NCBI RefSeq assembly: GCF_029168945.1
Contig: NC_083604.1
Location: 70,076,211 to 70,140,210 of the forward strand
Length of the DNA stretch: 64,000 bases
Reading direction: 5' to 3'
DNA from: Cannabis sativa
Taxonomy: Eukaryota; Streptophyta; Magnoliopsida; Rosales; Cannabaceae
The number at the start of each line of letters is the position of its first letter. Position 1 is the first letter of the stretch. The notes below the pieces were generated by a model, which worked only from the letters and a program-made list of their open reading frames with translations, made no database searches and was not told the origin of the DNA. Both the position numbers and the translations under genes were made by a program. Positions 1-64,000 of this stretch are shown here, piece after piece.

Positions 1-557
1 TTCGATCTCACAGCCCCAGGAACCACCAAAACCACCTTAATACCAAACGGTCTCACCTCCACTCGTAACGCCTCCGTAAAAGCCTGAACCGTTGCTTTGC
101 TGGCGCAGTACGACCCGGCCCACGGGGTCGGGACCCGACCGACAACACTACCCACATTTACAATTGTTCCTCCGCCGGGTCGGGTCGCCATGTGCGGTAC
201 CACGTGCTGGATTAGTCGGAGTTGACCAAGAGCGTTGACTTCCCAAGCTTTGCGTATTGACTCGAGAGGAAGCTCCGCCAGTGGGCCGGTGCTTCCGATT
301 CCGGCGTTGTTGACGAGAATATCGATTCGGCCGTATTTGGAGACAATGGTTTCGACGGCGGAGGACACGCTCTCGTCGCACGTGACGTCCAAGGCGAGTG
401 TCTCGACGGTGTCGTTTGGGAGGTCTACGATGTCGATTATGCGTTGGGGGATGTCGGTAGCAAACACGTGGCAGTTTTGGTCCGCGAATGCTTTGCAGTA
501 TTCGTAGCCGATTCCTCCCTTAGCGCAACCAGTCACTAGAACTATTTTCTTGTCCAT
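1..557 (-). CDS. Short-chain dehydrogenase/reductase, C-terminal part cut by window edge
   Basis: The minus strand is open from the ATG at 557-555 to the left edge, giving 185 codons with no stop. The protein is a classical SDR: glycine-rich nucleotide motif TGCAKGGIG (residues 9-17), NNAG (83-86), a catalytic-type serine (137) and YCASK with Tyr150 and Lys154. The N-terminus and the spacing of these motifs resemble plant NADPH-dependent 1-acyldihydroxyacetone-phosphate reductases (AYR1-like), which act in ether-lipid or phosphatidate synthesis at membranes or lipid droplets. That substrate assignment is inference; the SDR fold is not. About 80-100 C-terminal residues usual for the family lie outside the window. 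Its GC content is much higher than its surroundings, as expected of a real plant exon in AT-rich intergenic DNA. Confidence 0.9.
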   Translation of the reverse strand, partial: MDKKIVLVTGCAKGGIGYEYCKAFADQNCHVFATDIPQRIIDIVDLPNDTVETLALDVTCDESVSSAVETIVSKYGRIDILVNNAGIGSTGPLAELPLESIRKAWEVNALGQLRLIQHVVPHMATRPGGGTIVNVGSVVGRVPTPWAGSYCASKATVQAFTEALRVEVRPFGIKVVLVVPGAVRS

Positions 558-670
558 TTTTTCTTTTTTTTGAACTAGAGATATCGATTGTTTTGATTTA
601 ATTGAATAATAATCCTAATTATGCATTTGTATTATTATTATTATTACATGTTGTAACCATTGTTTCACAA

Positions 671-686
671 TATATATGTATATATG
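671..686 (-). promoter_or_regulatory. Candidate TATA region of the SDR gene
   Basis: A TATATA-rich run lies about 115 bp upstream of the SDR start codon. The whole upstream region is AT-rich, so this is only the best-placed candidate. Confidence 0.3.
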
Positions 687-1639
687 TTAGAATAATTAAT
701 TAATGTTAATTCCTCATGAAGGGAATCCTCGCCGGCATGATTGGAGTTTATTTGCTCTGGCTTTTAGTTAATACGTTACTATCGATGTTCTAACTTAATT
801 AATTAAGCATTATTTATCATGAAGATTATTGTGTCATTTTCTCATGGTGTGTTATGCATGCATGTACTATATGTACAAACACAAATTTGACCAAAGTAAT
901 CATTAAGAAAGTACCATTATCAACATACCTCCTGAGAATAGGTTATATGCGTGGTACAAACCAAAAAGGATATGTAAGTTTGGGTTAATGCTAAGAGAAT
1001 AATCATATCAAATATTAAATTCTTTATTCTAAGAGTTTAACCTTAATTAGTATTTTTAAATTAATTAATAAATTTAAATACTATTAATATTTTAATTTAT
1101 TATAAAAAAAATATTATGAAATAAATTTAGTATGTGAGATCGTTTTTTAACTGAATTATTTTTATGTTATTAACAATAACATATCTATAAGCATTATATA
1201 TAAATTTTATACTGTGTACATAAATAACAATGACATAGCCAATAAAAATCAATAACATAGTAATAGAATATATAGAAATATTTTTAATTAATAAAAAAGT
1301 ACAATAAAATTTAATATTTACTAATTAATAAATATATATTTTTTAATAAATAATTATTTTATTTTTAAGTATAATTAACATTAAATAGATATAATAAAAA
1401 TATTTTTATTTTTATTTTTTAAAATAATATTAAAGATTCATGTACTCAACCAAACACTGTAATTTAATTAACAAGAATATAATTACATATTATTTTACGC
1501 AGCCAAACACAGTTTACACATGTCCCTACAATCATATTCTCTTTCATAATATTTCTTACAATCAAATTATTTTAAACACTTCATTCCAAACGCCATCATA
1601 TAAATAATAATAAAAAAAAGATAGGTAAGTTTTCCTCTC
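687..1639. other. AT-rich intergenic DNA, no gene seen
   Basis: This is about 950 bp of very AT-rich sequence with many TAATTAAT and AAATAATA runs and no credible reading frame in either direction. Confidence 0.7.
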
Positions 1640-3180
1640 AGCTACCATCAGAGGAAGGAGAAATGCTATCGAGAGTATATTGAATAGGGAGGATACCTGG
1701 ATTTCAAAACGAGACCTAATTGGGAAAGAGTTCACGATTTCTTAACCTATATCTTCTCTGGAAATGATGTTGGTAGGGTGATGAATTGTGGGGACCTCAT
1801 TCATGATAGGCTTTCTGATTTGGAAAAGGAGGATCTGGTTAGAATTCCTTCCTTTGATGAAATTCGTAAGATGCTCTTTGTCATGGGCAGTAGTAAGGCC
1901 CTTGCGCCTGATGGGATGTCAGTTCTTTTCTTTAAACACTATTGGGAGTTAATGGGTGAAGACTTTTGTGATGCTATGCCAAGTTCTTTTAAGTCTGGTT
2001 TTATGCATAAGGGTACCGATGCAACGAATGTAGTGCTCATCCCCAAGATCCCAAACCCAAAGAGAACCCATCATTTTAGGCATATTTCCCTTTGTAATGT
2101 GTCGTATAAGGTCATCTCCAAAATTATAGCTAACAAAGTCAAGCCTATCTTACCAAGACTCATTTGTCCTACTCAAGCGACTTTTGTTCTGGGCAGAAAC
2201 ATCCAAGATAATAATGTAATTATTTAGGAGATCATTCACTCTTTTAACAGAAAGAAAGGTAAAGATGGCTTCTTTGCTATTAAAATTGACCTGGTGAAAG
2301 CTTATAACAAGCTGAGTTGGAAATTTGTTGACCATGTGATGTCATGCTTTAGAGCCCCAGAAAAATTTTGCGATTGGGTTTCATAGTGTATCTCTACCTC
2401 CACTTTAAACATATGCCTATTGGTGGTTAGGTTAGAAGAATTGTGCCCTCTTGCGATTTACGCCAGGGTGACCCGCTATTCCCTTATTTGTTTATATGGG
2501 CTACAGAAATCCTGTCAAGATTGCTAGAAGATGCTCTTGGTAAAGGGAGTATCAAAGGCATTAAGCTCAATAGGGGGTCCGATTCTTTCACACATTTTTT
2601 TCGCGGATGATCTTATTCTGGTTGGGAGGGTCGCGATGGTTGAGGCTAAAGGCTTTTGGCCGCAATGCCTTGAGAATTTTTGTGATTGGCCCAGTCGACA
2701 AATCAATAAACTTAAGACTTCAATCTTCTTTAGAAAAAATACTTCCAATGGGTTAAAGAAAGGCATCACGGAAGCTTTGGGAATCAAATCCCCTGAATGT
2801 AACATTAAATACTGGGGCTTCTCCTGTTCAGGTCGAGACAAAAGGATGCAAATTTTAATTTCATACTAGATAGCCTCTCTTCAAAGCTTCAAGGGTGGAA
2901 AGCAAAAACTCTTTCGAAGGCTTGACATGCCACCCTCATTAAATATGTGGGCCTTGCTATGCCATCATATGCCATGTAAACAACTAAACTGTCAAATCAT
3001 CTTACTTCTAAGATTGATGGCATGGTCCGTGACTTCTAGTGGGGGTTCAAAAAAGGAAATCATGAGGTCCACTTAAAGGCTTAGGATAAAGTGTGCCTTC
3101 CCAAATCTAGGGGCCTTGATTCTAGAAATCTAGAGAAATGAATCAGGCTTTTTTGGCCAAGTGGGGATGGCCTTCCTCTT
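1640..3180 (+). pseudogene. L1-type LINE reverse transcriptase, broken remnant
   Basis: A dead LINE on the plus strand. The longest open stretch (1778-2227) has the N-terminal RT pattern of plant L1 elements: a KALAPDGMS-like block, PHWE-like aromatic residues, an ISLCNVSYKVISK block and a QATFVLGR block. It stops at a TAG (2228) where a glutamine codon is expected. The frame continues with an AIKIDLVKAY block near 2280, the RQGDP motif near 2461 and the catalytic FADDL motif near 2600 in another frame. A zf-RVT-proximal WWGFKKG block lies near 3040. Several frameshifts and stops separate these pieces. No endonuclease domain or poly(A) tail adjoins it, so both ends appear truncated. It cannot encode a working polymerase. 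Confidence 0.85.
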
Positions 3181-3189
3181 TAAGTTTTG

Positions 3190-4450
3190 GAAGTTTAGTT
3201 TTTGAGTCAACCATGCAATTTCTTGAATTAGGTTATGTCCAAGCTATGTTTTGTTTTGGGGTTATTTTTGAGCTGTATTTGAGTTATTTAAGACTAGTTT
3301 GAGGTCAATTTGTTGGTTGTGTGTGGAGCTGAGTGGTGGATTTTGAGATTCTGAGTTTTAGACGATTCCATTGCTTGGAATTTGTTTATTGGACCTCGTC
3401 TAGGTAATATGGAGAATTTTACCAAGTTTGGGATTAATTTGAGCTCGAAATGAGACTTGGTGTTTTTCTGCGGTAGAAATGACAGATCGTTTCTAAGGAG
3501 ACGATCTACCTTTTTTCAAGCAGTTTTTCCAGTCTCGCTTTTTCGTGTTTGCTCAATATTTACAGTATTTTCATGCTATTTATTGATAGAAAAATTTTCT
3601 TGTTTTGAGTTAAGGTCTCCAAAAAGGTTTTAGCAAGTTGTTTACCCGTTTTGCATGATTGTGACGTACGACCTCCGTTCAGCGCGTGAGTTTTCATTCA
3701 GATTGATTGACACACTTGAATCTAGAAACAATGTAAGATTAGTATAAAATGTGTATGCGTATATGTGTATGTGTGTTATATGCATGATGTATTATGTGAT
3801 TTGTATGCTACCAACACTATCACGGTTGCGGTACGAAGTGCATTGGTACAGTATATGATATTAAAGGACATGACACAATGTTACCAATACTAGTACAAGA
3901 AGAGTACAGAGTGCATGTGGTACAACATTTTGTGGTACTTGAGGTGTCGTTCAGCCCTACCAACACTAGTATGGGATGAGTACTTAATGCCTGTGATACA
4001 TGATTTGTACTTCTGTTAAGAACATTCTTGATTCATCTGAAGCCTTGTAAATAGGTGTATGCGGGCCTAGATACAAATCAATATTATGTTATATATTTTG
4101 TGTTTTTCTTACTGAGTTTGTCGACTCACATATATTATATACATGTGTAGGTAAAGGAAAGACGAAAGTTGTGCACCAGTGACGACTTGGACCTTCATTT
4201 TATAGTCTCGGAGCGACACTTTTGTAAAATATATTTTGAATAATATTGTAACTTTTAAGACGGGATCCCGACTTTTATGTATGGTTATATATTTATACAA
4301 GTTTAAAGTTAAATTAAAAGTTTAACTTTGGTAAGATTTTTTTTTTAAAAAAATAACACTTTGATTAGCAAAGGTGTGCACAACAATTAGAAAATCATTG
4401 TAACGGTCCTAATCAAGTAGAACACGGTAAGTCCTCGCTTTCCTGATTTC
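3190..4450 (+). repeat. Solo-LTR-like dispersed repeat, diverged copy
   Basis: The block around 4105-4160 (CTTACTGAGT, then GTCGACTCAC, then TGTGTAGGTAAAGG) and the GGGATCCCG block near 4263 recur in the same order on the minus strand of the 57358-59652 insertion. Both copies also have short ATG-GTAC tandem units just before the shared block (here 3830-4010) and a GATTAGCAA block near the end. The two are therefore diverged members of one family, in opposite orientation. The edges of this copy are not sharp. Confidence 0.6.
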
Positions 4451-4765
4451 ACTTTCTCCATCTTGTTCTCTCGGATCCAATCTCATTGTATTGTGTATTG
4501 TGATTAGGGTTTGTTTAGGAATTTTTTATTATGATTATAGGGTGTGTGTTATGGATTTGTGTATTGTTATTCTTTTTTTATTAAGTTTTTTACTGATTCT
4601 TTTGTATATGGGGTTTCTCGGGGTGGGGTCTTGCTGGGGTTGGGGTTTTTCGAGGGGGTGTGTCGTTGGAGGGTTTTTTGGGGCGGGTTCTCGCCAAGAG
4701 TTGGGTTTCTCATGGTGAGATCTTTGAATTATTTATTAGTTATTTTTCAAAAAAAAAAAAAAAAT
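4451..4765 (+). repeat. T/G-rich segment ending in poly(A), possible retroposed fragment
   Basis: The sequence is T- and G-rich (repeated GGGGTTT-like runs at 4610-4700) and ends in a run of about 15 A at 4749-4763. That end resembles a retroposed 3' terminus, but no coding motif supports a specific element. Confidence 0.3.
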
Positions 4766-4907
4766 TCATAGAACTCATTATTTACAATTTTGATAAAAAG
4801 TAGTATATAAATTATTGTGTAATTAATTAATAAATAATTATAAAATAAATTAAATTTTATAATATTTAAAATATTTTTTATTTAATTTTATTTTAAAAAA
4901 TTACTAG

Positions 4908-4942
<35 letters not shown>

Positions 4943-5240
4943 TATTATTCCTTGTGAGTCACATTGAATGAATATTTTTTCATTGATGAATATGAAAAAT
5001 ATTTCTTTTTATCTTTCTAGATATCATGTCCAACATAAAATTGAGAGCAAAACTTATCATGTCAAAATTTAATGGACATAAAGAGGTTTTTTTTAGTATT
5101 GTAAATAATATTTTTGGTTAAATAATTAGTTATTTTGGCCGAAAGAGGGTTTCATCTCATAAATTTATTAGTGATTCAAATCAATCTGTAATATATATAT
5201 ATTATATTATGGCACACAAATTATTTAAAAATAATAATTA
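4766..5240. other. AT-rich intergenic DNA with a trinucleotide run
   Basis: No gene is seen. A perfect (ATA/TAA)n microsatellite of about 30 bp sits near 4910-4942. Confidence 0.6.
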
Positions 5241-5564
5241 GGTGATGTTTGGTTGGAAGGAATGAAAACATAAGAATAAAAATGAAAATGGAAATAGGAA
5301 TAGGAATAAGAATGGAATGGAATGGAATAAAATTTAAAATGCATAAAAAATTGATAAAAAAATCATTAAATTTTTTCTCATGTTACATTAGAATGGTCTT
5401 TCCTTCTATTTCAAAATGGAATAGTCATTCCACTAAAATGGTAGAAAGAGCATTCTATTAGAATGACATTCCAACACTTTAAAATGCAACCAAACAAACG
5501 AATGGAATAAAAATTATTTTCTTTCCATTCCATTCAATTTCATTATCTCCAACCAAACATCACC
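5241..5564. mobile_element. Tourist-like (PIF/Harbinger) MITE, 324 bp
   Basis: The ends are a perfect 17-bp terminal inverted repeat (GGTGATGTTTGGTTGGA). The element is flanked on both sides by the trinucleotide TTA (5238-5240 and 5565-5567), the usual PIF/Harbinger target duplication. The interior is built from GGAATGGAAT-type repeats and has no coding capacity. A related, truncated copy lies at 56328-56499. Confidence 0.9.
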
Positions 5565-5601
5565 TTAGTTTCCTGTAAAGGTATTATCTTAATATTAAAA
5601 A

Positions 5602-5793
5602 AAGAGCATTGCTATTAAACACCAGTGGTGTCCAGCACTTTTCATAAGTGGCGTCTCATGATTGTTTAGCTATATTACTTAAAATTTATTTTCTTAAGTT
5701 ATATAGGACCCGATACTTAATTACACCAATAACAGTATGACACCGAGTAGGGTATTAGGCACCAGTGGTGCTTTTTAGTAATTCTCTTAAAAA
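5602..5793. mobile_element. Small MITE-like inverted-repeat element
   Basis: The left end (AGAGCATTGCTATTAAACAC) and the reverse complement of the right end (AGAGAATTACTAAAAAGCAC) match over about 30 bp. Each is followed by an ACCAGTGGTG/ACCACTGGTG block. Both flanks read TTAAAAAA or similar, so a target duplication is possible but low in complexity. No coding capacity. Confidence 0.55.
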
Positions 5794-8347
5794 ATTATGA
5801 ATGTAAGAAAGAATTAAATGCTTTAAAAAAAAAAAGAAAAAGAAAATGTTAAATGTTAGTTGTTTCTGATATTTTATTTTATTTATTTTTCTTATCAGTT
5901 TAGAGTAAAAAGAAAAATGTTGTGGTTACATATTTTTAATGTGTCATTTTCCATTTTTCTTTATTATTTTTTTTCCATACCAAAAATAGGGTAGAGAAGA
6001 GACCGACACACCAGTTATCTAACAAAAAATCATTTGGATATGATGAAATAATCTTACATGAAATGATAAGGTTGATCTCAAATTTGAGCTCTTACTAATA
6101 ATCTAATAATGATTAAAACTGTAATAGAATACAAATGTGTTTAATAAATGAACATTATAATACTGTTCCCTTGTCTAGACACAAAATTTATAGGTTGGGC
6201 TTTCAAGTAATTGAAAGAGCCTATATGGGAGGGAGGGACTCTGTATTGTCAACCTATCAACAGTACAAACTCTTATGCAAAACGTTTGAACCAAAGGCAA
6301 GCTATTGCAAATTAATTGAATCCAAACAATTAAAGAAATTAAATACTTTGTTCGTTTGTTTGTATTTTTGCTAGGAATTAAAAACCTTTTTTGTTTCATG
6401 GTTTTTTTTTTAATTTTTCTCCTGAAAAAATATAATGTGAGGAGCAGGCCCGACAACAGTGGTCCTCACTCATTAGGAAATGACTACTTAGTGTGGGTTG
6501 AGAAGAGTAGAGAGAAGTAAAGGAGGGAGGGGTTTTTGTGGTATTTTTCATATATAGAAGCAAAGCAACACAAGTCCAAAATCCAAAGAAAATCTAAATA
6601 AGATTGCAGAAATTCCCAAGAGACGAAAAAGTAGATTGTAGATAGCAACCCAACTGAGAGCGACCAGATCAACAGAGCTGCGTTTTGGTGGATACAATAC
6701 AGATAAACACTGTCATGCATTAGATTAATAAATATTATGAGCCATTACGGAATTAAAAAGAAAAGTCTTTCTGTGGCTATCTTTTCCTTTTTAAGACCTA
6801 CACCTACACTGTTTTTCTGTACCATCATGCCTCTCTCTCACTCTATATATATGTATTAAATATGGTCTTAATTTCTTCCTATATTATCCTAATGCTATCT
6901 TTTATTATCTCTTTCTTTAATTGACTTTTTAGCCTCTTCTCCGGTTTGCTTGTTTTTCCCTCTCTTTTCTCTGTTACTAGTTACTACACACAAATTATGT
7001 CATGTCACATTCATGCACAAGATTCTCTCTCTACACTACTACAGCTACTTTAAATATACTGCAAAACATAGTAGCTGTATTCTTATAAATTTTTGTTTTC
7101 TTTTGGGGGGTGGATTTAATTTCTTGATTTTTCATAACAAAATTTCTTTCACATTGATTGATAGTGACTTTATCTTCTGCTGGATTTGGTCTGGAAAGAG
7201 AGAGAGAATGAGAGATTATAGCTAAGGCTAGGCTGTAGAGACTAGTAGCTTTAGTCTTAAAAACTCTATTTGGTTTTCTACTTGTAGCCCTGCTGCTTAT
7301 GAGACTTGACCCTACCGCATCTTTCTTATCACAAATAGAGAAAACTTCACCTAAGAATTTTTACTAGGAAAAAATATCAACAATGGAAACAAAAGTATCA
7401 TTTTTCACTCATAGTTAAGCTCTTTATAAACTTTAAAGCCATCAAATTTAAAAATAAGTTTTCCAATAAATACCACCACATTCCTAGGACCCCCTATATC
7501 TTTTGAAAAAGAGTGCAGAATAGAGAAAGTTTGAGTTTAGATCATTTGGATTTATATGAGAATAGGGTTTTTGGTTGGTTGGTTGGTTGGTATACTCTTT
7601 CTTTTATGGAAGAATCCAAACAAGTCTTCGCCTTGGGTTTGGGCATAACATAATAGAGGTGCCTTTCATGTCCATTACAAGGTCCTGGAATAATGGGTTT
7701 TTTCTTTTTCACTTTCAATGTCCTCACACAACAACACAAAGGAATGAACAAGACTAAGACTGGGATATACTGAAAGGGTGTTGTTTTGTTTATTTTAAGA
7801 TTCCCCCAAACACATGTATTAAGTCATGTTCTTTAAAGTTTTGTTTTGTTTTGTATTAAAAATTTTTGAAAAAATTATTTAGATTGTTAAATTTAAGAAT
7901 TTTATTTTTATCTAATTTTGTTCAATATTTTACTAACGAATGCCTAATTAGACGATTGTCTATATGTATCAAATCATACAACTCAAATTTTGACATGTAC
8001 TAAATCGTGTCTCTTGAACTAACGTCCACATCGGGGGCTTGTTAGTAAAATTGAACGAAAGTTGTTAAATTCAAAGATCTCAATAGTCCAAAAAAAATTT
8101 TTAACAGCCTAAAACGTTTAGAGAACACAATTTAATACATAAAATTTAGAATAGAGGAAAATCCTAATTAGCCTATATTACTTTTGACTGGTTCAAAAAC
8201 ATTACATTTAAAATATACATCTTACTTATTATATAAATATCTATTTAAGAGATTTTATTGTGCTTTAACATATTATTGTGCGCTTTAACAGAATTTTTTT
8301 GGACTCGTTAGACTTAGCATATACTGTTAACTCCTCAATCGTAAATA
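5794..8347. other. Gene-poor intergenic DNA, about 2.5 kb
   Basis: No reading frame has recognisable domain content. Polypyrimidine and TATATA runs occur near 6830-6860, and a GGTT microsatellite lies at 7572-7590. A short hairpin (CTACAGCTACT with AGTAGCTGTA) lies near 7039-7080. None of the conserved plant microRNA sequences I know was found by eye. Confidence 0.5.
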
Positions 8348-8646
8348 CAGGAGCGGACCCACATATAACCGAGGCGGGATAGTCGCCCTCCTGAAAAAAG
8401 AAACGGAAAAAAAATATATATACAATTTAATTAGTTACAACATGTATTTATAATAAAAGATGATATTTATAAATATAATATTAACTTTGGTGTAATTATT
8501 AAGCTATTTAACATATAGCTTAGAGGACAAGGATTCTAATCCCATTAAATGTATTTTTTTTTCTTTTTAAATTTACTTTTTTGTCCCCCCCTCACTTACT
8601 AAAAAAAAAATTACACCCCCTCACTTTGAATCCTAAGTCCACTGCT
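8348..8646. mobile_element. hAT-like MITE, plus-oriented copy
   Basis: The ends are CAGGAGCGGACCCA on the left and a GTCCACTG-type right end, with TAAATA on both flanks. Its interior (GTCGCCCTCCTGAAAAAA, then TTAATTAGTTACAACATG, then GATGATATTTATA) matches the reverse complement of 30010-30285 along its whole length, so these are two copies of one small family. Non-coding. Confidence 0.75.
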
Positions 8647-8887
8647 TAAATATGAAGAGCCTACTAGACATTTTTAAACTAAAACGATATATCCATTTAA
8701 AATAAAACTGAATGATATATACATACTATATAAAACTAATAGCAGCTTTTCTAACCATTGTATTGCTATAAAAAGTATACAATTGTCTCTTCATTATAAC
8801 ATCTGCAAAGTAATTCAACAAATTTTGAATAGCAAGCCTAAAGATTTTCGATCTGGCGAGTACATAGTACTAATATATACATGTATA

Positions 8888-8897
8888 TATATAAGTA
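8888..8897. repeat. Left target-site duplication of the giant MULE
   Basis: TATATAAGTA directly abuts the left terminal inverted repeat and is repeated exactly at 29678-29687 beside the right one. Ten bp is within the 9-11 bp range of Mutator-like elements. Confidence 0.85.
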
Positions 8898-9075
8898 GGC
8901 GTCGATTTTGTGCCCATATGTACAAAACACGGATTGGAATCCGTGTACGGCAGGTAGGTCCCACGTTAGAATAGTTATAATTTTTAATTATTTAATTAAG
9001 TTGGCAACCGGTTATTCTAGGTTTGGTAACCGGTTGTACATTTGTATTTTTAATTAAAAAATAAAAAGGTACAAT
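8898..9075. repeat. Left terminal inverted repeat of the giant MULE
   Basis: It is homologous, in inverted orientation, to about 29500-29677. Two AACCGGTT palindromes (9006 and 9028) lie in it; the right end keeps one. Confidence 0.75.
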
Positions 9076-9232
9076 TTAATTACTGTTCACGTCAGTTAAA
9101 GTAAAAAAAAGTACAACAGCTTTACTGTTCGTGGCAGTTAATTGTACAAATATACTGTAGGCAGTGGGTCCATGTTGTCGGAGTGAGGTTATTTTGGTAT
9201 TTTACATCATGTATGTAATTTTGGAATTGTAG

Positions 9233-9366
9233 TTGAGTACAAAATATCACGTACCGAGTACATTAATTGTTTATGCATGCTGTTTAGTAAAATTAGTGTA
9301 CAAAATATCACGTACCGAGTACAAAATATCATGTACAGAGTACATTCATTTTTGTTTCGTAGTACA
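9233..9366. repeat. Short subterminal repeat rich in GTAC
   Basis: The unit GTACAAAATATCACGTACC occurs three times in a little over 100 bp, with small variations, and each is bounded by GAGTAC or GTGTAC. Subterminal repeats of this kind are typical binding sites of transposon-encoded proteins; that role is inference here. Confidence 0.65.
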
Positions 9367-9669
9367 TTGTTAAGAATAATTTGTTATAAATTATGAAATT
9401 ATGTGTTGGTATATATTGAGTTTTACGTTGGTGTATTATTTTTATTTTTATTATTGTGTATAAAAAAAAATTCATTACTATGGAAATTTTGACCTTATAA
9501 GATTGAATTTTCTTGGGTAAAATAATTTATTTGTTCATTAATTATAAATTTGAGATTTGTTGAGATAAATACCTTAAACACGGCAAACATAACATGAAGT
9601 ATATAAATGTAGAGTTTTTGAAGCAATAACTAGAGTCATAAACCTTAAAACATCAACGGTTAAAAATAG

Positions 9670-11991
9670 CTAGTTATATATATGAATGACCATAGTATGA
9701 TTCTTGTGTGGAGGAAGGCGGTTCAGGGAAATACGCGTTGGAGTGTTCATTGAATGAGTCAGTTGTTGGTTGATTGTGTGCTGACTGTTGCCCCTGAGAT
9801 CCGATTCTCGTTGACGGTTTGGGCACCGCCGATAATCATGGCCTGATGAGCGACAAATGCGACAATGTCTTGAGTTTCTTGGGATCTGCTCCCCGTTCGG
9901 TCCTTCCCTTGGATTTCCCGTACCCTTTGTTCTCACAACTTCAGGGTCTTTAATAATGTTGGGGTTGTTACGATATCTTCCAGGTTGTGGCGTCTGTCCT
10001 TCTGGATTGGAACTCATCTCAAATTCTTCCTTGAACATTAGAGTTAGCCGTTCAATCTCTTCCTTTGCACGCGTGTACGAATCCTCTGTTTTTGCTGCAT
10101 AGAAAGTCAAGTTATAAGTTAATGAGCTGAGAGATCCAAACCTAGCCATCTCATAAATGTGTTGTTGTTCTTGTGCCGGGGGGTTAAAATGTAGGTGGAG
10201 ATTTGTCTTCGCGGATTTGCTCCATCGCTTCATGAGAAGAGTATTAGGTATTCTTCTGATGTTTAATCTTTTCATTGTAGCCCATAAATGTCTACAAGGG
10301 TACCCCTGACTTTCATATAGCATGCAGCTACAGTGTAGTGCTCGTTGGCCTTCACAGTAATGAACTCGGTATCGGACTTCCGGATGCTAAAACTTTCCAA
10401 TGGTGTATATCTGCCACTCTCCTTCTTGCTCCTGACTTATGACAAAATAATTATTCTCTAAATCAAGTTGCTCAGCAACCTTGTGGTACATAGTTCTTGT
10501 GTAGAATTCAACACATTGGTTGTAGTACGTGGTCAAGCATGTAGGATTAGGTGGGTGAGGTCGAGTGCATCTGCTTTTGAAGTCATTTGCAGTCTCGTTG
10601 TGTCTGAGCTTTGAGACTGTCATATCTATGGTTGTTACAAATTCACGCAAGCAATAATTCTTCTCTAAAAATTTTTTTAGGGCTGAGTTGATCGATTCGC
10701 AACGTTGTGTGGTTCTCATTCCTGCAACGAATGAACCCCTTAAATAAGTTTCTGCTCACTGTTTTCTTGTGTCGAATGTTGTTTGGTACCATTCATTATC
10801 TGTTAGTTGTTGGGTTTCGACGACGTCTAACCATCTTGCTTCAAAATCCTCCTCCTCGTAGTAGTTGTACATTAGATCTTTAAATCTTTTCAAGAAGATC
10901 GGATCTTTAACCTTTTTGGAAGCATTTGTATTGAGATGCCAAGCACATAGACGGTGTGTAACATCAGGCATGTGTTCCATGATGGCCTGTTTCATGGCCA
11001 CATCTTGGTCGCAGACTACAACATTTGGCTTCTTATCTCCATGGCATTCGAGAAATTTTTGAAGTAGCCAACGATAGGATGGAAGCTTCTCGTGGAGGAG
11101 GAGAGCGAACCCGAAGATGCATGTGTTGAAATGGTGGTTTACGCCAATGAGAACAGTGAGAGGCTTATTGTACTCATTTGTCATGTAGGTGGTATCAAAC
11201 CCTAGTACATCCCCAAAAGCCACATAGTCGACACGTGAGTTTCCATCTGCCCAAAATAAGTTAGCCAATCGATTCTCCTCGTCCACCTGATATACAACGA
11301 AGAAATTTGGATCCCTCTCTGCGAGACAATCAAGAAATCCCAACGCTCCTTCCGAGTCCGTCTCTATCTTTTCTTCTCGCTTGGCACCAGCAACCCTGTT
11401 GTAGACATCTCGAAGTTGACATGGCATTCTCTCGTAACCTCCACTTTGCAAAGCAACATGAGACATTATGTTGGCAGTTTTAATTCCAACTGAGTTCATC
11501 GACCTAACTTGGGCAAGCAAGCCATCGGACACTACTCGGTATGATCTCAAAAATTGTACCTCACTTGATGAAGCGAGGTCGTGATTGTGTATTGTGCTGA
11601 ACTCTTTGCATTTCCAAGTGTTAGACGGTTGTGTGAGTAAAATATGTAATGCTGCCTGACATCCGGTTCTAGTGACATCATGAGGTCTCTTTTTTCTTTG
11701 TCTTTCCGTTATTGTGATTCTTTTGTAACCCTCGGAACAACAAACCCACCTGCGCATTACGATGACTCCGTGAGAACGTCGTACATCATCTTTTCTTGTG
11801 CGGAAACCCATCCGTTTCGCATACATTTCGTAGAATGCTTCCCATTTTCCCAGTTTGTCGAGACTCTTGCCTAGGACGTCACATATTTGAATCTCATTCA
11901 CTGGTTTTGTGATGTTTAGCTCTGCTGTTATGCTTTCCCATTCGTAGGTTTGTTCCTCATTCATGTTCTCTGCTTGAGACTCGGCCTCCAT
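9670..11991 (-). pseudogene. FAR1/mudrA-like MULE transposase with two nonsense codons
   Basis: One frame runs from the ATG at 11991 to a stop at 9670 (773 codons), interrupted only by TGA at 10758-10756 (codon 412, where the family has Trp) and TAG at 10389-10387 (codon 535). Domains in order: a FAR1-type WRKY-GCM1 zinc-finger DNA-binding region (about 50-139, ending HNHDL); the MULE DDE core with Asp266 in FDTTY and Asp328/Asp330 in VVCDQD; RLCAWHL (347-353); a TTQRCESINS block after codon 425; a SWIM zinc finger (Cys554, Cys556, Cys566, His568); and a C-terminal CX2CX4HX4C zinc knuckle (710-723). The protein would cut and join the element ends in the nucleus. Both stops are single C-to-T or G-to-A changes and there is no frameshift, so inactivation looks recent. 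Stop readthrough cannot be excluded but is unlikely. Confidence 0.9.
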
Positions 11992-11998
11992 ATTGTAT

Positions 11999-12079
11999 CT
12001 GTTTGAATTAACAAATTAAATGATAAAGTTAATAGGTAAGGAATGGTTTTCGAGAAAGATAAAAAGAAAAGGACTTACT
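11999..12079 (-). other. Probable 5' UTR intron of the transposase gene
   Basis: On the minus strand a GTAAGT donor (12079) and a CAAACAG acceptor (11999) bracket 81 AT-rich bp. They lie just before the sequence leading into the transposase ATG. Confidence 0.5.
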
Positions 12080-12239
12080 GATAAGTAACCAATTGTTCCT
12101 TCGACGTTAATGTACTGGAGTGGAGTTACAGTGTTCGATTGTTATTGATATCCAAGAATTAGAGATGAAGAGTAAGGGAAAGATAGTGGTGAGTCGATTT
12201 AAATTAGATTTTATGAGATTGAATGCATCAGATTGTAGA
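12080..12239 (-). promoter_or_regulatory. Upstream region of the transposase gene
   Basis: A probable first exon and promoter. A TTTAAAT element lies near 12197-12203 on the minus strand, about 120 bp above the putative 5' UTR intron. No stronger TATA box is seen. Confidence 0.3.
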
Positions 12240-12770
12240 GTAATATGGGTTGGTGATCACATTTAAGTGTGTTGGGCTGATATTAATGGGCCTTTGAAAT
12301 ATTGGAAACTCTATTCCACTGTCTTCGTACTTTTGAACAGTAAAATAGTACAATTACATTTACTTTTGAATAAATTAATTGGAAAATAAGGTTATTGTAT
12401 GATTTTTGGGTTTAGAAATTTTGTTGAGTTGTATGGGTTGGTGGTAACATTTAAAATTGTTGGGCTTATATGAATGGGCCTTTACCAACCTTTTTTAATG
12501 AATTAAACCACTTCGTACGTCAGGAAAAAAGTAATAGTACATTTTTTTATTTGTAGAAAATAAAGATTGAAAAGTAAGGATGTTTTTTTTTTTTTTTGTA
12601 TGAAGTGATGACATTTTTTAGTAGAATGGGTAGTTTCTCCCATTTATATATGTTGGGCATTTATATATGTTGGGCTGATATTAATGGGCCATTCACCTAC
12701 ATCTTCTTATGAATTAAACCGTCGTTGTACGTTAGAACAGTACCGTAGTACATTAGGTTTTTTGGGAAAA
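12240..12770. repeat. Three diverged tandem copies of a unit of about 200 bp
   Basis: The order GGGTTGGTG, ACATTTAA, TTGGGCT-ATATTAATGGGCC, GAATTAAACC and AGTACATT recurs three times, with GGGCC blocks near 12290, 12480 and 12690. The copies differ by many substitutions and short indels, so the amplification is old. Confidence 0.7.
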
Positions 12771-12948
12771 CGGGATTGATGAATAATGTTGACATTTGAC
12801 CATACTACGTACGCCTACACGTGTATTTAACTATGTAATTCAGAAATTTAACTACCCCTCTTTCGACACATCAGATGTGCCCAATAAAGTACATCCCAAT
12901 AGAGTACAGCTAACTAAAAAACGTACTATAGGGTTATTCTCCACGACT

Positions 12949-12955
12949 TATATAA
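12949..12955 (+). promoter_or_regulatory. TATA box of the RNase H1-N-like gene
   Basis: TATATAA followed by CACAC lies 86 bp upstream of the ATG at 13041, in the correct orientation. Confidence 0.6.
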
Positions 12956-13040
12956 CACACTTGAGACGTTTTCCAATCCAGCATCAAGTTTATAGAGAAA
13001 TTAACTTGTAATTTAGTTATTTGCTATACATATATCAAGT

Positions 13041-13478
13041 ATGAGTTCAGGTCCACACTGGGTTATTTTCAATGGACCAAATGAAGGTATCTATAGTAGG
13101 TACGAAGACGCTGTAAGCAAAAACACTACTTCTGATGCGTCCATAAAAATAATTCGTTATGAATCTTTCATAGAAGCTTTCTCTGCTTTATGTCTACATG
13201 GAGAGACGGGACAATGCTTCAATGGGCAGCAAGTTAGAGAACTTTGCTGTGTTAATGAGTTTCCCTGCATGTGGGATTCTGATGATGATAATGATGAAGA
13301 GGCTATCCTTAATTCTGTTTGCTCACTGTTTGATGAGGGTGAATGCTCTGGTGCAAATAAATCACCCGAACAGGACAATGTGAAAGATTCGACTGACAAA
13401 GGTGAGGACCGAAATGGAGATGATATAGAAGTTGGGGACAAAGGAGGAGTGGATACTTCTCCAAAAAACAGTAAATGA
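13041..13478 (+). CDS. Small acidic protein with Cauli_VI/RNase H1 N-terminal-like domain
   Basis: An intact 145-codon frame starts at an ATG with a well-placed TATA box. Residues about 6-53 fit the pattern of the Cauli_VI/RNase H1 N-terminal hybrid-binding domain: an aromatic-hydrophobic strand (HWVIFNGP), the signature GIYSRYEDA, then a YESFIEAF block. The rest is acidic and low in complexity (SDDDNDEEA near 80-88; D, E, G, K and S rich to the end), with several cysteines at 53-76. No RNase H catalytic domain follows, so the protein would at most bind RNA-DNA hybrid or dsRNA. It lies inside the MULE between the transposase and a divergent CxxC protein and has no stop or frameshift. The domain call rests on a short pattern read by eye, and the role in transposition is unknown. 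Confidence 0.65.
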   Translation: MSSGPHWVIFNGPNEGIYSRYEDAVSKNTTSDASIKIIRYESFIEAFSALCLHGETGQCFNGQQVRELCCVNEFPCMWDSDDDNDEEAILNSVCSLFDEGECSGANKSPEQDNVKDSTDKGEDRNGDDIEVGDKGGVDTSPKNSK

Positions 13479-13842
13479 TGCACTGTGTTAGTGTCCAAGT
13501 TATGTTATTTTATATTTTGATGCTATAATGTACTATCAGTATTTGTTATGAAATCTGTACTTTGGTTTATTTTGGAGTATTAATGTCTCTGTTCTGAATT
13601 AATTAATTGTGGAATTAAAAGTGAAGTGAATCATTGTGAAATCACAACTGCAAACAGAAAGAAAATAGACTTAAAATAATATAGTAGAGTTACATACAAC
13701 TATATATATAATGGAGGTAAGTTCTTCAATCTCATTAAATGGCCTAACAAAAAGTTGATAGAACGGCCATATGAGATGAGTTGTAACAAAAGTACACTAT
13801 ATATATATATATAAAATACCACGATTGAAACCGAACGGATGT
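13479..13842. other. Intergenic spacer between convergent small genes
   Basis: An AT-rich 364-bp spacer. It should hold the 3' ends of both flanking genes: TTATTTTATATTTTG-type U-rich sequence after 13500 and an (AT)n run at 13798-13814. No other feature is seen. Confidence 0.5.
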
Positions 13843-14325
13843 TCAATCAAGTTCTATAACTTGAGGGAACTTCCGTTGAGACGGAGGGCTATTGTCTCTG
13901 AACGGGGACTTTGGTCGTGAAGGACTTTCTCTTGGAGTAGTGTTTGGTGATTCTTGTTTTACATGAAGTGGGTAGTGGGGTATGGACACCTCGGTGTAGT
14001 CGAGAATGTCATCCATGATACCCTCTAATTTTTCTCTTGAAATGTTGGCTTCTTGCATGGCGTGGGCTGAATGGTACAGGTGTTCCGCCAGTTTGTACGA
14101 CTCCTGCTTGGCCTCCGTGGCTCGTAAATGAGCCTTCCTTATAAGTTTTTCGTGTTCGTGGAGAACAGACTCGAGCCTTGCACAGTTAGGACATCCTGAC
14201 ATGGAGGCTGAACGGAGTCTTGGACTCCGTGACGGTGTACCTACGGGTCTTGTGGAAGAAAAAGGATGCGGTGGGGATTTTGGAGGACTTGTTTCAAAAG
14301 GGTTGAAGTTTTGGTAAGGGTCCAT
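13843..14325 (-). CDS. 160-aa CxxC/coiled-coil protein of unknown function
   Basis: An intact single-exon frame with a TATATAA box 66 bp upstream. The N-terminal third (1-42) is Pro/Ser/Arg-rich (SPPKSPPHP, SRSPRLRS). Residues 45-48 form CPNC, followed by a charged helix (about 49-106) with heptad-like leucines that probably forms a coiled coil. The C-terminal 50 residues are again Ser/Pro/Arg-rich with SP motifs. I do not recognise a named family. The Ser/Pro/Arg tails resemble in composition the C-terminus encoded by the last exon of the Ulp1 gene in the same element, which could mark both as nuclear or phosphorylated, but that is speculation. The gene looks functional: good start context, no interruption, higher GC than its flanks. 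Confidence 0.65.
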   Translation of the reverse strand: MDPYQNFNPFETSPPKSPPHPFSSTRPVGTPSRSPRLRSASMSGCPNCARLESVLHEHEKLIRKAHLRATEAKQESYKLAEHLYHSAHAMQEANISREKLEGIMDDILDYTEVSIPHYPLHVKQESPNTTPRESPSRPKSPFRDNSPPSQRKFPQVIELD

Positions 14326-14390
14326 TTGATTTAGGAAATAGTAAAACGGGGTTTCAAAAAAATGCTTAGTTTGTATAACCTAACCTTTAC

Positions 14391-14397
14391 TTATATA
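14391..14397 (-). promoter_or_regulatory. TATA box of the CxxC/coiled-coil gene
   Basis: On the minus strand this reads CACTATATAAGT, 66 bp upstream of the start codon. Confidence 0.6.
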
Positions 14398-15789
14398 GTG
14401 GTTTGGTGGGTTGATGTACACGTGATTGGGGTCATGTAATAATAATGGATTTTTTTTTCCCAATTAAACCATTTAATAGTTAATAAATTTTGACAGTGGT
14501 AATATCTACTTACGAAAATCTCAAAAATCCCAATTTACCCATTTAGTTAACCAATTTTAATAGAAGGAGAAGGTCAATCAAATCCAAACAAAATCTAAGT
14601 AATATCGGGAAAGTACTATGTGATGTGACATTTTTCTATTAAAAAAAAAGTACGTACGGTTTTATGATTTAAATAATAATTTCTAGAATTAAAGTAAAAA
14701 TAAAAATGTCACATCACCATCTTGAAATAATAAGTACATGGTTTAAATGGTGATATAAAAAATGTGATATGACATCCACTCATTTCAGTAGTCAATAATT
14801 TATTAAAATTTCACATCATAATCGTTGTTGGGACCACTACCATAGTTAATTAACTTAGTTTTGTTAATTTTGTTGGGTAATACTATCATAGGGACTACTA
14901 TTGTATTAAAGCTGACCTAATTCATTTGTCCAAATTTTAATAACAAAAATGTGATATTAGTATATTAGAGCCCAACAAATATTAAATCTCCTTAAGTAAT
15001 ATACGTAGGTTTCGTGTTTGCATATAGTATCTTAATTAACTCAAATCAGGGAATCCCATGAGATCTGCATGTACTGAGTTTGATTTGACGTTACACTGTG
15101 ACATCTCTGACGTACGTTATTTAAAGTATAGGAAATATTCCATTTAACGTCAGTGAGTACACTGTGAGACGTAGACAGAAAATTAAATATTGATAAGACA
15201 ACAATTGGTTTTTTTAGTGAGTATGTAGAAATTAAAATTAGAGGAAATAGTCCATACTTGGTTAAGAAGATTACAATATTTGGACAATTTTTAAATAATT
15301 CCCAACAATATAAGAACGTGGACTATTAAGAATGGGTAGTAGTCCAAATTTAGTACAACTCCTAAATAGGAAATGGTTTAAACTGTATTAAAATAAGTAT
15401 TTTACGAATAAATATGTCCGAAATTATAGTTTACATTTGACAAAAAATTATAATTATCTCATTAAATTCAAATATTGAGTAAACATAATTGCACCATACT
15501 GTATTTACGATGTCAAGTACTGTGCACATATATTGATGTACGTTATTTTCAAACTTGAACTTATTGAGATATGGGAGATCCAGCTTCTGCCGTACATTGA
15601 AATACGTCCCAAATATATTTTCTAATTAATTTGTGGGAACCACATTACAATTTTTCACATCTTGATTACAATAAAGTATTCAACATTACAAATTTCCAAT
15701 ATTAAAAGTGAACACCCAACTACCATTACCATGAAGATGTTATGAATCCGTGTTGGTAAAATTAATATTAAATATTTTCATTTAAAACC
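14398..15789. other. Non-coding MULE interior
   Basis: About 1.4 kb of AT-rich sequence without a credible reading frame. Scattered GTAC and TGACGT/ACGTCA-type words occur (for example 15090-15175). Confidence 0.5.
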
Positions 15790-16644
15790 TGATTTGACTA
15801 GACTGTACAACCTATCAATGAAGATGACTTTGTCAATGCATTGGAAAAAGGCATTTGGAAAACCCAACCAAATGGTGATGTGAGTTCAAATTTCAAATGA
15901 AATAATATTTAAAAATAATAATTAATAATTTCGAAGGTATTACTAATTACTTGATAGTAATTATATGTCATTATTTTACTAATTTTGTACCATTAATCTG
16001 TATAAGGTCACAACAGTAGGGTGTACGATCTACTTTGAAAACCCTAGCTCATCCACTTATTTTATTATGGAATTATTTTTTAAAATCTGACATTGCAAGT
16101 GTTGTTCATAACTTATTGGAAATAGTGAAACTCAATGGCACATATTCGGTCAACATAGTTCCATTCCAAATAAAATTTAAGTTTACAGTTACAAAGACAT
16201 ACACAATAGAACAGAATTTGTACATAATATAGTTCTATCCCAAAATAAATTTAATTACGATGTTTTTTACACTGAAAATATAGGTTGTATTGAGATATAC
16301 TATAATATCGGTACCGTTATCACATGATGCTTTATCTGACTCAAGACTTTAGTTTTCCACCCCGCGTGTCGATTTTGGTCCAGTGTTTGGCGCACCGACG
16401 GCTGTATCAAATATGATAACACTCATCCGTCGATGGCCTTGTGGACTGCGGGAGGTTGGGTGAGGTTCGGTTGGATGGGATATTTGGCGGCGTCTCAAGT
16501 AGTTCCGTCCAGCCTAATCTACCCATCCGAACCCTTCGTCAACATTACCTGAATATACATGTAGTACGTACATAAAATTTCTAAGAATCAATTTGTAATA
16601 ATATACTATTGAAATAAATAGACAAAAATAGTTGAGTTATTACC

Positions 16645-16892
16645 CAGATTTATTATGAGATGATTGATTGAATTGCTGAAATTTCCTTAATGCATCTACA
16701 ACACACGATTTTAGTGCATACCAATCCTTCTGTTTACACATCTTCACTTCGGTGCAACAACAATACATAATTTATTTTTTCATATATTATCCCTACACAT
16801 ATGTCTACAGGAAGGGAGTGAGTTCTCTAGGAAAGAGAACAATACTAAATTGAGGTGTGAAGGAGTAAGGACAGGTAGAGGGGTATATATAG
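16645..16892 (-). pseudogene. Promoter and first exon of an unidentified gene, copy 1
   Basis: The minus strand has a TATATATA box (16884-16891), then an ATG at 16741-16739. About 32 codons follow (starting MCKQKDWYALKSCVV), then a GTAATA donor near 16645. The probable second exon (16330-16550) meets stops in every frame I tried. I do not recognise the protein. It is homologous to the copy 1.76 kb to the right. Confidence 0.4.
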
Positions 16893-18409
16893 TACTTGTG
16901 GATGTGATTGTGTTGTGTAGTCTTTCAAAAATTAAAAAAAAAATAATTAATACAAACTGGTACGGCTAAAGATGGGGTGATATGACACCAATACAAACCT
17001 GATTTTGTCAATGCATTGAAAATCGTTAGTTCAACATACCCAACCAACTAATAAATTTTCCTTGAAAGACGTAATTTGAACCAACCTATTGACCGGTTTT
17101 GTTATGGTTTGGTTCAGTTTGTACGTGTAAGAAATTAGTACAATTTGTGAGAAAAATAATTGTTATTAGTTTGTATTGGAATACTAATTTCCAATAATGA
17201 GTTGACATGTGTAGGATGTATTACCTTCTTTAATAAAATAAAAAATATTTATTTATATATACAAACCTTTGAAGTCAATATGAATGAAAATAATGTTTTA
17301 ATTTAAATATACATTTTGAATTTTGACTGGGTTAATATCAATGAAACTTAATTTTTGTCTTATGTTAATAAAATCTCCTACAGTACATATGATGTGACAT
17401 ATAACTATGTAAAACTCAGCCAAGTACGTTTTCTTAATAAAATAATAATTTCAACACTTAAAGTAAACAACAAATCCTTCAAAACCCTAAAAAACGATTT
17501 TAAATAAATGAGGAAGACCTTTTTTGTATTTTAAAATAATAAACATTTTAATAATATTTTCCCATCACTCCATATACGGTCAAATCAGTAGGTTGTACTA
17601 TCCACTTGAATAACCTAAAATAAAAATTACGTAGAAATCTGTTATTACTATAATTAAATTATTTAACTAATTCTGTTCTTAATAAAATTACAGAATTTAT
17701 TAAAAAGAAAATCAAGTAATATAGTACTATTTATTTTTTTGATCTAAGTCAAATATTGTATGTATATTTTTTAGTACAGTTTTCTTAAAAAAAATGATTT
17801 TAATAATTAATTAATATCTCATTGATTGGGACAAGATACCGTAAAATACGGTTGTTTAATTTTTGGTATTGTTTATTAGTGGATTTAATATAAACCAGTT
17901 AACCATGTACATCTTCAGATTGAGCGTCAAATAAAAATAAAAGACAAATTATGCAACCAATTAATTATCATAATTATTTTAGTACGTAAATTGATTAATT
18001 ATCATTATTATTTGATACTGTAAACATACATTGTATTGAGACGAATTTGTACATATACTATAACATCGGGACTCTTATTACATGAGGAAGCAATTTGACC
18101 TAAGACTGTAAAAAACGCTGACATTTGCCTCCCGCATATCTTTTCTTCAAGGGTCTGGCGCACCGTTGTGTCAAATATTATAACACTCATTCCTCGGTGG
18201 CCTTGTCCACTCGGGAGGTTAAGGTTCGGTAGGATGACATATCTGGGTGGCCGTTTTGGAAGTAGTTCCCTCCACCCTACTCCACCCATCCCAAACCTTC
18301 GTCAACATTTCCTGAATATACATGTACCACATACATAAAATTTTTAAGAAACAATTTGTAATAATATACTATTGAAATAAATAGACATAAAGAGTTGAGT
18401 TATTACCAA

Positions 18410-18645
18410 AATTTGTTATGAGATGATTGATTGAATTGCTGAAATTCCCTTGATGCACCTACAACACACGGTTGCAGTGCATACCAATCCTTCTGTTTAC
18501 ACATCTTCACTTTGGTGCAACAACAATACATAATTTATTTTTTTAATATATTATACACACGTCTACATATAGGGAGTAAGTTGTCTAGGATAGAAAACAA
18601 TACGAAATTGTGAAGGAGTAAGGAGAGGTAGAGGGGTATATATAG
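18410..18645 (-). pseudogene. Promoter and first exon of an unidentified gene, copy 2
   Basis: Arranged as in copy 1: TATATATA at 18637-18644, then an ATG at 18504-18502 with the same opening residues (MCKQKDWYAL). The downstream second-exon block has a 93-codon open stretch (18008-18289) in one frame, but this frame is not shared by copy 1, so it is not supported as coding. Confidence 0.4.
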
Positions 18646-19214
18646 TACTTGTGGATGTGATTGTTGAGTGTAGTCTTGACAAAAATTTAAAAATAATAAT
18701 TAATATAACCCTAGGTACGGCTACAAATAACCTAAAGCTATTTATTTGACTTTTTCAATCCCTTGAAAAACGTAATATCAACAAACCCAACCCCCTACTA
18801 ACTTTTCCTTGGAAGACGTAATTCGAACCAATATGCATGCTCGGTTTTGTTCTGAATTGGTTCACTGTGGTAAACAAAAATTATGTATTTAAATAAGGTA
18901 AATGTTGTTCCCATTGTTATCACATGTAGCAACAAATATCCTAATATTATGTCCAAATAAACATGTGTGGCCAGACGAATAAGAAATTAAATTAGGATGT
19001 TTACTAATAATGAAAACTCAATATTTTTTTAAATACGATTTTAATATTTCATTAAAATATTATTCGTTGGAATAAATATTGCAATAATTTTTGTAAGATT
19101 ACATTAACGTATTAATCGTTGGAATCAAGATTACAATAATTTTTTGAATACTATATAAATATAGATATTTAATAACAAAACCGTTTAATGTTATGAATAC
19201 AATAGTAGTTTAAG

Positions 19215-21456
19215 ACAAGAAGTGACTCTAGTAATAAAGTCAGGAGAATAGTGAATCCGGTACGCTTCATGATGAACTGAGTACACACTCAGCCCAAACA
19301 ACCTAAATTCATAGTGCGACTTCTGCCATACTGCATCGGTGTCACTCTGTACAACCCTAAGTCGAACTTGATTCGGTGAGTTCATTAGAAGAGGAGTGAC
19401 TCCGGTACCCAACAACAAACTTCACTACATACTGTGTCACCACGCCCGTAAACACCGCGAGTGACAGCGTCAGTACTACGAATGGTTGACTGTCGCGCCG
19501 TACAAACCTAGCTCGAACTGGATTCGGTGAGTTTGTTAGGAGGATAGTGACTCCGGTACACCAAAGCTAACTTGACTACATACTCTGTGTCACAGGGTCC
19601 GTAAACACCGCAAGTGACAGCGTCAGTACTACGAATGGTTGAGTGTCACTCCGTACAACCCTAGGTCGAACTGGATTCAGTGAGTTCGTTAGGAGGATAG
19701 TGACTCCGGTACACCAAAGCTAACTTGACTACATACTCTGTGTCACCTTAACCAAAAAACACCGCTTGTAACAGTGTGAGTGCTATGAACGGTTGACTGC
19801 CGCTCATTAGAACCCTAGCCCCAGAGGATGTTCAGTGAGTTCGTCATGAGGATAGTGACTCCGGTACACGAATGGTGACATGAGTACTTACTGTTTGTCA
19901 CATTAACCAAAAACACCACCAGTAACAGTGTGAGTGCTATGAACGGTTGACTGCCGCTCATTAGAACCCTAGCCCGAGAGGATGTTCAGTGAGTTCATCG
20001 TGAGAATAGTGACTCCGGTACACGAATGGTGACATGAGTACTTACTGTGTGTCACATTAACCAAAAAAACACCACCAGTAACAGTGTGAGTGCTATGAAC
20101 GGTTGACTGCCGCTCATTAGAACCCTAGCCCGAGAGGATGTTGAGTGAGTTCGTCATGAGGATAGTGACTCCGGTACACGAATGGTGACATGAGTACTTA
20201 CTGTGTGTCACATTAACCAAAAAACACCACCAGTAACAGTGTGAGTGCTATGAACGGTTGACTGCCGCTCATTAGAACCCTAGCCCGAGAGGATGTTGAG
20301 TGAGTTCGTCATGAGGATAGTGACTCCGGTACACGAATGGTGACATGAGTACTTACTGTGTGTCACATTAACCAAAAAACACCACCAGTAACAGTGTGAG
20401 TGCTATGAACGGTTGACTGCCGCTCATTAGAACCCTAGCCCGAGAGGATGTTCAGTGAGTTCATCGTGAGGATAGTGACTCCGGTACACGAATGGTGACA
20501 TGAGTACTTACTGTGTGTCACATTAACCAAAAAACACCCCCAGTAACAGTGTGAGTGCTATGAACGGTTGACTGCCGCTCATTAGAACCCTAGCCCGAGA
20601 GGATGTTGAGTGAGTTCGTCATGAGGATAGTGACTCCGGTACACGAATGGTGACATGAGTACTTACTGTGTGTCACATTAACCAAAAAACACCACCAGTA
20701 ACAGTGTCAGTGCTATGAACGGTTGACTGCCGCTCAGTAGAACCCTAGCCCGAGAGGATGTTCAATGAGTTCGTGATGAGGATAGTGACTCCGGTACACG
20801 AATGGTGACATGAGTACTTACTGTGTGTCACATTAACCAAAAAACACCACCAGTACTAGTGTGAGTGCTATGAACGGTTGACTGCCGCTCATTAGAACCC
20901 TAGCCCGAGAGGATGTTGAGTGAGTTCGTCATGAGGATAGTGACTCCGGTACACGAATGGTGACATGAGTACTTACTGTGTGTCACATTAACCAAAAAAC
21001 ACCACCAGTAACAGTGTGAGTGCTATGAACGGTTGACTGCCGCTCATTAGAACCCTAGCCCGAGAGGATGTTGAGTGAGTTCGTCATGAGGATAGTGACT
21101 CCGGTACACGAATGGTGACATGAGTACTTACTGTGTGTCACATTAACCAAAAAACACCACCAGTAACAGTGTGAGTGCTATGAACGGTTGACTGCCGCTC
21201 ATTAGAACCCTAGCCCGAGAGGATGTTCAGTGAGTTCATCGTGAGGATAGTGACTCCGGTACACGAATGGTGACACGAGTACTTACTGTGTGTCACATTA
21301 ACCAAAAAACACCACCAGTAACAGTGTGAGTGCTATGAACGGTTGACTGCCGCTCAGTAGAACCCTAGCCCGAGAGGATGTTCAATGAGTTCGTGATGAG
21401 GATAGTGACTCTGCTACACCAATGCTAACCTGAGTACTTACTGTGTGTCAGAGATA
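19215..21456. repeat. 155-bp satellite array inside the MULE, about 14 copies
   Basis: The word TGCTATGAAC recurs at 19781, 19935, 20091, 20246, 20401, 20556, 20711, 20866, 21021, 21176 and 21331. Spacings are 154, 156 and then 155 throughout. Three or four more diverged copies precede them (TACTACGAAT at 19474 and 19627), and the last copy decays near 21430. The central monomers are nearly identical. Each contains AATAGTGACTCC or GATAGTGACTCC, GGTGACATGAG, TGTGTCACATTA and AGTAACAGTG, that is, several GTGAC/GTCAC words in both orientations. It is non-coding. Confidence 0.95.
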
Positions 21457-22290
21457 CTGATAGTAACAGGATGTTCATTGTTACCATAACGAACCCCCCG
21501 TGAAAAATTGTAAATTTTTAAAAAATATTCCAACATGTAATTTTCGGCTTCACGATTGAGACTATGATAGAAACAGGATGTTCACTGTAGACAACACTAA
21601 TTTTTTTTATATAATAATTATATAATATAAAAAAAACTAAATAATTATAAAGAAATATTAATCAAGACTTTTATAAATGTATTTGTTTGTATTTTTATAT
21701 TTTTAAGTGTGGTAATAATATATTCGGGTGTTTGCAGTGTGGGTAGTGTAGTTTTTAACCTTTTTTTTTTAACCAATCCATACATGCGGTTTTTCCAATT
21801 TCTCAAACCGCACTCGCACCGCGAAACTAAAAATCGCAGAACTCGCACTGCGGAAAATGGTGCGATGCGGTACAGTTTTTTCGATTTGGACTATTACCAA
21901 TAATTAAACTATCACAAATACAACAAAACTTGAGCAACATTTGTCAAAAATTAAATTTCAATCAAAGTAAATAAAAATATTTAATGTTTACTAATATTAT
22001 TTAATGGATTTAACAAATATTTAGTATTCAAATATGGGACGTACACTGTTCACTCGATGGACCTTGTCAATTCACACAACACTAAAATATTATTTTAAAA
22101 GAAAGGACTGCTTGTGACATGACATGATACGCTTCCCAACGAAACAATCAGCCATGCCCTATTATGTTGTACGAATTAGGTTTTGAAATTGGGGTTTATT
22201 TTGGCACCAAGATTGATCAAGTTAAAGGTGAATGTTAGAAAATTTTAAAAAAATATTCATTTTCCCACCACTAACTCATTTGGAACAGCC
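21457..22290. other. Non-coding MULE interior with a GC-rich palindromic patch
   Basis: The AT-rich spacer contains, at about 21720-21890, complementary words such as TGCGGTTTTTCC, AACCGCACTCGCACCGC and GGTGCGATGCGGTA. These resemble the subterminal GTGCGGT repeats of plant hAT elements, so a small old insertion is possible. Its ends and target duplication were not resolved. Confidence 0.35.
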
Positions 22291-22300
22291 TATATATAAA
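22291..22300 (+). promoter_or_regulatory. TATA box of the GRF zinc-finger gene
   Basis: TATATATAAA lies 98-107 bp upstream of the ATG at 22398 and is followed by a C-rich leader. Confidence 0.65.
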
Positions 22301-22397
22301 CAGGTGCCCCCTTTCCTTGTGAGTAACACACATTATCTCCACCATAGTTAGAACAAAAAAAAAATTTGTACACCTCACAAATTATAGTACATCGAAC

Positions 22398-22866
22398 ATG
22401 GTGGCTGGTGGTGGAGAAGACTCATGCGGGTTCGATGGGGGTGGTCCGCCTTGGAGAAATTCACTTCAGGGACACCCCCATTGCTACTGTGGTGATCTAG
22501 CTTATGTTTGGACTTCTAGTAGTAGAGCAAATCCTGGTCGTCGATTCTTCGGATGTCCACACTATGTAAGAGTTTTGTCTTTTTAGATTCAAAAGTACTT
22601 CTCATTTATGTTTTCTGTACTTAGGCAGCCATGATAAACTAATAGGGTTATTTTCAACTCAGGAGAACGATGAAAGTCGAGGATGTGATTACTTTTGTTG
22701 GATCGATAAATCACATGTTAAGAGAAGTACAGATGCTACACCTGGATTGCGAAACCAAATCAAGATTTTGGAAGAAGATAAGAAACGCAATGAGAATGTT
22801 ATTAGAAAATTAATTTTTATCATTTTTATTTGCCTTTTCATCATTGTCCAACTTATATTGCGTTAA
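22398..22866 (+). CDS. GRF-type zinc-finger protein with C-terminal membrane anchor (two exons)
   Basis: The exons are 22398-22565 and 22663-22866, joined across a 97-bp GTAAG...CAACTCAG intron in phase 0. The product is 123 aa. Residues 29-72 form a GRF zinc finger: CYCGDLAYVW, then TSSSRANPGRRFFGCP, then GCDYFCWID across the splice. It keeps all four metal-binding cysteines and the GRFF-like signature. A charged helix (about 80-103) follows, then a hydrophobic segment (about 104-122, IFIIFICLFIIVQLIL) that should anchor the protein in a membrane, leaving the finger in the cytosol or nucleoplasm. GRF fingers bind single-stranded nucleic acid in topoisomerase, APE2 and NEIL3 proteins. Membrane-anchored mini-GRF proteins are common in plant genomes and often lie near transposons. 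It has a TATA box and an intact frame and sits convergent to the Ulp1 gene. Confidence 0.85.
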
Positions 22867-23823
22867 AGATATGGGTTGTCGCAAAATGCAAATGTTTTGT
22901 ATATCTTATGTTCTCAAAACTTGTTTAACTTAATTGTGTAGAACTTAATAGATGCGTGTGGATGATGACGAAAATTACATTTGGTATGAAGTACCCACTA
23001 CGTTCTCAAAATTATATGTTTTCTACATTTCTAATTTCTGTAGCAAATTTCCTCAATGGGTTCAATGTGAAGTTGCAAAATTATATGTTATTCACATCTT
23101 TGTATTTGTTATGTGAAGTAGCGCAATGAGAATGTTCTATATTCCATATTTTTCCTCATTACTATGTTATGAAAAACCAAATTTAAGGGGGCTATTGTCT
23201 ATTTACATTTGGTTAAAGTAATGGGAGTTGATATGGTATGGTTTCAATCTTTTTTTTTAATATGTTCTCAAAACTCAGTTTAAAGTTGAATGAGTACAAA
23301 GATTTGGTAACTAACATCAAACAATTAACAAGTCACCTTTGTCGTTATTTGTAATGTTATAGTACATGTGTTTTGAAAATTCGGTTTAAAGTTTAATGAC
23401 TACAAAGATTTGGTAAGATTAGGCAAGTAACATGATTTCCTTCAAATAATTAAGAAGAAGTCACCTCTTAACCAAAAAAACAAATAAAGAAAATTAAGAA
23501 GTCACCTTTGTTTTCGGGTTAAATAATTTCTGTGAAGTACAATCAACTACTTCTGAAGTATGGGTACATTGTAAGAGTTGTTATGGTGTGAGTACAAAGA
23601 TTTGCTAAGTATGGTTTAATATATTCTCAAAACTAAAATAATCACAAGTCTGTGAACATAATAACCAGTTCCAAACGTCAACTAATAAAAACAGATGTCT
23701 AAATCCAAATGCTCCCAAATCCAAACTAAACAACACACAAATAACACAACCTATGCTCCCAAATCCAAACTACACAACACACTAATAACACAACCTATTA
23801 ATAACACAAGTGTTTTTTACACA
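22867..23823. other. Spacer between convergent GRF and Ulp1 genes
   Basis: About 950 bp without coding content. Short internal repeats occur, such as TACAAAGATTTGGTAA (near 23300 and 23402) and CTCCCAAATCCAAACTA (near 23711 and 23756). It should hold the 3' UTRs of both genes. Confidence 0.5.
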
Positions 23824-26800
23824 CTATTCACCATATGAAATCTTAGTCTTGCTAGACTGAAACCTAGGGGAGGCTCTTGACGGGGGAAACATGTTTGCAT
23901 TGCGAGACTTCGCTGTACTGAACCGAGGATCGCGTGGAGACTTTGACGGACTACGCAAAGGGGCCGAGGATGATGCAAATGAGCTGCCTTGTGCAGCCCT
24001 ACGATCTTCAACCACTTTGGTACGAATTTCATTTTGTTCATCAGTTATGATCCTCGCAGCGATTTCCAAACGTGCCTCAACCGGGTGAAACTGTGCCACA
24101 ATATAGAAACAAAAACAAAAACTTAGAAAATGTAATTAACTCTAATCAACTTCACAGTAAAACACCGAATAAAATTTAAATTACACAACGTTAATCTCAA
24201 TCAAACTTGCGTAGTACATTCTGAAATAACTAAACAGTGGTATACCTCATCAACTACTTCTTCCTCATTGGCCACAGCCTCCATGTACTTCATGACGTAT
24301 ACACCGCAATCTCGGTCATTGTCTTGTTGAGGAAGCCCGCGATCTTTCCTGTCAATTCTGAAATCCACGAAAGTCACATTCTTCGACATATTCTCCTCAA
24401 ACAAAAGGTCTAACGTCGACAACTGCAAACGTATACAATTAGTTAGATTCAATGAAGAATGAGTTCACATCAAACAATGAAACTTTGCAAGTTTACCATT
24501 TCTTTCGTAGCCTCCACACGATACTTCTCATGCATTGCGGTGTGTAGGGAGTCCAGAAATGAGACAACATTGGACTTCATATTTACTTCGGCACCAAACC
24601 AATGTGGTGCACCTTCTAGAGTCAACACCGGCACAAACATCTACAATTGAATAGAGGAACAATAAAGTCAAAAATAAATTGAAATTACAGACCATATAGA
24701 TATTCGACACTACAATGACCAATATGCATCGCTAACATATCTCAGTTTTCAAAATTACAATTAAGAACGACCATGTGTATATGATGAAGTACCTTGACGC
24801 ATTTTTCCAAGTTGTCTTCGTAAAACAGTTTTGACCACTCCCGGTCTTTCGCAATCCTCTTCACATTAAACGAACCGAGAGTTTTTTGCTGCAAAAGCAT
24901 TGTTCATCTTGTCAAGTAACAGAAATTACAACCAAACTGAATTACAAAATTTAAAATAAGTTGTACAGCAAAGTAATTACCGAGATGCGAGTGGGCATGT
25001 ACCAAACACGAGGTTGGTCAGGTAATCGACTATCACGTTCGTACTTGTTCATTAGTATAGAAAAACAGTCAATGATCTGCAACAAAATGAAATATGATTT
25101 ACACATGTACAATAAATGATACATATTTAGTTAATACTTTGACACTTATGGATCCCTCAACTTCTCGCAACGGTCGCAACGATGCCATGCACCTCCTATC
25201 CACTTCAAACTTTCGAAATTTCGCAAGCACATATCTGATTCAATTGTAATCAATCTAACTGTTATTAAAAATTTCCACAAGTATATCATAATGAGAAATA
25301 CGAAAATAACATTTACTTACCCCGGATCTAATGTGTTGCTAAAAATAAACTTGTAAAACCCATATTGGTTACGGGGGATCGCTTCTTTCGTCTTGAAAGG
25401 CCCGACAACAGTTCTGCCCGACTCAATAAATTGCTCGTACGCCTTATCGTTGAAGTCATCCTCAATTAAAGGCACATTCTCCGACTGTGTCTTCTTTGAT
25501 TTGACGAGGGCTTTGCCTTTATTCCAGAAAGATGCCACTTCGACTATATCAAAGTCCTCATCGTCGAAGGTCTTATGTGCAGCACCTTCATCTTCAACAG
25601 ATTTTGTAACAGATAGTGAAGGCGTACTTACAGATTCCACCACATTTTCGTCGGATAGACCAACAACATTAGTCTTTGAACGGACAGGGGACTTCAACGG
25701 GGACTCCTCCACGGCCTGGCTGCACTCCGCCTTCTTCCCCGTTTCCGCAGCAGCATCCTCCTCCAACTCTCGGTCAATACCACTTACACCTTCTCCTTTG
25801 TCCATAAATTTCAAAGAAAATGATCTCAACTGAGACTTTAACTCATTGGAGAAGTACTCCTTCAACTCGTTGATAGAGCTGACAAAGTGGTCACTGCTCT
25901 TTCTTCCTTCCGAGTCGGAGTAGTAGTTGGGCAGTATTACGGGATTCGAAGTGAGCGTTATCTGTTAAACATAACAAATTTAACAAATTTAATTTTTCAA
26001 ACCCAAAATAATTAATATCAACTGAAATCACATTACCACATTATAACCAAAATTTGATGTACCTTGTCGCTGTTGGGACCCCCATTGTCTTTCACAAATT
26101 TGTAAGCGGACTTACATTGTTTACTACCCCAAAAATCAACGGGGAGCACTGTTCGGTCGACATATCCAAAGTTCCACTCCACGTGAGTCAAGTACACCAA
26201 CTGTCATAAACAAACAATGTATTAGTAATACATTCGACTAATAAATCACAATATTATATTATAAACTGAATAAACACATTTACATAAATGAAAGATAACA
26301 AAATCAATGTACCTGGAGGAATAAGGTGCAGCCAGACACATTCTTCGTGGCCTTATTTCGGAATCTGAAAATTGAGTTCATCAGATACCTGAACCCCGCA
26401 GTTGCCCAGTTCTTGTGGCGAATGTCCCTGGTAACCCTAAGGGAGTGCAAGTATCCCGAAGTGATATCGCAGCCCATTTTCGACGCAAGGATTGTCCCTA
26501 TGACCACCAAAGAAAATTTAATCAGAAATAGGTTGTCTGCCTCAACGCACTCCAACAAAGATTTCTCCAACCCTGTCAAGGACATGGTGTACTCGACAAC
26601 GTTCAATATCTCCTCCAGATATCGAGTGTCACTATCACCCTCGGTGACTACAGGATCCCCTCCGTCGTCCACCCCCATAACATCTCCGAACATCGCGGCA
26701 GATAAGTGAATTTTCCTCCCATACAAATCCAGTATGCTAGTGGTTGGGTCAACATGTTTGATTAACCAACTCACTAGTCGGGTGTCAACGTATGGTGCAT

Positions 26801-27480
26801 CCTCTCTGATGAATGATCCAAATCCAGCATTTTGGATCACATCTTTCTGCTCCAGGTTCAGGTTCTTGCAAATCCTGATTAAACGGTTGAAGGAGCATCG
26901 ACCGTACACAGATGCTTCTTCACTTTCAGGAGCACCCTCTTCCTCATCCACCTCCACTTTCTTCCCCTTGGCATCAGCTGCCTTTGGTTTCCTCCCCCTT
27001 GTTTGCACCGCCTTCTTAGCGGGATTAGGGTTAGGGTCATAGCTTCTCCACTCAGACTTCTCCTCGTCGGTGAAACCTTTATATTGCACTTTCAATTTGT
27101 CGGTAGCCTGTAATATGAGGCAAACTTACATCAACTACAGAGTACATGGAAAGAATCTTAAAGTATGTCAAACAATTACGATGAATTACGGACAATTGAC
27201 ATAAAAAAAATTGAGTAACAGTCGACATCAAACCTCTTTCTCAGTTAATCCCTTCTCAGCTGCTCGAAGGGCTTTGTAGTTCGCATTGCTACATGTGGAC
27301 ATAATTTCAATCAAATATATAATAAAATAAATGTTAAACATCATTCACACGAGTAAACAACTATCCATCATTCAAAACTTACAAGAAATTTCTCCAAGCA
27401 ACCGCATTATCGTTCGGCTTGGGGGTGACATCCTTCTTTACGGGTTCAATTCCCGCTTTCCTTTTGCGTTTCCCAGCCAT
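23824..27480 (-). CDS. Ulp1-type (C48) cysteine protease of a MULE, 11 exons, intact
   Basis: Exons: 27480-27383, 27288-27234, 27107-26313, 26200-26063, 25961-25321, 25234-25138, 25076-24981, 24888-24793, 24640-24497, 24422-24246, 24090-23824. All introns are GT-AG, all phases agree, and the product is 867 aa. Residues 1-110 are basic. About 120-320 form a helical domain of the kind found upstream of Ulp1 in plant MULEs (GFGSFI, WLIKHVD, MGVDDGG). About 363-590 are an acidic, low-complexity linker. The protease is at about 600-780, with His685 in the PHW motif, Asp702 in FLDSL, Gln753 in PQQDND and Cys759 in DCGVY, so the triad and the oxyanion glutamine are present. Ulp1 enzymes remove SUMO or process its precursor in the nucleus; the real substrate of transposon copies is unknown. 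The tail (780-867) is Ser/Pro/Arg-rich. It has no stop or frameshift, unlike the transposase in the same element. Confidence 0.88.
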
Positions 27481-27491
27481 GTATGATGAAC

Positions 27492-29133
27492 CTAACCAAA
27501 TTAAAGATAAACAAATTTAAACGTTAAGGACTACATATTTCAGCAAATACACTATATAAAAATAAATAATTGACCAAAACACAATGAAAATCGTGCATTG
27601 TAATCACCTAAAATCACATCAAATCAACTTAACAATTCGACATTGAAAAAATTCAGATTTCAAACACACATTTCATGCTTCTTGCATGTTACACATTAAA
27701 GTACATTAAAATGATGTGAAACTCTTTTCAACTAAATGATTTCCACAACCAAAACAATGAACAAAACAACACTTAACTACTAACTCCCATAACTAAAAAG
27801 TGGTACAAACGAGTTGGTACAATCCGTGAGAACCAAGAACATAAAGCACACACATGAATAGACAAAATTCCCCCAAACTTAACCAATCTGGGTACCTTGT
27901 ACCTCTTAATTCATAATGAACAGAGTACAAAACCAGTTGGAAAACATTTAATATCAGAATTAACAAAACAATGCTTCACTACTAACTGTCATAACCAATT
28001 TCAATAACTTCTCCAATAATTCATATACACAAAAAATCCAAACTGCCATAGTTTTTATCAATAGTGTATCTCATTAACTCATGAATCTTGTGTCTAAACC
28101 ATCCAATTTTTCAAAACAAATTCATAACAATAGTAAAATCCAAACTACAACTTCTAATTAAAGTACAACAATCACTCACAACAGATAACAAAAAACATCA
28201 CATTTGGTAAGTAACAATCTGAACTAAAAAATTTAAGACCATAGTTTCTTTACCTAACTCAACACATGACAGTCATCACCATTCCATTGTTTTCCTTACT
28301 TTCAAAATTTTTTTTTGGGTCAATATAGGGCACCCCACGGTAAAACATTTGGGTAAAAAAAATACACACCAAAATGACCAAACACGTGAATCCAAAACAC
28401 TTTCACAATAAAATTACCAAATTACCAAACAAAATTGATTTTCAAAAATAATTATTTTCCAGCAACACTATACATACCAATGTTTACATTGCTTTTCTTT
28501 CTTTCATTACATTCTTTTCTTAAAATTGTTTCACTGTATTAGGATTGTTAATCCTTCTGTTCATGATTCAAGAATCATGGCAGTGACAATGGTGAAAACA
28601 GAGAACGAAATCCAATCTTCAATAACTGAATATATTGACTATTATTGCATATATTCAGAGTACAATAGAAGAGTACTTTATATATTCATTACACACCATA
28701 ACCAAAAAAAATTAAATGCAATCTTCACTAACTGAAAAATAACAACCACTTACAGTGATGAACAATCTCTAACAGACTCTGAACAAAGACCCCTAATACA
28801 CAGGGAATAAATTAATCCAAAACACTTTCACAATAAAAAAAACAAACAAAAACTGTACACACATGTAACTTCGATTTTCACCACTCTCAGAATAAAAATC
28901 TTGTTCACGAAGCAGATTTAAAGCATGTAGAAAAGATTAAAATTACTCAATAAACAAAAAATGGAACACAAAAACAAAATAAAATGCACATACACGGTTG
29001 AAGAACAACACTTCTCTTTACAAAAAGTTTAAATCTTTCTTTAACAATGTTAGACAATTTTTCACATCCCCAAACTAAAGAACGAACAAACATGTAAAAG
29101 AAGAATAAAGTTGGTACATTCGGAGAAACTTAC
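27492..29133 (-). other. Probable 1.6-kb 5' UTR intron of the Ulp1 gene
   Basis: A strong donor (ACAA-GTAAGT at 29133) and a TTTGGTTAG acceptor ending at 27492, 11 bp before the ATG, suggest a leader exon at about 29134-29230 and one long intron. The stretch itself is AT-rich with no coding frame. Confidence 0.45.
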
Positions 29134-29244
29134 TTGTACATCGAGGTCGAAGACGGAGAACCAGAAAACGAAGTACAGTAACTCCGAACGTACTGCTGTT
29201 TCCTCCCCAAATTTGAAAATAATTTTAATCACTACAATAAAATG

Positions 29245-29391
29245 TGAAGAAGAAGAAGAATGAACTGTGAAGAAGAAGAAGAAGGAAATGTGAAGAAGAA
29301 GAAGAAGAAGAAGAAGAAGAAGAAGAAGGAGGAAATGTGAAGAAGAAGAAGAAGAAGAAGAAGAACGAAATGTGAAGAAGTGTGAAGAAGA
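29245..29391. repeat. (GAA)n microsatellite cluster
   Basis: Several GAA runs are separated by AATGTGAAGAA or AACTGTGAAGAA units. The longest run, of about ten GAA, is near 29295-29325. It lies just upstream of the putative Ulp1 leader exon, so it may be part of its promoter. Confidence 0.85.
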
Positions 29392-29499
29392 ACCAAATGT
29401 GCCCTAAATACCCCACGAACCCACTATTTAGTGACTTTTCAAAATTGGTAACTGTCACCCGTACATCAAACGTCACACGTCAATCGTCAATCGGTGTCA

Positions 29500-29677
29500 A
29501 TTTTTTAAAAATTAATTAATTTAAAATACAAAAAACCAACCGGTTACCATTTTTCCCCCTCTAAATACCCCTACTTTAACCCCAGCCATTAGATCATGCC
29601 CCAATTCAATCCAACGGCTACAGTACAATCACAGATTGTATTCCCTGTTTTGGCATAACGGGACCAAATCCTGTCCC
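29500..29677. repeat. Right terminal inverted repeat of the giant MULE
   Basis: On the minus strand it starts GGGACAGGATTTGGTCCCG. It mirrors 8898-9075, including GGTAACCGGTTGG 129 bp in from the end. Confidence 0.75.
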
Positions 29678-29687
29678 TATATAAGTA
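29678..29687. repeat. Right target-site duplication of the giant MULE
   Basis: An exact copy of TATATAAGTA at 8888-8897. Confidence 0.85.
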
Positions 29688-29912
29688 TACGATGAATATT
29701 ATGCATTTTGACACTAATGTTTCATATTGTTATCAGATTCGTTCCTTTTCATCAGTGTAATTGTAGTGGCCGAGCCGAAGATATCAAGTTATCAAAGTTG
29801 TACTGGACGATGGTAGGGTCGATCTGACTTCGAACGAAGATGTTGTCGTGGTGACCATGACCAATGATGGGGTGGTGGAGATGGTCAACCACTTGAAACA
29901 ATGTATGTAATG
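29688..29912. other. Short flank between MULE and LINE
   Basis: A higher-GC patch at 29760-29905 is open on the plus strand with many Val and Asp codons. No start, splice context or known motif lets me call it an exon. Confidence 0.35.
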
Positions 29913-30009
29913 CATTTTTTTTTTTTTTTGGAAGATCACCGAAATTCATTAATTAGCAAGATAAATGGGAATCACAGAAGAAATTCTCTCTCCTTAGGTT
30001 GTGCCCGCT

Positions 30010-30285
30010 CAGTGGCGGACCCAGAATTTAAAGTGAGGGGGGCGTAAATAAATTTAAAAAGAAAATATAAAGTGTAATTAGTGGAGTTTGAACTTTTACC
30101 CTCTAACCTATTTACCAACTACCTTAACCATTACACCAAGGTTACTATTATGTCTATAAATATCATCTTTTAATACAAATATATGTTGTAACTAATTAAA
30201 ATACATATACATTTTTTTCTCGATTTTTTTTTCAGGGGAGGCGACTACCCCCCCCCCCCCCCTTGCTACAATGTGGGTCCGCCCC
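30010..30285. mobile_element. hAT-like MITE, minus-oriented copy nested in a LINE
   Basis: It begins CAGTGGCGGACCCA and ends TGGGTCCGCCCC, and is flanked by GCCCGCT on both sides (30003-30009 and 30286-30292; an eighth base is mismatched). The whole length matches the reverse complement of 8348-8646. A run of 14 or more C at about 30248-30262 interrupts the right subterminal part. Confidence 0.85.
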
Positions 30286-30794
30286 GCCCGCTGATTGGCT
30301 AGCAACCCTAGCACTTTTAGCAAGGCCATCCGCAAACAAGTTACAACTATACTTAATGAAGAAGAAACTACAAATATCAAACTGTTTAATAAGATCTAAG
30401 ATAGATAATGAAATGCCAAGAGACTTCCAATCTGAAGGACATTGGTGTTTGGCCAAGGTGGATTACCTGCCAACAATCTGAAAGAATATGAACTTCTTTC
30501 CATTCATTTTTAGCGGCCCACGAAAGAGCCATATGAATTGCACAAATTTCAGCTTCCATGACAGACTCAATTAAAGATTGCTGAGATTTGAAGGCCCAAC
30601 AACCATTCGCTCTGTTTCACCACAGTTGCCAAACCAGCTGCTCCTTTATGCCACAATGCATTAGTGCAGATGACCTGATTAACCACTTTGTTACTCAGAT
30701 CAGCCTCTACCTCTGTCCTTTTTCTTTTCAAACTAGTATTTAGATTAATTGTTTCTGCACAATTACTGCTAAATGTAGCATAATCGTGATAAAC

Positions 30795-31227
30795 TGTAAC
30801 GTCCCCGCTTCAAGCCTCCATTGGGTCCTTACACCCACAGACTAATGGCTCTTATACACGAGTACGCCACTCTGGCTGCTTCATGGACTGATGACTGACC
30901 CTACAGACCAACACGAGTGTTTTCAGCGTGCTTTGTCCTCACTCACACGCATCCTGGGAAAACTTCCCAGGAGGTCACCCATCCTTGAAATTGCTCCAAG
31001 CCAAGCACGCTTAACTGTGGAGTTCTTTCGAGATGGGCTACCGAAAAACAAGATGCACCTTGTTGATATAGGTAGTACCAATCAATCCATTTAAGTCATC
31101 TTCAACTGTGTAGTCCCATACCTACACAGTCTCAGAATCATCCCACTTGACCTTCCCCAGGCGGTGTGGGATTGCACAGCTTACCCGGTGTTTCCCCTTA
31201 CGGATCACGGGACTACTGACTATCACA
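30795..31227 (-). mobile_element. Cassandra-type solo LTR carrying a 5S rRNA-like segment
   Basis: This 433-bp TG...CA unit (minus strand TGTGATAGTC...GGGACGTTACA) is flanked by near-identical pentamers (TAAAC and TTAAC). It holds a 5S rRNA-like segment in its sense orientation, which is the defining trait of Cassandra TRIM retrotransposons. Only one LTR is present, so it is a solo LTR. It sits inside the LINE remnant between the zf-RVT and RNase H parts. Confidence 0.75.
30945..31065 (-). ncRNA. 5S rRNA-like segment within the Cassandra-type LTR
   Basis: On the minus strand the 3' two thirds of plant 5S rRNA is nearly intact: GAACTCC, then GTTAAGCGTGCTTGG (the A-box region), then GGATGGGTGACCTCCTGGGA (C box). 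The 5' third is badly diverged. This is a transposon-borne relic with RNA polymerase III promoter boxes, not a functional 5S gene. Confidence 0.75.
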
Positions 31228-31620
31228 TTAACTTGCCTTACTCTCATCCGAACCAAATCGATACTTGCTAGAATTCTTTTCCATCAAAGGTTATTTCTTT
31301 GATTCCGAATCTGATTGAACATACAACCAGCATAAGTCAAAACCTCCTTTCTGCTAAAATCTGGGAAATTTGCAGCAAGATTCTTCAAGAATTGTATCAT
31401 GTTGTCCCCAAGAATGTTATCTATCTTTGTAGGAAAGATACTCGACAACCACAAGCTTTTAGCCAAGCTACAATCTCTAAAGAGATGCAAGCTACTTTCA
31501 ACAAAAGAACCACACAATGAGCACTCTTTTTCTAGTACAAAATGAAGTATAACTTCATTTAAAAATCTCCAAACTAGAATGGCTATTCTAGGATGAATGT
31601 TATAATAATTGTGTATATTT

Positions 31621-32599
31621 AACGTTAAAGATCACGGATGATCTCCCAGTAGCTTCAAAATCAATGTACTGATTATTTGGCTATTCTCCAAACTAGTAGA
31701 CAGACTGTTGAAAGAACAACTATTTGTAGTTATGTTCTTTCAACAGTATGTCCCCTAATTGTGTATATTTTCAATTTTTTTGGATGCATATCCCAGTAGC
31801 TTCAAAATCAATGTATTGATTGTTCTCATCCCAATGTCCATTGCTTTGAACTAGAACAAGTATTGATTCTATTTTTCGGCAAATCAACTAAACATTTTCC
31901 AAGATCTTAAATTAAATTGTATTTTTCATGTATAAAAACATTTAAATTACGATAATTAACCAATAAATCAACAATAATTTTTTTTTTTTTTTAAGAAAAA
32001 CTAATTCTTTATCAAACCAAAATTTAAAATTTCTCATAAGCAATTAAGAATATCAATTTTGTTCCAACTTATTAACAATAAATCAACAATTTCTATTTGT
32101 TTCAAGATATATGAAATTCAATTTTTTTTTTTTGTTTTGTACATGGATAAATTGAACATTCAAATGATTTATAGCAATTAAACAATTAAACAACAATAAA
32201 CATTTGAATTAAATTTGAATTTTTATGTATGAAAATATTCGAATTACATTAATTAACCAATAAATCAGCAATAAACTTTATTATTTTTTTTAAAGAAAAA
32301 TTAATTCTTTATCAAACTAAAATTTAAAATTTATCACAGGAAATTAAGAAAATCAATTTTGTTCCAACTTATTAACAATAAATCGACAACTTCTATTTGT
32401 TTCAAGATATATGTAATTCAATTTTTTTTTGTTTGTTTTATACATGAATAAATTGAACATTCAAATGATTTACAGAAATTAAACAATTAAACAACTATAA
32501 ACATTCACGACTATATATTTTTTTAAAATTTTTTTTGAATCAAATGTTTCAATCGTTAGCATGCAATCATCAGCAGTAATCTAATACCTTGTTATTTTC
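31621..32599. repeat. AT-rich DNA with a tandem duplication of about 300 bp
   Basis: A block starting near 31975 (AATTCTTTATCAAAC, TTTTGTTCCAACTTATTAAC, TTTCAAGATATATG) recurs 300 bp later (near 32275). Earlier, CCCAGTAGCTTCAAAATCA occurs at about 31647 and 31792. No gene is seen. Confidence 0.7.
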
Positions 32600-33050
32600 T
32601 TTTTGGATTTGATAGGGAGCTCTGATCAACAATTTTTCAACTCATTCTTGTATGATCTGCAATATTTAAAAAATAATTATATGTTATGTACTGTAGATCT
32701 TTCTCTCTTCATTTTGAGTTTTATGACTGTTTTTTCATACCTGTTTTCAAAATGAATTTGGATTTAGTAGGGAGCTTCAATCAATAATTTTTCAACTCAT
32801 TCTAGTATGATCTACAACATTTAAACAATAATTATATGTTTTGTACTATAGATCTTTATCTATTCATTTTGAATTTTGTGGCTCTGATATTTAATACCTG
32901 TTTTCAATTTGAATTTAGATTTAGTAGGGAGCTCCGATCAACAATTTCTAAACTATTTATTGTATGATCTGCAACATTCAAATGAGAATTTTAGGTTAGG
33001 TAGTATAGATATTACTCAGTTCCTTTTGAGATTTGTGTTTCAAATGTTTG
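32600..33050. repeat. Three tandem copies of a unit of about 155 bp
   Basis: The phrase AGGGAGCT-GATCAACAATTT, followed by TATGATCTGCAA and TATGTT-GTACT-TAGAT, recurs near 32616, 32770 and 32928. The unit is unrelated in sequence to the 155-bp satellite inside the MULE. Confidence 0.75.
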
Positions 33051-33421
33051 ATACAGGTTTGTAAGCAGATTTTTTCTATGAGATTTTGTTGTTGATCGAT
33101 TGACCTTTGTTGATGTTTGTTTTCAACCTGAATATTTGAATAGGTGAGTTTTTTTGTGAATTTTACATTGAGTTGTTGAATTTTTGTTTCAGAAAGCTTC
33201 GTTGAGGGAACAATGGCTGCTCTGATTTTTTTTCCTGGAAAGAGAGTGTTGAAGGTGTCGAAGATGATGACACCGTATTTTATGTAAATTAATATATAGT
33301 TACCGTATATATGTTTTCTTTGCCGTGTGTACGTATATTTGTTGTTTTTACTACTTTTGTGCATTTGTAAAAATTTCCCAAAATTTAACTATATGACCTT
33401 TAAGTGGAATTCAGCCCTATA
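33051..33421. other. AT-rich DNA, no gene supported
   Basis: A 24-codon frame begins at an ATG near 33213 after a TTTCAG-like acceptor, but it has no recognisable content and no partner exon. Confidence 0.4.
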
Positions 33422-33951
33422 GTGTATTAAGTCCAAGTTTTCTATTTTAAGTCCATCTCATTTTAACCTAACTTAAGTGATGACTATATAAAGAAAGTGA
33501 TTAGAGAAAACTTGGTAATGCTACTCTAACCTAATTTCTAGATCTGACACAAGAAAAGCTCTCCTCTTTTCTTCTCTTTATATTTTCCAAATTCAATAGC
33601 CTTTTTCTCTCTCAAAGTATATTCCAAAGGTGAGTTGAGTATCAGGCCACACTATTCAAGGTGATACTCAGACCTTTGTAGAAGATTATGAAAAAGTAAC
33701 GCTTTTTGGGTTAAGGAAGGAGATTCCAAGTTTAGTACATGTTGTTACTCTGCAATAGATTGAAACAATAGTTAGAGTACTGAACGGAATGACATGTTAT
33801 ATTCCATTGCAACCAATGTAAGATTTTTCTAATCTCTTAAGTGTTTATTTATCGTTTTAGGATTATTCATATTTAGGATGTTAGATTATAGATGAATAAT
33901 CAAACATACATAATTAATAAGTTAAGATCCTGGTAAAATAAATTCCAACAA
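33422..33951 (+). mobile_element. Possible Copia-type solo LTR
   Basis: It starts near TGTATTAAGTCC, has TATATAAAG (33485-33493) followed by a pyrimidine-rich leader (CTCTCCTCTTTTC), and ends AATTCCAACA. This is the promoter-leader-end arrangement of many copia LTRs. No clear target duplication was found, so the call is tentative. Confidence 0.4.
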
Positions 33952-34329
33952 GATGCGGTTATGCATTATTAATATTTCCTTGGAAATCAAGAGTTTTTTG
34001 GAATGTCTATTATGGGTTTTAATTCTTGTGCGAGCTTTGAGAATCAGTCTTTGACTCTCCTATAAGGTATGGCATATTCTTTCAATCTTCCAACTAGGAT
34101 AGAGATTCTAACAACAAACTACCAAGCTTAATTAGCTAGTTGGCAACTCTACATCGTGAACTTTGAGAATCAATACTTGACTCTCCTATAGTGTATATTA
34201 TATTTTTTAAATCTTCCAACTAGGATATTATGGGCTTCGATTCCCGTGCAAGCTTTGAGAACCAGTCTTCGACTCTCCTATAGTGTGGAGTATATTCTTT
34301 CAATCTTCCAACTAGAATAGAGATTCTAA
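33952..34329. repeat. Locally repeated sequence of unknown origin
   Basis: The phrase GCTTTGAGAA-CAGTCTT-GACTCTCCTATA followed by AATCTTCCAACTAG recurs three times (near 34035, 34160 and 34250). The same host sequence resumes at 35151 after the Harbinger-like insertion. Confidence 0.55.
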
Positions 34330-35150
34330 GAGCATCTCCGAGGAGTACATTCAATTTGGTGTCACACTATCATTAAAATTAGTGTCAAAAATTATTTCTA
34401 CTCTAACCATAACACTAAAAAATATTCCATATTATTATATTAATTTTTAATATTATATTAATTTAATAAAATCACTACAATTGTTAAAAGATAATAATAC
34501 TGTAAAATCGGTAAAACTCAATAATATCTCACAAGATTATAATCCATATTATGATTATCTCGGTAGATCAAAAAATAATCTTTTACATTATTGAAGTGTT
34601 TTTGTCTCTCGATTACCGAAACAGGTAGGAATATATCAGTATATCACTTTTAAAGATGTGCATTCAAAATTTATTTTTAATATCATAAAAATAATTTATA
34701 GTATTCATATTTAAATTTACACACAATAAATTAAAATGTGCTTTTACAATGTACTCTTCAAATAAAAGAGTTACTTGTGTAATAGACAATTTGAACCTTA
34801 TTTTCGGCGTGTTAAATTTATCAGAATTTTTCAAAATTTTGCATGATGTCTTAAATAAGTATAATGTACGCTACTATAAAAAAAAAATCTCAAATTTCGA
34901 AACAAGTAGGAGTATATCAGCGCACTACTTTTAAAAAGACACATTATAATTTAATAAATACAATTAATAATATAAATATATACAAAAATTAATTATATAT
35001 ATAAAAAAAAAAAAAGTATGTCATGTGTACCTTGCACATCATATATGTCATGCACTATAGTACACACGACAATTTAGTGTAATGTTTACAGCTACGTTAG
35101 AGGGTCAATTCCACGACATCACCAAATATGAAGCCTCGTTAGTGATGCTC
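34330..35150. mobile_element. PIF/Harbinger-like non-autonomous element, 821 bp
   Basis: The ends are inverted (GAGCATCTCCGAGG; right end on the minus strand GAGCATCACTAACGAGG). The flanking trinucleotide is TAA on both sides (34327-34329 and 35151-35153). Removing the element and one TAA restores GAGATTCTAACAACAAACTA, a phrase found intact nearby at 34095-34115. The interior is AT-rich and non-coding. Confidence 0.75.
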
Positions 35151-35153
35151 TAA

Positions 35154-35778
35154 CAACAAACTACCTAGCTTAGCTAGTTGGCAACTCCACATTGTGAACT
35201 GCATGGAAAAGGGCATCCGATATCTCTTTTACGCTGCTAAGATTCTTAACAATAGAGGTATAAGTGTAAACCTAAGATGTTTCTAGAATGGCTCTGAAGA
35301 TGAATTTGTTATACGTGCTCTCTTTGCATGTCCTTCTCAACCTCTTATTGGAAACGTACAACTTGGGTTGGTAAGGTGGCAAGGTGAAGCAAAAATATGG
35401 TTGAAGAGGTGATTGCTACATGTATTTTTGAATTACCAGAAGTTAAGATTGAGACATTCGTTAGTGTGATGCGGATGGTTTGGTTCAAAAGAAACAAGGC
35501 TAAGCATTAAGATTGAATTTGGCTCGGGGCTTGCCCCCCTAAGCCACTATGTAGCTTCGTCCCTAGGTCCTGCAACAATGGAGATCGATGGTAGGAAAAC
35601 TATTTAGAAAGTGCTAGACAGAATGTGCTTTATGTTTGATGTTGATGCTACAGTTTGTGCTTGAAGAGCTCTGTTGGAATTTTGATGTTGTGGTCATTCG
35701 CTTCTTCACTTATCAAGCGCTCTCAAACAATTCTCGTATATAGTCGAGTTGTTGGGGTAGCATTATTAGGGGTGGATA
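35154..35778 (+). pseudogene. Weak LINE-like fragment and flank
   Basis: On the plus strand around 35285-35350 a frame reads with the flavour of the zf-RVT region of LINEs (an ED-FVIRALFACP block). Stops and shifts are everywhere, and I could not link it to a reverse transcriptase core. Confidence 0.3.
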
Positions 35779-35787
35779 TTTATAATA

Positions 35788-37775
35788 GTGAAAATTACAT
35801 GAAATATGGGATTTCATAACAAAGTTAGAAAAATATGGTATTTTTAGGTTTGCCACTTTTCTATGGCATTTTTTCACATTTAAGTTTTTTATGGTATTTG
35901 ATATGCCATATTTTTATAAACTTATTATCCAATCCCATATTTTATGTTTTTATTTTTAGCTTAATTAGTTTTATTTATTTTTTTAATTTATTTTACACTT
36001 ACATTTTAGGGTTTCTTTTTATTTGAAAAATTTACACCAAATACTACATTTTTTTTCAAACATTACATTTTTAATTTGACAAGAACATTTTACTTTTATA
36101 CTTTTATTAATTTTTTTTTTCTTTTTTACTTATTGAAACTTCAAAAAGTTTTTTTTTTTGTCTTTTTTATATATTTTTTAGTCAATTTTGGCTCTCTTTT
36201 TTCTTTTCAACTTTTAAGTCAGTTGCTATTTTTTTTTTCTTTCTTTCGCTTATCTCTCTCTATTTTTTTTTTCTAATTTCTCTTTGTGTCTCTCTTTTTT
36301 TTTTTCAATTTTTTTCTCAACCTAATTTTTTTCTCTTAATATATATAATAAGTGTACATTTTTATATTTCATTTTTTTTTACAAAAATTAAACTTGTTTT
36401 TTTATTTAAACTACTATTCGTTTTTTTTTTGTTAAAAACTAATTATTCCATTAAAAACAGCAAAAAAAAAAAAAAACCAGTTTCATCAATATCATCCTGA
36501 AAAAAAAAAACAATATAAAAAATCATAATCTAAAAAGAATCCAAACTTTAAAAACTAGTTTCATCAACATTGAAAGAAACTAATAATTTCATTTAAAGAA
36601 TACAAAAAATAGTTTCATCAACAAGATAATGAAAAAAATTACAATCTAAAGACGATACTAACTTTAAAAACCAGTTTCATCAATATTAAAATAAACGAAT
36701 TATTTCATTAAAAGAGGCAAAAAAAAAAAATAGTTTCAACAATAACATAATAAAAAATACACAATGCCTAATAACTAAACTTTTACAAATTAACGATACT
36801 AAATTTAAAAACCAGTTTCGAACATATAAAATTTATATCAATACCTAATAATCAAACTTCTAACTTCATTCTTTATTTTGGCATTTAATTTTTTATTTGC
36901 TTGCTCAAAAATTAGAGTTAATTTAAACATACAATATGCAGCAAATATAACAAAGAGAATCACAACTTAAAATCAAAGAGAAAAAAAAAGAAACAAAGAA
37001 AATTAAAGAGACAAAAGTGCAATAAAAATCATAAAAGAATAACAAAAAAAAAACAATGGAATGTGAGAAACCAGTTAGTAAAACAATCAAAATAAAAACA
37101 AACAAATAAAAACCAGTTTCTTGAGATAAATTAATAAAAAATAGAATAAAACTCAATTATGAACAACAATAAAAAAAAATGAATTACTTAAAAAAACTCG
37201 TTATGAAAATAATAAAATAATATGTATGTCAGAAACTGATTAATTAAAATAAAATAAAAATTGTTGTTCAAATATCATACAATAATAAAACTGGTTTTAT
37301 ACAAACTAAAAAATATATAATAATATCATAAAAATTGAGCAACCCCATTACAGAATAGTTAAAACATGTTAAATCAGTTTCGACATGTGAAACCAGTTTT
37401 GACGTTATAAAAAATCATAACAAAATACAAATGTTAATAATAAAGTTAATTGAAACCAGTTTCATCAAACAATCAAATAAAAACATACACACACACAAAT
37501 ATACAAAAAAAAAAAATTCTAATCACAAATATAATCAAAACAACACATAATGCCTACCAATAATTTAATAACAAAATATAAGTGTAAGAAAAAATAAATA
37601 AAAAAGAAAAAATAAATAAAAAGAAACACAAATTTTAAGTTTTTTCTGGCATTACTCAAGATTTTTCCCATATTTGTAAGTTTTTTAAAAAAAATGCCAT
37701 ATTTAGTGTAATTAAGTTTTTATGCCATATATATCAAAACTTATCTTTATTTTCCCATATTTTTGTAAATAGCCC
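35788..37775. mobile_element. Non-autonomous MULE, 1,988 bp, extremely AT-rich
   Basis: A perfect 9-bp duplication TTTATAATA (35779-35787 and 37776-37784) flanks related inverted ends (left GTGAAAATTACATGAAATAT; right on the minus strand GGGCTATTTACAAAAATATG, then GGGA). ATGCCATAT and TATGGCAT words continue the inverted repeat for about 150 bp. The left half is T-rich and the right half A-rich. Between 36470 and 37470 the word AAACCAGTTTCATCAA recurs a dozen times in degenerate form. No coding capacity. Confidence 0.8.
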
Positions 37776-37784
37776 TTTATAATA

Positions 37785-39307
37785 TTCATTATTTTATGTA
37801 TTTTTATCAAATTGGTTCATATTACTTTGTTTAAGAATAAAGTGGTTTATTTGTTACAGTAATTAATCTACATCATAATTATATTCGTTTCTCTTATGAT
37901 AATTAATTAATAGAATTTAAAAGAAAAAAAAGATATGACGTTACGTCAAAAGTAAAAAAGAAAAATAAAAAAATAATACTCTGTATTTTTGTAAAAAAAG
38001 AAATAAAATCTGTATAAATATAAACAAAGAAAAATAGCAAATTTGTAAAAATGTAAAAAAATATGTTATTTTTTATATTTATGAAATAATTCCTTTACTC
38101 ATACTAATCTTTACATAAACCAAGAAATTGGGCCTTTTGATGAGTTTTATGGGCTCGGCACACTGACACCTATTGGGGTGATTAATGGCTGGAGTCAGAT
38201 TGTAACCCAACTATACTAAGCCAACCTAACAAAACTCTACCAATAAATTTCAAACTTTTTTTCTTTTTTTAGTGTGGTGCAAAATTTTAAAAAAAAAAAT
38301 ACTGTGCAAGCTTCATAGCTGTATTAAGTTTTTATTATTGTTTTATATTTGTTTTTTAGTTGTTTTACTGTTGTTTTTTTATTTTACGGTTGTTTTAAGT
38401 TGTTTTATAAAAAGACTGTATTTTGGTAAAAAAATTTGTGTGACAGTAAAATTGTAAACTTTTGACCCAAAATTTAGTATTTTTGTAAAAGTTCATTTAT
38501 TTATAGGGATTTATATTATACTAATATTTCAGACAATAAAAAAATAGTTTTTTCATTTTTATACTTGAAAATAATTTTTTTTGTTTTTTTTTTTGCATTT
38601 TTATAGAAATTTCTATGGTAATTAATAGAGCAACCTAAATCGTATAGAAATCCACATAGAAACCACTAGAGAAATCCCTTTGAAAATCCAAACCGTAAAT
38701 TTTAAAAAAAAATTAAAAAAATAATACATAAAGTAATTTCCCTAAAAAAAATTTACTAATATAAATAGCATATTAATAGAAAATATCTTAAAATTTATTA
38801 TAGTCATAGCTGATATTATACAAGTGTTATTTTATAAACAGGCGAAATTTGTCCATGAAAAGAAAGAAAGGGTATAGATTGCAAATTACTTATTTTAAAT
38901 TTTATTATATGTATTATAAATTATTTAAAATTTTTGAGAATAAATAAAATAGACTAACATATAAATATATGTATTACTAATATCTTTAATTTTGTCGTTT
39001 CCCCTTTCTTCTTCTTATACTGATGATAGGCTATGTAATTGATTACCTGATAGAACATATTCACTTTTTTTTTTCAATCTTTTAATACATTTCACATATT
39101 TACTTTATTTTTTTCCCAAATTTGAAGGTTACCTTATCTTACAGTTACCTATATTACAAGTAATTGGTTAACTTCAAGAAACTTGTTATTATCTTAGAAG
39201 TAAATAATTACCTATATTATAAGGAACCAATTATTATTTGGATTAGTTGTTGGCATCTTAGTGATAACCAATTAACTACATTATAAGGAACCATTTACAA
39301 TAGGGAT
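37785..39307. other. AT-rich intergenic DNA, no gene seen
   Basis: About 1.5 kb dominated by A/T runs. Slightly higher GC at 38130-38250 carries no frame of note. From 39120, AATTGGTTAACTT-like words foreshadow the hairpin that follows. Confidence 0.5.
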
Positions 39308-39468
39308 AAATTTGTTACTATCTCAGAGGTAACCAATTACCAAAGAAAAAATTTAGTCCTAGTTACCATTTTTTTTTTCTGATAACATAAAAAAAAATGG
39401 TAACTAAGGATATATAAGACTAAATTTTTTCTTTGGTAATTGGTTACCTCTAAGATAGTAACAAATTT
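39308..39468. repeat. Long near-perfect hairpin
   Basis: The left arm (39308-39379) and right arm (39389-39468) are inverted copies: AAATTTGTTACTATCT, GAGGTAACCAATTACCAAAG and TTTAGTC--TAGTTACCAT in one, their complements in the other. They are separated by a loop of about 9 bp, with only a few mismatches and one small bulge. Confidence 0.85.
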
Positions 39469-40235
39469 ATATTTAAAAAAAAAAATTATATGTATAACTT
39501 GTTAGGGTAAATTGTTATTAATATTTAAAAGAATTCAATGAAAAAATTGTTTTACCATCGAGATGTAATGTATAATCTTTTGAAGAATTTGTGTATTTTT
39601 TTTTCTCTTCGAGGTATACAATATATCCTTATGAGATTAATATTAACAATTTTTCTCTTGCAAAAAATTTTGGATGCCACTAGTTGGTTATTCAAATAAA
39701 GACCTTAATAATCTTGTAAATCTAATACAACTTCATCTTCACATTACTATCAAGAACACTATAGTTAGATTACTAAAGTGAAATTTCATATACCATGCTT
39801 AAAATTTTACTCAATATCTAATAAATTTCTCCAAATAATTTTATACCAATCTATACTTAGCTTATATTAACATACTCATTCTACCACTTTCAATTCAAAA
39901 AATATTTCTCTCTATCTCTCATTCTCTTGCTGTAGATCTAAAGAGAGCCCTCGAAACCCCTGATCTTTGTTTCCCTTTACCACCACCAGAACCCCGAAGC
40001 CCTAAGTTCTTCTGTCACCACATCGTCTTCTCCCCTCTCTCTATCCATCGAGAGCCCAAAAGCACTGACGAGAAAAGCATCACCTCACCATTGATGACCC
40101 AAGCTCGCCCCACCTTGCAGCCTTTACTGTCACCTCCATAGTCAATGAGCCGCTATTTCAAATTTTAGATTTGAATTTAGGTTTTAGATTCAATTGTGAT
40201 AGTTTTGGTTATACTAGGGTTTCGAGGAGTAGATC
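39469..40235. other. Intergenic DNA; higher-GC patch at 39930-40150
   Basis: The patch reads like a leader (CTCTCTATCTCTCATTCTC, followed by CCACCACCAGAACCCCGAAG) and may be a dead first exon or LINE leader, but no frame or partner exon supports a gene. Confidence 0.35.
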
Positions 40236-40257
40236 AAGATTTGTTTTACTTTTGTTT

Positions 40258-41289
40258 TTTTGAAAAAAAATCATCTTTATTAAATTGTAATCCATAGTGA
40301 TTACATGATTAAAATCTGGAGTAACATCACTACTCTTGATAACACGATCAGCAACTAAATAGGATGCTCGAGCTAAGAAATGAGCAATACTATTTGTGGA
40401 ACATCTAATAAAATTGACATTAATATCTCACAAGTCATTTAACAACATCTTACAATCAGAAATAATACTCCCAAAGTATGAAACCATAGGAATAGAGCTA
40501 CGTAACGCTTGCACCACAGTAAGACTATCAGTTTCAATGACAACCTTCCTCCAATCTTTCCGTTTAACCCAACTCAGCGCCTCCTTAACACCCAAAGTTT
40601 CCACAATTTTGGGTTGCAACACCCCTGACAGACAGCAAGTTAAAGCTTCCACCAAGGCGCTAGTTTCATCCCTAATCACCCATGTAAAGCTATAAGTTGC
40701 AGTTCCTGAAAAAATGGTAGCATCTACATTAATCTTCAAGGTGTTTTCAGCTGGTTTGGCCTAACTTTCAGCACCATCGACATCAGTAAGGAATGCAGCC
40801 GTAGGATTAAATGTTGAATCTTGAGCCCGAGTCCAATCTGCGAGTAAAACTTGAGCTAAGTGAGCAACACTCGCAACAGTAGGGGACTTATCAGACCGTA
40901 CTAGCTCATTTCGATGTATCCAGATTGCCCAACATGTCATTGCGATCAACCTCCTTTTCTCCCCATCCGCCTACTGTAGAACCGTAGCAAACCAGTTGGC
41001 AAAAGAACCAACTGCCGTCAAATTAACACCAGCAGCCAACTGTTACCAACACGCTTTGGCAAAAGAGCAATCCACCAAGCAATGGTAAATGATTTCATCA
41101 GTTACTTTGCACAAAGGGCAGATGGTATCAACATGCACATGTATAGAACGAAGTCTGGATTTCGTAGGCAGACAGTTAGTGGCAGCACACCATAAAAGGT
41201 CTTTCACTTTCGGAGGAACACTTAGCTTCCAAAGAGTATTCCAAAAGACGGAATTATCATCTTGTGCACCCAACTCTTTGCTCAATTGT
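40258..41289 (-). pseudogene. 5'-truncated L1-type LINE (zf-RVT plus RNase H), nonsense-inactivated
   Basis: A single minus-strand frame holds, in order: a zf-RVT domain (CPLCKVTDEIIYHCLVDC near 41065-41115, preceded by PPKVKDLLWCAATNCLPTKS); an AIWIHRNELV block (about 40915); and RNase H (KINVDA near 40735, VIRDE, ETLGVKEALSW, VIETDSL, then NSIAHFLARASY near 40365). The frame is broken only by stop codons at 41043, near 40977 and at 40761, not by frameshifts. It ends in a T-tract (minus-strand A tail) at about 40258. AAGATTTGTTTTACTTTTG (40236) and AAGATGTTTTAATTTTG (41290) look like a mutated target duplication. RT itself is missing, as in a typical dead-on-arrival copy. Confidence 0.85.
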
Positions 41290-41309
41290 AAGATGTTTTA
41301 ATTTTGTTT

Positions 41310-41480
41310 GGATGTGTAGTGTGGTAGTTTTAGTGAGATGTTTGTAGTTTTATTGGATTTTGTGGGTTTATGCCTAAGATTATGGTGTTTTTTGGTGTGG
41401 GTTTTTTTTTTCTATGCTTTGTCGATAGTTTCACATAATAGAGTACTTAAAAATAACATATAGAATTATAGTGCGATTTT
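41310..41480. other. Short flank between LINE and copia element
   Basis: No gene seen. Its last pentamer GGATG (41481-41485) is the left target duplication of the copia element. Confidence 0.6.
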
Positions 41481-41485
41481 GGATG

Positions 41486-42844
41486 TGTTGAGTAAACTGC
41501 TAGCAAAATAAAAGAGGAACGATATTACCGAATGAAGAATTCTGGGTTGAGTCGCGGACTATGTCACTCTCTTTAAGACGTTCGCGGCACTGCCCAGGAG
41601 TGTGCAAGCAGTCGAAATTTGCCGGTCGTCCCCAGGATAAAACAGCCCAGTCGAACACAGTATCGGAACTCTATTGCACGATAGAGTACCGTCGAAATTA
41701 AACACCCAAAACCGACTACTACTCGAAAATATAAATATGTATTATAGTAGTATGTAAATATATCGTATAATTTCTCAAAGTGAAAAAAGATATTTTTCTT
41801 CCACTGTTCAGTCGCATTATACAGGCAATGCACTGAAAGTAGTAACGGGAAGAAATACGTTACTGGAAGGGAACGTTGGAACAATCGTGGGAACGATGCA
41901 CAAAATCAGGAAACCTTTGTTTACTGATTAATCAAACACGTTTAAAAAAATTATTTTAATTAACTAAATAAATAATAATTTAATAAATAAATTTTTTCCA
42001 AAAAATAAGGTGACACCACACCCGCCCGCTCGGCTCGGCACGGCACGGTCGGTCGGACGGACGGACGGCGACAGCGCGAGCGTGTGAGTCCTCCCCCATG
42101 CGCACAAAATTGGGTACCCCTTGGGGCCCAAACCCACACTACTACAAAATTGGCTTTTCCCAACGGTTAATAAGAGGGTCAAATATAAAAACCGTTGGAA
42201 AAAGTAAGTGGAGGTTTTTCCCAACAGTTTAGAAACGAAGCAAAGAAACCATTGGGAAAAACCAATGCCAACAGTGGAGAACCGTGGGCAATGCTAAATA
42301 GAATTTTTTAAAAGCTAACAAAGAATGGCAACAGTTTATAACTGTGGGGAATACTTAGTATTCCCAATAGTTTATAACTGTGGGGAATACATAGTATTCC
42401 CAACAGTTATAAGCCGTTGGTTATACTTAGTATTCCCAAGTCATAAACTGTTGGCTATACTTAGTATTCCCAACAGTTATAAACTGTTGCAAAAAATTCT
42501 TTTTAACATGTTATTTACTATCAGATTTTAAATTTATTTTAAATAAATAAATAATAAAATAATTAATTAAAGATAAAATTAAATAGAGTATATATATAAA
42601 AGTATAATCTTAATGTGAAATACTAAATTGAAAATAATAAATTATTTTATTAGACTGGAAAAATATTTTATAGAGTTTTCTTTTTTTAAAAAAAAAAGTT
42701 GGAGGTTATATATACAATTTGTTTTATTTATTTTTGTTAAATTTAAACTTGCACTAGTTATACACTTCAAATGAAGTGTTTCTATCCCATGTGGGACTCT
42801 TACTCACACACTTTATTTTTGTAATATTTCACAAGGTTCCAACA
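41486..42844 (-). repeat. Downstream (3') LTR of the copia element, with inserted CACTA fragment
   Basis: It matches the other LTR except for an insertion of roughly 600 bp from 42137. It has a GC-rich core (GGCTCGGCACGGCACGG, then GGACGGACGGACGGCG). Confidence 0.9.
42137..42740. mobile_element. CACTA-type transposon fragment within the LTR
   Basis: It starts CACTACTACAAAA, the signature end of plant CACTA (EnSpm) elements. Subterminal repeats of the form CCCAACAGTTTATAACTG and GGGAATACTTAGTATTCCC in direct and inverted order follow (42160-42490). The other end lacks the matching TAGTG, so it is a truncated or internally deleted copy. The uninterrupted LTR at 47362-48327 defines the empty site. 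Confidence 0.75.
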
Positions 42845-42857
42845 ATCCCCCACTTGA
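42845..42857 (-). other. Polypurine tract of the copia element
   Basis: On the minus strand this reads CAAGTGGGGGAT directly before the LTR start TGTTGGAA, the standard plus-strand primer site. Confidence 0.85.
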
Positions 42858-43379
42858 AATTTTAAAAAAATATTTTTCTCGAGCAGTATTCTAAGCAATA
42901 AGATTGAGCATAAACAAAAGTATCTTTTGATTTGAACCTCTGCGTAGTGAATACGATTTAGATTTTAGTAGAGTGACCCGTAGTCTTGAACTCTATCTCT
43001 AACATTGTACCACGCAACAACCTTTTCAAGGGTGTAATCAAAAGCCCGTGCGTTATTGGCCATGCACGTCTATCCCAGTATAGTGAACGTTCTAAAAATT
43101 TTGCCCAAAATTTCATAGGAAGTGGCCCCACTCTCACATTCACATAGGTGAGTCTATCAAGAGTACTCCCGTAGCTCGGTACTCCACTCCACTTGGAGTA
43201 TAGATCTCATTAAGAGTTTCTATTAACTCAACCTTAAATCGCTTCAGGAATTCATGCTTCTCTTTTCGTATAATTATAGCATGATCTCACTTTTATCACT
43301 TCATAACTTGTTATTACCCATTGAACCTATTTCTTAGGATCTCCAGTCTATAGGTCGGGTTGCCATTATGAGTGATTCA

Positions 43380-46300
43380 TCAATCTAAGGGCAACAGTCT
43401 CATTCCTTTCGATGTTTTAAGGACTTTCTCTCTAGCTAAACCTTTCATCAAAGGATCAGCCAAGCTATCATCAGTGCGTACATGATCCACTCTAACAGCT
43501 CCTGTTGAGAGAAACTCTCTAACAGTGTTGTGCTTACGACGTATTTGTCGTCTCTTACCGTTGTAATAACGGTTCTGAACTTTTGCAATAGCCGCGATAC
43601 TATCGCAATGGATCAACACAGCTGGAATAGGTTTTTCCCATAAAGAAATCTCAGCTAGCAGGCTTCTCAGCCAACCTGCTTCTTCACTAGCAGTAGCTAG
43701 TGCTATCATTTCAGACTCCATTGTAGATTGAGCAAGTATAGTCTGTTTCTTAGATTTCCATGAAACAGCTCCACCAGCAATGCTAAAAATATATCCACTG
43801 GTTGCCTTGGAGTCATCTGATAAAGTGTTCCAATCAGCATCACTGTACCCCTCAAGTACAGCTGGAAACTTTTGATAATGTAATCCAAGAGTCAATGTTC
43901 TTTTGAGGTATCTCATGACCCTCTCTATAGCATTCCAATGCTCTGCACTAGGTCTACTAGTAAACCTGCATAATAATCCCACGACATAGGCAATGTCGGG
44001 TCTAGTACAATCAGTGGCATACCAAAGACTGCCAATGATGCTCGCATAATCAAATTGTCTTACACCATCACCAGTGTTCTTAAATAATTTTACACTGGGA
44101 TCATATGGTGTACAAGCAGGTTTACAGTTAAAGTAATTATATTTCTTTAAGATCTTCTCAATGTAGTGAGATTGATCCAAAGAAATTCCCTTTTCAGACC
44201 TAGTGATCTGTATACCAAGGATTACATTCGCTTCGCCTAGATCTTTCATGTCAAAATTTTCACATAACAAAGATTTCACATTGTTCACGACATGAATATT
44301 TGATCCAAAAATTAGCAAGTCATCCACATATAAACAAATAATAGTACACACATTATTTTCAGATTTATAGTAAATGCATTTGTCACTTTCATTTACTTTA
44401 AAGCTATGTGAGATGACAAGATTATCAAATTTTTCATGCCATTGCTTAGGTGCCTGTTTCAAACCATACAAAGATTTATCTAATTTACACACTTTAAGTT
44501 CTTGACCAGGAACAACAAAACCTTCAGGTTGGTCCATGTAAATCTCTTCTTCTAATTCACCATTCAAGAAAGCAGTTTTAACATCCATTTGGTGCACAAC
44601 AAGATTATGAATAGTAGCAAGAGCAAAAAGCACACAAATAGATTTAATTCTAGTAACAGGTGAAAATGTATCAAAGAAATCTACATTTTCTCTTTGTCTA
44701 AACCCTTTAGCAACAAGACGTGCCTTGTACTTTTCAACAGTACCATCGAGTCTTAATTTCTTTTTAAGAATCCACTTGCAACCTATTGTCTTACAACCTA
44801 GTGGTAACACAACTAAATGCCAAGTTCCATTTGACTCAAGAGAGTCCATTTCATCATTAATAGCTTCATTCCATAAATCAGCATCTAGTGAAGTCAAGGC
44901 TTCTTGGAGGTTAGAAGGATCCTCCTCTAGAGTATATGCACAAAAATCAGAACCAAAATCTAGCTCTTTTACTTCTTCTAGGTTCAGTTTCTATACCCTT
45001 TTCATGCTCATTATCCCTAAAAGCAGTCATGTTACTAGATGATGCACCCCCACTATTTCTCAATTTAAATGGAAATCTATGTTCGAAAAAATCAACATCA
45101 TTAGATTCCAAAATAGTATGCGCATTTAAATCATAAAATCTATATGCTTTACTATTAACAGCATATCCAATAAAAACACATTCATATGCCCTACTAGCCA
45201 ATTTAATTCTCTTAGGATCAGAAAATTCTAACATATGCAAACAACCCCAAGTTTTAAAATATGAGATATTAGGTTGTTTATTTTTCAAACTTTCATATGG
45301 AGAAATTTTCCTTTTAGATTTAGGAACTTTATTAAGCACATAATATACGGTTAATAAAATTTCTCCCCACCAATGAGAAGCAGCACCCGCATTCAATTCA
45401 ATAAAATAGCAACAACAGATTCAGTAAGAGTTCTATTTTTTCTTTCAGCTTTGCCATTCATTTCAGGTGAATAAGGTGCAGTCTTATCGTGTATGATTCC
45501 ATGTGAGTTATAAAATTCAACAAAAGCAGTGGAATCATATTCAGTGCCTCTATCACTACGAAACTTCTTGTTTTTTCTACTAAGTTGATTTTCAATTTCA
45601 GCCACAAATATCTTAAACATATCAAGAGCTTCACTTTTAATTTTCATTAAATACACATAGGTGAAGTCAGAACAATCATCAATAAAAGTGATAAAGTAGC
45701 GTTTACCATTTCTAGTCAAAGTTCCATCAAGTTCACAAATATCAGAATGGATTAAATCTCGAGGCTCGGTTTCTTTTTTTAACACAGATTTATGTGGTGT
45801 TTTAGTAATCTTGGCTTGGCTACAAAATTCGCATTTTTCAAAGTCATTTAAAGTTAATTTAAGAATTAGGCCTAAACTACTCATGTTCTTGATTATGCGT
45901 TTATTTACATGACAAAGTCATGCCAAGTATTAAAAGAACACAACATATAAGCAGAAGCATTAACTTTATTACTTGAACATTCAATTTAAACATTCCCTCA
46001 GTTGCATACCCCTTCCCTACAAATACCCCATTCTTAGTTAAAGTAAACAAATCAGCTCCAATAATCTGAGTGAACCCCGCCTTGTTGAGAAGGTAGCCCG
46101 AGACCAAATTCTTCCTCATCTCTGGAGTGTGCATCACATCTTTTAGAATCACAGTTCTTCCAGATGTGAAGTTCAATTCCACATTTCCAGTACCAGCAAC
46201 TATAGTGGTGTGGGAGTCACCCAACAACACTTTCTGATCCTCAGTAGCAGCAGCATATGTTTTAAACATATTTCTATCATAGCAGACATGGCGAGAAGCG

Positions 46301-47339
46301 CCAGTATCTACCCACCACCCTTCAGATTCACCAATGAGGTTGATCTTTGAAATCATAGCTGTAAATGGCAGCTCTTCTGTCAGGTTAGCCTGCGAAGCAG
46401 AACTAGGCCTGTTCTTACACTTTCGTGCCATATGACCTGGCTTGTTACATTTGTAACACATGAACAAACCAACAAACCAGAGTCATTTCTATTAGGGGGT
46501 ACTTGCTGCCTGTTATTATGGTTCCTTTGATGGTTCCAATTCTGATTGTTGTTATTGGTCTGAGGTTGATTGTTGCGGTTTGGATTCACTTTGCGATTCT
46601 GATTCTTAAAGTTTTTCCCATTGGGTTTCAGAACATCAGTGGATCTTTTATTAGTGTTGTTGTTGTTTCCAACAACAAGCACCTCTTCCTTTTGGTCTTG
46701 TTTTCGAGCTTCCTCCTCAATTCGAAGACGAGTGATCAGACTTTCCAACGAAAACTCTTTTATTTTATGCCTGAGAGTATTTTTAAAATCTTTCCACGAA
46801 GGAGGTAATTTATCAATCATAACAGCAACTTGAAATTGTTCATCAATAGTCATACCTTCAGACAGAATTTCGTGAGCTATTTTCTGAAGCTCGTGAGACT
46901 GGGCTTCGACTGATTTATCATCGGTCATTTGAAACTTCAGGTAGCGGCTCACAGCGTATTTCTTTGTTCCCGCCTCCTCGGTGTCATATTTTTTCTGTAA
47001 TGCTTCTCATATCTCCTTGGCAGATTTGTCAGAATTATAATAATCATACAAATCATCAGACAAACCATTCAAAATAAAATTCTTACACAGAAAATCATTC
47101 TCTACCTAGGAGTCCCTTTCCTTAACCTGCGATTCGTACTTCTCGAATTCATCCTTCTTCTCGGCAGGAGGTGGAGTATCAGACACAACTGGTTTCAAAA
47201 CAGTAAGCACAAACGCAACTTTTTTCATGGTCAGAAAAAACAGCATCTTTTGTCTCCAACGTTTAAAATGCAAACCCTCAAAGCGAAAAGGCTTGTTAAT
47301 GTCAGCAGTAGAACCAGAACATTCATCGGTAGTAGTCAT
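43380..47339 (-). pseudogene. Copia gag-pol polyprotein, broken by stops and frameshifts
   Basis: Reading on the minus strand from the ATG at 47339: gag (UBN2-type; FEGLHFKRWRQKM near 47280, ending in an Asn/Gln-rich tract near 46530); zinc knuckle [14 protein letters not shown] (46422-46463); protease with WWVDTGASRH (about 46300); integrase zinc and core region with HSDICE, FRSDRGTEY and an AERKNRT block giving D-D-E (45420-45760); reverse transcriptase with [10 protein letters not shown] and the catalytic YVDDL (about 44310-44320); and RNase H with [16 protein letters not shown] and HCDSIAAI, ending at 43380. Defects: TAG at 47108-47106 and TGA at 47009-47007 (both where Trp is expected), and frameshifts near 46470, 45890, 45400 and 44965. 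RT-RNase H (43380-44897) is still a single open frame of about 505 codons. Confidence 0.92.
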
Positions 47340-47361
47340 AGCAGATAGAACGTCTTAAAAT

Positions 47362-48327
47362 TGTTGAGTAAACTGCTAGCAAAATAAAAGAGGAACAATA
47401 TTACCGAATGAAGAATTCTGGGTTGAGTCGCGGACTATGTCGCTCTCTTTAAGACGTTCGCGGCACTACCCAGGAGTGTGCAAGCAGTCAAAATTTGTCG
47501 GTCGTCCCTAGGATAAAACAGCCCAGTCGAACATAATATCGGAACTCTATTGCACGATAGAGTACCGTCGAAATTAAACACCCAAAACCGACTACTGCTC
47601 GAAAATATAAATATGTATTATAGTAGTATATAAATATATCGTATAATTTTTCAAAGTGAAAAAAGATATTTTTCTTCCACTGTTCAGTCGCATTTTATAG
47701 GCAATGCATTGAAAGTAGTAACGGGAAGAAATATGTTACTAGAAGGGAACGTTAGAACAGATCGTGGGAACGATGCACAAAATCAAGAAACCTTTGTTTA
47801 CTTCGGCTCGGCACGGCACGGCACGGTCAGTCGGACGGACGGCAGCGACGGCGCGAGCGTGTGAGTCCTCACCCATGCGCACAAAACTGGGTACTCCTTG
47901 GGGCCCAAACCCATATCTAAAACTTGCACTAGTTATACACTTCAAATGAAATGTTTCTATCCCATGTGAACTCTTACTCACACACTTTATTTTTGTAATA
48001 TTTCACTCTTACTCAAACACGTTTTAAAAAAATTGTTTTAATTAATTAAATAAATAATAATTTAATAAATAAATTTTTCCCAAAAAATAAGGTGACACCA
48101 CACCCGCCCGCTCAGCTCGGCACGGCACGGCACGGTCAGTCGGACGGACGGCGGCGACGGCGCGAGCGTGTGAGTCCTCACCCATGCGCACAAAACTGGG
48201 TACCCCTTGGGGCCCAAACCCATATCTAAAACTTGCACTAGTTATACACTTCAAATGAAATGTTTCTATCCCATGTGAACTCTTACTCACACACTTTATT
48301 TTTGTAATATTTCACAAGGTTCCAACA
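47362..48327 (-). repeat. Upstream (5') LTR of the copia element, with internal duplication
   Basis: Compared with the other LTR, a stretch of roughly 300 bp (GC-rich core plus the ACACTTCAAATGAAATGTTT end block) is present twice, at about 47800-48005 and 48110-48315. The first copy lacks the AATAAATAATAATTTAAT stretch before the core. Confidence 0.85.
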
Positions 48328-48332
48328 GGATG

Positions 48333-48977
48333 GTATAACAATGATTGTGCAATAGGATTTCAATAATTTAGTATTATTTATTATTATTATTTTTTTTGGT
48401 GAAAATAGAAAAAGTTCAAGTGATACTGTCGATTATTTTTAGGATTTCAATAATATTGTTTGATAGTTTTTGGATGCTTCCGATAGTTTAGCTGAACTTT
48501 GGCTCTATTTCGTTTGTGTTATTTTTTATTGAAATTTTGCAATAAATATTTTTGATAGTTTTGTGATATACTATCAACTATTTTTCGATAAGTTTGCTGA
48601 CTCAAAACTAAATGAATACATCCTCACAACACCATGATTACCCACAACGTCTAAGGGGTCTCGGAGGTCACCCCAAGATGACAATTGACACCCCCTCATG
48701 TTGGGTCTCGAAGGTGTCACCCCCAAGTATTAGCTTCTATCCTTGAAGGTAGTTAACGGCCATGTCACACTCTCGGGAGACCCTCATCGTCAGTGGCTAG
48801 TTTAAATATTCAAATCCCACAAAAAACTCAAAGACAGTCACAAACACACGAAAATAGTGAAGTATTATCACAGAAATCAAGACTTCAACCACCTCTAAAA
48901 ACCAAAGAGACAATTGAGATCGACGTTGGTCGCGTCTCCTGAAGCGAGAAGCACCGATCTTTTTCCATATATAAAGG
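48333..48977. other. Intergenic DNA, no gene seen
   Basis: AT-rich to 48600. A GC-richer patch at 48640-48780 (GTCTCGGAGGTCACCCCAAG and GTCTCGAAGGTGTCACCCCC) contains a short imperfect repeat but no frame. Confidence 0.5.
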
Positions 48978-48985
48978 GTCACCCA

Positions 48986-49666
48986 TAGGGTGTTCATAAA
49001 ATAGCCGATTCAATCCAATCCAATCCAATCCGCACAAGTGCAGATCATATCCGTACTTTGCAGATTGGATTGGATTGGAAAATCCAAAATCCACACTTGT
49101 GAGGATTGAATGTTGATTGACATGTAAAAGTAACCGATCCAATCCAATCAATATATTTTTATAAAAAAAAATTATATATACAAATAATATTTTAATATAA
49201 AGAAAATAGTAATTTAAAAGTCTATTACATATAATACAATTATATTTCAAAACTTAATAGATCAAATGTATTTTTTATTCTTATATGTATTTTTTTTTCT
49301 ACATACAATTTAAAATAAAATTAACTATTTTCTATACATACAATTTTTTTTTCTTTCTTTAAATTTGTTATTTGTTATTTTATTTATTTTAATGTATTGT
49401 TAGAGACATAAAATGACTATAATTTATTTTATTTTGTTACTAGTTATATGAAGAAAAAAAATATATTTTTTTCATAAATATTAAATAATATAATATTAAA
49501 AAAAAATCAATCCAAAATAACCGATCCAATCTGCACTTTTGCAAATTGGATTGGATTGAATTTAAACTATTGTGCGAATTGGATCCAAAAAATAAAATCT
49601 GCACTTAGTGCCAATCAGATGCACTATGAGCAAAATAGTGCAAATTGGATTGGATGAACACCTCTA
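48986..49666. mobile_element. hAT-type non-autonomous element, 681 bp
   Basis: The ends are TAGGGTGTTCAT and ATGAACACCTCTA, the typical TAGAGGTGTTCA family of plant hATs. An exact 8-bp duplication GTCACCCA flanks it (48978-48985 and 49667-49674). CCAATCC/GGATTGG subterminal repeats fill both ends, and the middle is AT-rich and non-coding. Confidence 0.92.
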
Positions 49667-49674
49667 GTCACCCA

Positions 49675-50277
49675 TGACCTGAGAAAAGAATTCGCAATTT
49701 TAAACCCTTAGAGAAAAAATATTTTTTTATTCTTTGCATTCAAGAGCATGTTCTTGACTTTTGAAACACTGAATAATAAAATACAAGGGAGTAGACTATT
49801 ACCAACATCTATGGCCGATCTCTTTAAATTCCAGTGTTTTTCTTTACATTTAATGTGAATTCTGATATCATTATTTATATTTATTGTTACAATTTTAGTT
49901 TAAATATCATTTATTACAACTCCGTGTCGGTTAACTAAAAATCCAATCAACAATGATAATAATAATTATTTTACGTTAACAAATATCATATGATTTGATA
50001 TTTTATGTTTGGTTTTAGGATGTCTTGACATTACTGTAGTTTTATTAAATTAAAATAAGTTGGGGTTAATTTATCTGCACATGTAAATAAAGGTAAACAG
50101 TCCACTGGTGTGCTATGCACCAAGTTCTCATTTGTGTGTATACATTAATATAAACATATATATACATGTATAAGTAACATGTACATCTAATTATTGATGG
50201 AGTAATTATATGATAGAATTGCATATGAAAAGTGAAATGGGATTATAATATTTTAGCGTACTTGCAGTATGCAGAGT
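49675..50277. other. Downstream flank of the AAED1-type gene
   Basis: AT-rich. It should contain the 3' UTR and polyadenylation region of the minus-strand gene ending at 50278. No other feature. Confidence 0.5.
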
Positions 50278-54730
<4,453 letters not shown>

Positions 54731-54734
54731 TCTG

Positions 54735-55459
54735 ATTAGGGTTTCAAAGAAGTGAAATTCAAGAGACTCTGTTGTGCTACTGCTATGCTATAGTGTGGAT
54801 TTGTGGAGTAGGAACTAGGAAGGAGCAGAAAAAAACATTAGTGGCGGGAGGACTTTCTTCTATGATGTGCGACAGATATCAATACGACGCCGCTTCATTC
54901 ACGACTCGATTTGTCTTCTTTTTTTTTAAAAAAAAAAAAAATAAGCTTCTAATATATTACTAGGTTAAAGTTAGGCACAAATAATGCTTAATTATTTTTT
55001 ATAATTTGAAACTTTTAAAATAAATAATATTATACATAATTTTATTTAATAAATAATATAATTTAAAAAAAATTGAATATAAAATATGAAATAAAAATAA
55101 AGGATTATCTCATATACTATTTTTTAAATTTTTTTTTTCAAATTTACGATTTGAGTTTCTAAAGTGGTTGTAGCGTTAGTTGCAATAAGGGTTTCTATAT
55201 ATTTTTTGTTGCAATTTAGGTTGCAGCGGTAGTTGCAATAGAGGTTTCTATGTAGAATTCTGTAAAAATGCAAAAAAAAAAAATAGTTTGAAGTGTAAAA
55301 ACAAAAAAAACTCCTAAAAATAAAATAGTAATTTGGAAAAAAAATATATTGCTTAAAATTTTAAAAACAAAATAGTTGGTTGTTATTTATAATTTAAAAT
55401 ATATTTGTAATTCTAATATTATTGTGTCATATGGTCAGTTTTAAGTATGTAAGACTGAA
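54735..55459. other. Upstream flank of the AAED1-type gene
   Basis: The first 200 bp should hold the promoter and leader; no clear TATA box was seen. Further on, AT-rich DNA has two GTTGCAATTTAGG / AGTTGCAATAAGGG-type repeated phrases near 55160-55240. Confidence 0.45.
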
Positions 55460-55890
55460 AATTAATAAGTAACTTGAGTTATAAATACTTAAATTTAACT
55501 CTTAGTTGTAAATAAATACTTAAATTTAACTCTTAATTGTAAATAAATATTTAAGTTAAACTTTTAGTTGTAAATAAATACTTAAGTGTGGTAATAATAC
55601 TTAAATTATATTTTTGGATATGCATATGTACCTTACCGTTAAATTTTAAACTATTATCCGCGTTTTATTTTCTTATTGGTATATTTAAACTAATTTTTTT
55701 AAAAAAATAAAAATTTAATGATGTGGATCAATCATAGATTGCCTCGTGACAATTTGCTTAATACTTAATAGTTAGATACTTACATAAATTTTAAAAATAT
55801 AACTTAAGTATTATCACCGCTAAAAATTAAACTTAAGTATTTATTTATAATAATTATTAAATTTAAGTATTTATAGCGTAAATTAAATAT
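55460..55890. repeat. AT-rich inverted-repeat region with a tandem unit of about 37 bp
   Basis: AAATACTTAAATTTAACTCT-AGTTGTAAATA recurs three to four times at 55480-55590. Its inverse (TTAAACTTAAGTATTTATTT, TTAAATTTAAGTATTTATAG) is at 55820-55885. This layout suits a MITE with long inverted ends, but no target duplication was fixed. Confidence 0.55.
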
Positions 55891-56327
55891 ATATTTACTA
55901 AAATATAAGTATTATATTGACTAATAAATCTTGTATTTAATAATTAGACAAAAGATAAATAAGTGATCAAATGTAACAGGCCGTAACTAAGATAAATACT
56001 AATAAGATAAGGGAATTGTATAACGTGTATTGTTAATTTATGATTACAAAAATATATATATTACTTTTGTAAATTGGTCAAAAATAGTGAGGTGAACAAT
56101 TGAACCAAAACTATAAGCGATCTTAGCCATAGAAGTAGTTCCCACCTCATCAAAAACTCATCCCAATAATAAGTTAAATCAATGAGAAAGAATCATAATT
56201 CACATAGAACTACAGCTGATGTTTGACCAAGATGCTAATCAAATATCATATTACTTCCTTTGAACATGTTCTTTCACAATTTCCCACCAACAATCAACAA
56301 TCAAACCATTCACATCAACTGATTTAA
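55891..56327. other. Intergenic DNA, no gene seen
   Basis: AT-rich, no motif of note. Confidence 0.5.
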
Positions 56328-56499
56328 GGTGTGTTTGATTGAAGGTAATGAAATGAAATAGAAAAAAAAAAATTCATTCTATTTCTTTATTTGGTTGCAT
56401 ATTAAATTGTTAAAATATTATTCTAATAGAATGGTCTTTCCACTATTTTGGTAGAATGACAATAATATTTTGAAATAAAAGGAAATACCATTTCAATAC
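56328..56499. mobile_element. Tourist-like MITE truncated by the gypsy LTR
   Basis: It starts GGTGTGTTTGATTGAAGGTA and can be aligned without large gaps to the reverse complement of the MITE at 5241-5564 (shared words TTGGTTGCAT, TCTAATAGAATG, TTTGAAAT). It stops exactly where the gypsy LTR begins (TGTTGCCCC), so the retrotransposon inserted into it. Confidence 0.8.
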
Positions 56500-57246
56500 T
56501 GTTGCCCCTGATTTTGCCCAATATACGTGGATCAACCGGATAGGGACACGTGGATCAAAACATCTTAATACTCGAATTATTTGCTAAGTCTTTATGAAAG
56601 AAGGCAGCATCCGGGACGTGCCTCACGGAGAAGGCATACGGAGCCCCCTATGCTCCCGGAAACCTAAGTAACATCAAAGCATCTCTGCAAGGTGTCAGGC
56701 TTCCCCTGAGCAGTCATTTCGCATTTAATGCCGCATGGGAGGAAACGTGTTGGGACTGCTACACGCAATAAAGTCTGACGGCACAATCCTCAATTTGCAC
56801 CTGCGAAGTAATGATCATTTAAGTCTATTGACGGCTACACTGTGAAGAGTCACGTCAGTCAAAAGACAATAAGGACATTCCACATAAAAGCCCTACAGCA
56901 CCTAGGGATTTGACCATGCATTACTCATGGTATATTCATTGGGAATACCCAACTTTATGGATATTTACAGAGACACATGTACAATAATCCTGGAAATCAC
57001 CCCACCAAAAACACTATAAATACCCCATCAAAGCTCATTAAATGGGGTCGAGAATTTTGTGTTGCATAAGTGCAAAAAGAGCAAATACTCACTAAGAACA
57101 TTCTCTGTATTTAATACACTCATAAATACACAGACTCGTGGACTAAGGCTCATTAACACCCCAACCACGTAAAAATCCTTCTCTTAATTTCTTACAGTTC
57201 TCTAATCTTATATTATTTTATTGGTTGCCGAAAACCTCGGTCAACA
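56500..57246 (+). repeat. 5' LTR of the gypsy element, 747 bp
   Basis: It begins TGTTGCCCCTG and ends CTCGGTCAACA (5-bp inverted ends TGTTG/CAACA). A TATAAATA box at 57015-57022 is the likely promoter. It is followed by TTTTGGTGCTTTCATTGAGA, presumably containing the primer-binding site. Confidence 0.9.
57015..57022 (+). promoter_or_regulatory. TATA box of the gypsy LTR
   Basis: TATAAATA preceded by CAC and followed by CCCC, 225 bp before the LTR end: the usual place for the U3/R start. Confidence 0.7.
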
Positions 57247-57306
57247 TTTTGGTGCTTTCATTGAGAGCTGAAGAAAGCTTCTGCAAATATACCTTACATC
57301 ACAACA

Positions 57307-60300
57307 ATGGTGGAAACTAGAAGCACTCGTCAACCTCGCCCTCTAGAAGATGCTCAATGTAACACCCTAACTATCTTAGGCGTATTACGTGATTTTTAAA
57401 CGTACTGTGCAACTCGTTGCTAATCAACGAGGTTTATGGAAAAACGTGATTAATTAAAATTTTGCTTTTTCATTAAACTTATAAACCATTTTACAAAAGT
57501 CTCGGGATCCCGATTTATAAAAATATTTACAAACGTTTTAACTGTTTAACTTTTACATCAAAATGAAAGTCGTCTAACGACAGTTACAAAAATCTCGCCG
57601 GCCGTCGTCCCGAGGATCGTACGCTCCAGGCCTAACCGCCCCGACATGTACAATCTCATATGCTCGGTCACGGTCCATCAGCTACAGCCTTGCCTTTACC
57701 TACACATGAATATAAACTGTGAGTCGACAGACTCAGTAAGAAAAGCATAATAATACTCATACATGATACTAACTGCCGTGTCCAACACGATACTGAGTCC
57801 CGCTACTGCCATGTCCAACATGGTACTGAGCCACTACTGCCATGTCCAACATGGTACTGAGTTCTGAACGTTCATAGGGACGGTACTATTGACACGTAAC
57901 AACCTGATCGGTCGAACCGGCCATACTCCGCCGCCGGTCATACTCCACCGTACCGACGTGTTACTATATCCTCCGATCGGCCGAACCGGTCATACTCCGC
58001 CGCCGGTCATACTCCACTCGTACCGACGGGATACGTCAATAGCACGGAACCACCAACCAAGTGTCACTGACGGTCAAACCGGCCATACTCCGGCGTCGGT
58101 CATACTCCACTCGTACCGACGTGACAGGTTGGATGGTTCGAAGCCAACATACAACTACCGTAATCTAATAGGCTTCCTACATGCTCGCTAAACATGTAAT
58201 CTACATATGCATACCGTTATACTAATCTTACTCCGGATTCCGATTTCGTGTGTGCCAACCCGACCGAATCGAAGCCGAACGGCGGACATCGGCTCCTAAA
58301 CCATAAGAATCACAACGCTATAAGTGACACGCTAAATCACTTCCCGGACTAAAACTTGAAACTAAAAGTTTCCCTATCGATAAAAAACATGGCAATACCC
58401 CTAAAAACCCAAAAACGAGGAAAACTAGGGTTCGAAAAATCCCCCAACCGTGACCGGTTGCCCAACCGAATTCCGGCTCGGGAAATTTCGAACCCCCATC
58501 CGGAATTCCGGATGCTCAACCGGAATTCCGGTTCCTCGCAGGCAGCAACCATAAAATCTCATAACTCGACCAATTTAACCCCAATTGATCCCAAACTTTC
58601 CAGACCTGCTCTATATGCCCCAAATAACAATTCTAGAGCATCAAACCTACCCAGAAATCACTCATGCAAAATTCACCATTGGAGCTCAAGCTTTGAGTTC
58701 CAAACTCAAGCTTGAGCAAAACCATCTAACATGCATCTTAACCTATTTAATTCTACTCAAATAAGCATATAATCATCTCTGAAAACATACAAGAACACCC
58801 AGCAAATCACAGAAACATAATCACACTATTTTACTCCAAAAACCACATTTTTGCATATAAAACTCAAACTTTAAACAATCAATCCAACATGCTTTCAACA
58901 CAGCTCAATCAACAACAATAATCATGCTTTAATCTTCACAAATCAACAATAAAAACACAGCAGCAACATCTCCCAAACTCACATGCATTATCTTCCATTT
59001 TCACTTAAAATTCAAGAAAATAAAGAAGGACAAATTCAAGGATCTTACCTACACTTGAATTACACTTAGAGGAGAAGAAAATCACAAGAAATTGAGGAGA
59101 AAATCCCTGCCCTAGCAGCCAACACCAAGCCGAAAAGAGGGAGGAAGAGAGAGCTTTGAGTGTTTTGTAATTTCTTTTAAAATTTGACTAAGTGTTGATT
59201 TTTAAGAAAAGAATAATATAACTCACATTTCTCATTTAGTTCAGCCATGTATAATGAAAATAAACATTTAATTTTTCCATCTCATAAAGCCACAAAAGAC
59301 AAAACACTAATGGGGCAAAAAGACCATTTTGCCCCTCCACCATAAAATCATGAAAATCATACCAAAGGGGGTATTTTTGGGACATTCTAAATTCCCGGCC
59401 ATTCCCGACATTCCCAATGTCTAAAACCCGTCCCCAAAATACTAACATACTAAGTTGTGATTTCTACTGAGCCAAACGCCGCGTTCCAAAATACCGGACA
59501 CCGGAAATGCGAAATATAAAAACTGCTGATGACATAATTATGCATATCTGAATTCCATAAATAACAATGATAAATTATTTAAATAGCTATAAATAATTTC
59601 CTGATTAACATAAATAACTGCTAATTTCCAAATTAACTAAGCGGGCTTTACACTCAATAACCAAATGAGGAAGACGTTGCCTCAAGAGCAGCTGAGGGCT
59701 CCGAGGAAGAAGAAGGAATTCCTGATAATGACTACGAGGGACACCTCGATGAGTATGCCTACGACGAAGGTAGCTACTCAGAGTTGGTGCTTCTAAGGCA
59801 AAAAGCTATCGATCATGAAGCTGAGATCGAAGCCCAAAAAGCACAAAACCAAAAAATGCAAGAGGTAATGCTAGCCATGCAGAAAGCCATGGAGGAGGCT
59901 GGCATCCACGTGCATCCCAAGGCAATGACTGCTGGACTTGGCAAGGAACCAGAGGAATCCTCGCCTAGCACCCAACAGCAAAAGTCTAGGGAACCTAGCC
60001 CCATAAGGTATCCCGCTGAAGGGAACCAAAAGAAAAATCCTACCTCTACCCCTGGGAGAAAGAAAAAGGCGCAGGATCTGCGAAAGGTCCGCTCAGATTT
60101 TCCGAAAGGGAAAGGTCTGCAGAGGGGCAAACTCCAAAAAGGGAGTCTTGGCCCTAAGAATCGAGAGGACCGAAAAAGCGTTTCCGTGCACCAGGAGCCC
60201 GGAGGTAGAGGAAGAAGAGGACAGAGATGTCCTCCCGTTGATTTGAGAAATCAAATCAATGGGAATCAAGGTGAGCTCCGGGATCACCTTGACCAAAAGA

Positions 60301-63300
60301 AATACGGGCCCGCAGTCTCCACGGGAACGTTGAATGAAGGAATCATGGCGAAACTCGCCATACTCTGAAAAGATATCGCCCGAGTCTCCCGGAGACAGAA
60401 AGGGGACGACTCTGACTCAGACTGTGAGGACCGGGAGCCATGTGCTAAGCACATCCTGGAAGCAGAGCTCCCCAAGAACTTTAAGATGCCCGAAATGGCA
60501 GCTTATACCGGGAACTCCGATCCAAGCGACCACTTGTCGCGGTTTAACCGTGTCATGACGGTCATGAGAGTCAGCAATGACGCAAAATGTCTGTGCTTCC
60601 CGCTTACTCTAAGAGGGTCCGCGGAGGAATGGTTCAAGAAACTGGAACCAGGATCCGTGGGCTGTTGGAATAAGTTACAGACCAACTTCCGGAGACAGTT
60701 TGTCGCCGCAAGAAAGGTCAACCTGGAGGTCAGTGCTTTGACTAACATCAAGCAACTTCCCACAGAGACCTTGAAAAACTATATAAAGAGGTTCCAAGAG
60801 GAAGCCTCGAAGACCAAGAAAGTTGATGACGGACAACAACTTGCCCTTCTCCAGGCAGGTATCCGTACAGGGACTCCATTCTGGAACAAACTACAACAGG
60901 AAGGAGCTGCAAGCCTTCAGGACTTCCAGAAAAGAGTCCAAAAGTATATCAACCTTGAAGAGGCCCAAATAGTGGCCTATGGAGGATACTATCCCACCGG
61001 GATAGCAGGGTATATGCCCGGAGCACCGCCCTCGGGTACTGTCCTGACCGCGGCTCCACCAATGAGCGGCATACAGTTCTCTGCTACTCCCGGATATAGT
61101 CAGGGCCAGGCCTTGGCCCCCGCATCGTCCCCTTTTGGAAATCCCTCAGGGATAAATGGACAAGCTCCCTCGCACTCCGCTCCAACCGCCAGCCTGGCAG
61201 GTCTTTCCCAGGGCTCGAGGGGTAAACGATCCTCCAAAGGCAGCACCCGGACGGAGGAGAAATGCCAAAAGAGGGGGTACACTCCACAGTACACCCAGTA
61301 CACGGAGCTGACGGACTCCCAAGAGCGTGTGTACTTTGCTACTAGGCAAAATACGCACTACCGGAGACCACCTCCCTTGTACAAAGACAGCTCCCGGAGG
61401 GATCCCAACAAAAGATGCGAATACCACAACGACATTGGACACAGCACCAATGAATGTAAAAATCTCAAGGATGAGATTGAAAACCTGATCCGATTGGGGC
61501 ACCTCTATGAGTGGATCAAGAATCGGCTGCCTCACCTTAATCCGGGTCAGGCGACAGGGGTTGTACCGCAGGGAGCACCAGGGGGTGCAGCAGGAGTATT
61601 GGCTCCAGTTGCTCCCGCCGGAGATGCCCAGTACATCCCCGGTCTGCCACCCAGACCCAATGGGAGAGTGGCCATGATCTCAGGAGGACCCCATATTGGA
61701 AGAACCACCCGCCAAGAATTGAAGCGGTATGCGGGGGCCGTAAAACACAATGAGGTTTGGGAGGTTACTCAACTCCCGGCTCAAAGGCCCCGGCTGATGG
61801 ATCAACCCATCACGTTCACGGAAGAAGACGCCAAGACAGTGCGTTTTCCCCACCATGACCCGTTGGTCATTGAGACCCCCATCGCCAATAAAGTGGTGGC
61901 CCGAGTCTTGATTGACAACGGAAGTTCCGTGAATCTACTTTTTAAGGAGGCCTTCACTGCAATAGGCCTGACGGACCGAGACCTCTCACCCAGTGGTTCC
62001 CAACTCACAGGGTTTAACGGAACGACGCTTATCCCAATAGGAAAAGTGAGACTTCCCGTCACCTTGTGCCCGGACACCCCCCAAAGCACGTTCAAATACT
62101 GCACTTTCGTGGTGGTGGACTGCCCGACCGCTTACAACGCGATCCTCGGCCGACCGACCCTGGTAGATTTTGGCGCAGTCACATCCATTCGGCACCTGTG
62201 CTTAAAGTTCCCTACCCAGGAAGTTGGAATAGGGACGGTGAGAGGAAATCAGGGGGAGGCAAGGCAATGTTACAATGTTGCAGCCCACCTGCCCGTACTG
62301 ATGGTCCGGGAAACCATTGAGCCAGAAATGGCTGAAGAAGATGAGTTGGATCCCCGAGTGTGGTTCGAAAAAATTGTAGAACCAATGGAGGATGTCGAGG
62401 AAATATCAGTGTGCGACCTCGACTCCACTAGAGTACTCCGGCTGGGAAAGAGCCTAGATCTGGAGGAAAAAGAAAAAATAATAAAAACACTGAAAGGCGC
62501 CATCGACATTTTTGCATGGCGCCAAGAGGACATGACCGGCATAAGTCCCCATGTCATCACCCACGTCCTCAACGTCAACCCGGACATGCCGCCAGTCTAA
62601 CAAAAGCGACGCCCCCTCGATTCAGTAAAGGTCGAGGCCCTAGAGAAAGAGGTGGACAAGCTTCTGACAAACAGCATGATCCGCGACGTATACTATCCAG
62701 AATGGCTAGCCAACCCGGTCTTGGTGCCCAAGCCGAACGGGACTTGACGAGTCTGTATAAATTTCACCGATCTAAACAAAGCTTGTCCGAAGGACTGCTT
62801 CCCTCTGCCCAGGATCGACCAGATGGTAGATGCCACTTCTGGATTCAAACTATTGTCCTTCATGGACGCCTACGCCGGATACAACCAAATAAAGATGCAC
62901 ACGGCGGACCAAGAGTGCACTAGCTTCAGGACCGATAAGGGGGTATACTGCTACCTGGTCATGCCTTTCGGAATGAAGAACGCCGGAGCGACCCACCAAA
63001 GAATGGTCAACCGGATGTTCAAAGGCCTCTTAGGGCGAAACATGGAAGTGTACGTGGACGATATGCTCGTCAAGTCAAAAGCATGCAATAGCCATGCGGA
63101 CGACTTAGAAGAGTGTTTTGAGGTAGTCCGGAGATACGGCATGAAGCTCAACCCAAAGAAATGCACCTTTGGGGTCAAATCAAGAAAGTTCCTGGGCTTC
63201 ATCGTCAGCCAGAGGGGGATTGAGGCAAACCCAGAAAAAATCCAAGCTCTCTTGAGCATGTCGTCCCCCAAGAAGCATAAAGACGTGCAGAGCCTAACCG

Positions 63301-64000
63301 GAAAGGTTGCTGCCCTGAGCCGTTTTATCTCCCGGTCTACACACAAGTGCATCCCCTTCTTCAACATATTGAAGAAGTGCCAAAAGTTCGAATGGTCGGA
63401 CGAGTGCGAGGAGGCATTCAAAAAGTTGAAAGAGCACATGGCCAAGCCTCTGATCCTATCAAAACCCGTTCTCGGAGAGGACCTATTCCTATATTTGGCC
63501 GTCTCCGAGCACGCGGTCAGCGCTGCCCTAGTCTGGGAAGAAGAGAAAACTCAGCATCCCGTGTACTATGTCAGCAAGCGCATGATAGGAGCGGAGACAC
63601 GGTACCCCATCATCAAAAAACTGGTTTTTTGCCTCCTAATGGCCTCAAGAAAATTAAGGTCATATTTCCAAGCACACCCGATCAAGATACTGACCAACCA
63701 CCCACTCCGGCAAGTCCTCCAAAAGCCAGAAGCATCCAGAAGGCTCCTTAAATGGGCAATGGAGTTAAGTCAGTTCGACTTACGCTACGTTCCCCGCATC
63801 TCCATTAAAGGCTAAGCCTTGGCATACTTCATCACCGAATGCAATGAAGCCGAGGCAACCGCGAATGCGCCGATACCATCGATCCCCACATGGAGAGTGT
63901 TTGTGGACGGAGCCTCCAATGAAAATGGATTCGGAGCGGGGGTTGCGATGATATCCTCGACCGGACTTCGACTCCATGCAACCCTACGGTTCGACTTCTC
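57307..64000 (+). pseudogene. Gypsy gag-pol polyprotein, nonsense-inactivated and split by an insertion
   Basis: The frame starts at 57307 (MVETRSTRQPRPLEDAQ), is split at 57358-59652, then runs in one frame to the window end with no frameshift. Domains: a coiled Glu/Gln-rich gag head (59780-59890); retrotransposon gag (about 60480-60970, SAEEWFKKLEPGS); zinc-knuckle-like CEYHNDIGHSTNEC (61416-61457); protease with LIDNGSSVN (about 61908-61934); RT with FMDAYAGYNQIKMH (about 62862) and catalytic YVDDM (63051-63065); RNase H (about 63390-63720); and the start of an archaeal-type RNase H (63892 on). In-frame stops: TAA 59658, TGA 60366, TAA 62598, TGA 62745, TAA 63813. Each is one C-to-T or G-to-A change from a CAA, CGA or TGG codon that fits the family. 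Integrase is beyond the edge. Confidence 0.92.
57358..59652 (-). mobile_element. 2.3-kb solo-LTR-like insertion in gypsy gag
   Basis: A TG...CA unit (TGTAACACCC to GGGCTTTACA) is flanked by a perfect 5-bp duplication CTCAA (57353-57357 and 59653-59657). Removing it rejoins the gag frame exactly. It has no open frames of note. A region at 57775-58130 holds two kinds of short tandem repeats: ATACTGAGTCC/GCCATGTCCAACATGGT units, and GGTCATACTCC units with GCCGAACCGG. Read on the minus strand it shares order and words with 3190-4450, so it is oriented minus relative to that copy. It is probably a solo LTR of a retrotransposon with long LTRs. Confidence 0.82.

Follow-up and report, generated by a model that had tools for sequence, protein, structure and literature searches.

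A 20.8-kb Mutator-like element of Cannabis sativa with a predicted Jittery-type transposase, an Ulp1 gene and a GTAC-rich satellite

Organisation of the locus

The window analysed here, a 64-kb stretch of Cannabis sativa DNA, contains a very large Mutator-like element (MULE) with a transposase frame, genes for RNase H1-N-like, CxxC, GRF zinc-finger and Ulp1 proteins, a satellite array and a diverged duplication (Table 1). The perfect 10-bp duplications that bound it had been recognised in a first-pass annotation; the window has exactly two occurrences of the repeated sequence, TATATAAGTA, each abutting the element. The terminal repeats, described there as mirrored, are present but imperfect. 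They agree at 37 of 54 aligned columns, a level equalled by 11 of 20,000 random 60-bp window pairs, and the inverted similarity of the 300-bp ends scores 84, compared with a 95% point of 63 and a maximum of 97 for 500 random pairs. We conclude that the element has terminal inverted repeats, which are weak, short and imperfect. The mirrored GGTAACCGGTTG block is also found as annotated; its core, AACCGGTT, has three sites in the 64 kb, at 9006, at 9028 and, inverted, at 29538. All eight left ends examined have this core, as do 24 of the 27 right ends (three of 30 loci misfit the tip pattern and were left out). The left tip reads GGCGTC in the window copy; every other left end read has GGCAGC, apart from one with GCCAGC.

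Table 1. Features of the element and their positions in the window
Feature	Position	Strand	Remarks
Whole element	8898..29677	+	20,780 bp; similarity to other copies stops at both ends
Left target-site duplication copy, 10 bp, TATATAAGTA	8888..8897	.	Sequence match
Right target-site duplication copy, 10 bp, TATATAAGTA	29678..29687	.	Sequence match
Left terminal inverted repeat, imperfect	8904..8953	+	Inverted alignment
Two subterminal GG(C/T)AACCGGTT blocks	9003..9036	+	Core search
Transposase frame, FAR1 + MULE + SWIM	9670..11991	-	Pfam; two in-frame stops in window copy
RNase H1-N-like acidic protein (plausible only), 145 aa	13041..13478	+	Weak fold match to RNase H1 hybrid-binding domain
CxxC coiled-coil (by eye), SP-rich orphan protein, 160 aa	13843..14325	-
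Diverged duplication, ~0.8 kb, first unit	16264..17121	-
Diverged duplication, ~0.8 kb, second unit	18051..18864	-
155-bp satellite array, 12.9 copies, 28 GTAC sites	19450..21450	+
GRF zinc-finger protein, C-terminal hydrophobic segment, 123 aa	22398..22867	+	2 exons (22398-22565, 22663-22867)
Ulp1 (Peptidase_C48) protein, 867 aa	23823..27480	-	11 exons in model; Pfam; open in window copy
Mirrored GGTAACCGGTTG block	29537..29548	-	Mirrored core
Right terminal inverted repeat, imperfect	29618..29670	-	Element tip ...CCTGTCCC at 29677

The two duplication units cross-match at ~82% (BLAST, window against copy), and inspection of frames in the 16.3-18.9 kb duplications gave only short possible spliced frames.

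Copies in the Cannabis genome

A search with the element ends, as the first-pass annotation had proposed, finds left and right ends together at many unrelated sites, and the copies examined have 10-bp duplications of their own. Insertions assigning the two ends to different elements, which the annotation had named as a refutation, were not seen among them. Of the 40 listed left ends, 27 have a similarly oriented right end listed no more than 45 kb away, and the end-to-end spacing is 19-24 kb for 20 of these 27 pairs. Duplications are perfect in eight of 11 copies examined and match at 9/10, 8/10 and 8/10 positions in the others; two perfect duplications fall within (TA)n, where they carry less information, and two at unrelated sites are identical 10-mers. 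The insertion targets are TA-rich 10-bp sites.

Comparisons among copies define the same unit. Identity to six other copies breaks off at both element ends, and in eight copies, the window copy included, similarity ends at two shared boundaries, with pi of.008-.10 within the element and.55-.56 in the flanks. Their common order is ends, transposase, RNase H1-N-like, CxxC, satellite, GRF and Ulp1. An element end adjoins 39 of 40 listed GRF matches and, among the matches listed, 20 of 20 satellite loci; the satellite is found only inside the element in those matches. The expectation that the genes and satellite travel together is borne out for GRF, CxxC and the satellite, which accompany the ends, but in one of the eight copies the GRF gene is missing and little of the Ulp1 gene is left. 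A 16-kb derivative keeps the satellite, although its RNase H1-N-like and CxxC genes and the greater part of its transposase are gone. None of the eight copies read has five defect-free genes, as aligned.

Two different elements, nested or abutting, could mimic one, and the short, imperfect terminal inverted repeats would fit such an arrangement, as would the fall in identity from 100 to 86% among listed right ends. The recurrent pairing of left and right ends in the same orientation contradicts this, as do the agreement in content and order of the copies read and their own 10-bp duplications. We regard the two-element arrangement as extremely improbable, and a composite was rejected on the strength of paired ends and common order. 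Given paired ends at many sites, sharp borders, own duplications and a common order, we conclude that 8898-29677 is a single, very large Mutator-like element, as first annotated.

Transposase and class of the element

The predicted transposase has FAR1 (PF03101, 1e-18), MULE (PF10551, E 5.2e-27) and SWIM (PF04434, 4.4e-4) domains in Pfam, and a CCHC-like C-x2-C-x4-H-x4-C motif is seen by eye close to its end. The claim that the element carries a transposase stands with regard to these domains, which score above the Pfam cut-offs, but the two in-frame stops had gone unreported. The Jittery subgroup is defined by a transposase with a FAR1 DNA-binding domain and SWIM or CCHC (available part of PMC6446971). 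These domains are present here, and from its domain content the transposase appears to be Jittery-type rather than VANDAL/Kaonashi. The element also shows traits of the Mutator superfamily, namely the MULE domain, a duplication of ~8-11 bp per copy and terminal inverted repeats. From Pack-MULEs, defined by captured host fragments only and no transposase, the element differs in having a transposase frame. The copies very probably represent a family of multi-gene DNA transposons that belong to the Jittery type of Mutator, with a FAR1 transposase.

The accessory genes

The Ulp1 protease reported in the first-pass annotation is supported by a Peptidase_C48 domain (PF02902, E 2.5e-14 in Pfam) above cut-off and by the catalytic H, D, Q and C residues, all kept in alignment with SENP5 and yeast Ulp1; the introns of the gene model are GT-AG. 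DUF1985 and DUF287 were not found in this protein, for which PF02902 is the only Pfam match up to E 10. Because the transposase is apparently of FAR1/Jittery type and DUF1985 was not found, the label 'Kaonashi-like' has to be restricted to the Ulp1 domain.

The GRF protein scores 34.0 bits with Pfam Zn_ribbon_GRF (cut-off 25.9), and with its C-terminal hydrophobic segment it matches its earlier description. Its gene is open in all seven copies that retain it and, in a comparison of segments over eight copies, shows the lowest pi (0.008). An older copy (C9) gives 0 synonymous and 3 non-synonymous changes and differences at 4/97 intron sites; this comparison is unusable for constraint, since the GRF region is near-identical there despite the diverged C9 ends.

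For the third gene, at 13041, an open frame was correctly annotated and is kept in six of eight copies, but the identity of its product as an RNase H1-N-like protein is plausible only. No Pfam family scores above cut-off, and RNase H1 is not among its matches to sequences of solved structures. Its structural model, a single-sequence prediction of low confidence (pLDDT 51), has the human RNase H1 hybrid-binding domain (3bsu) as third-ranked match, with TMt 0.68, probability 0.60 and E 2.3.

The CxxC frame is likewise real and is open in all eight copies; the coiled coil is seen by eye. Its four database matches are all from Cannabis and named only as hypothetical proteins. A hand tally finds no stop in 80 of 90 full-length window-like frames, and dN/dS is 0.25 (dS 0.53, Fisher 8.8e-9) and 0.17 in two comparisons; among young copies it is 0.66, with a spectrum-adjusted ratio of 1.18. 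From the value of 0.25 we infer that the CxxC gene is under purifying selection.

These results bear on whether the extra genes are host passengers, captured as in Pack-MULEs and useless to the element. Transduplication of Ulp1 by MULEs is described as frequent and as having possibly occurred several independent times (available part of PMC2528002), and in 7/7 other copies, as aligned, the Ulp1 gene either carries indels that change the frame or has suffered a large deletion; both are in keeping with passenger status. The low dN/dS and largely stop-free frames of CxxC argue against it, as do the consistently open frame and low pi of GRF, and we consider it improbable that the set as a whole is useless. 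The earlier proposal that the small genes serve the element is supported for CxxC and is weaker for the others.

Satellite array and GTAC motif

The satellite array was annotated correctly. It is present in all eight copies read, with 7 to 18 units, and has the highest pi (0.098), the right terminal region being close behind (0.096). The palindromic tetranucleotide GTAC occurs at 14.0/kb in the array, 8.3/kb in other non-coding DNA of the element, 4.3/kb in coding DNA and 2.2-2.7/kb in the window flanks, and is about threefold denser in the element than in flanking DNA. In non-coding DNA outside the array it is the most over-represented of the 256 tetranucleotides, with 104 sites observed against 44 expected from dinucleotides and 60 from trinucleotides. 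At right ends (n=30), GTAC averages 6.6/kb inside and 2.1/kb outside and is higher inside in 29 of 30. This enrichment, greatest in the left terminal region and satellite, is a new observation here.

Between copies, GTAC is lost at 17/705 sites compared with 142/2,742 for the other permutations free of CpG (Fisher 6e-4), the copies being non-independent; against a diverged copy, its retention relative to other tetramers shows no significant excess, with p 0.27 for sites outside the array and 0.09 for those inside it. A claim of constraint on GTAC was rejected on both grounds.

The distribution of GTAC could have another explanation. GTAC is also the core of the sites of SBP/SPL proteins, with CGTAC as the SBP form. 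The motifs might be sites for the transposase or for such host factors, with a promoter or transposition role and no part in anti-silencing, Ulp1 being independent of them. The density peaks point this way, since the left terminal region (19.4/kb) exceeds the array and the intergenic region between the transposase and RNase H1-N-like genes reaches 11.4/kb. Against it, GTAC reaches at least 5.3/kb in every non-coding segment counted, 100 distinct 14-mer contexts are found among 102 sites, and the CGTAC form accounts for 26 of 104 sites (hand count from six-mers), with no visible preference. We rate this explanation as possible, at about one chance in three.

The satellite may also have arisen by incidental tandem expansion and play no part, as its variable unit number and high pi suggest. 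Against this stand its presence in all copies read and in the 16-kb derivative, and its GTAC content of 1.1 to 2.8 sites in each unit, with values close to 2 for most of nine arrays; the targets of VANC proteins likewise differ in repeat number (PMC5735166). An incidental origin is quite conceivable, if short of an even chance.

Comparison with known systems

A close likeness is to Jittery-like families of melon and grapevine, some of which carry Ulp1 coding sequence, located downstream of the transposase in grapevine, and share great length with the Cannabis element (available part of PMC2528002). Jitvine-1 and Jitvine-2 of grapevine measure 11.9 and 14.4 kb; the Cannabis element differs in its 20.8 kb and 10-bp duplication, and GRF, RNase H1-N-like and CxxC genes and a satellite are not described for melon and grapevine in that part of the paper. 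In its Table 4, Mutavine-1 of grapevine is also very long (17.7 kb), but is grouped with the Mutavine (MuDR-like) families and has no Ulp1 mark. MuTAnT of Medicago, a Jittery-related MULE that inserts into TA microsatellites, shares this relationship and the TA-type targets but has a 4.9-kb autonomous copy with a single ORF and a 9-bp duplication (excerpt of PMC4486113). Abermu of barley resembles the Cannabis element in its several ORFs, including a fast-changing accessory ORF on the opposite strand, but has a MuDR-related transposase, and the word Ulp1 is absent from the paper describing it (PMC9168764). No description of the whole gene set was found in the literature searched, which is no proof of absence, and 'GRF zinc finger' was not found in MULE/Mutator/Ulp1 literature among the matches listed.

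Kaonashi (KI/KIU) and VANDAL elements with VANC combine an Ulp1 gene with a dense short non-coding motif and variable tandem repeats (excerpts of PMC13317346 and PMC5735166), all of which have counterparts here. The Cannabis element differs from them in its FAR1 transposase, its motif and the lack of detected DUF1985, and its weak terminal inverted similarity departs from their non-TIR state. Published VANC21/VANC6 motifs are rare in it (2, 3 and 0 sites, compared with 3, 3 and 0 in the 43-kb flanks). Dense GTAC together with the satellite nevertheless resembles the motif-plus-tandem-repeat targets of the Arabidopsis VANC anti-silencing proteins, and this pattern strengthens the VANC comparison, still as an analogy.

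Proposed mechanism and implications

In the mechanism that we propose, the ~20-kb unit would be moved by the transposase, which would bind the subterminal AACCGGTT blocks as well as the terminal repeats, and defective copies, that in the window included, would be mobilised in trans. Accessory proteins, with Ulp1 as first candidate and then GRF or CxxC, might recognise the dense GTAC sites; recognition in the left terminal region and satellite would keep the element's chromatin open, and Ulp1 could desumoylate the transposase or silencing factors. That the accessory set counters host silencing is a tentative proposal, which we put at somewhat less than even. Our preferred, though unproven, interpretation is that a Jittery-type element has convergently evolved an anti-silencing system.

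To our knowledge, sequence-specific anti-silencing by transposons is known mainly from Arabidopsis VANDAL elements. The strongest form of our interpretation, which we consider rather unlikely as it stands, is a second, independently evolved plant system, in which a Jittery-type MULE would encode several counter-defence proteins (an Ulp1 protease acting on SUMO, a GRF protein with a membrane tail, an RNase H1-N-like protein that binds R-loops and a CxxC adaptor) together with its own GTAC/satellite landing platform. The anti-silencing idea can now be tested with a defined motif, an array and a set of candidate genes. The CxxC orphan family, so far hypothetical Cannabis proteins in the matches found, appears to be conserved transposon cargo. 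If the anti-silencing interpretation is true, its occurrence in a different MULE branch and in a crop host would make motif arrays with accessory proteins a recurrent strategy.

Borders, ends and target sites

Each border of the Mutator-like element (MULE) is directly flanked by the 10-bp word TATATAAGTA, and these two copies are the only ones in the window. Across the genome (770.7 Mb in 18 contigs, the window lying on contig C4) there are at least 41 matches to the left end (203 bp), one of them short and internal (best 40 of 143 candidates scored), and at least 40 to the right end (258 bp; best 40 of 87 candidates scored). For 27 of the 40 listed left ends, a listed right end of the same orientation lies no more than 45 kb away, the chance of such pairing being roughly 0.001 per left end. 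Among the matches listed, the spacing is 19–24 kb in 20 of these 27 pairs, and 42–43 kb, from coordinates, in the longest. The 13 unpaired left ends do not imply single ends, because left and right ends are the best 40 of each.

Target-site duplications are perfect 10-mers in eight of 11 copies, with 9/10, 8/10 and 8/10 identity in the remaining three. In the 27 right ends that fit the tip pattern, the ten bases that follow show the pattern TATATATATA, and TA begins this stretch in 24. Copies C5a and C8a have the target 10-mer TACATTTATA in common, and the flanks of the two sites look different; the identical 10-mer may reflect a preference for particular sequence in addition to TA richness. 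The first-pass annotation had proposed a single element with these borders. The exact 10-bp duplication, the genome-wide pairing of ends and the break in similarity at both borders bear this out, and the search with both ends for further copies that it suggested recovered paired ends elsewhere, with 10-bp duplications in the copies examined.

Features of the element and its surroundings in the window
Feature	Position	Strand	Basis
Mutator-like element	8898-29677
Transposase gene	9670-11991	-	Pfam
Putative RNase H1-N-like gene	13041-13478	+
CxxC gene	13843-14325	-
Two ~0.8-kb units	16264-17121, 18051-18864
155-bp satellite array	19450-21450
GRF gene	22398-22867	+	Pfam
Ulp1 gene	23823-27480	-	Pfam
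Tandem array, period 155-157	32602-33037
Copia-like retrotransposon polyprotein pieces, several frames	43380-47006	-	ORFs by eye
ORF like start of plastid peroxiredoxin-like gene	54233-54787	-	By eye
Gypsy-like gag-pol frames	59661-63815	+	By eye

Copies and their variation

Seven further copies were read whole, plus one 16-kb derivative on contig C9. Six of the seven, aligned to the window, are alike through nearly all segments, with similarity dropping to background level immediately beyond 8898 and 29677; the BLAST match of the seventh spans 8883–29681. Over eight copies, pi is 0.008–0.10 within the element and 0.55–0.56 in the flanks. The C6 copy has lost 20917–26500 and, near 14.8 kb, carries ∼6 kb that has no match. 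Most of 17598–18079 is missing in five of the six aligned copies, being present in the window and C6. Similarity between the two ∼0.8-kb units is about 82%. By eye, both have a TATA-like stretch and, on the minus strand, a short putative spliced frame; they may represent a pair of small genes or a non-coding RNA.

The C9 derivative matches the element at its two ends and in the satellite and GRF. Of the transposase and Ulp1 genes only the edges are matched, and the RNase H1-N-like and CxxC genes have no match. The derivative contains a tandem expansion of a 367-bp unit and two 153/155-bp arrays. Its GRF gene is 98.5% identical, yet the termini of the derivative are much more diverged, which suggests recombination or conversion between subfamilies.

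Whether the parts travel together, a question raised by the first reading, can be answered in the affirmative for GRF, CxxC and the satellite. Among the matches listed, an element end in the right orientation lies beside 39 of 40 GRF matches (best 40 of 137 candidates), 28 of 40 CxxC matches (best 40 of 136) and all 20 satellite loci; the 12 unplaced CxxC matches may belong to copies outside the 40 listed ends. CxxC, GRF and right end are all listed downstream of 16 of the 40 listed left ends. The satellite has at least 446 genome matches (best 40 of 218 candidates scored), about 150 of which were reduced by eye to the 20 loci. Arrays hold 7–18 monomers in the eight copies read, and the array of a C7 copy covers ∼6 kb by listed coordinates. 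The second tandem array of the window has a consensus that looks unrelated to this satellite, and the peroxiredoxin-like ORF continues into a perfect (TC)47 microsatellite.

Genes of the element

The transposase frame contains FAR1, MULE and SWIM domains (Pfam), a combination that a review table (PMC6446971) gives for the Jittery subgroup. Codons 411 and 534 of the frame are stops in the window; in two of eight copies, C6 and C4b, it stays open up to the last three codons. The predicted splice model of Ulp1, with 11 exons, gives 867 residues with a Peptidase_C48 domain (E 2.5e-14) and no other Pfam domain up to E 10, DUF1985 being absent; in alignment, its His, Asp, Gln and Cys coincide with those of SENP5 and yeast Ulp1. 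This frame is open in the window copy, and each of the seven other copies has, as aligned, at least one frame-changing indel or large deletion. The GRF protein has a Zn_ribbon_GRF match (Pfam), then a hydrophobic C-terminus that we read as a putative membrane anchor. The gene set first proposed thus stands for transposase, Ulp1 and GRF by their Pfam domains; the RNase H1-N-like identity of the gene at 13041 is weakly supported.

The small genes had also been taken to serve the element. Their frames are open in 8/8 copies for CxxC, 7/7 retaining it for GRF and 6/8 for RNase H1-N-like. Mean dN/dS over seven young copies (six for GRF and Ulp1) is 0.45 for transposase, 0.49 for Ulp1, 0.31 for GRF, 0.55 for RNase H1-N-like and 0.66 for CxxC (0.72, 0.81, 0.34, 0.63 and 1.18 under a transition- and GC-biased null), values that say little on selection because they include post-insertion decay.

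Deeper comparison upholds the proposal for CxxC, whose four protein matches (79–96% identity) all come from Cannabis sativa and are annotated as hypothetical. Against a copy of the diverged P0004 lineage, dS is 0.53 and dN 0.13, a ratio of 0.25 (Fisher 8.8e-9); against another window-like copy, without its ATG, dN/dS is 0.17 (Fisher 5e-4). P0004 has at least 150 genome matches (best 150 of 189 candidates scored). Among those listed, by hand tally, 102 span at least 155 residues, 83 without a stop; 80 of 90 window-like and one of six P0004-like matches are stop-free. From the clear result of the deeper comparison and the mostly stop-free window-like frames, we infer that selection maintained this orphan protein during the element's multiplication.

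CxxC copies with 180-residue open frames and near-equal scores (e.g. C8:15410801, C5:17608697 and C10:75713091, none among the listed element ends) may be a further, young subfamily; one member read has ATA where the start codon is expected. The CxxC protein contains VKQE, a SUMO-consensus form, and the element also encodes a SUMO-type protease.

A GTAC motif and a possible anti-silencing role

GTAC is the strongest positive outlier of the 256 tetranucleotides in non-coding element DNA outside the array, with 104 observed against 44 (dinucleotides) or 60 (trinucleotides) expected. Its density per kb is 19.4 in the left terminal region, 14.0 in the array, 11.4 between the transposase and RNase H1-N genes, 8.3 in non-coding DNA outside the array, 4.3 in coding DNA, and 2.7 and 2.2 in the window flanks. 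At 30 right-end loci, GTAC occurs 298 times in the 45 kb on the element side and 96 times in the 45 kb beyond the border, and 29 of the loci have the higher density inside. This density does not reflect one copied repeat, since 102 sites have 100 distinct 14-mer contexts.

In Arabidopsis, VANC21 is described as binding YAGTATTAY, and VANC6 targets as containing AGTTGTCC/AGTTGTAC (PMC10398659). Because the arrangement of motif and tandem repeat is as at these targets, the analogy suggests that an element protein may read GTAC. Against this, the published VANC motifs are rare in the element; the Ulp1 protein lacks DUF1985; and GTAC retention in a diverged copy is not significant. An anti-silencing role is the best but unproven reading.

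Classification

We conclude that the element represents a single, genuine multi-copy MULE family, Jittery-type and ∼20 kb long, which carries Ulp1 and one or more orphan genes under selection. It shares Ulp1 with Jittery-like MULEs reported earlier from melon and grapevine (PMC2528002), and Ulp1-bearing elements of this kind are therefore already known; as far as the literature searched shows, the full set is new.
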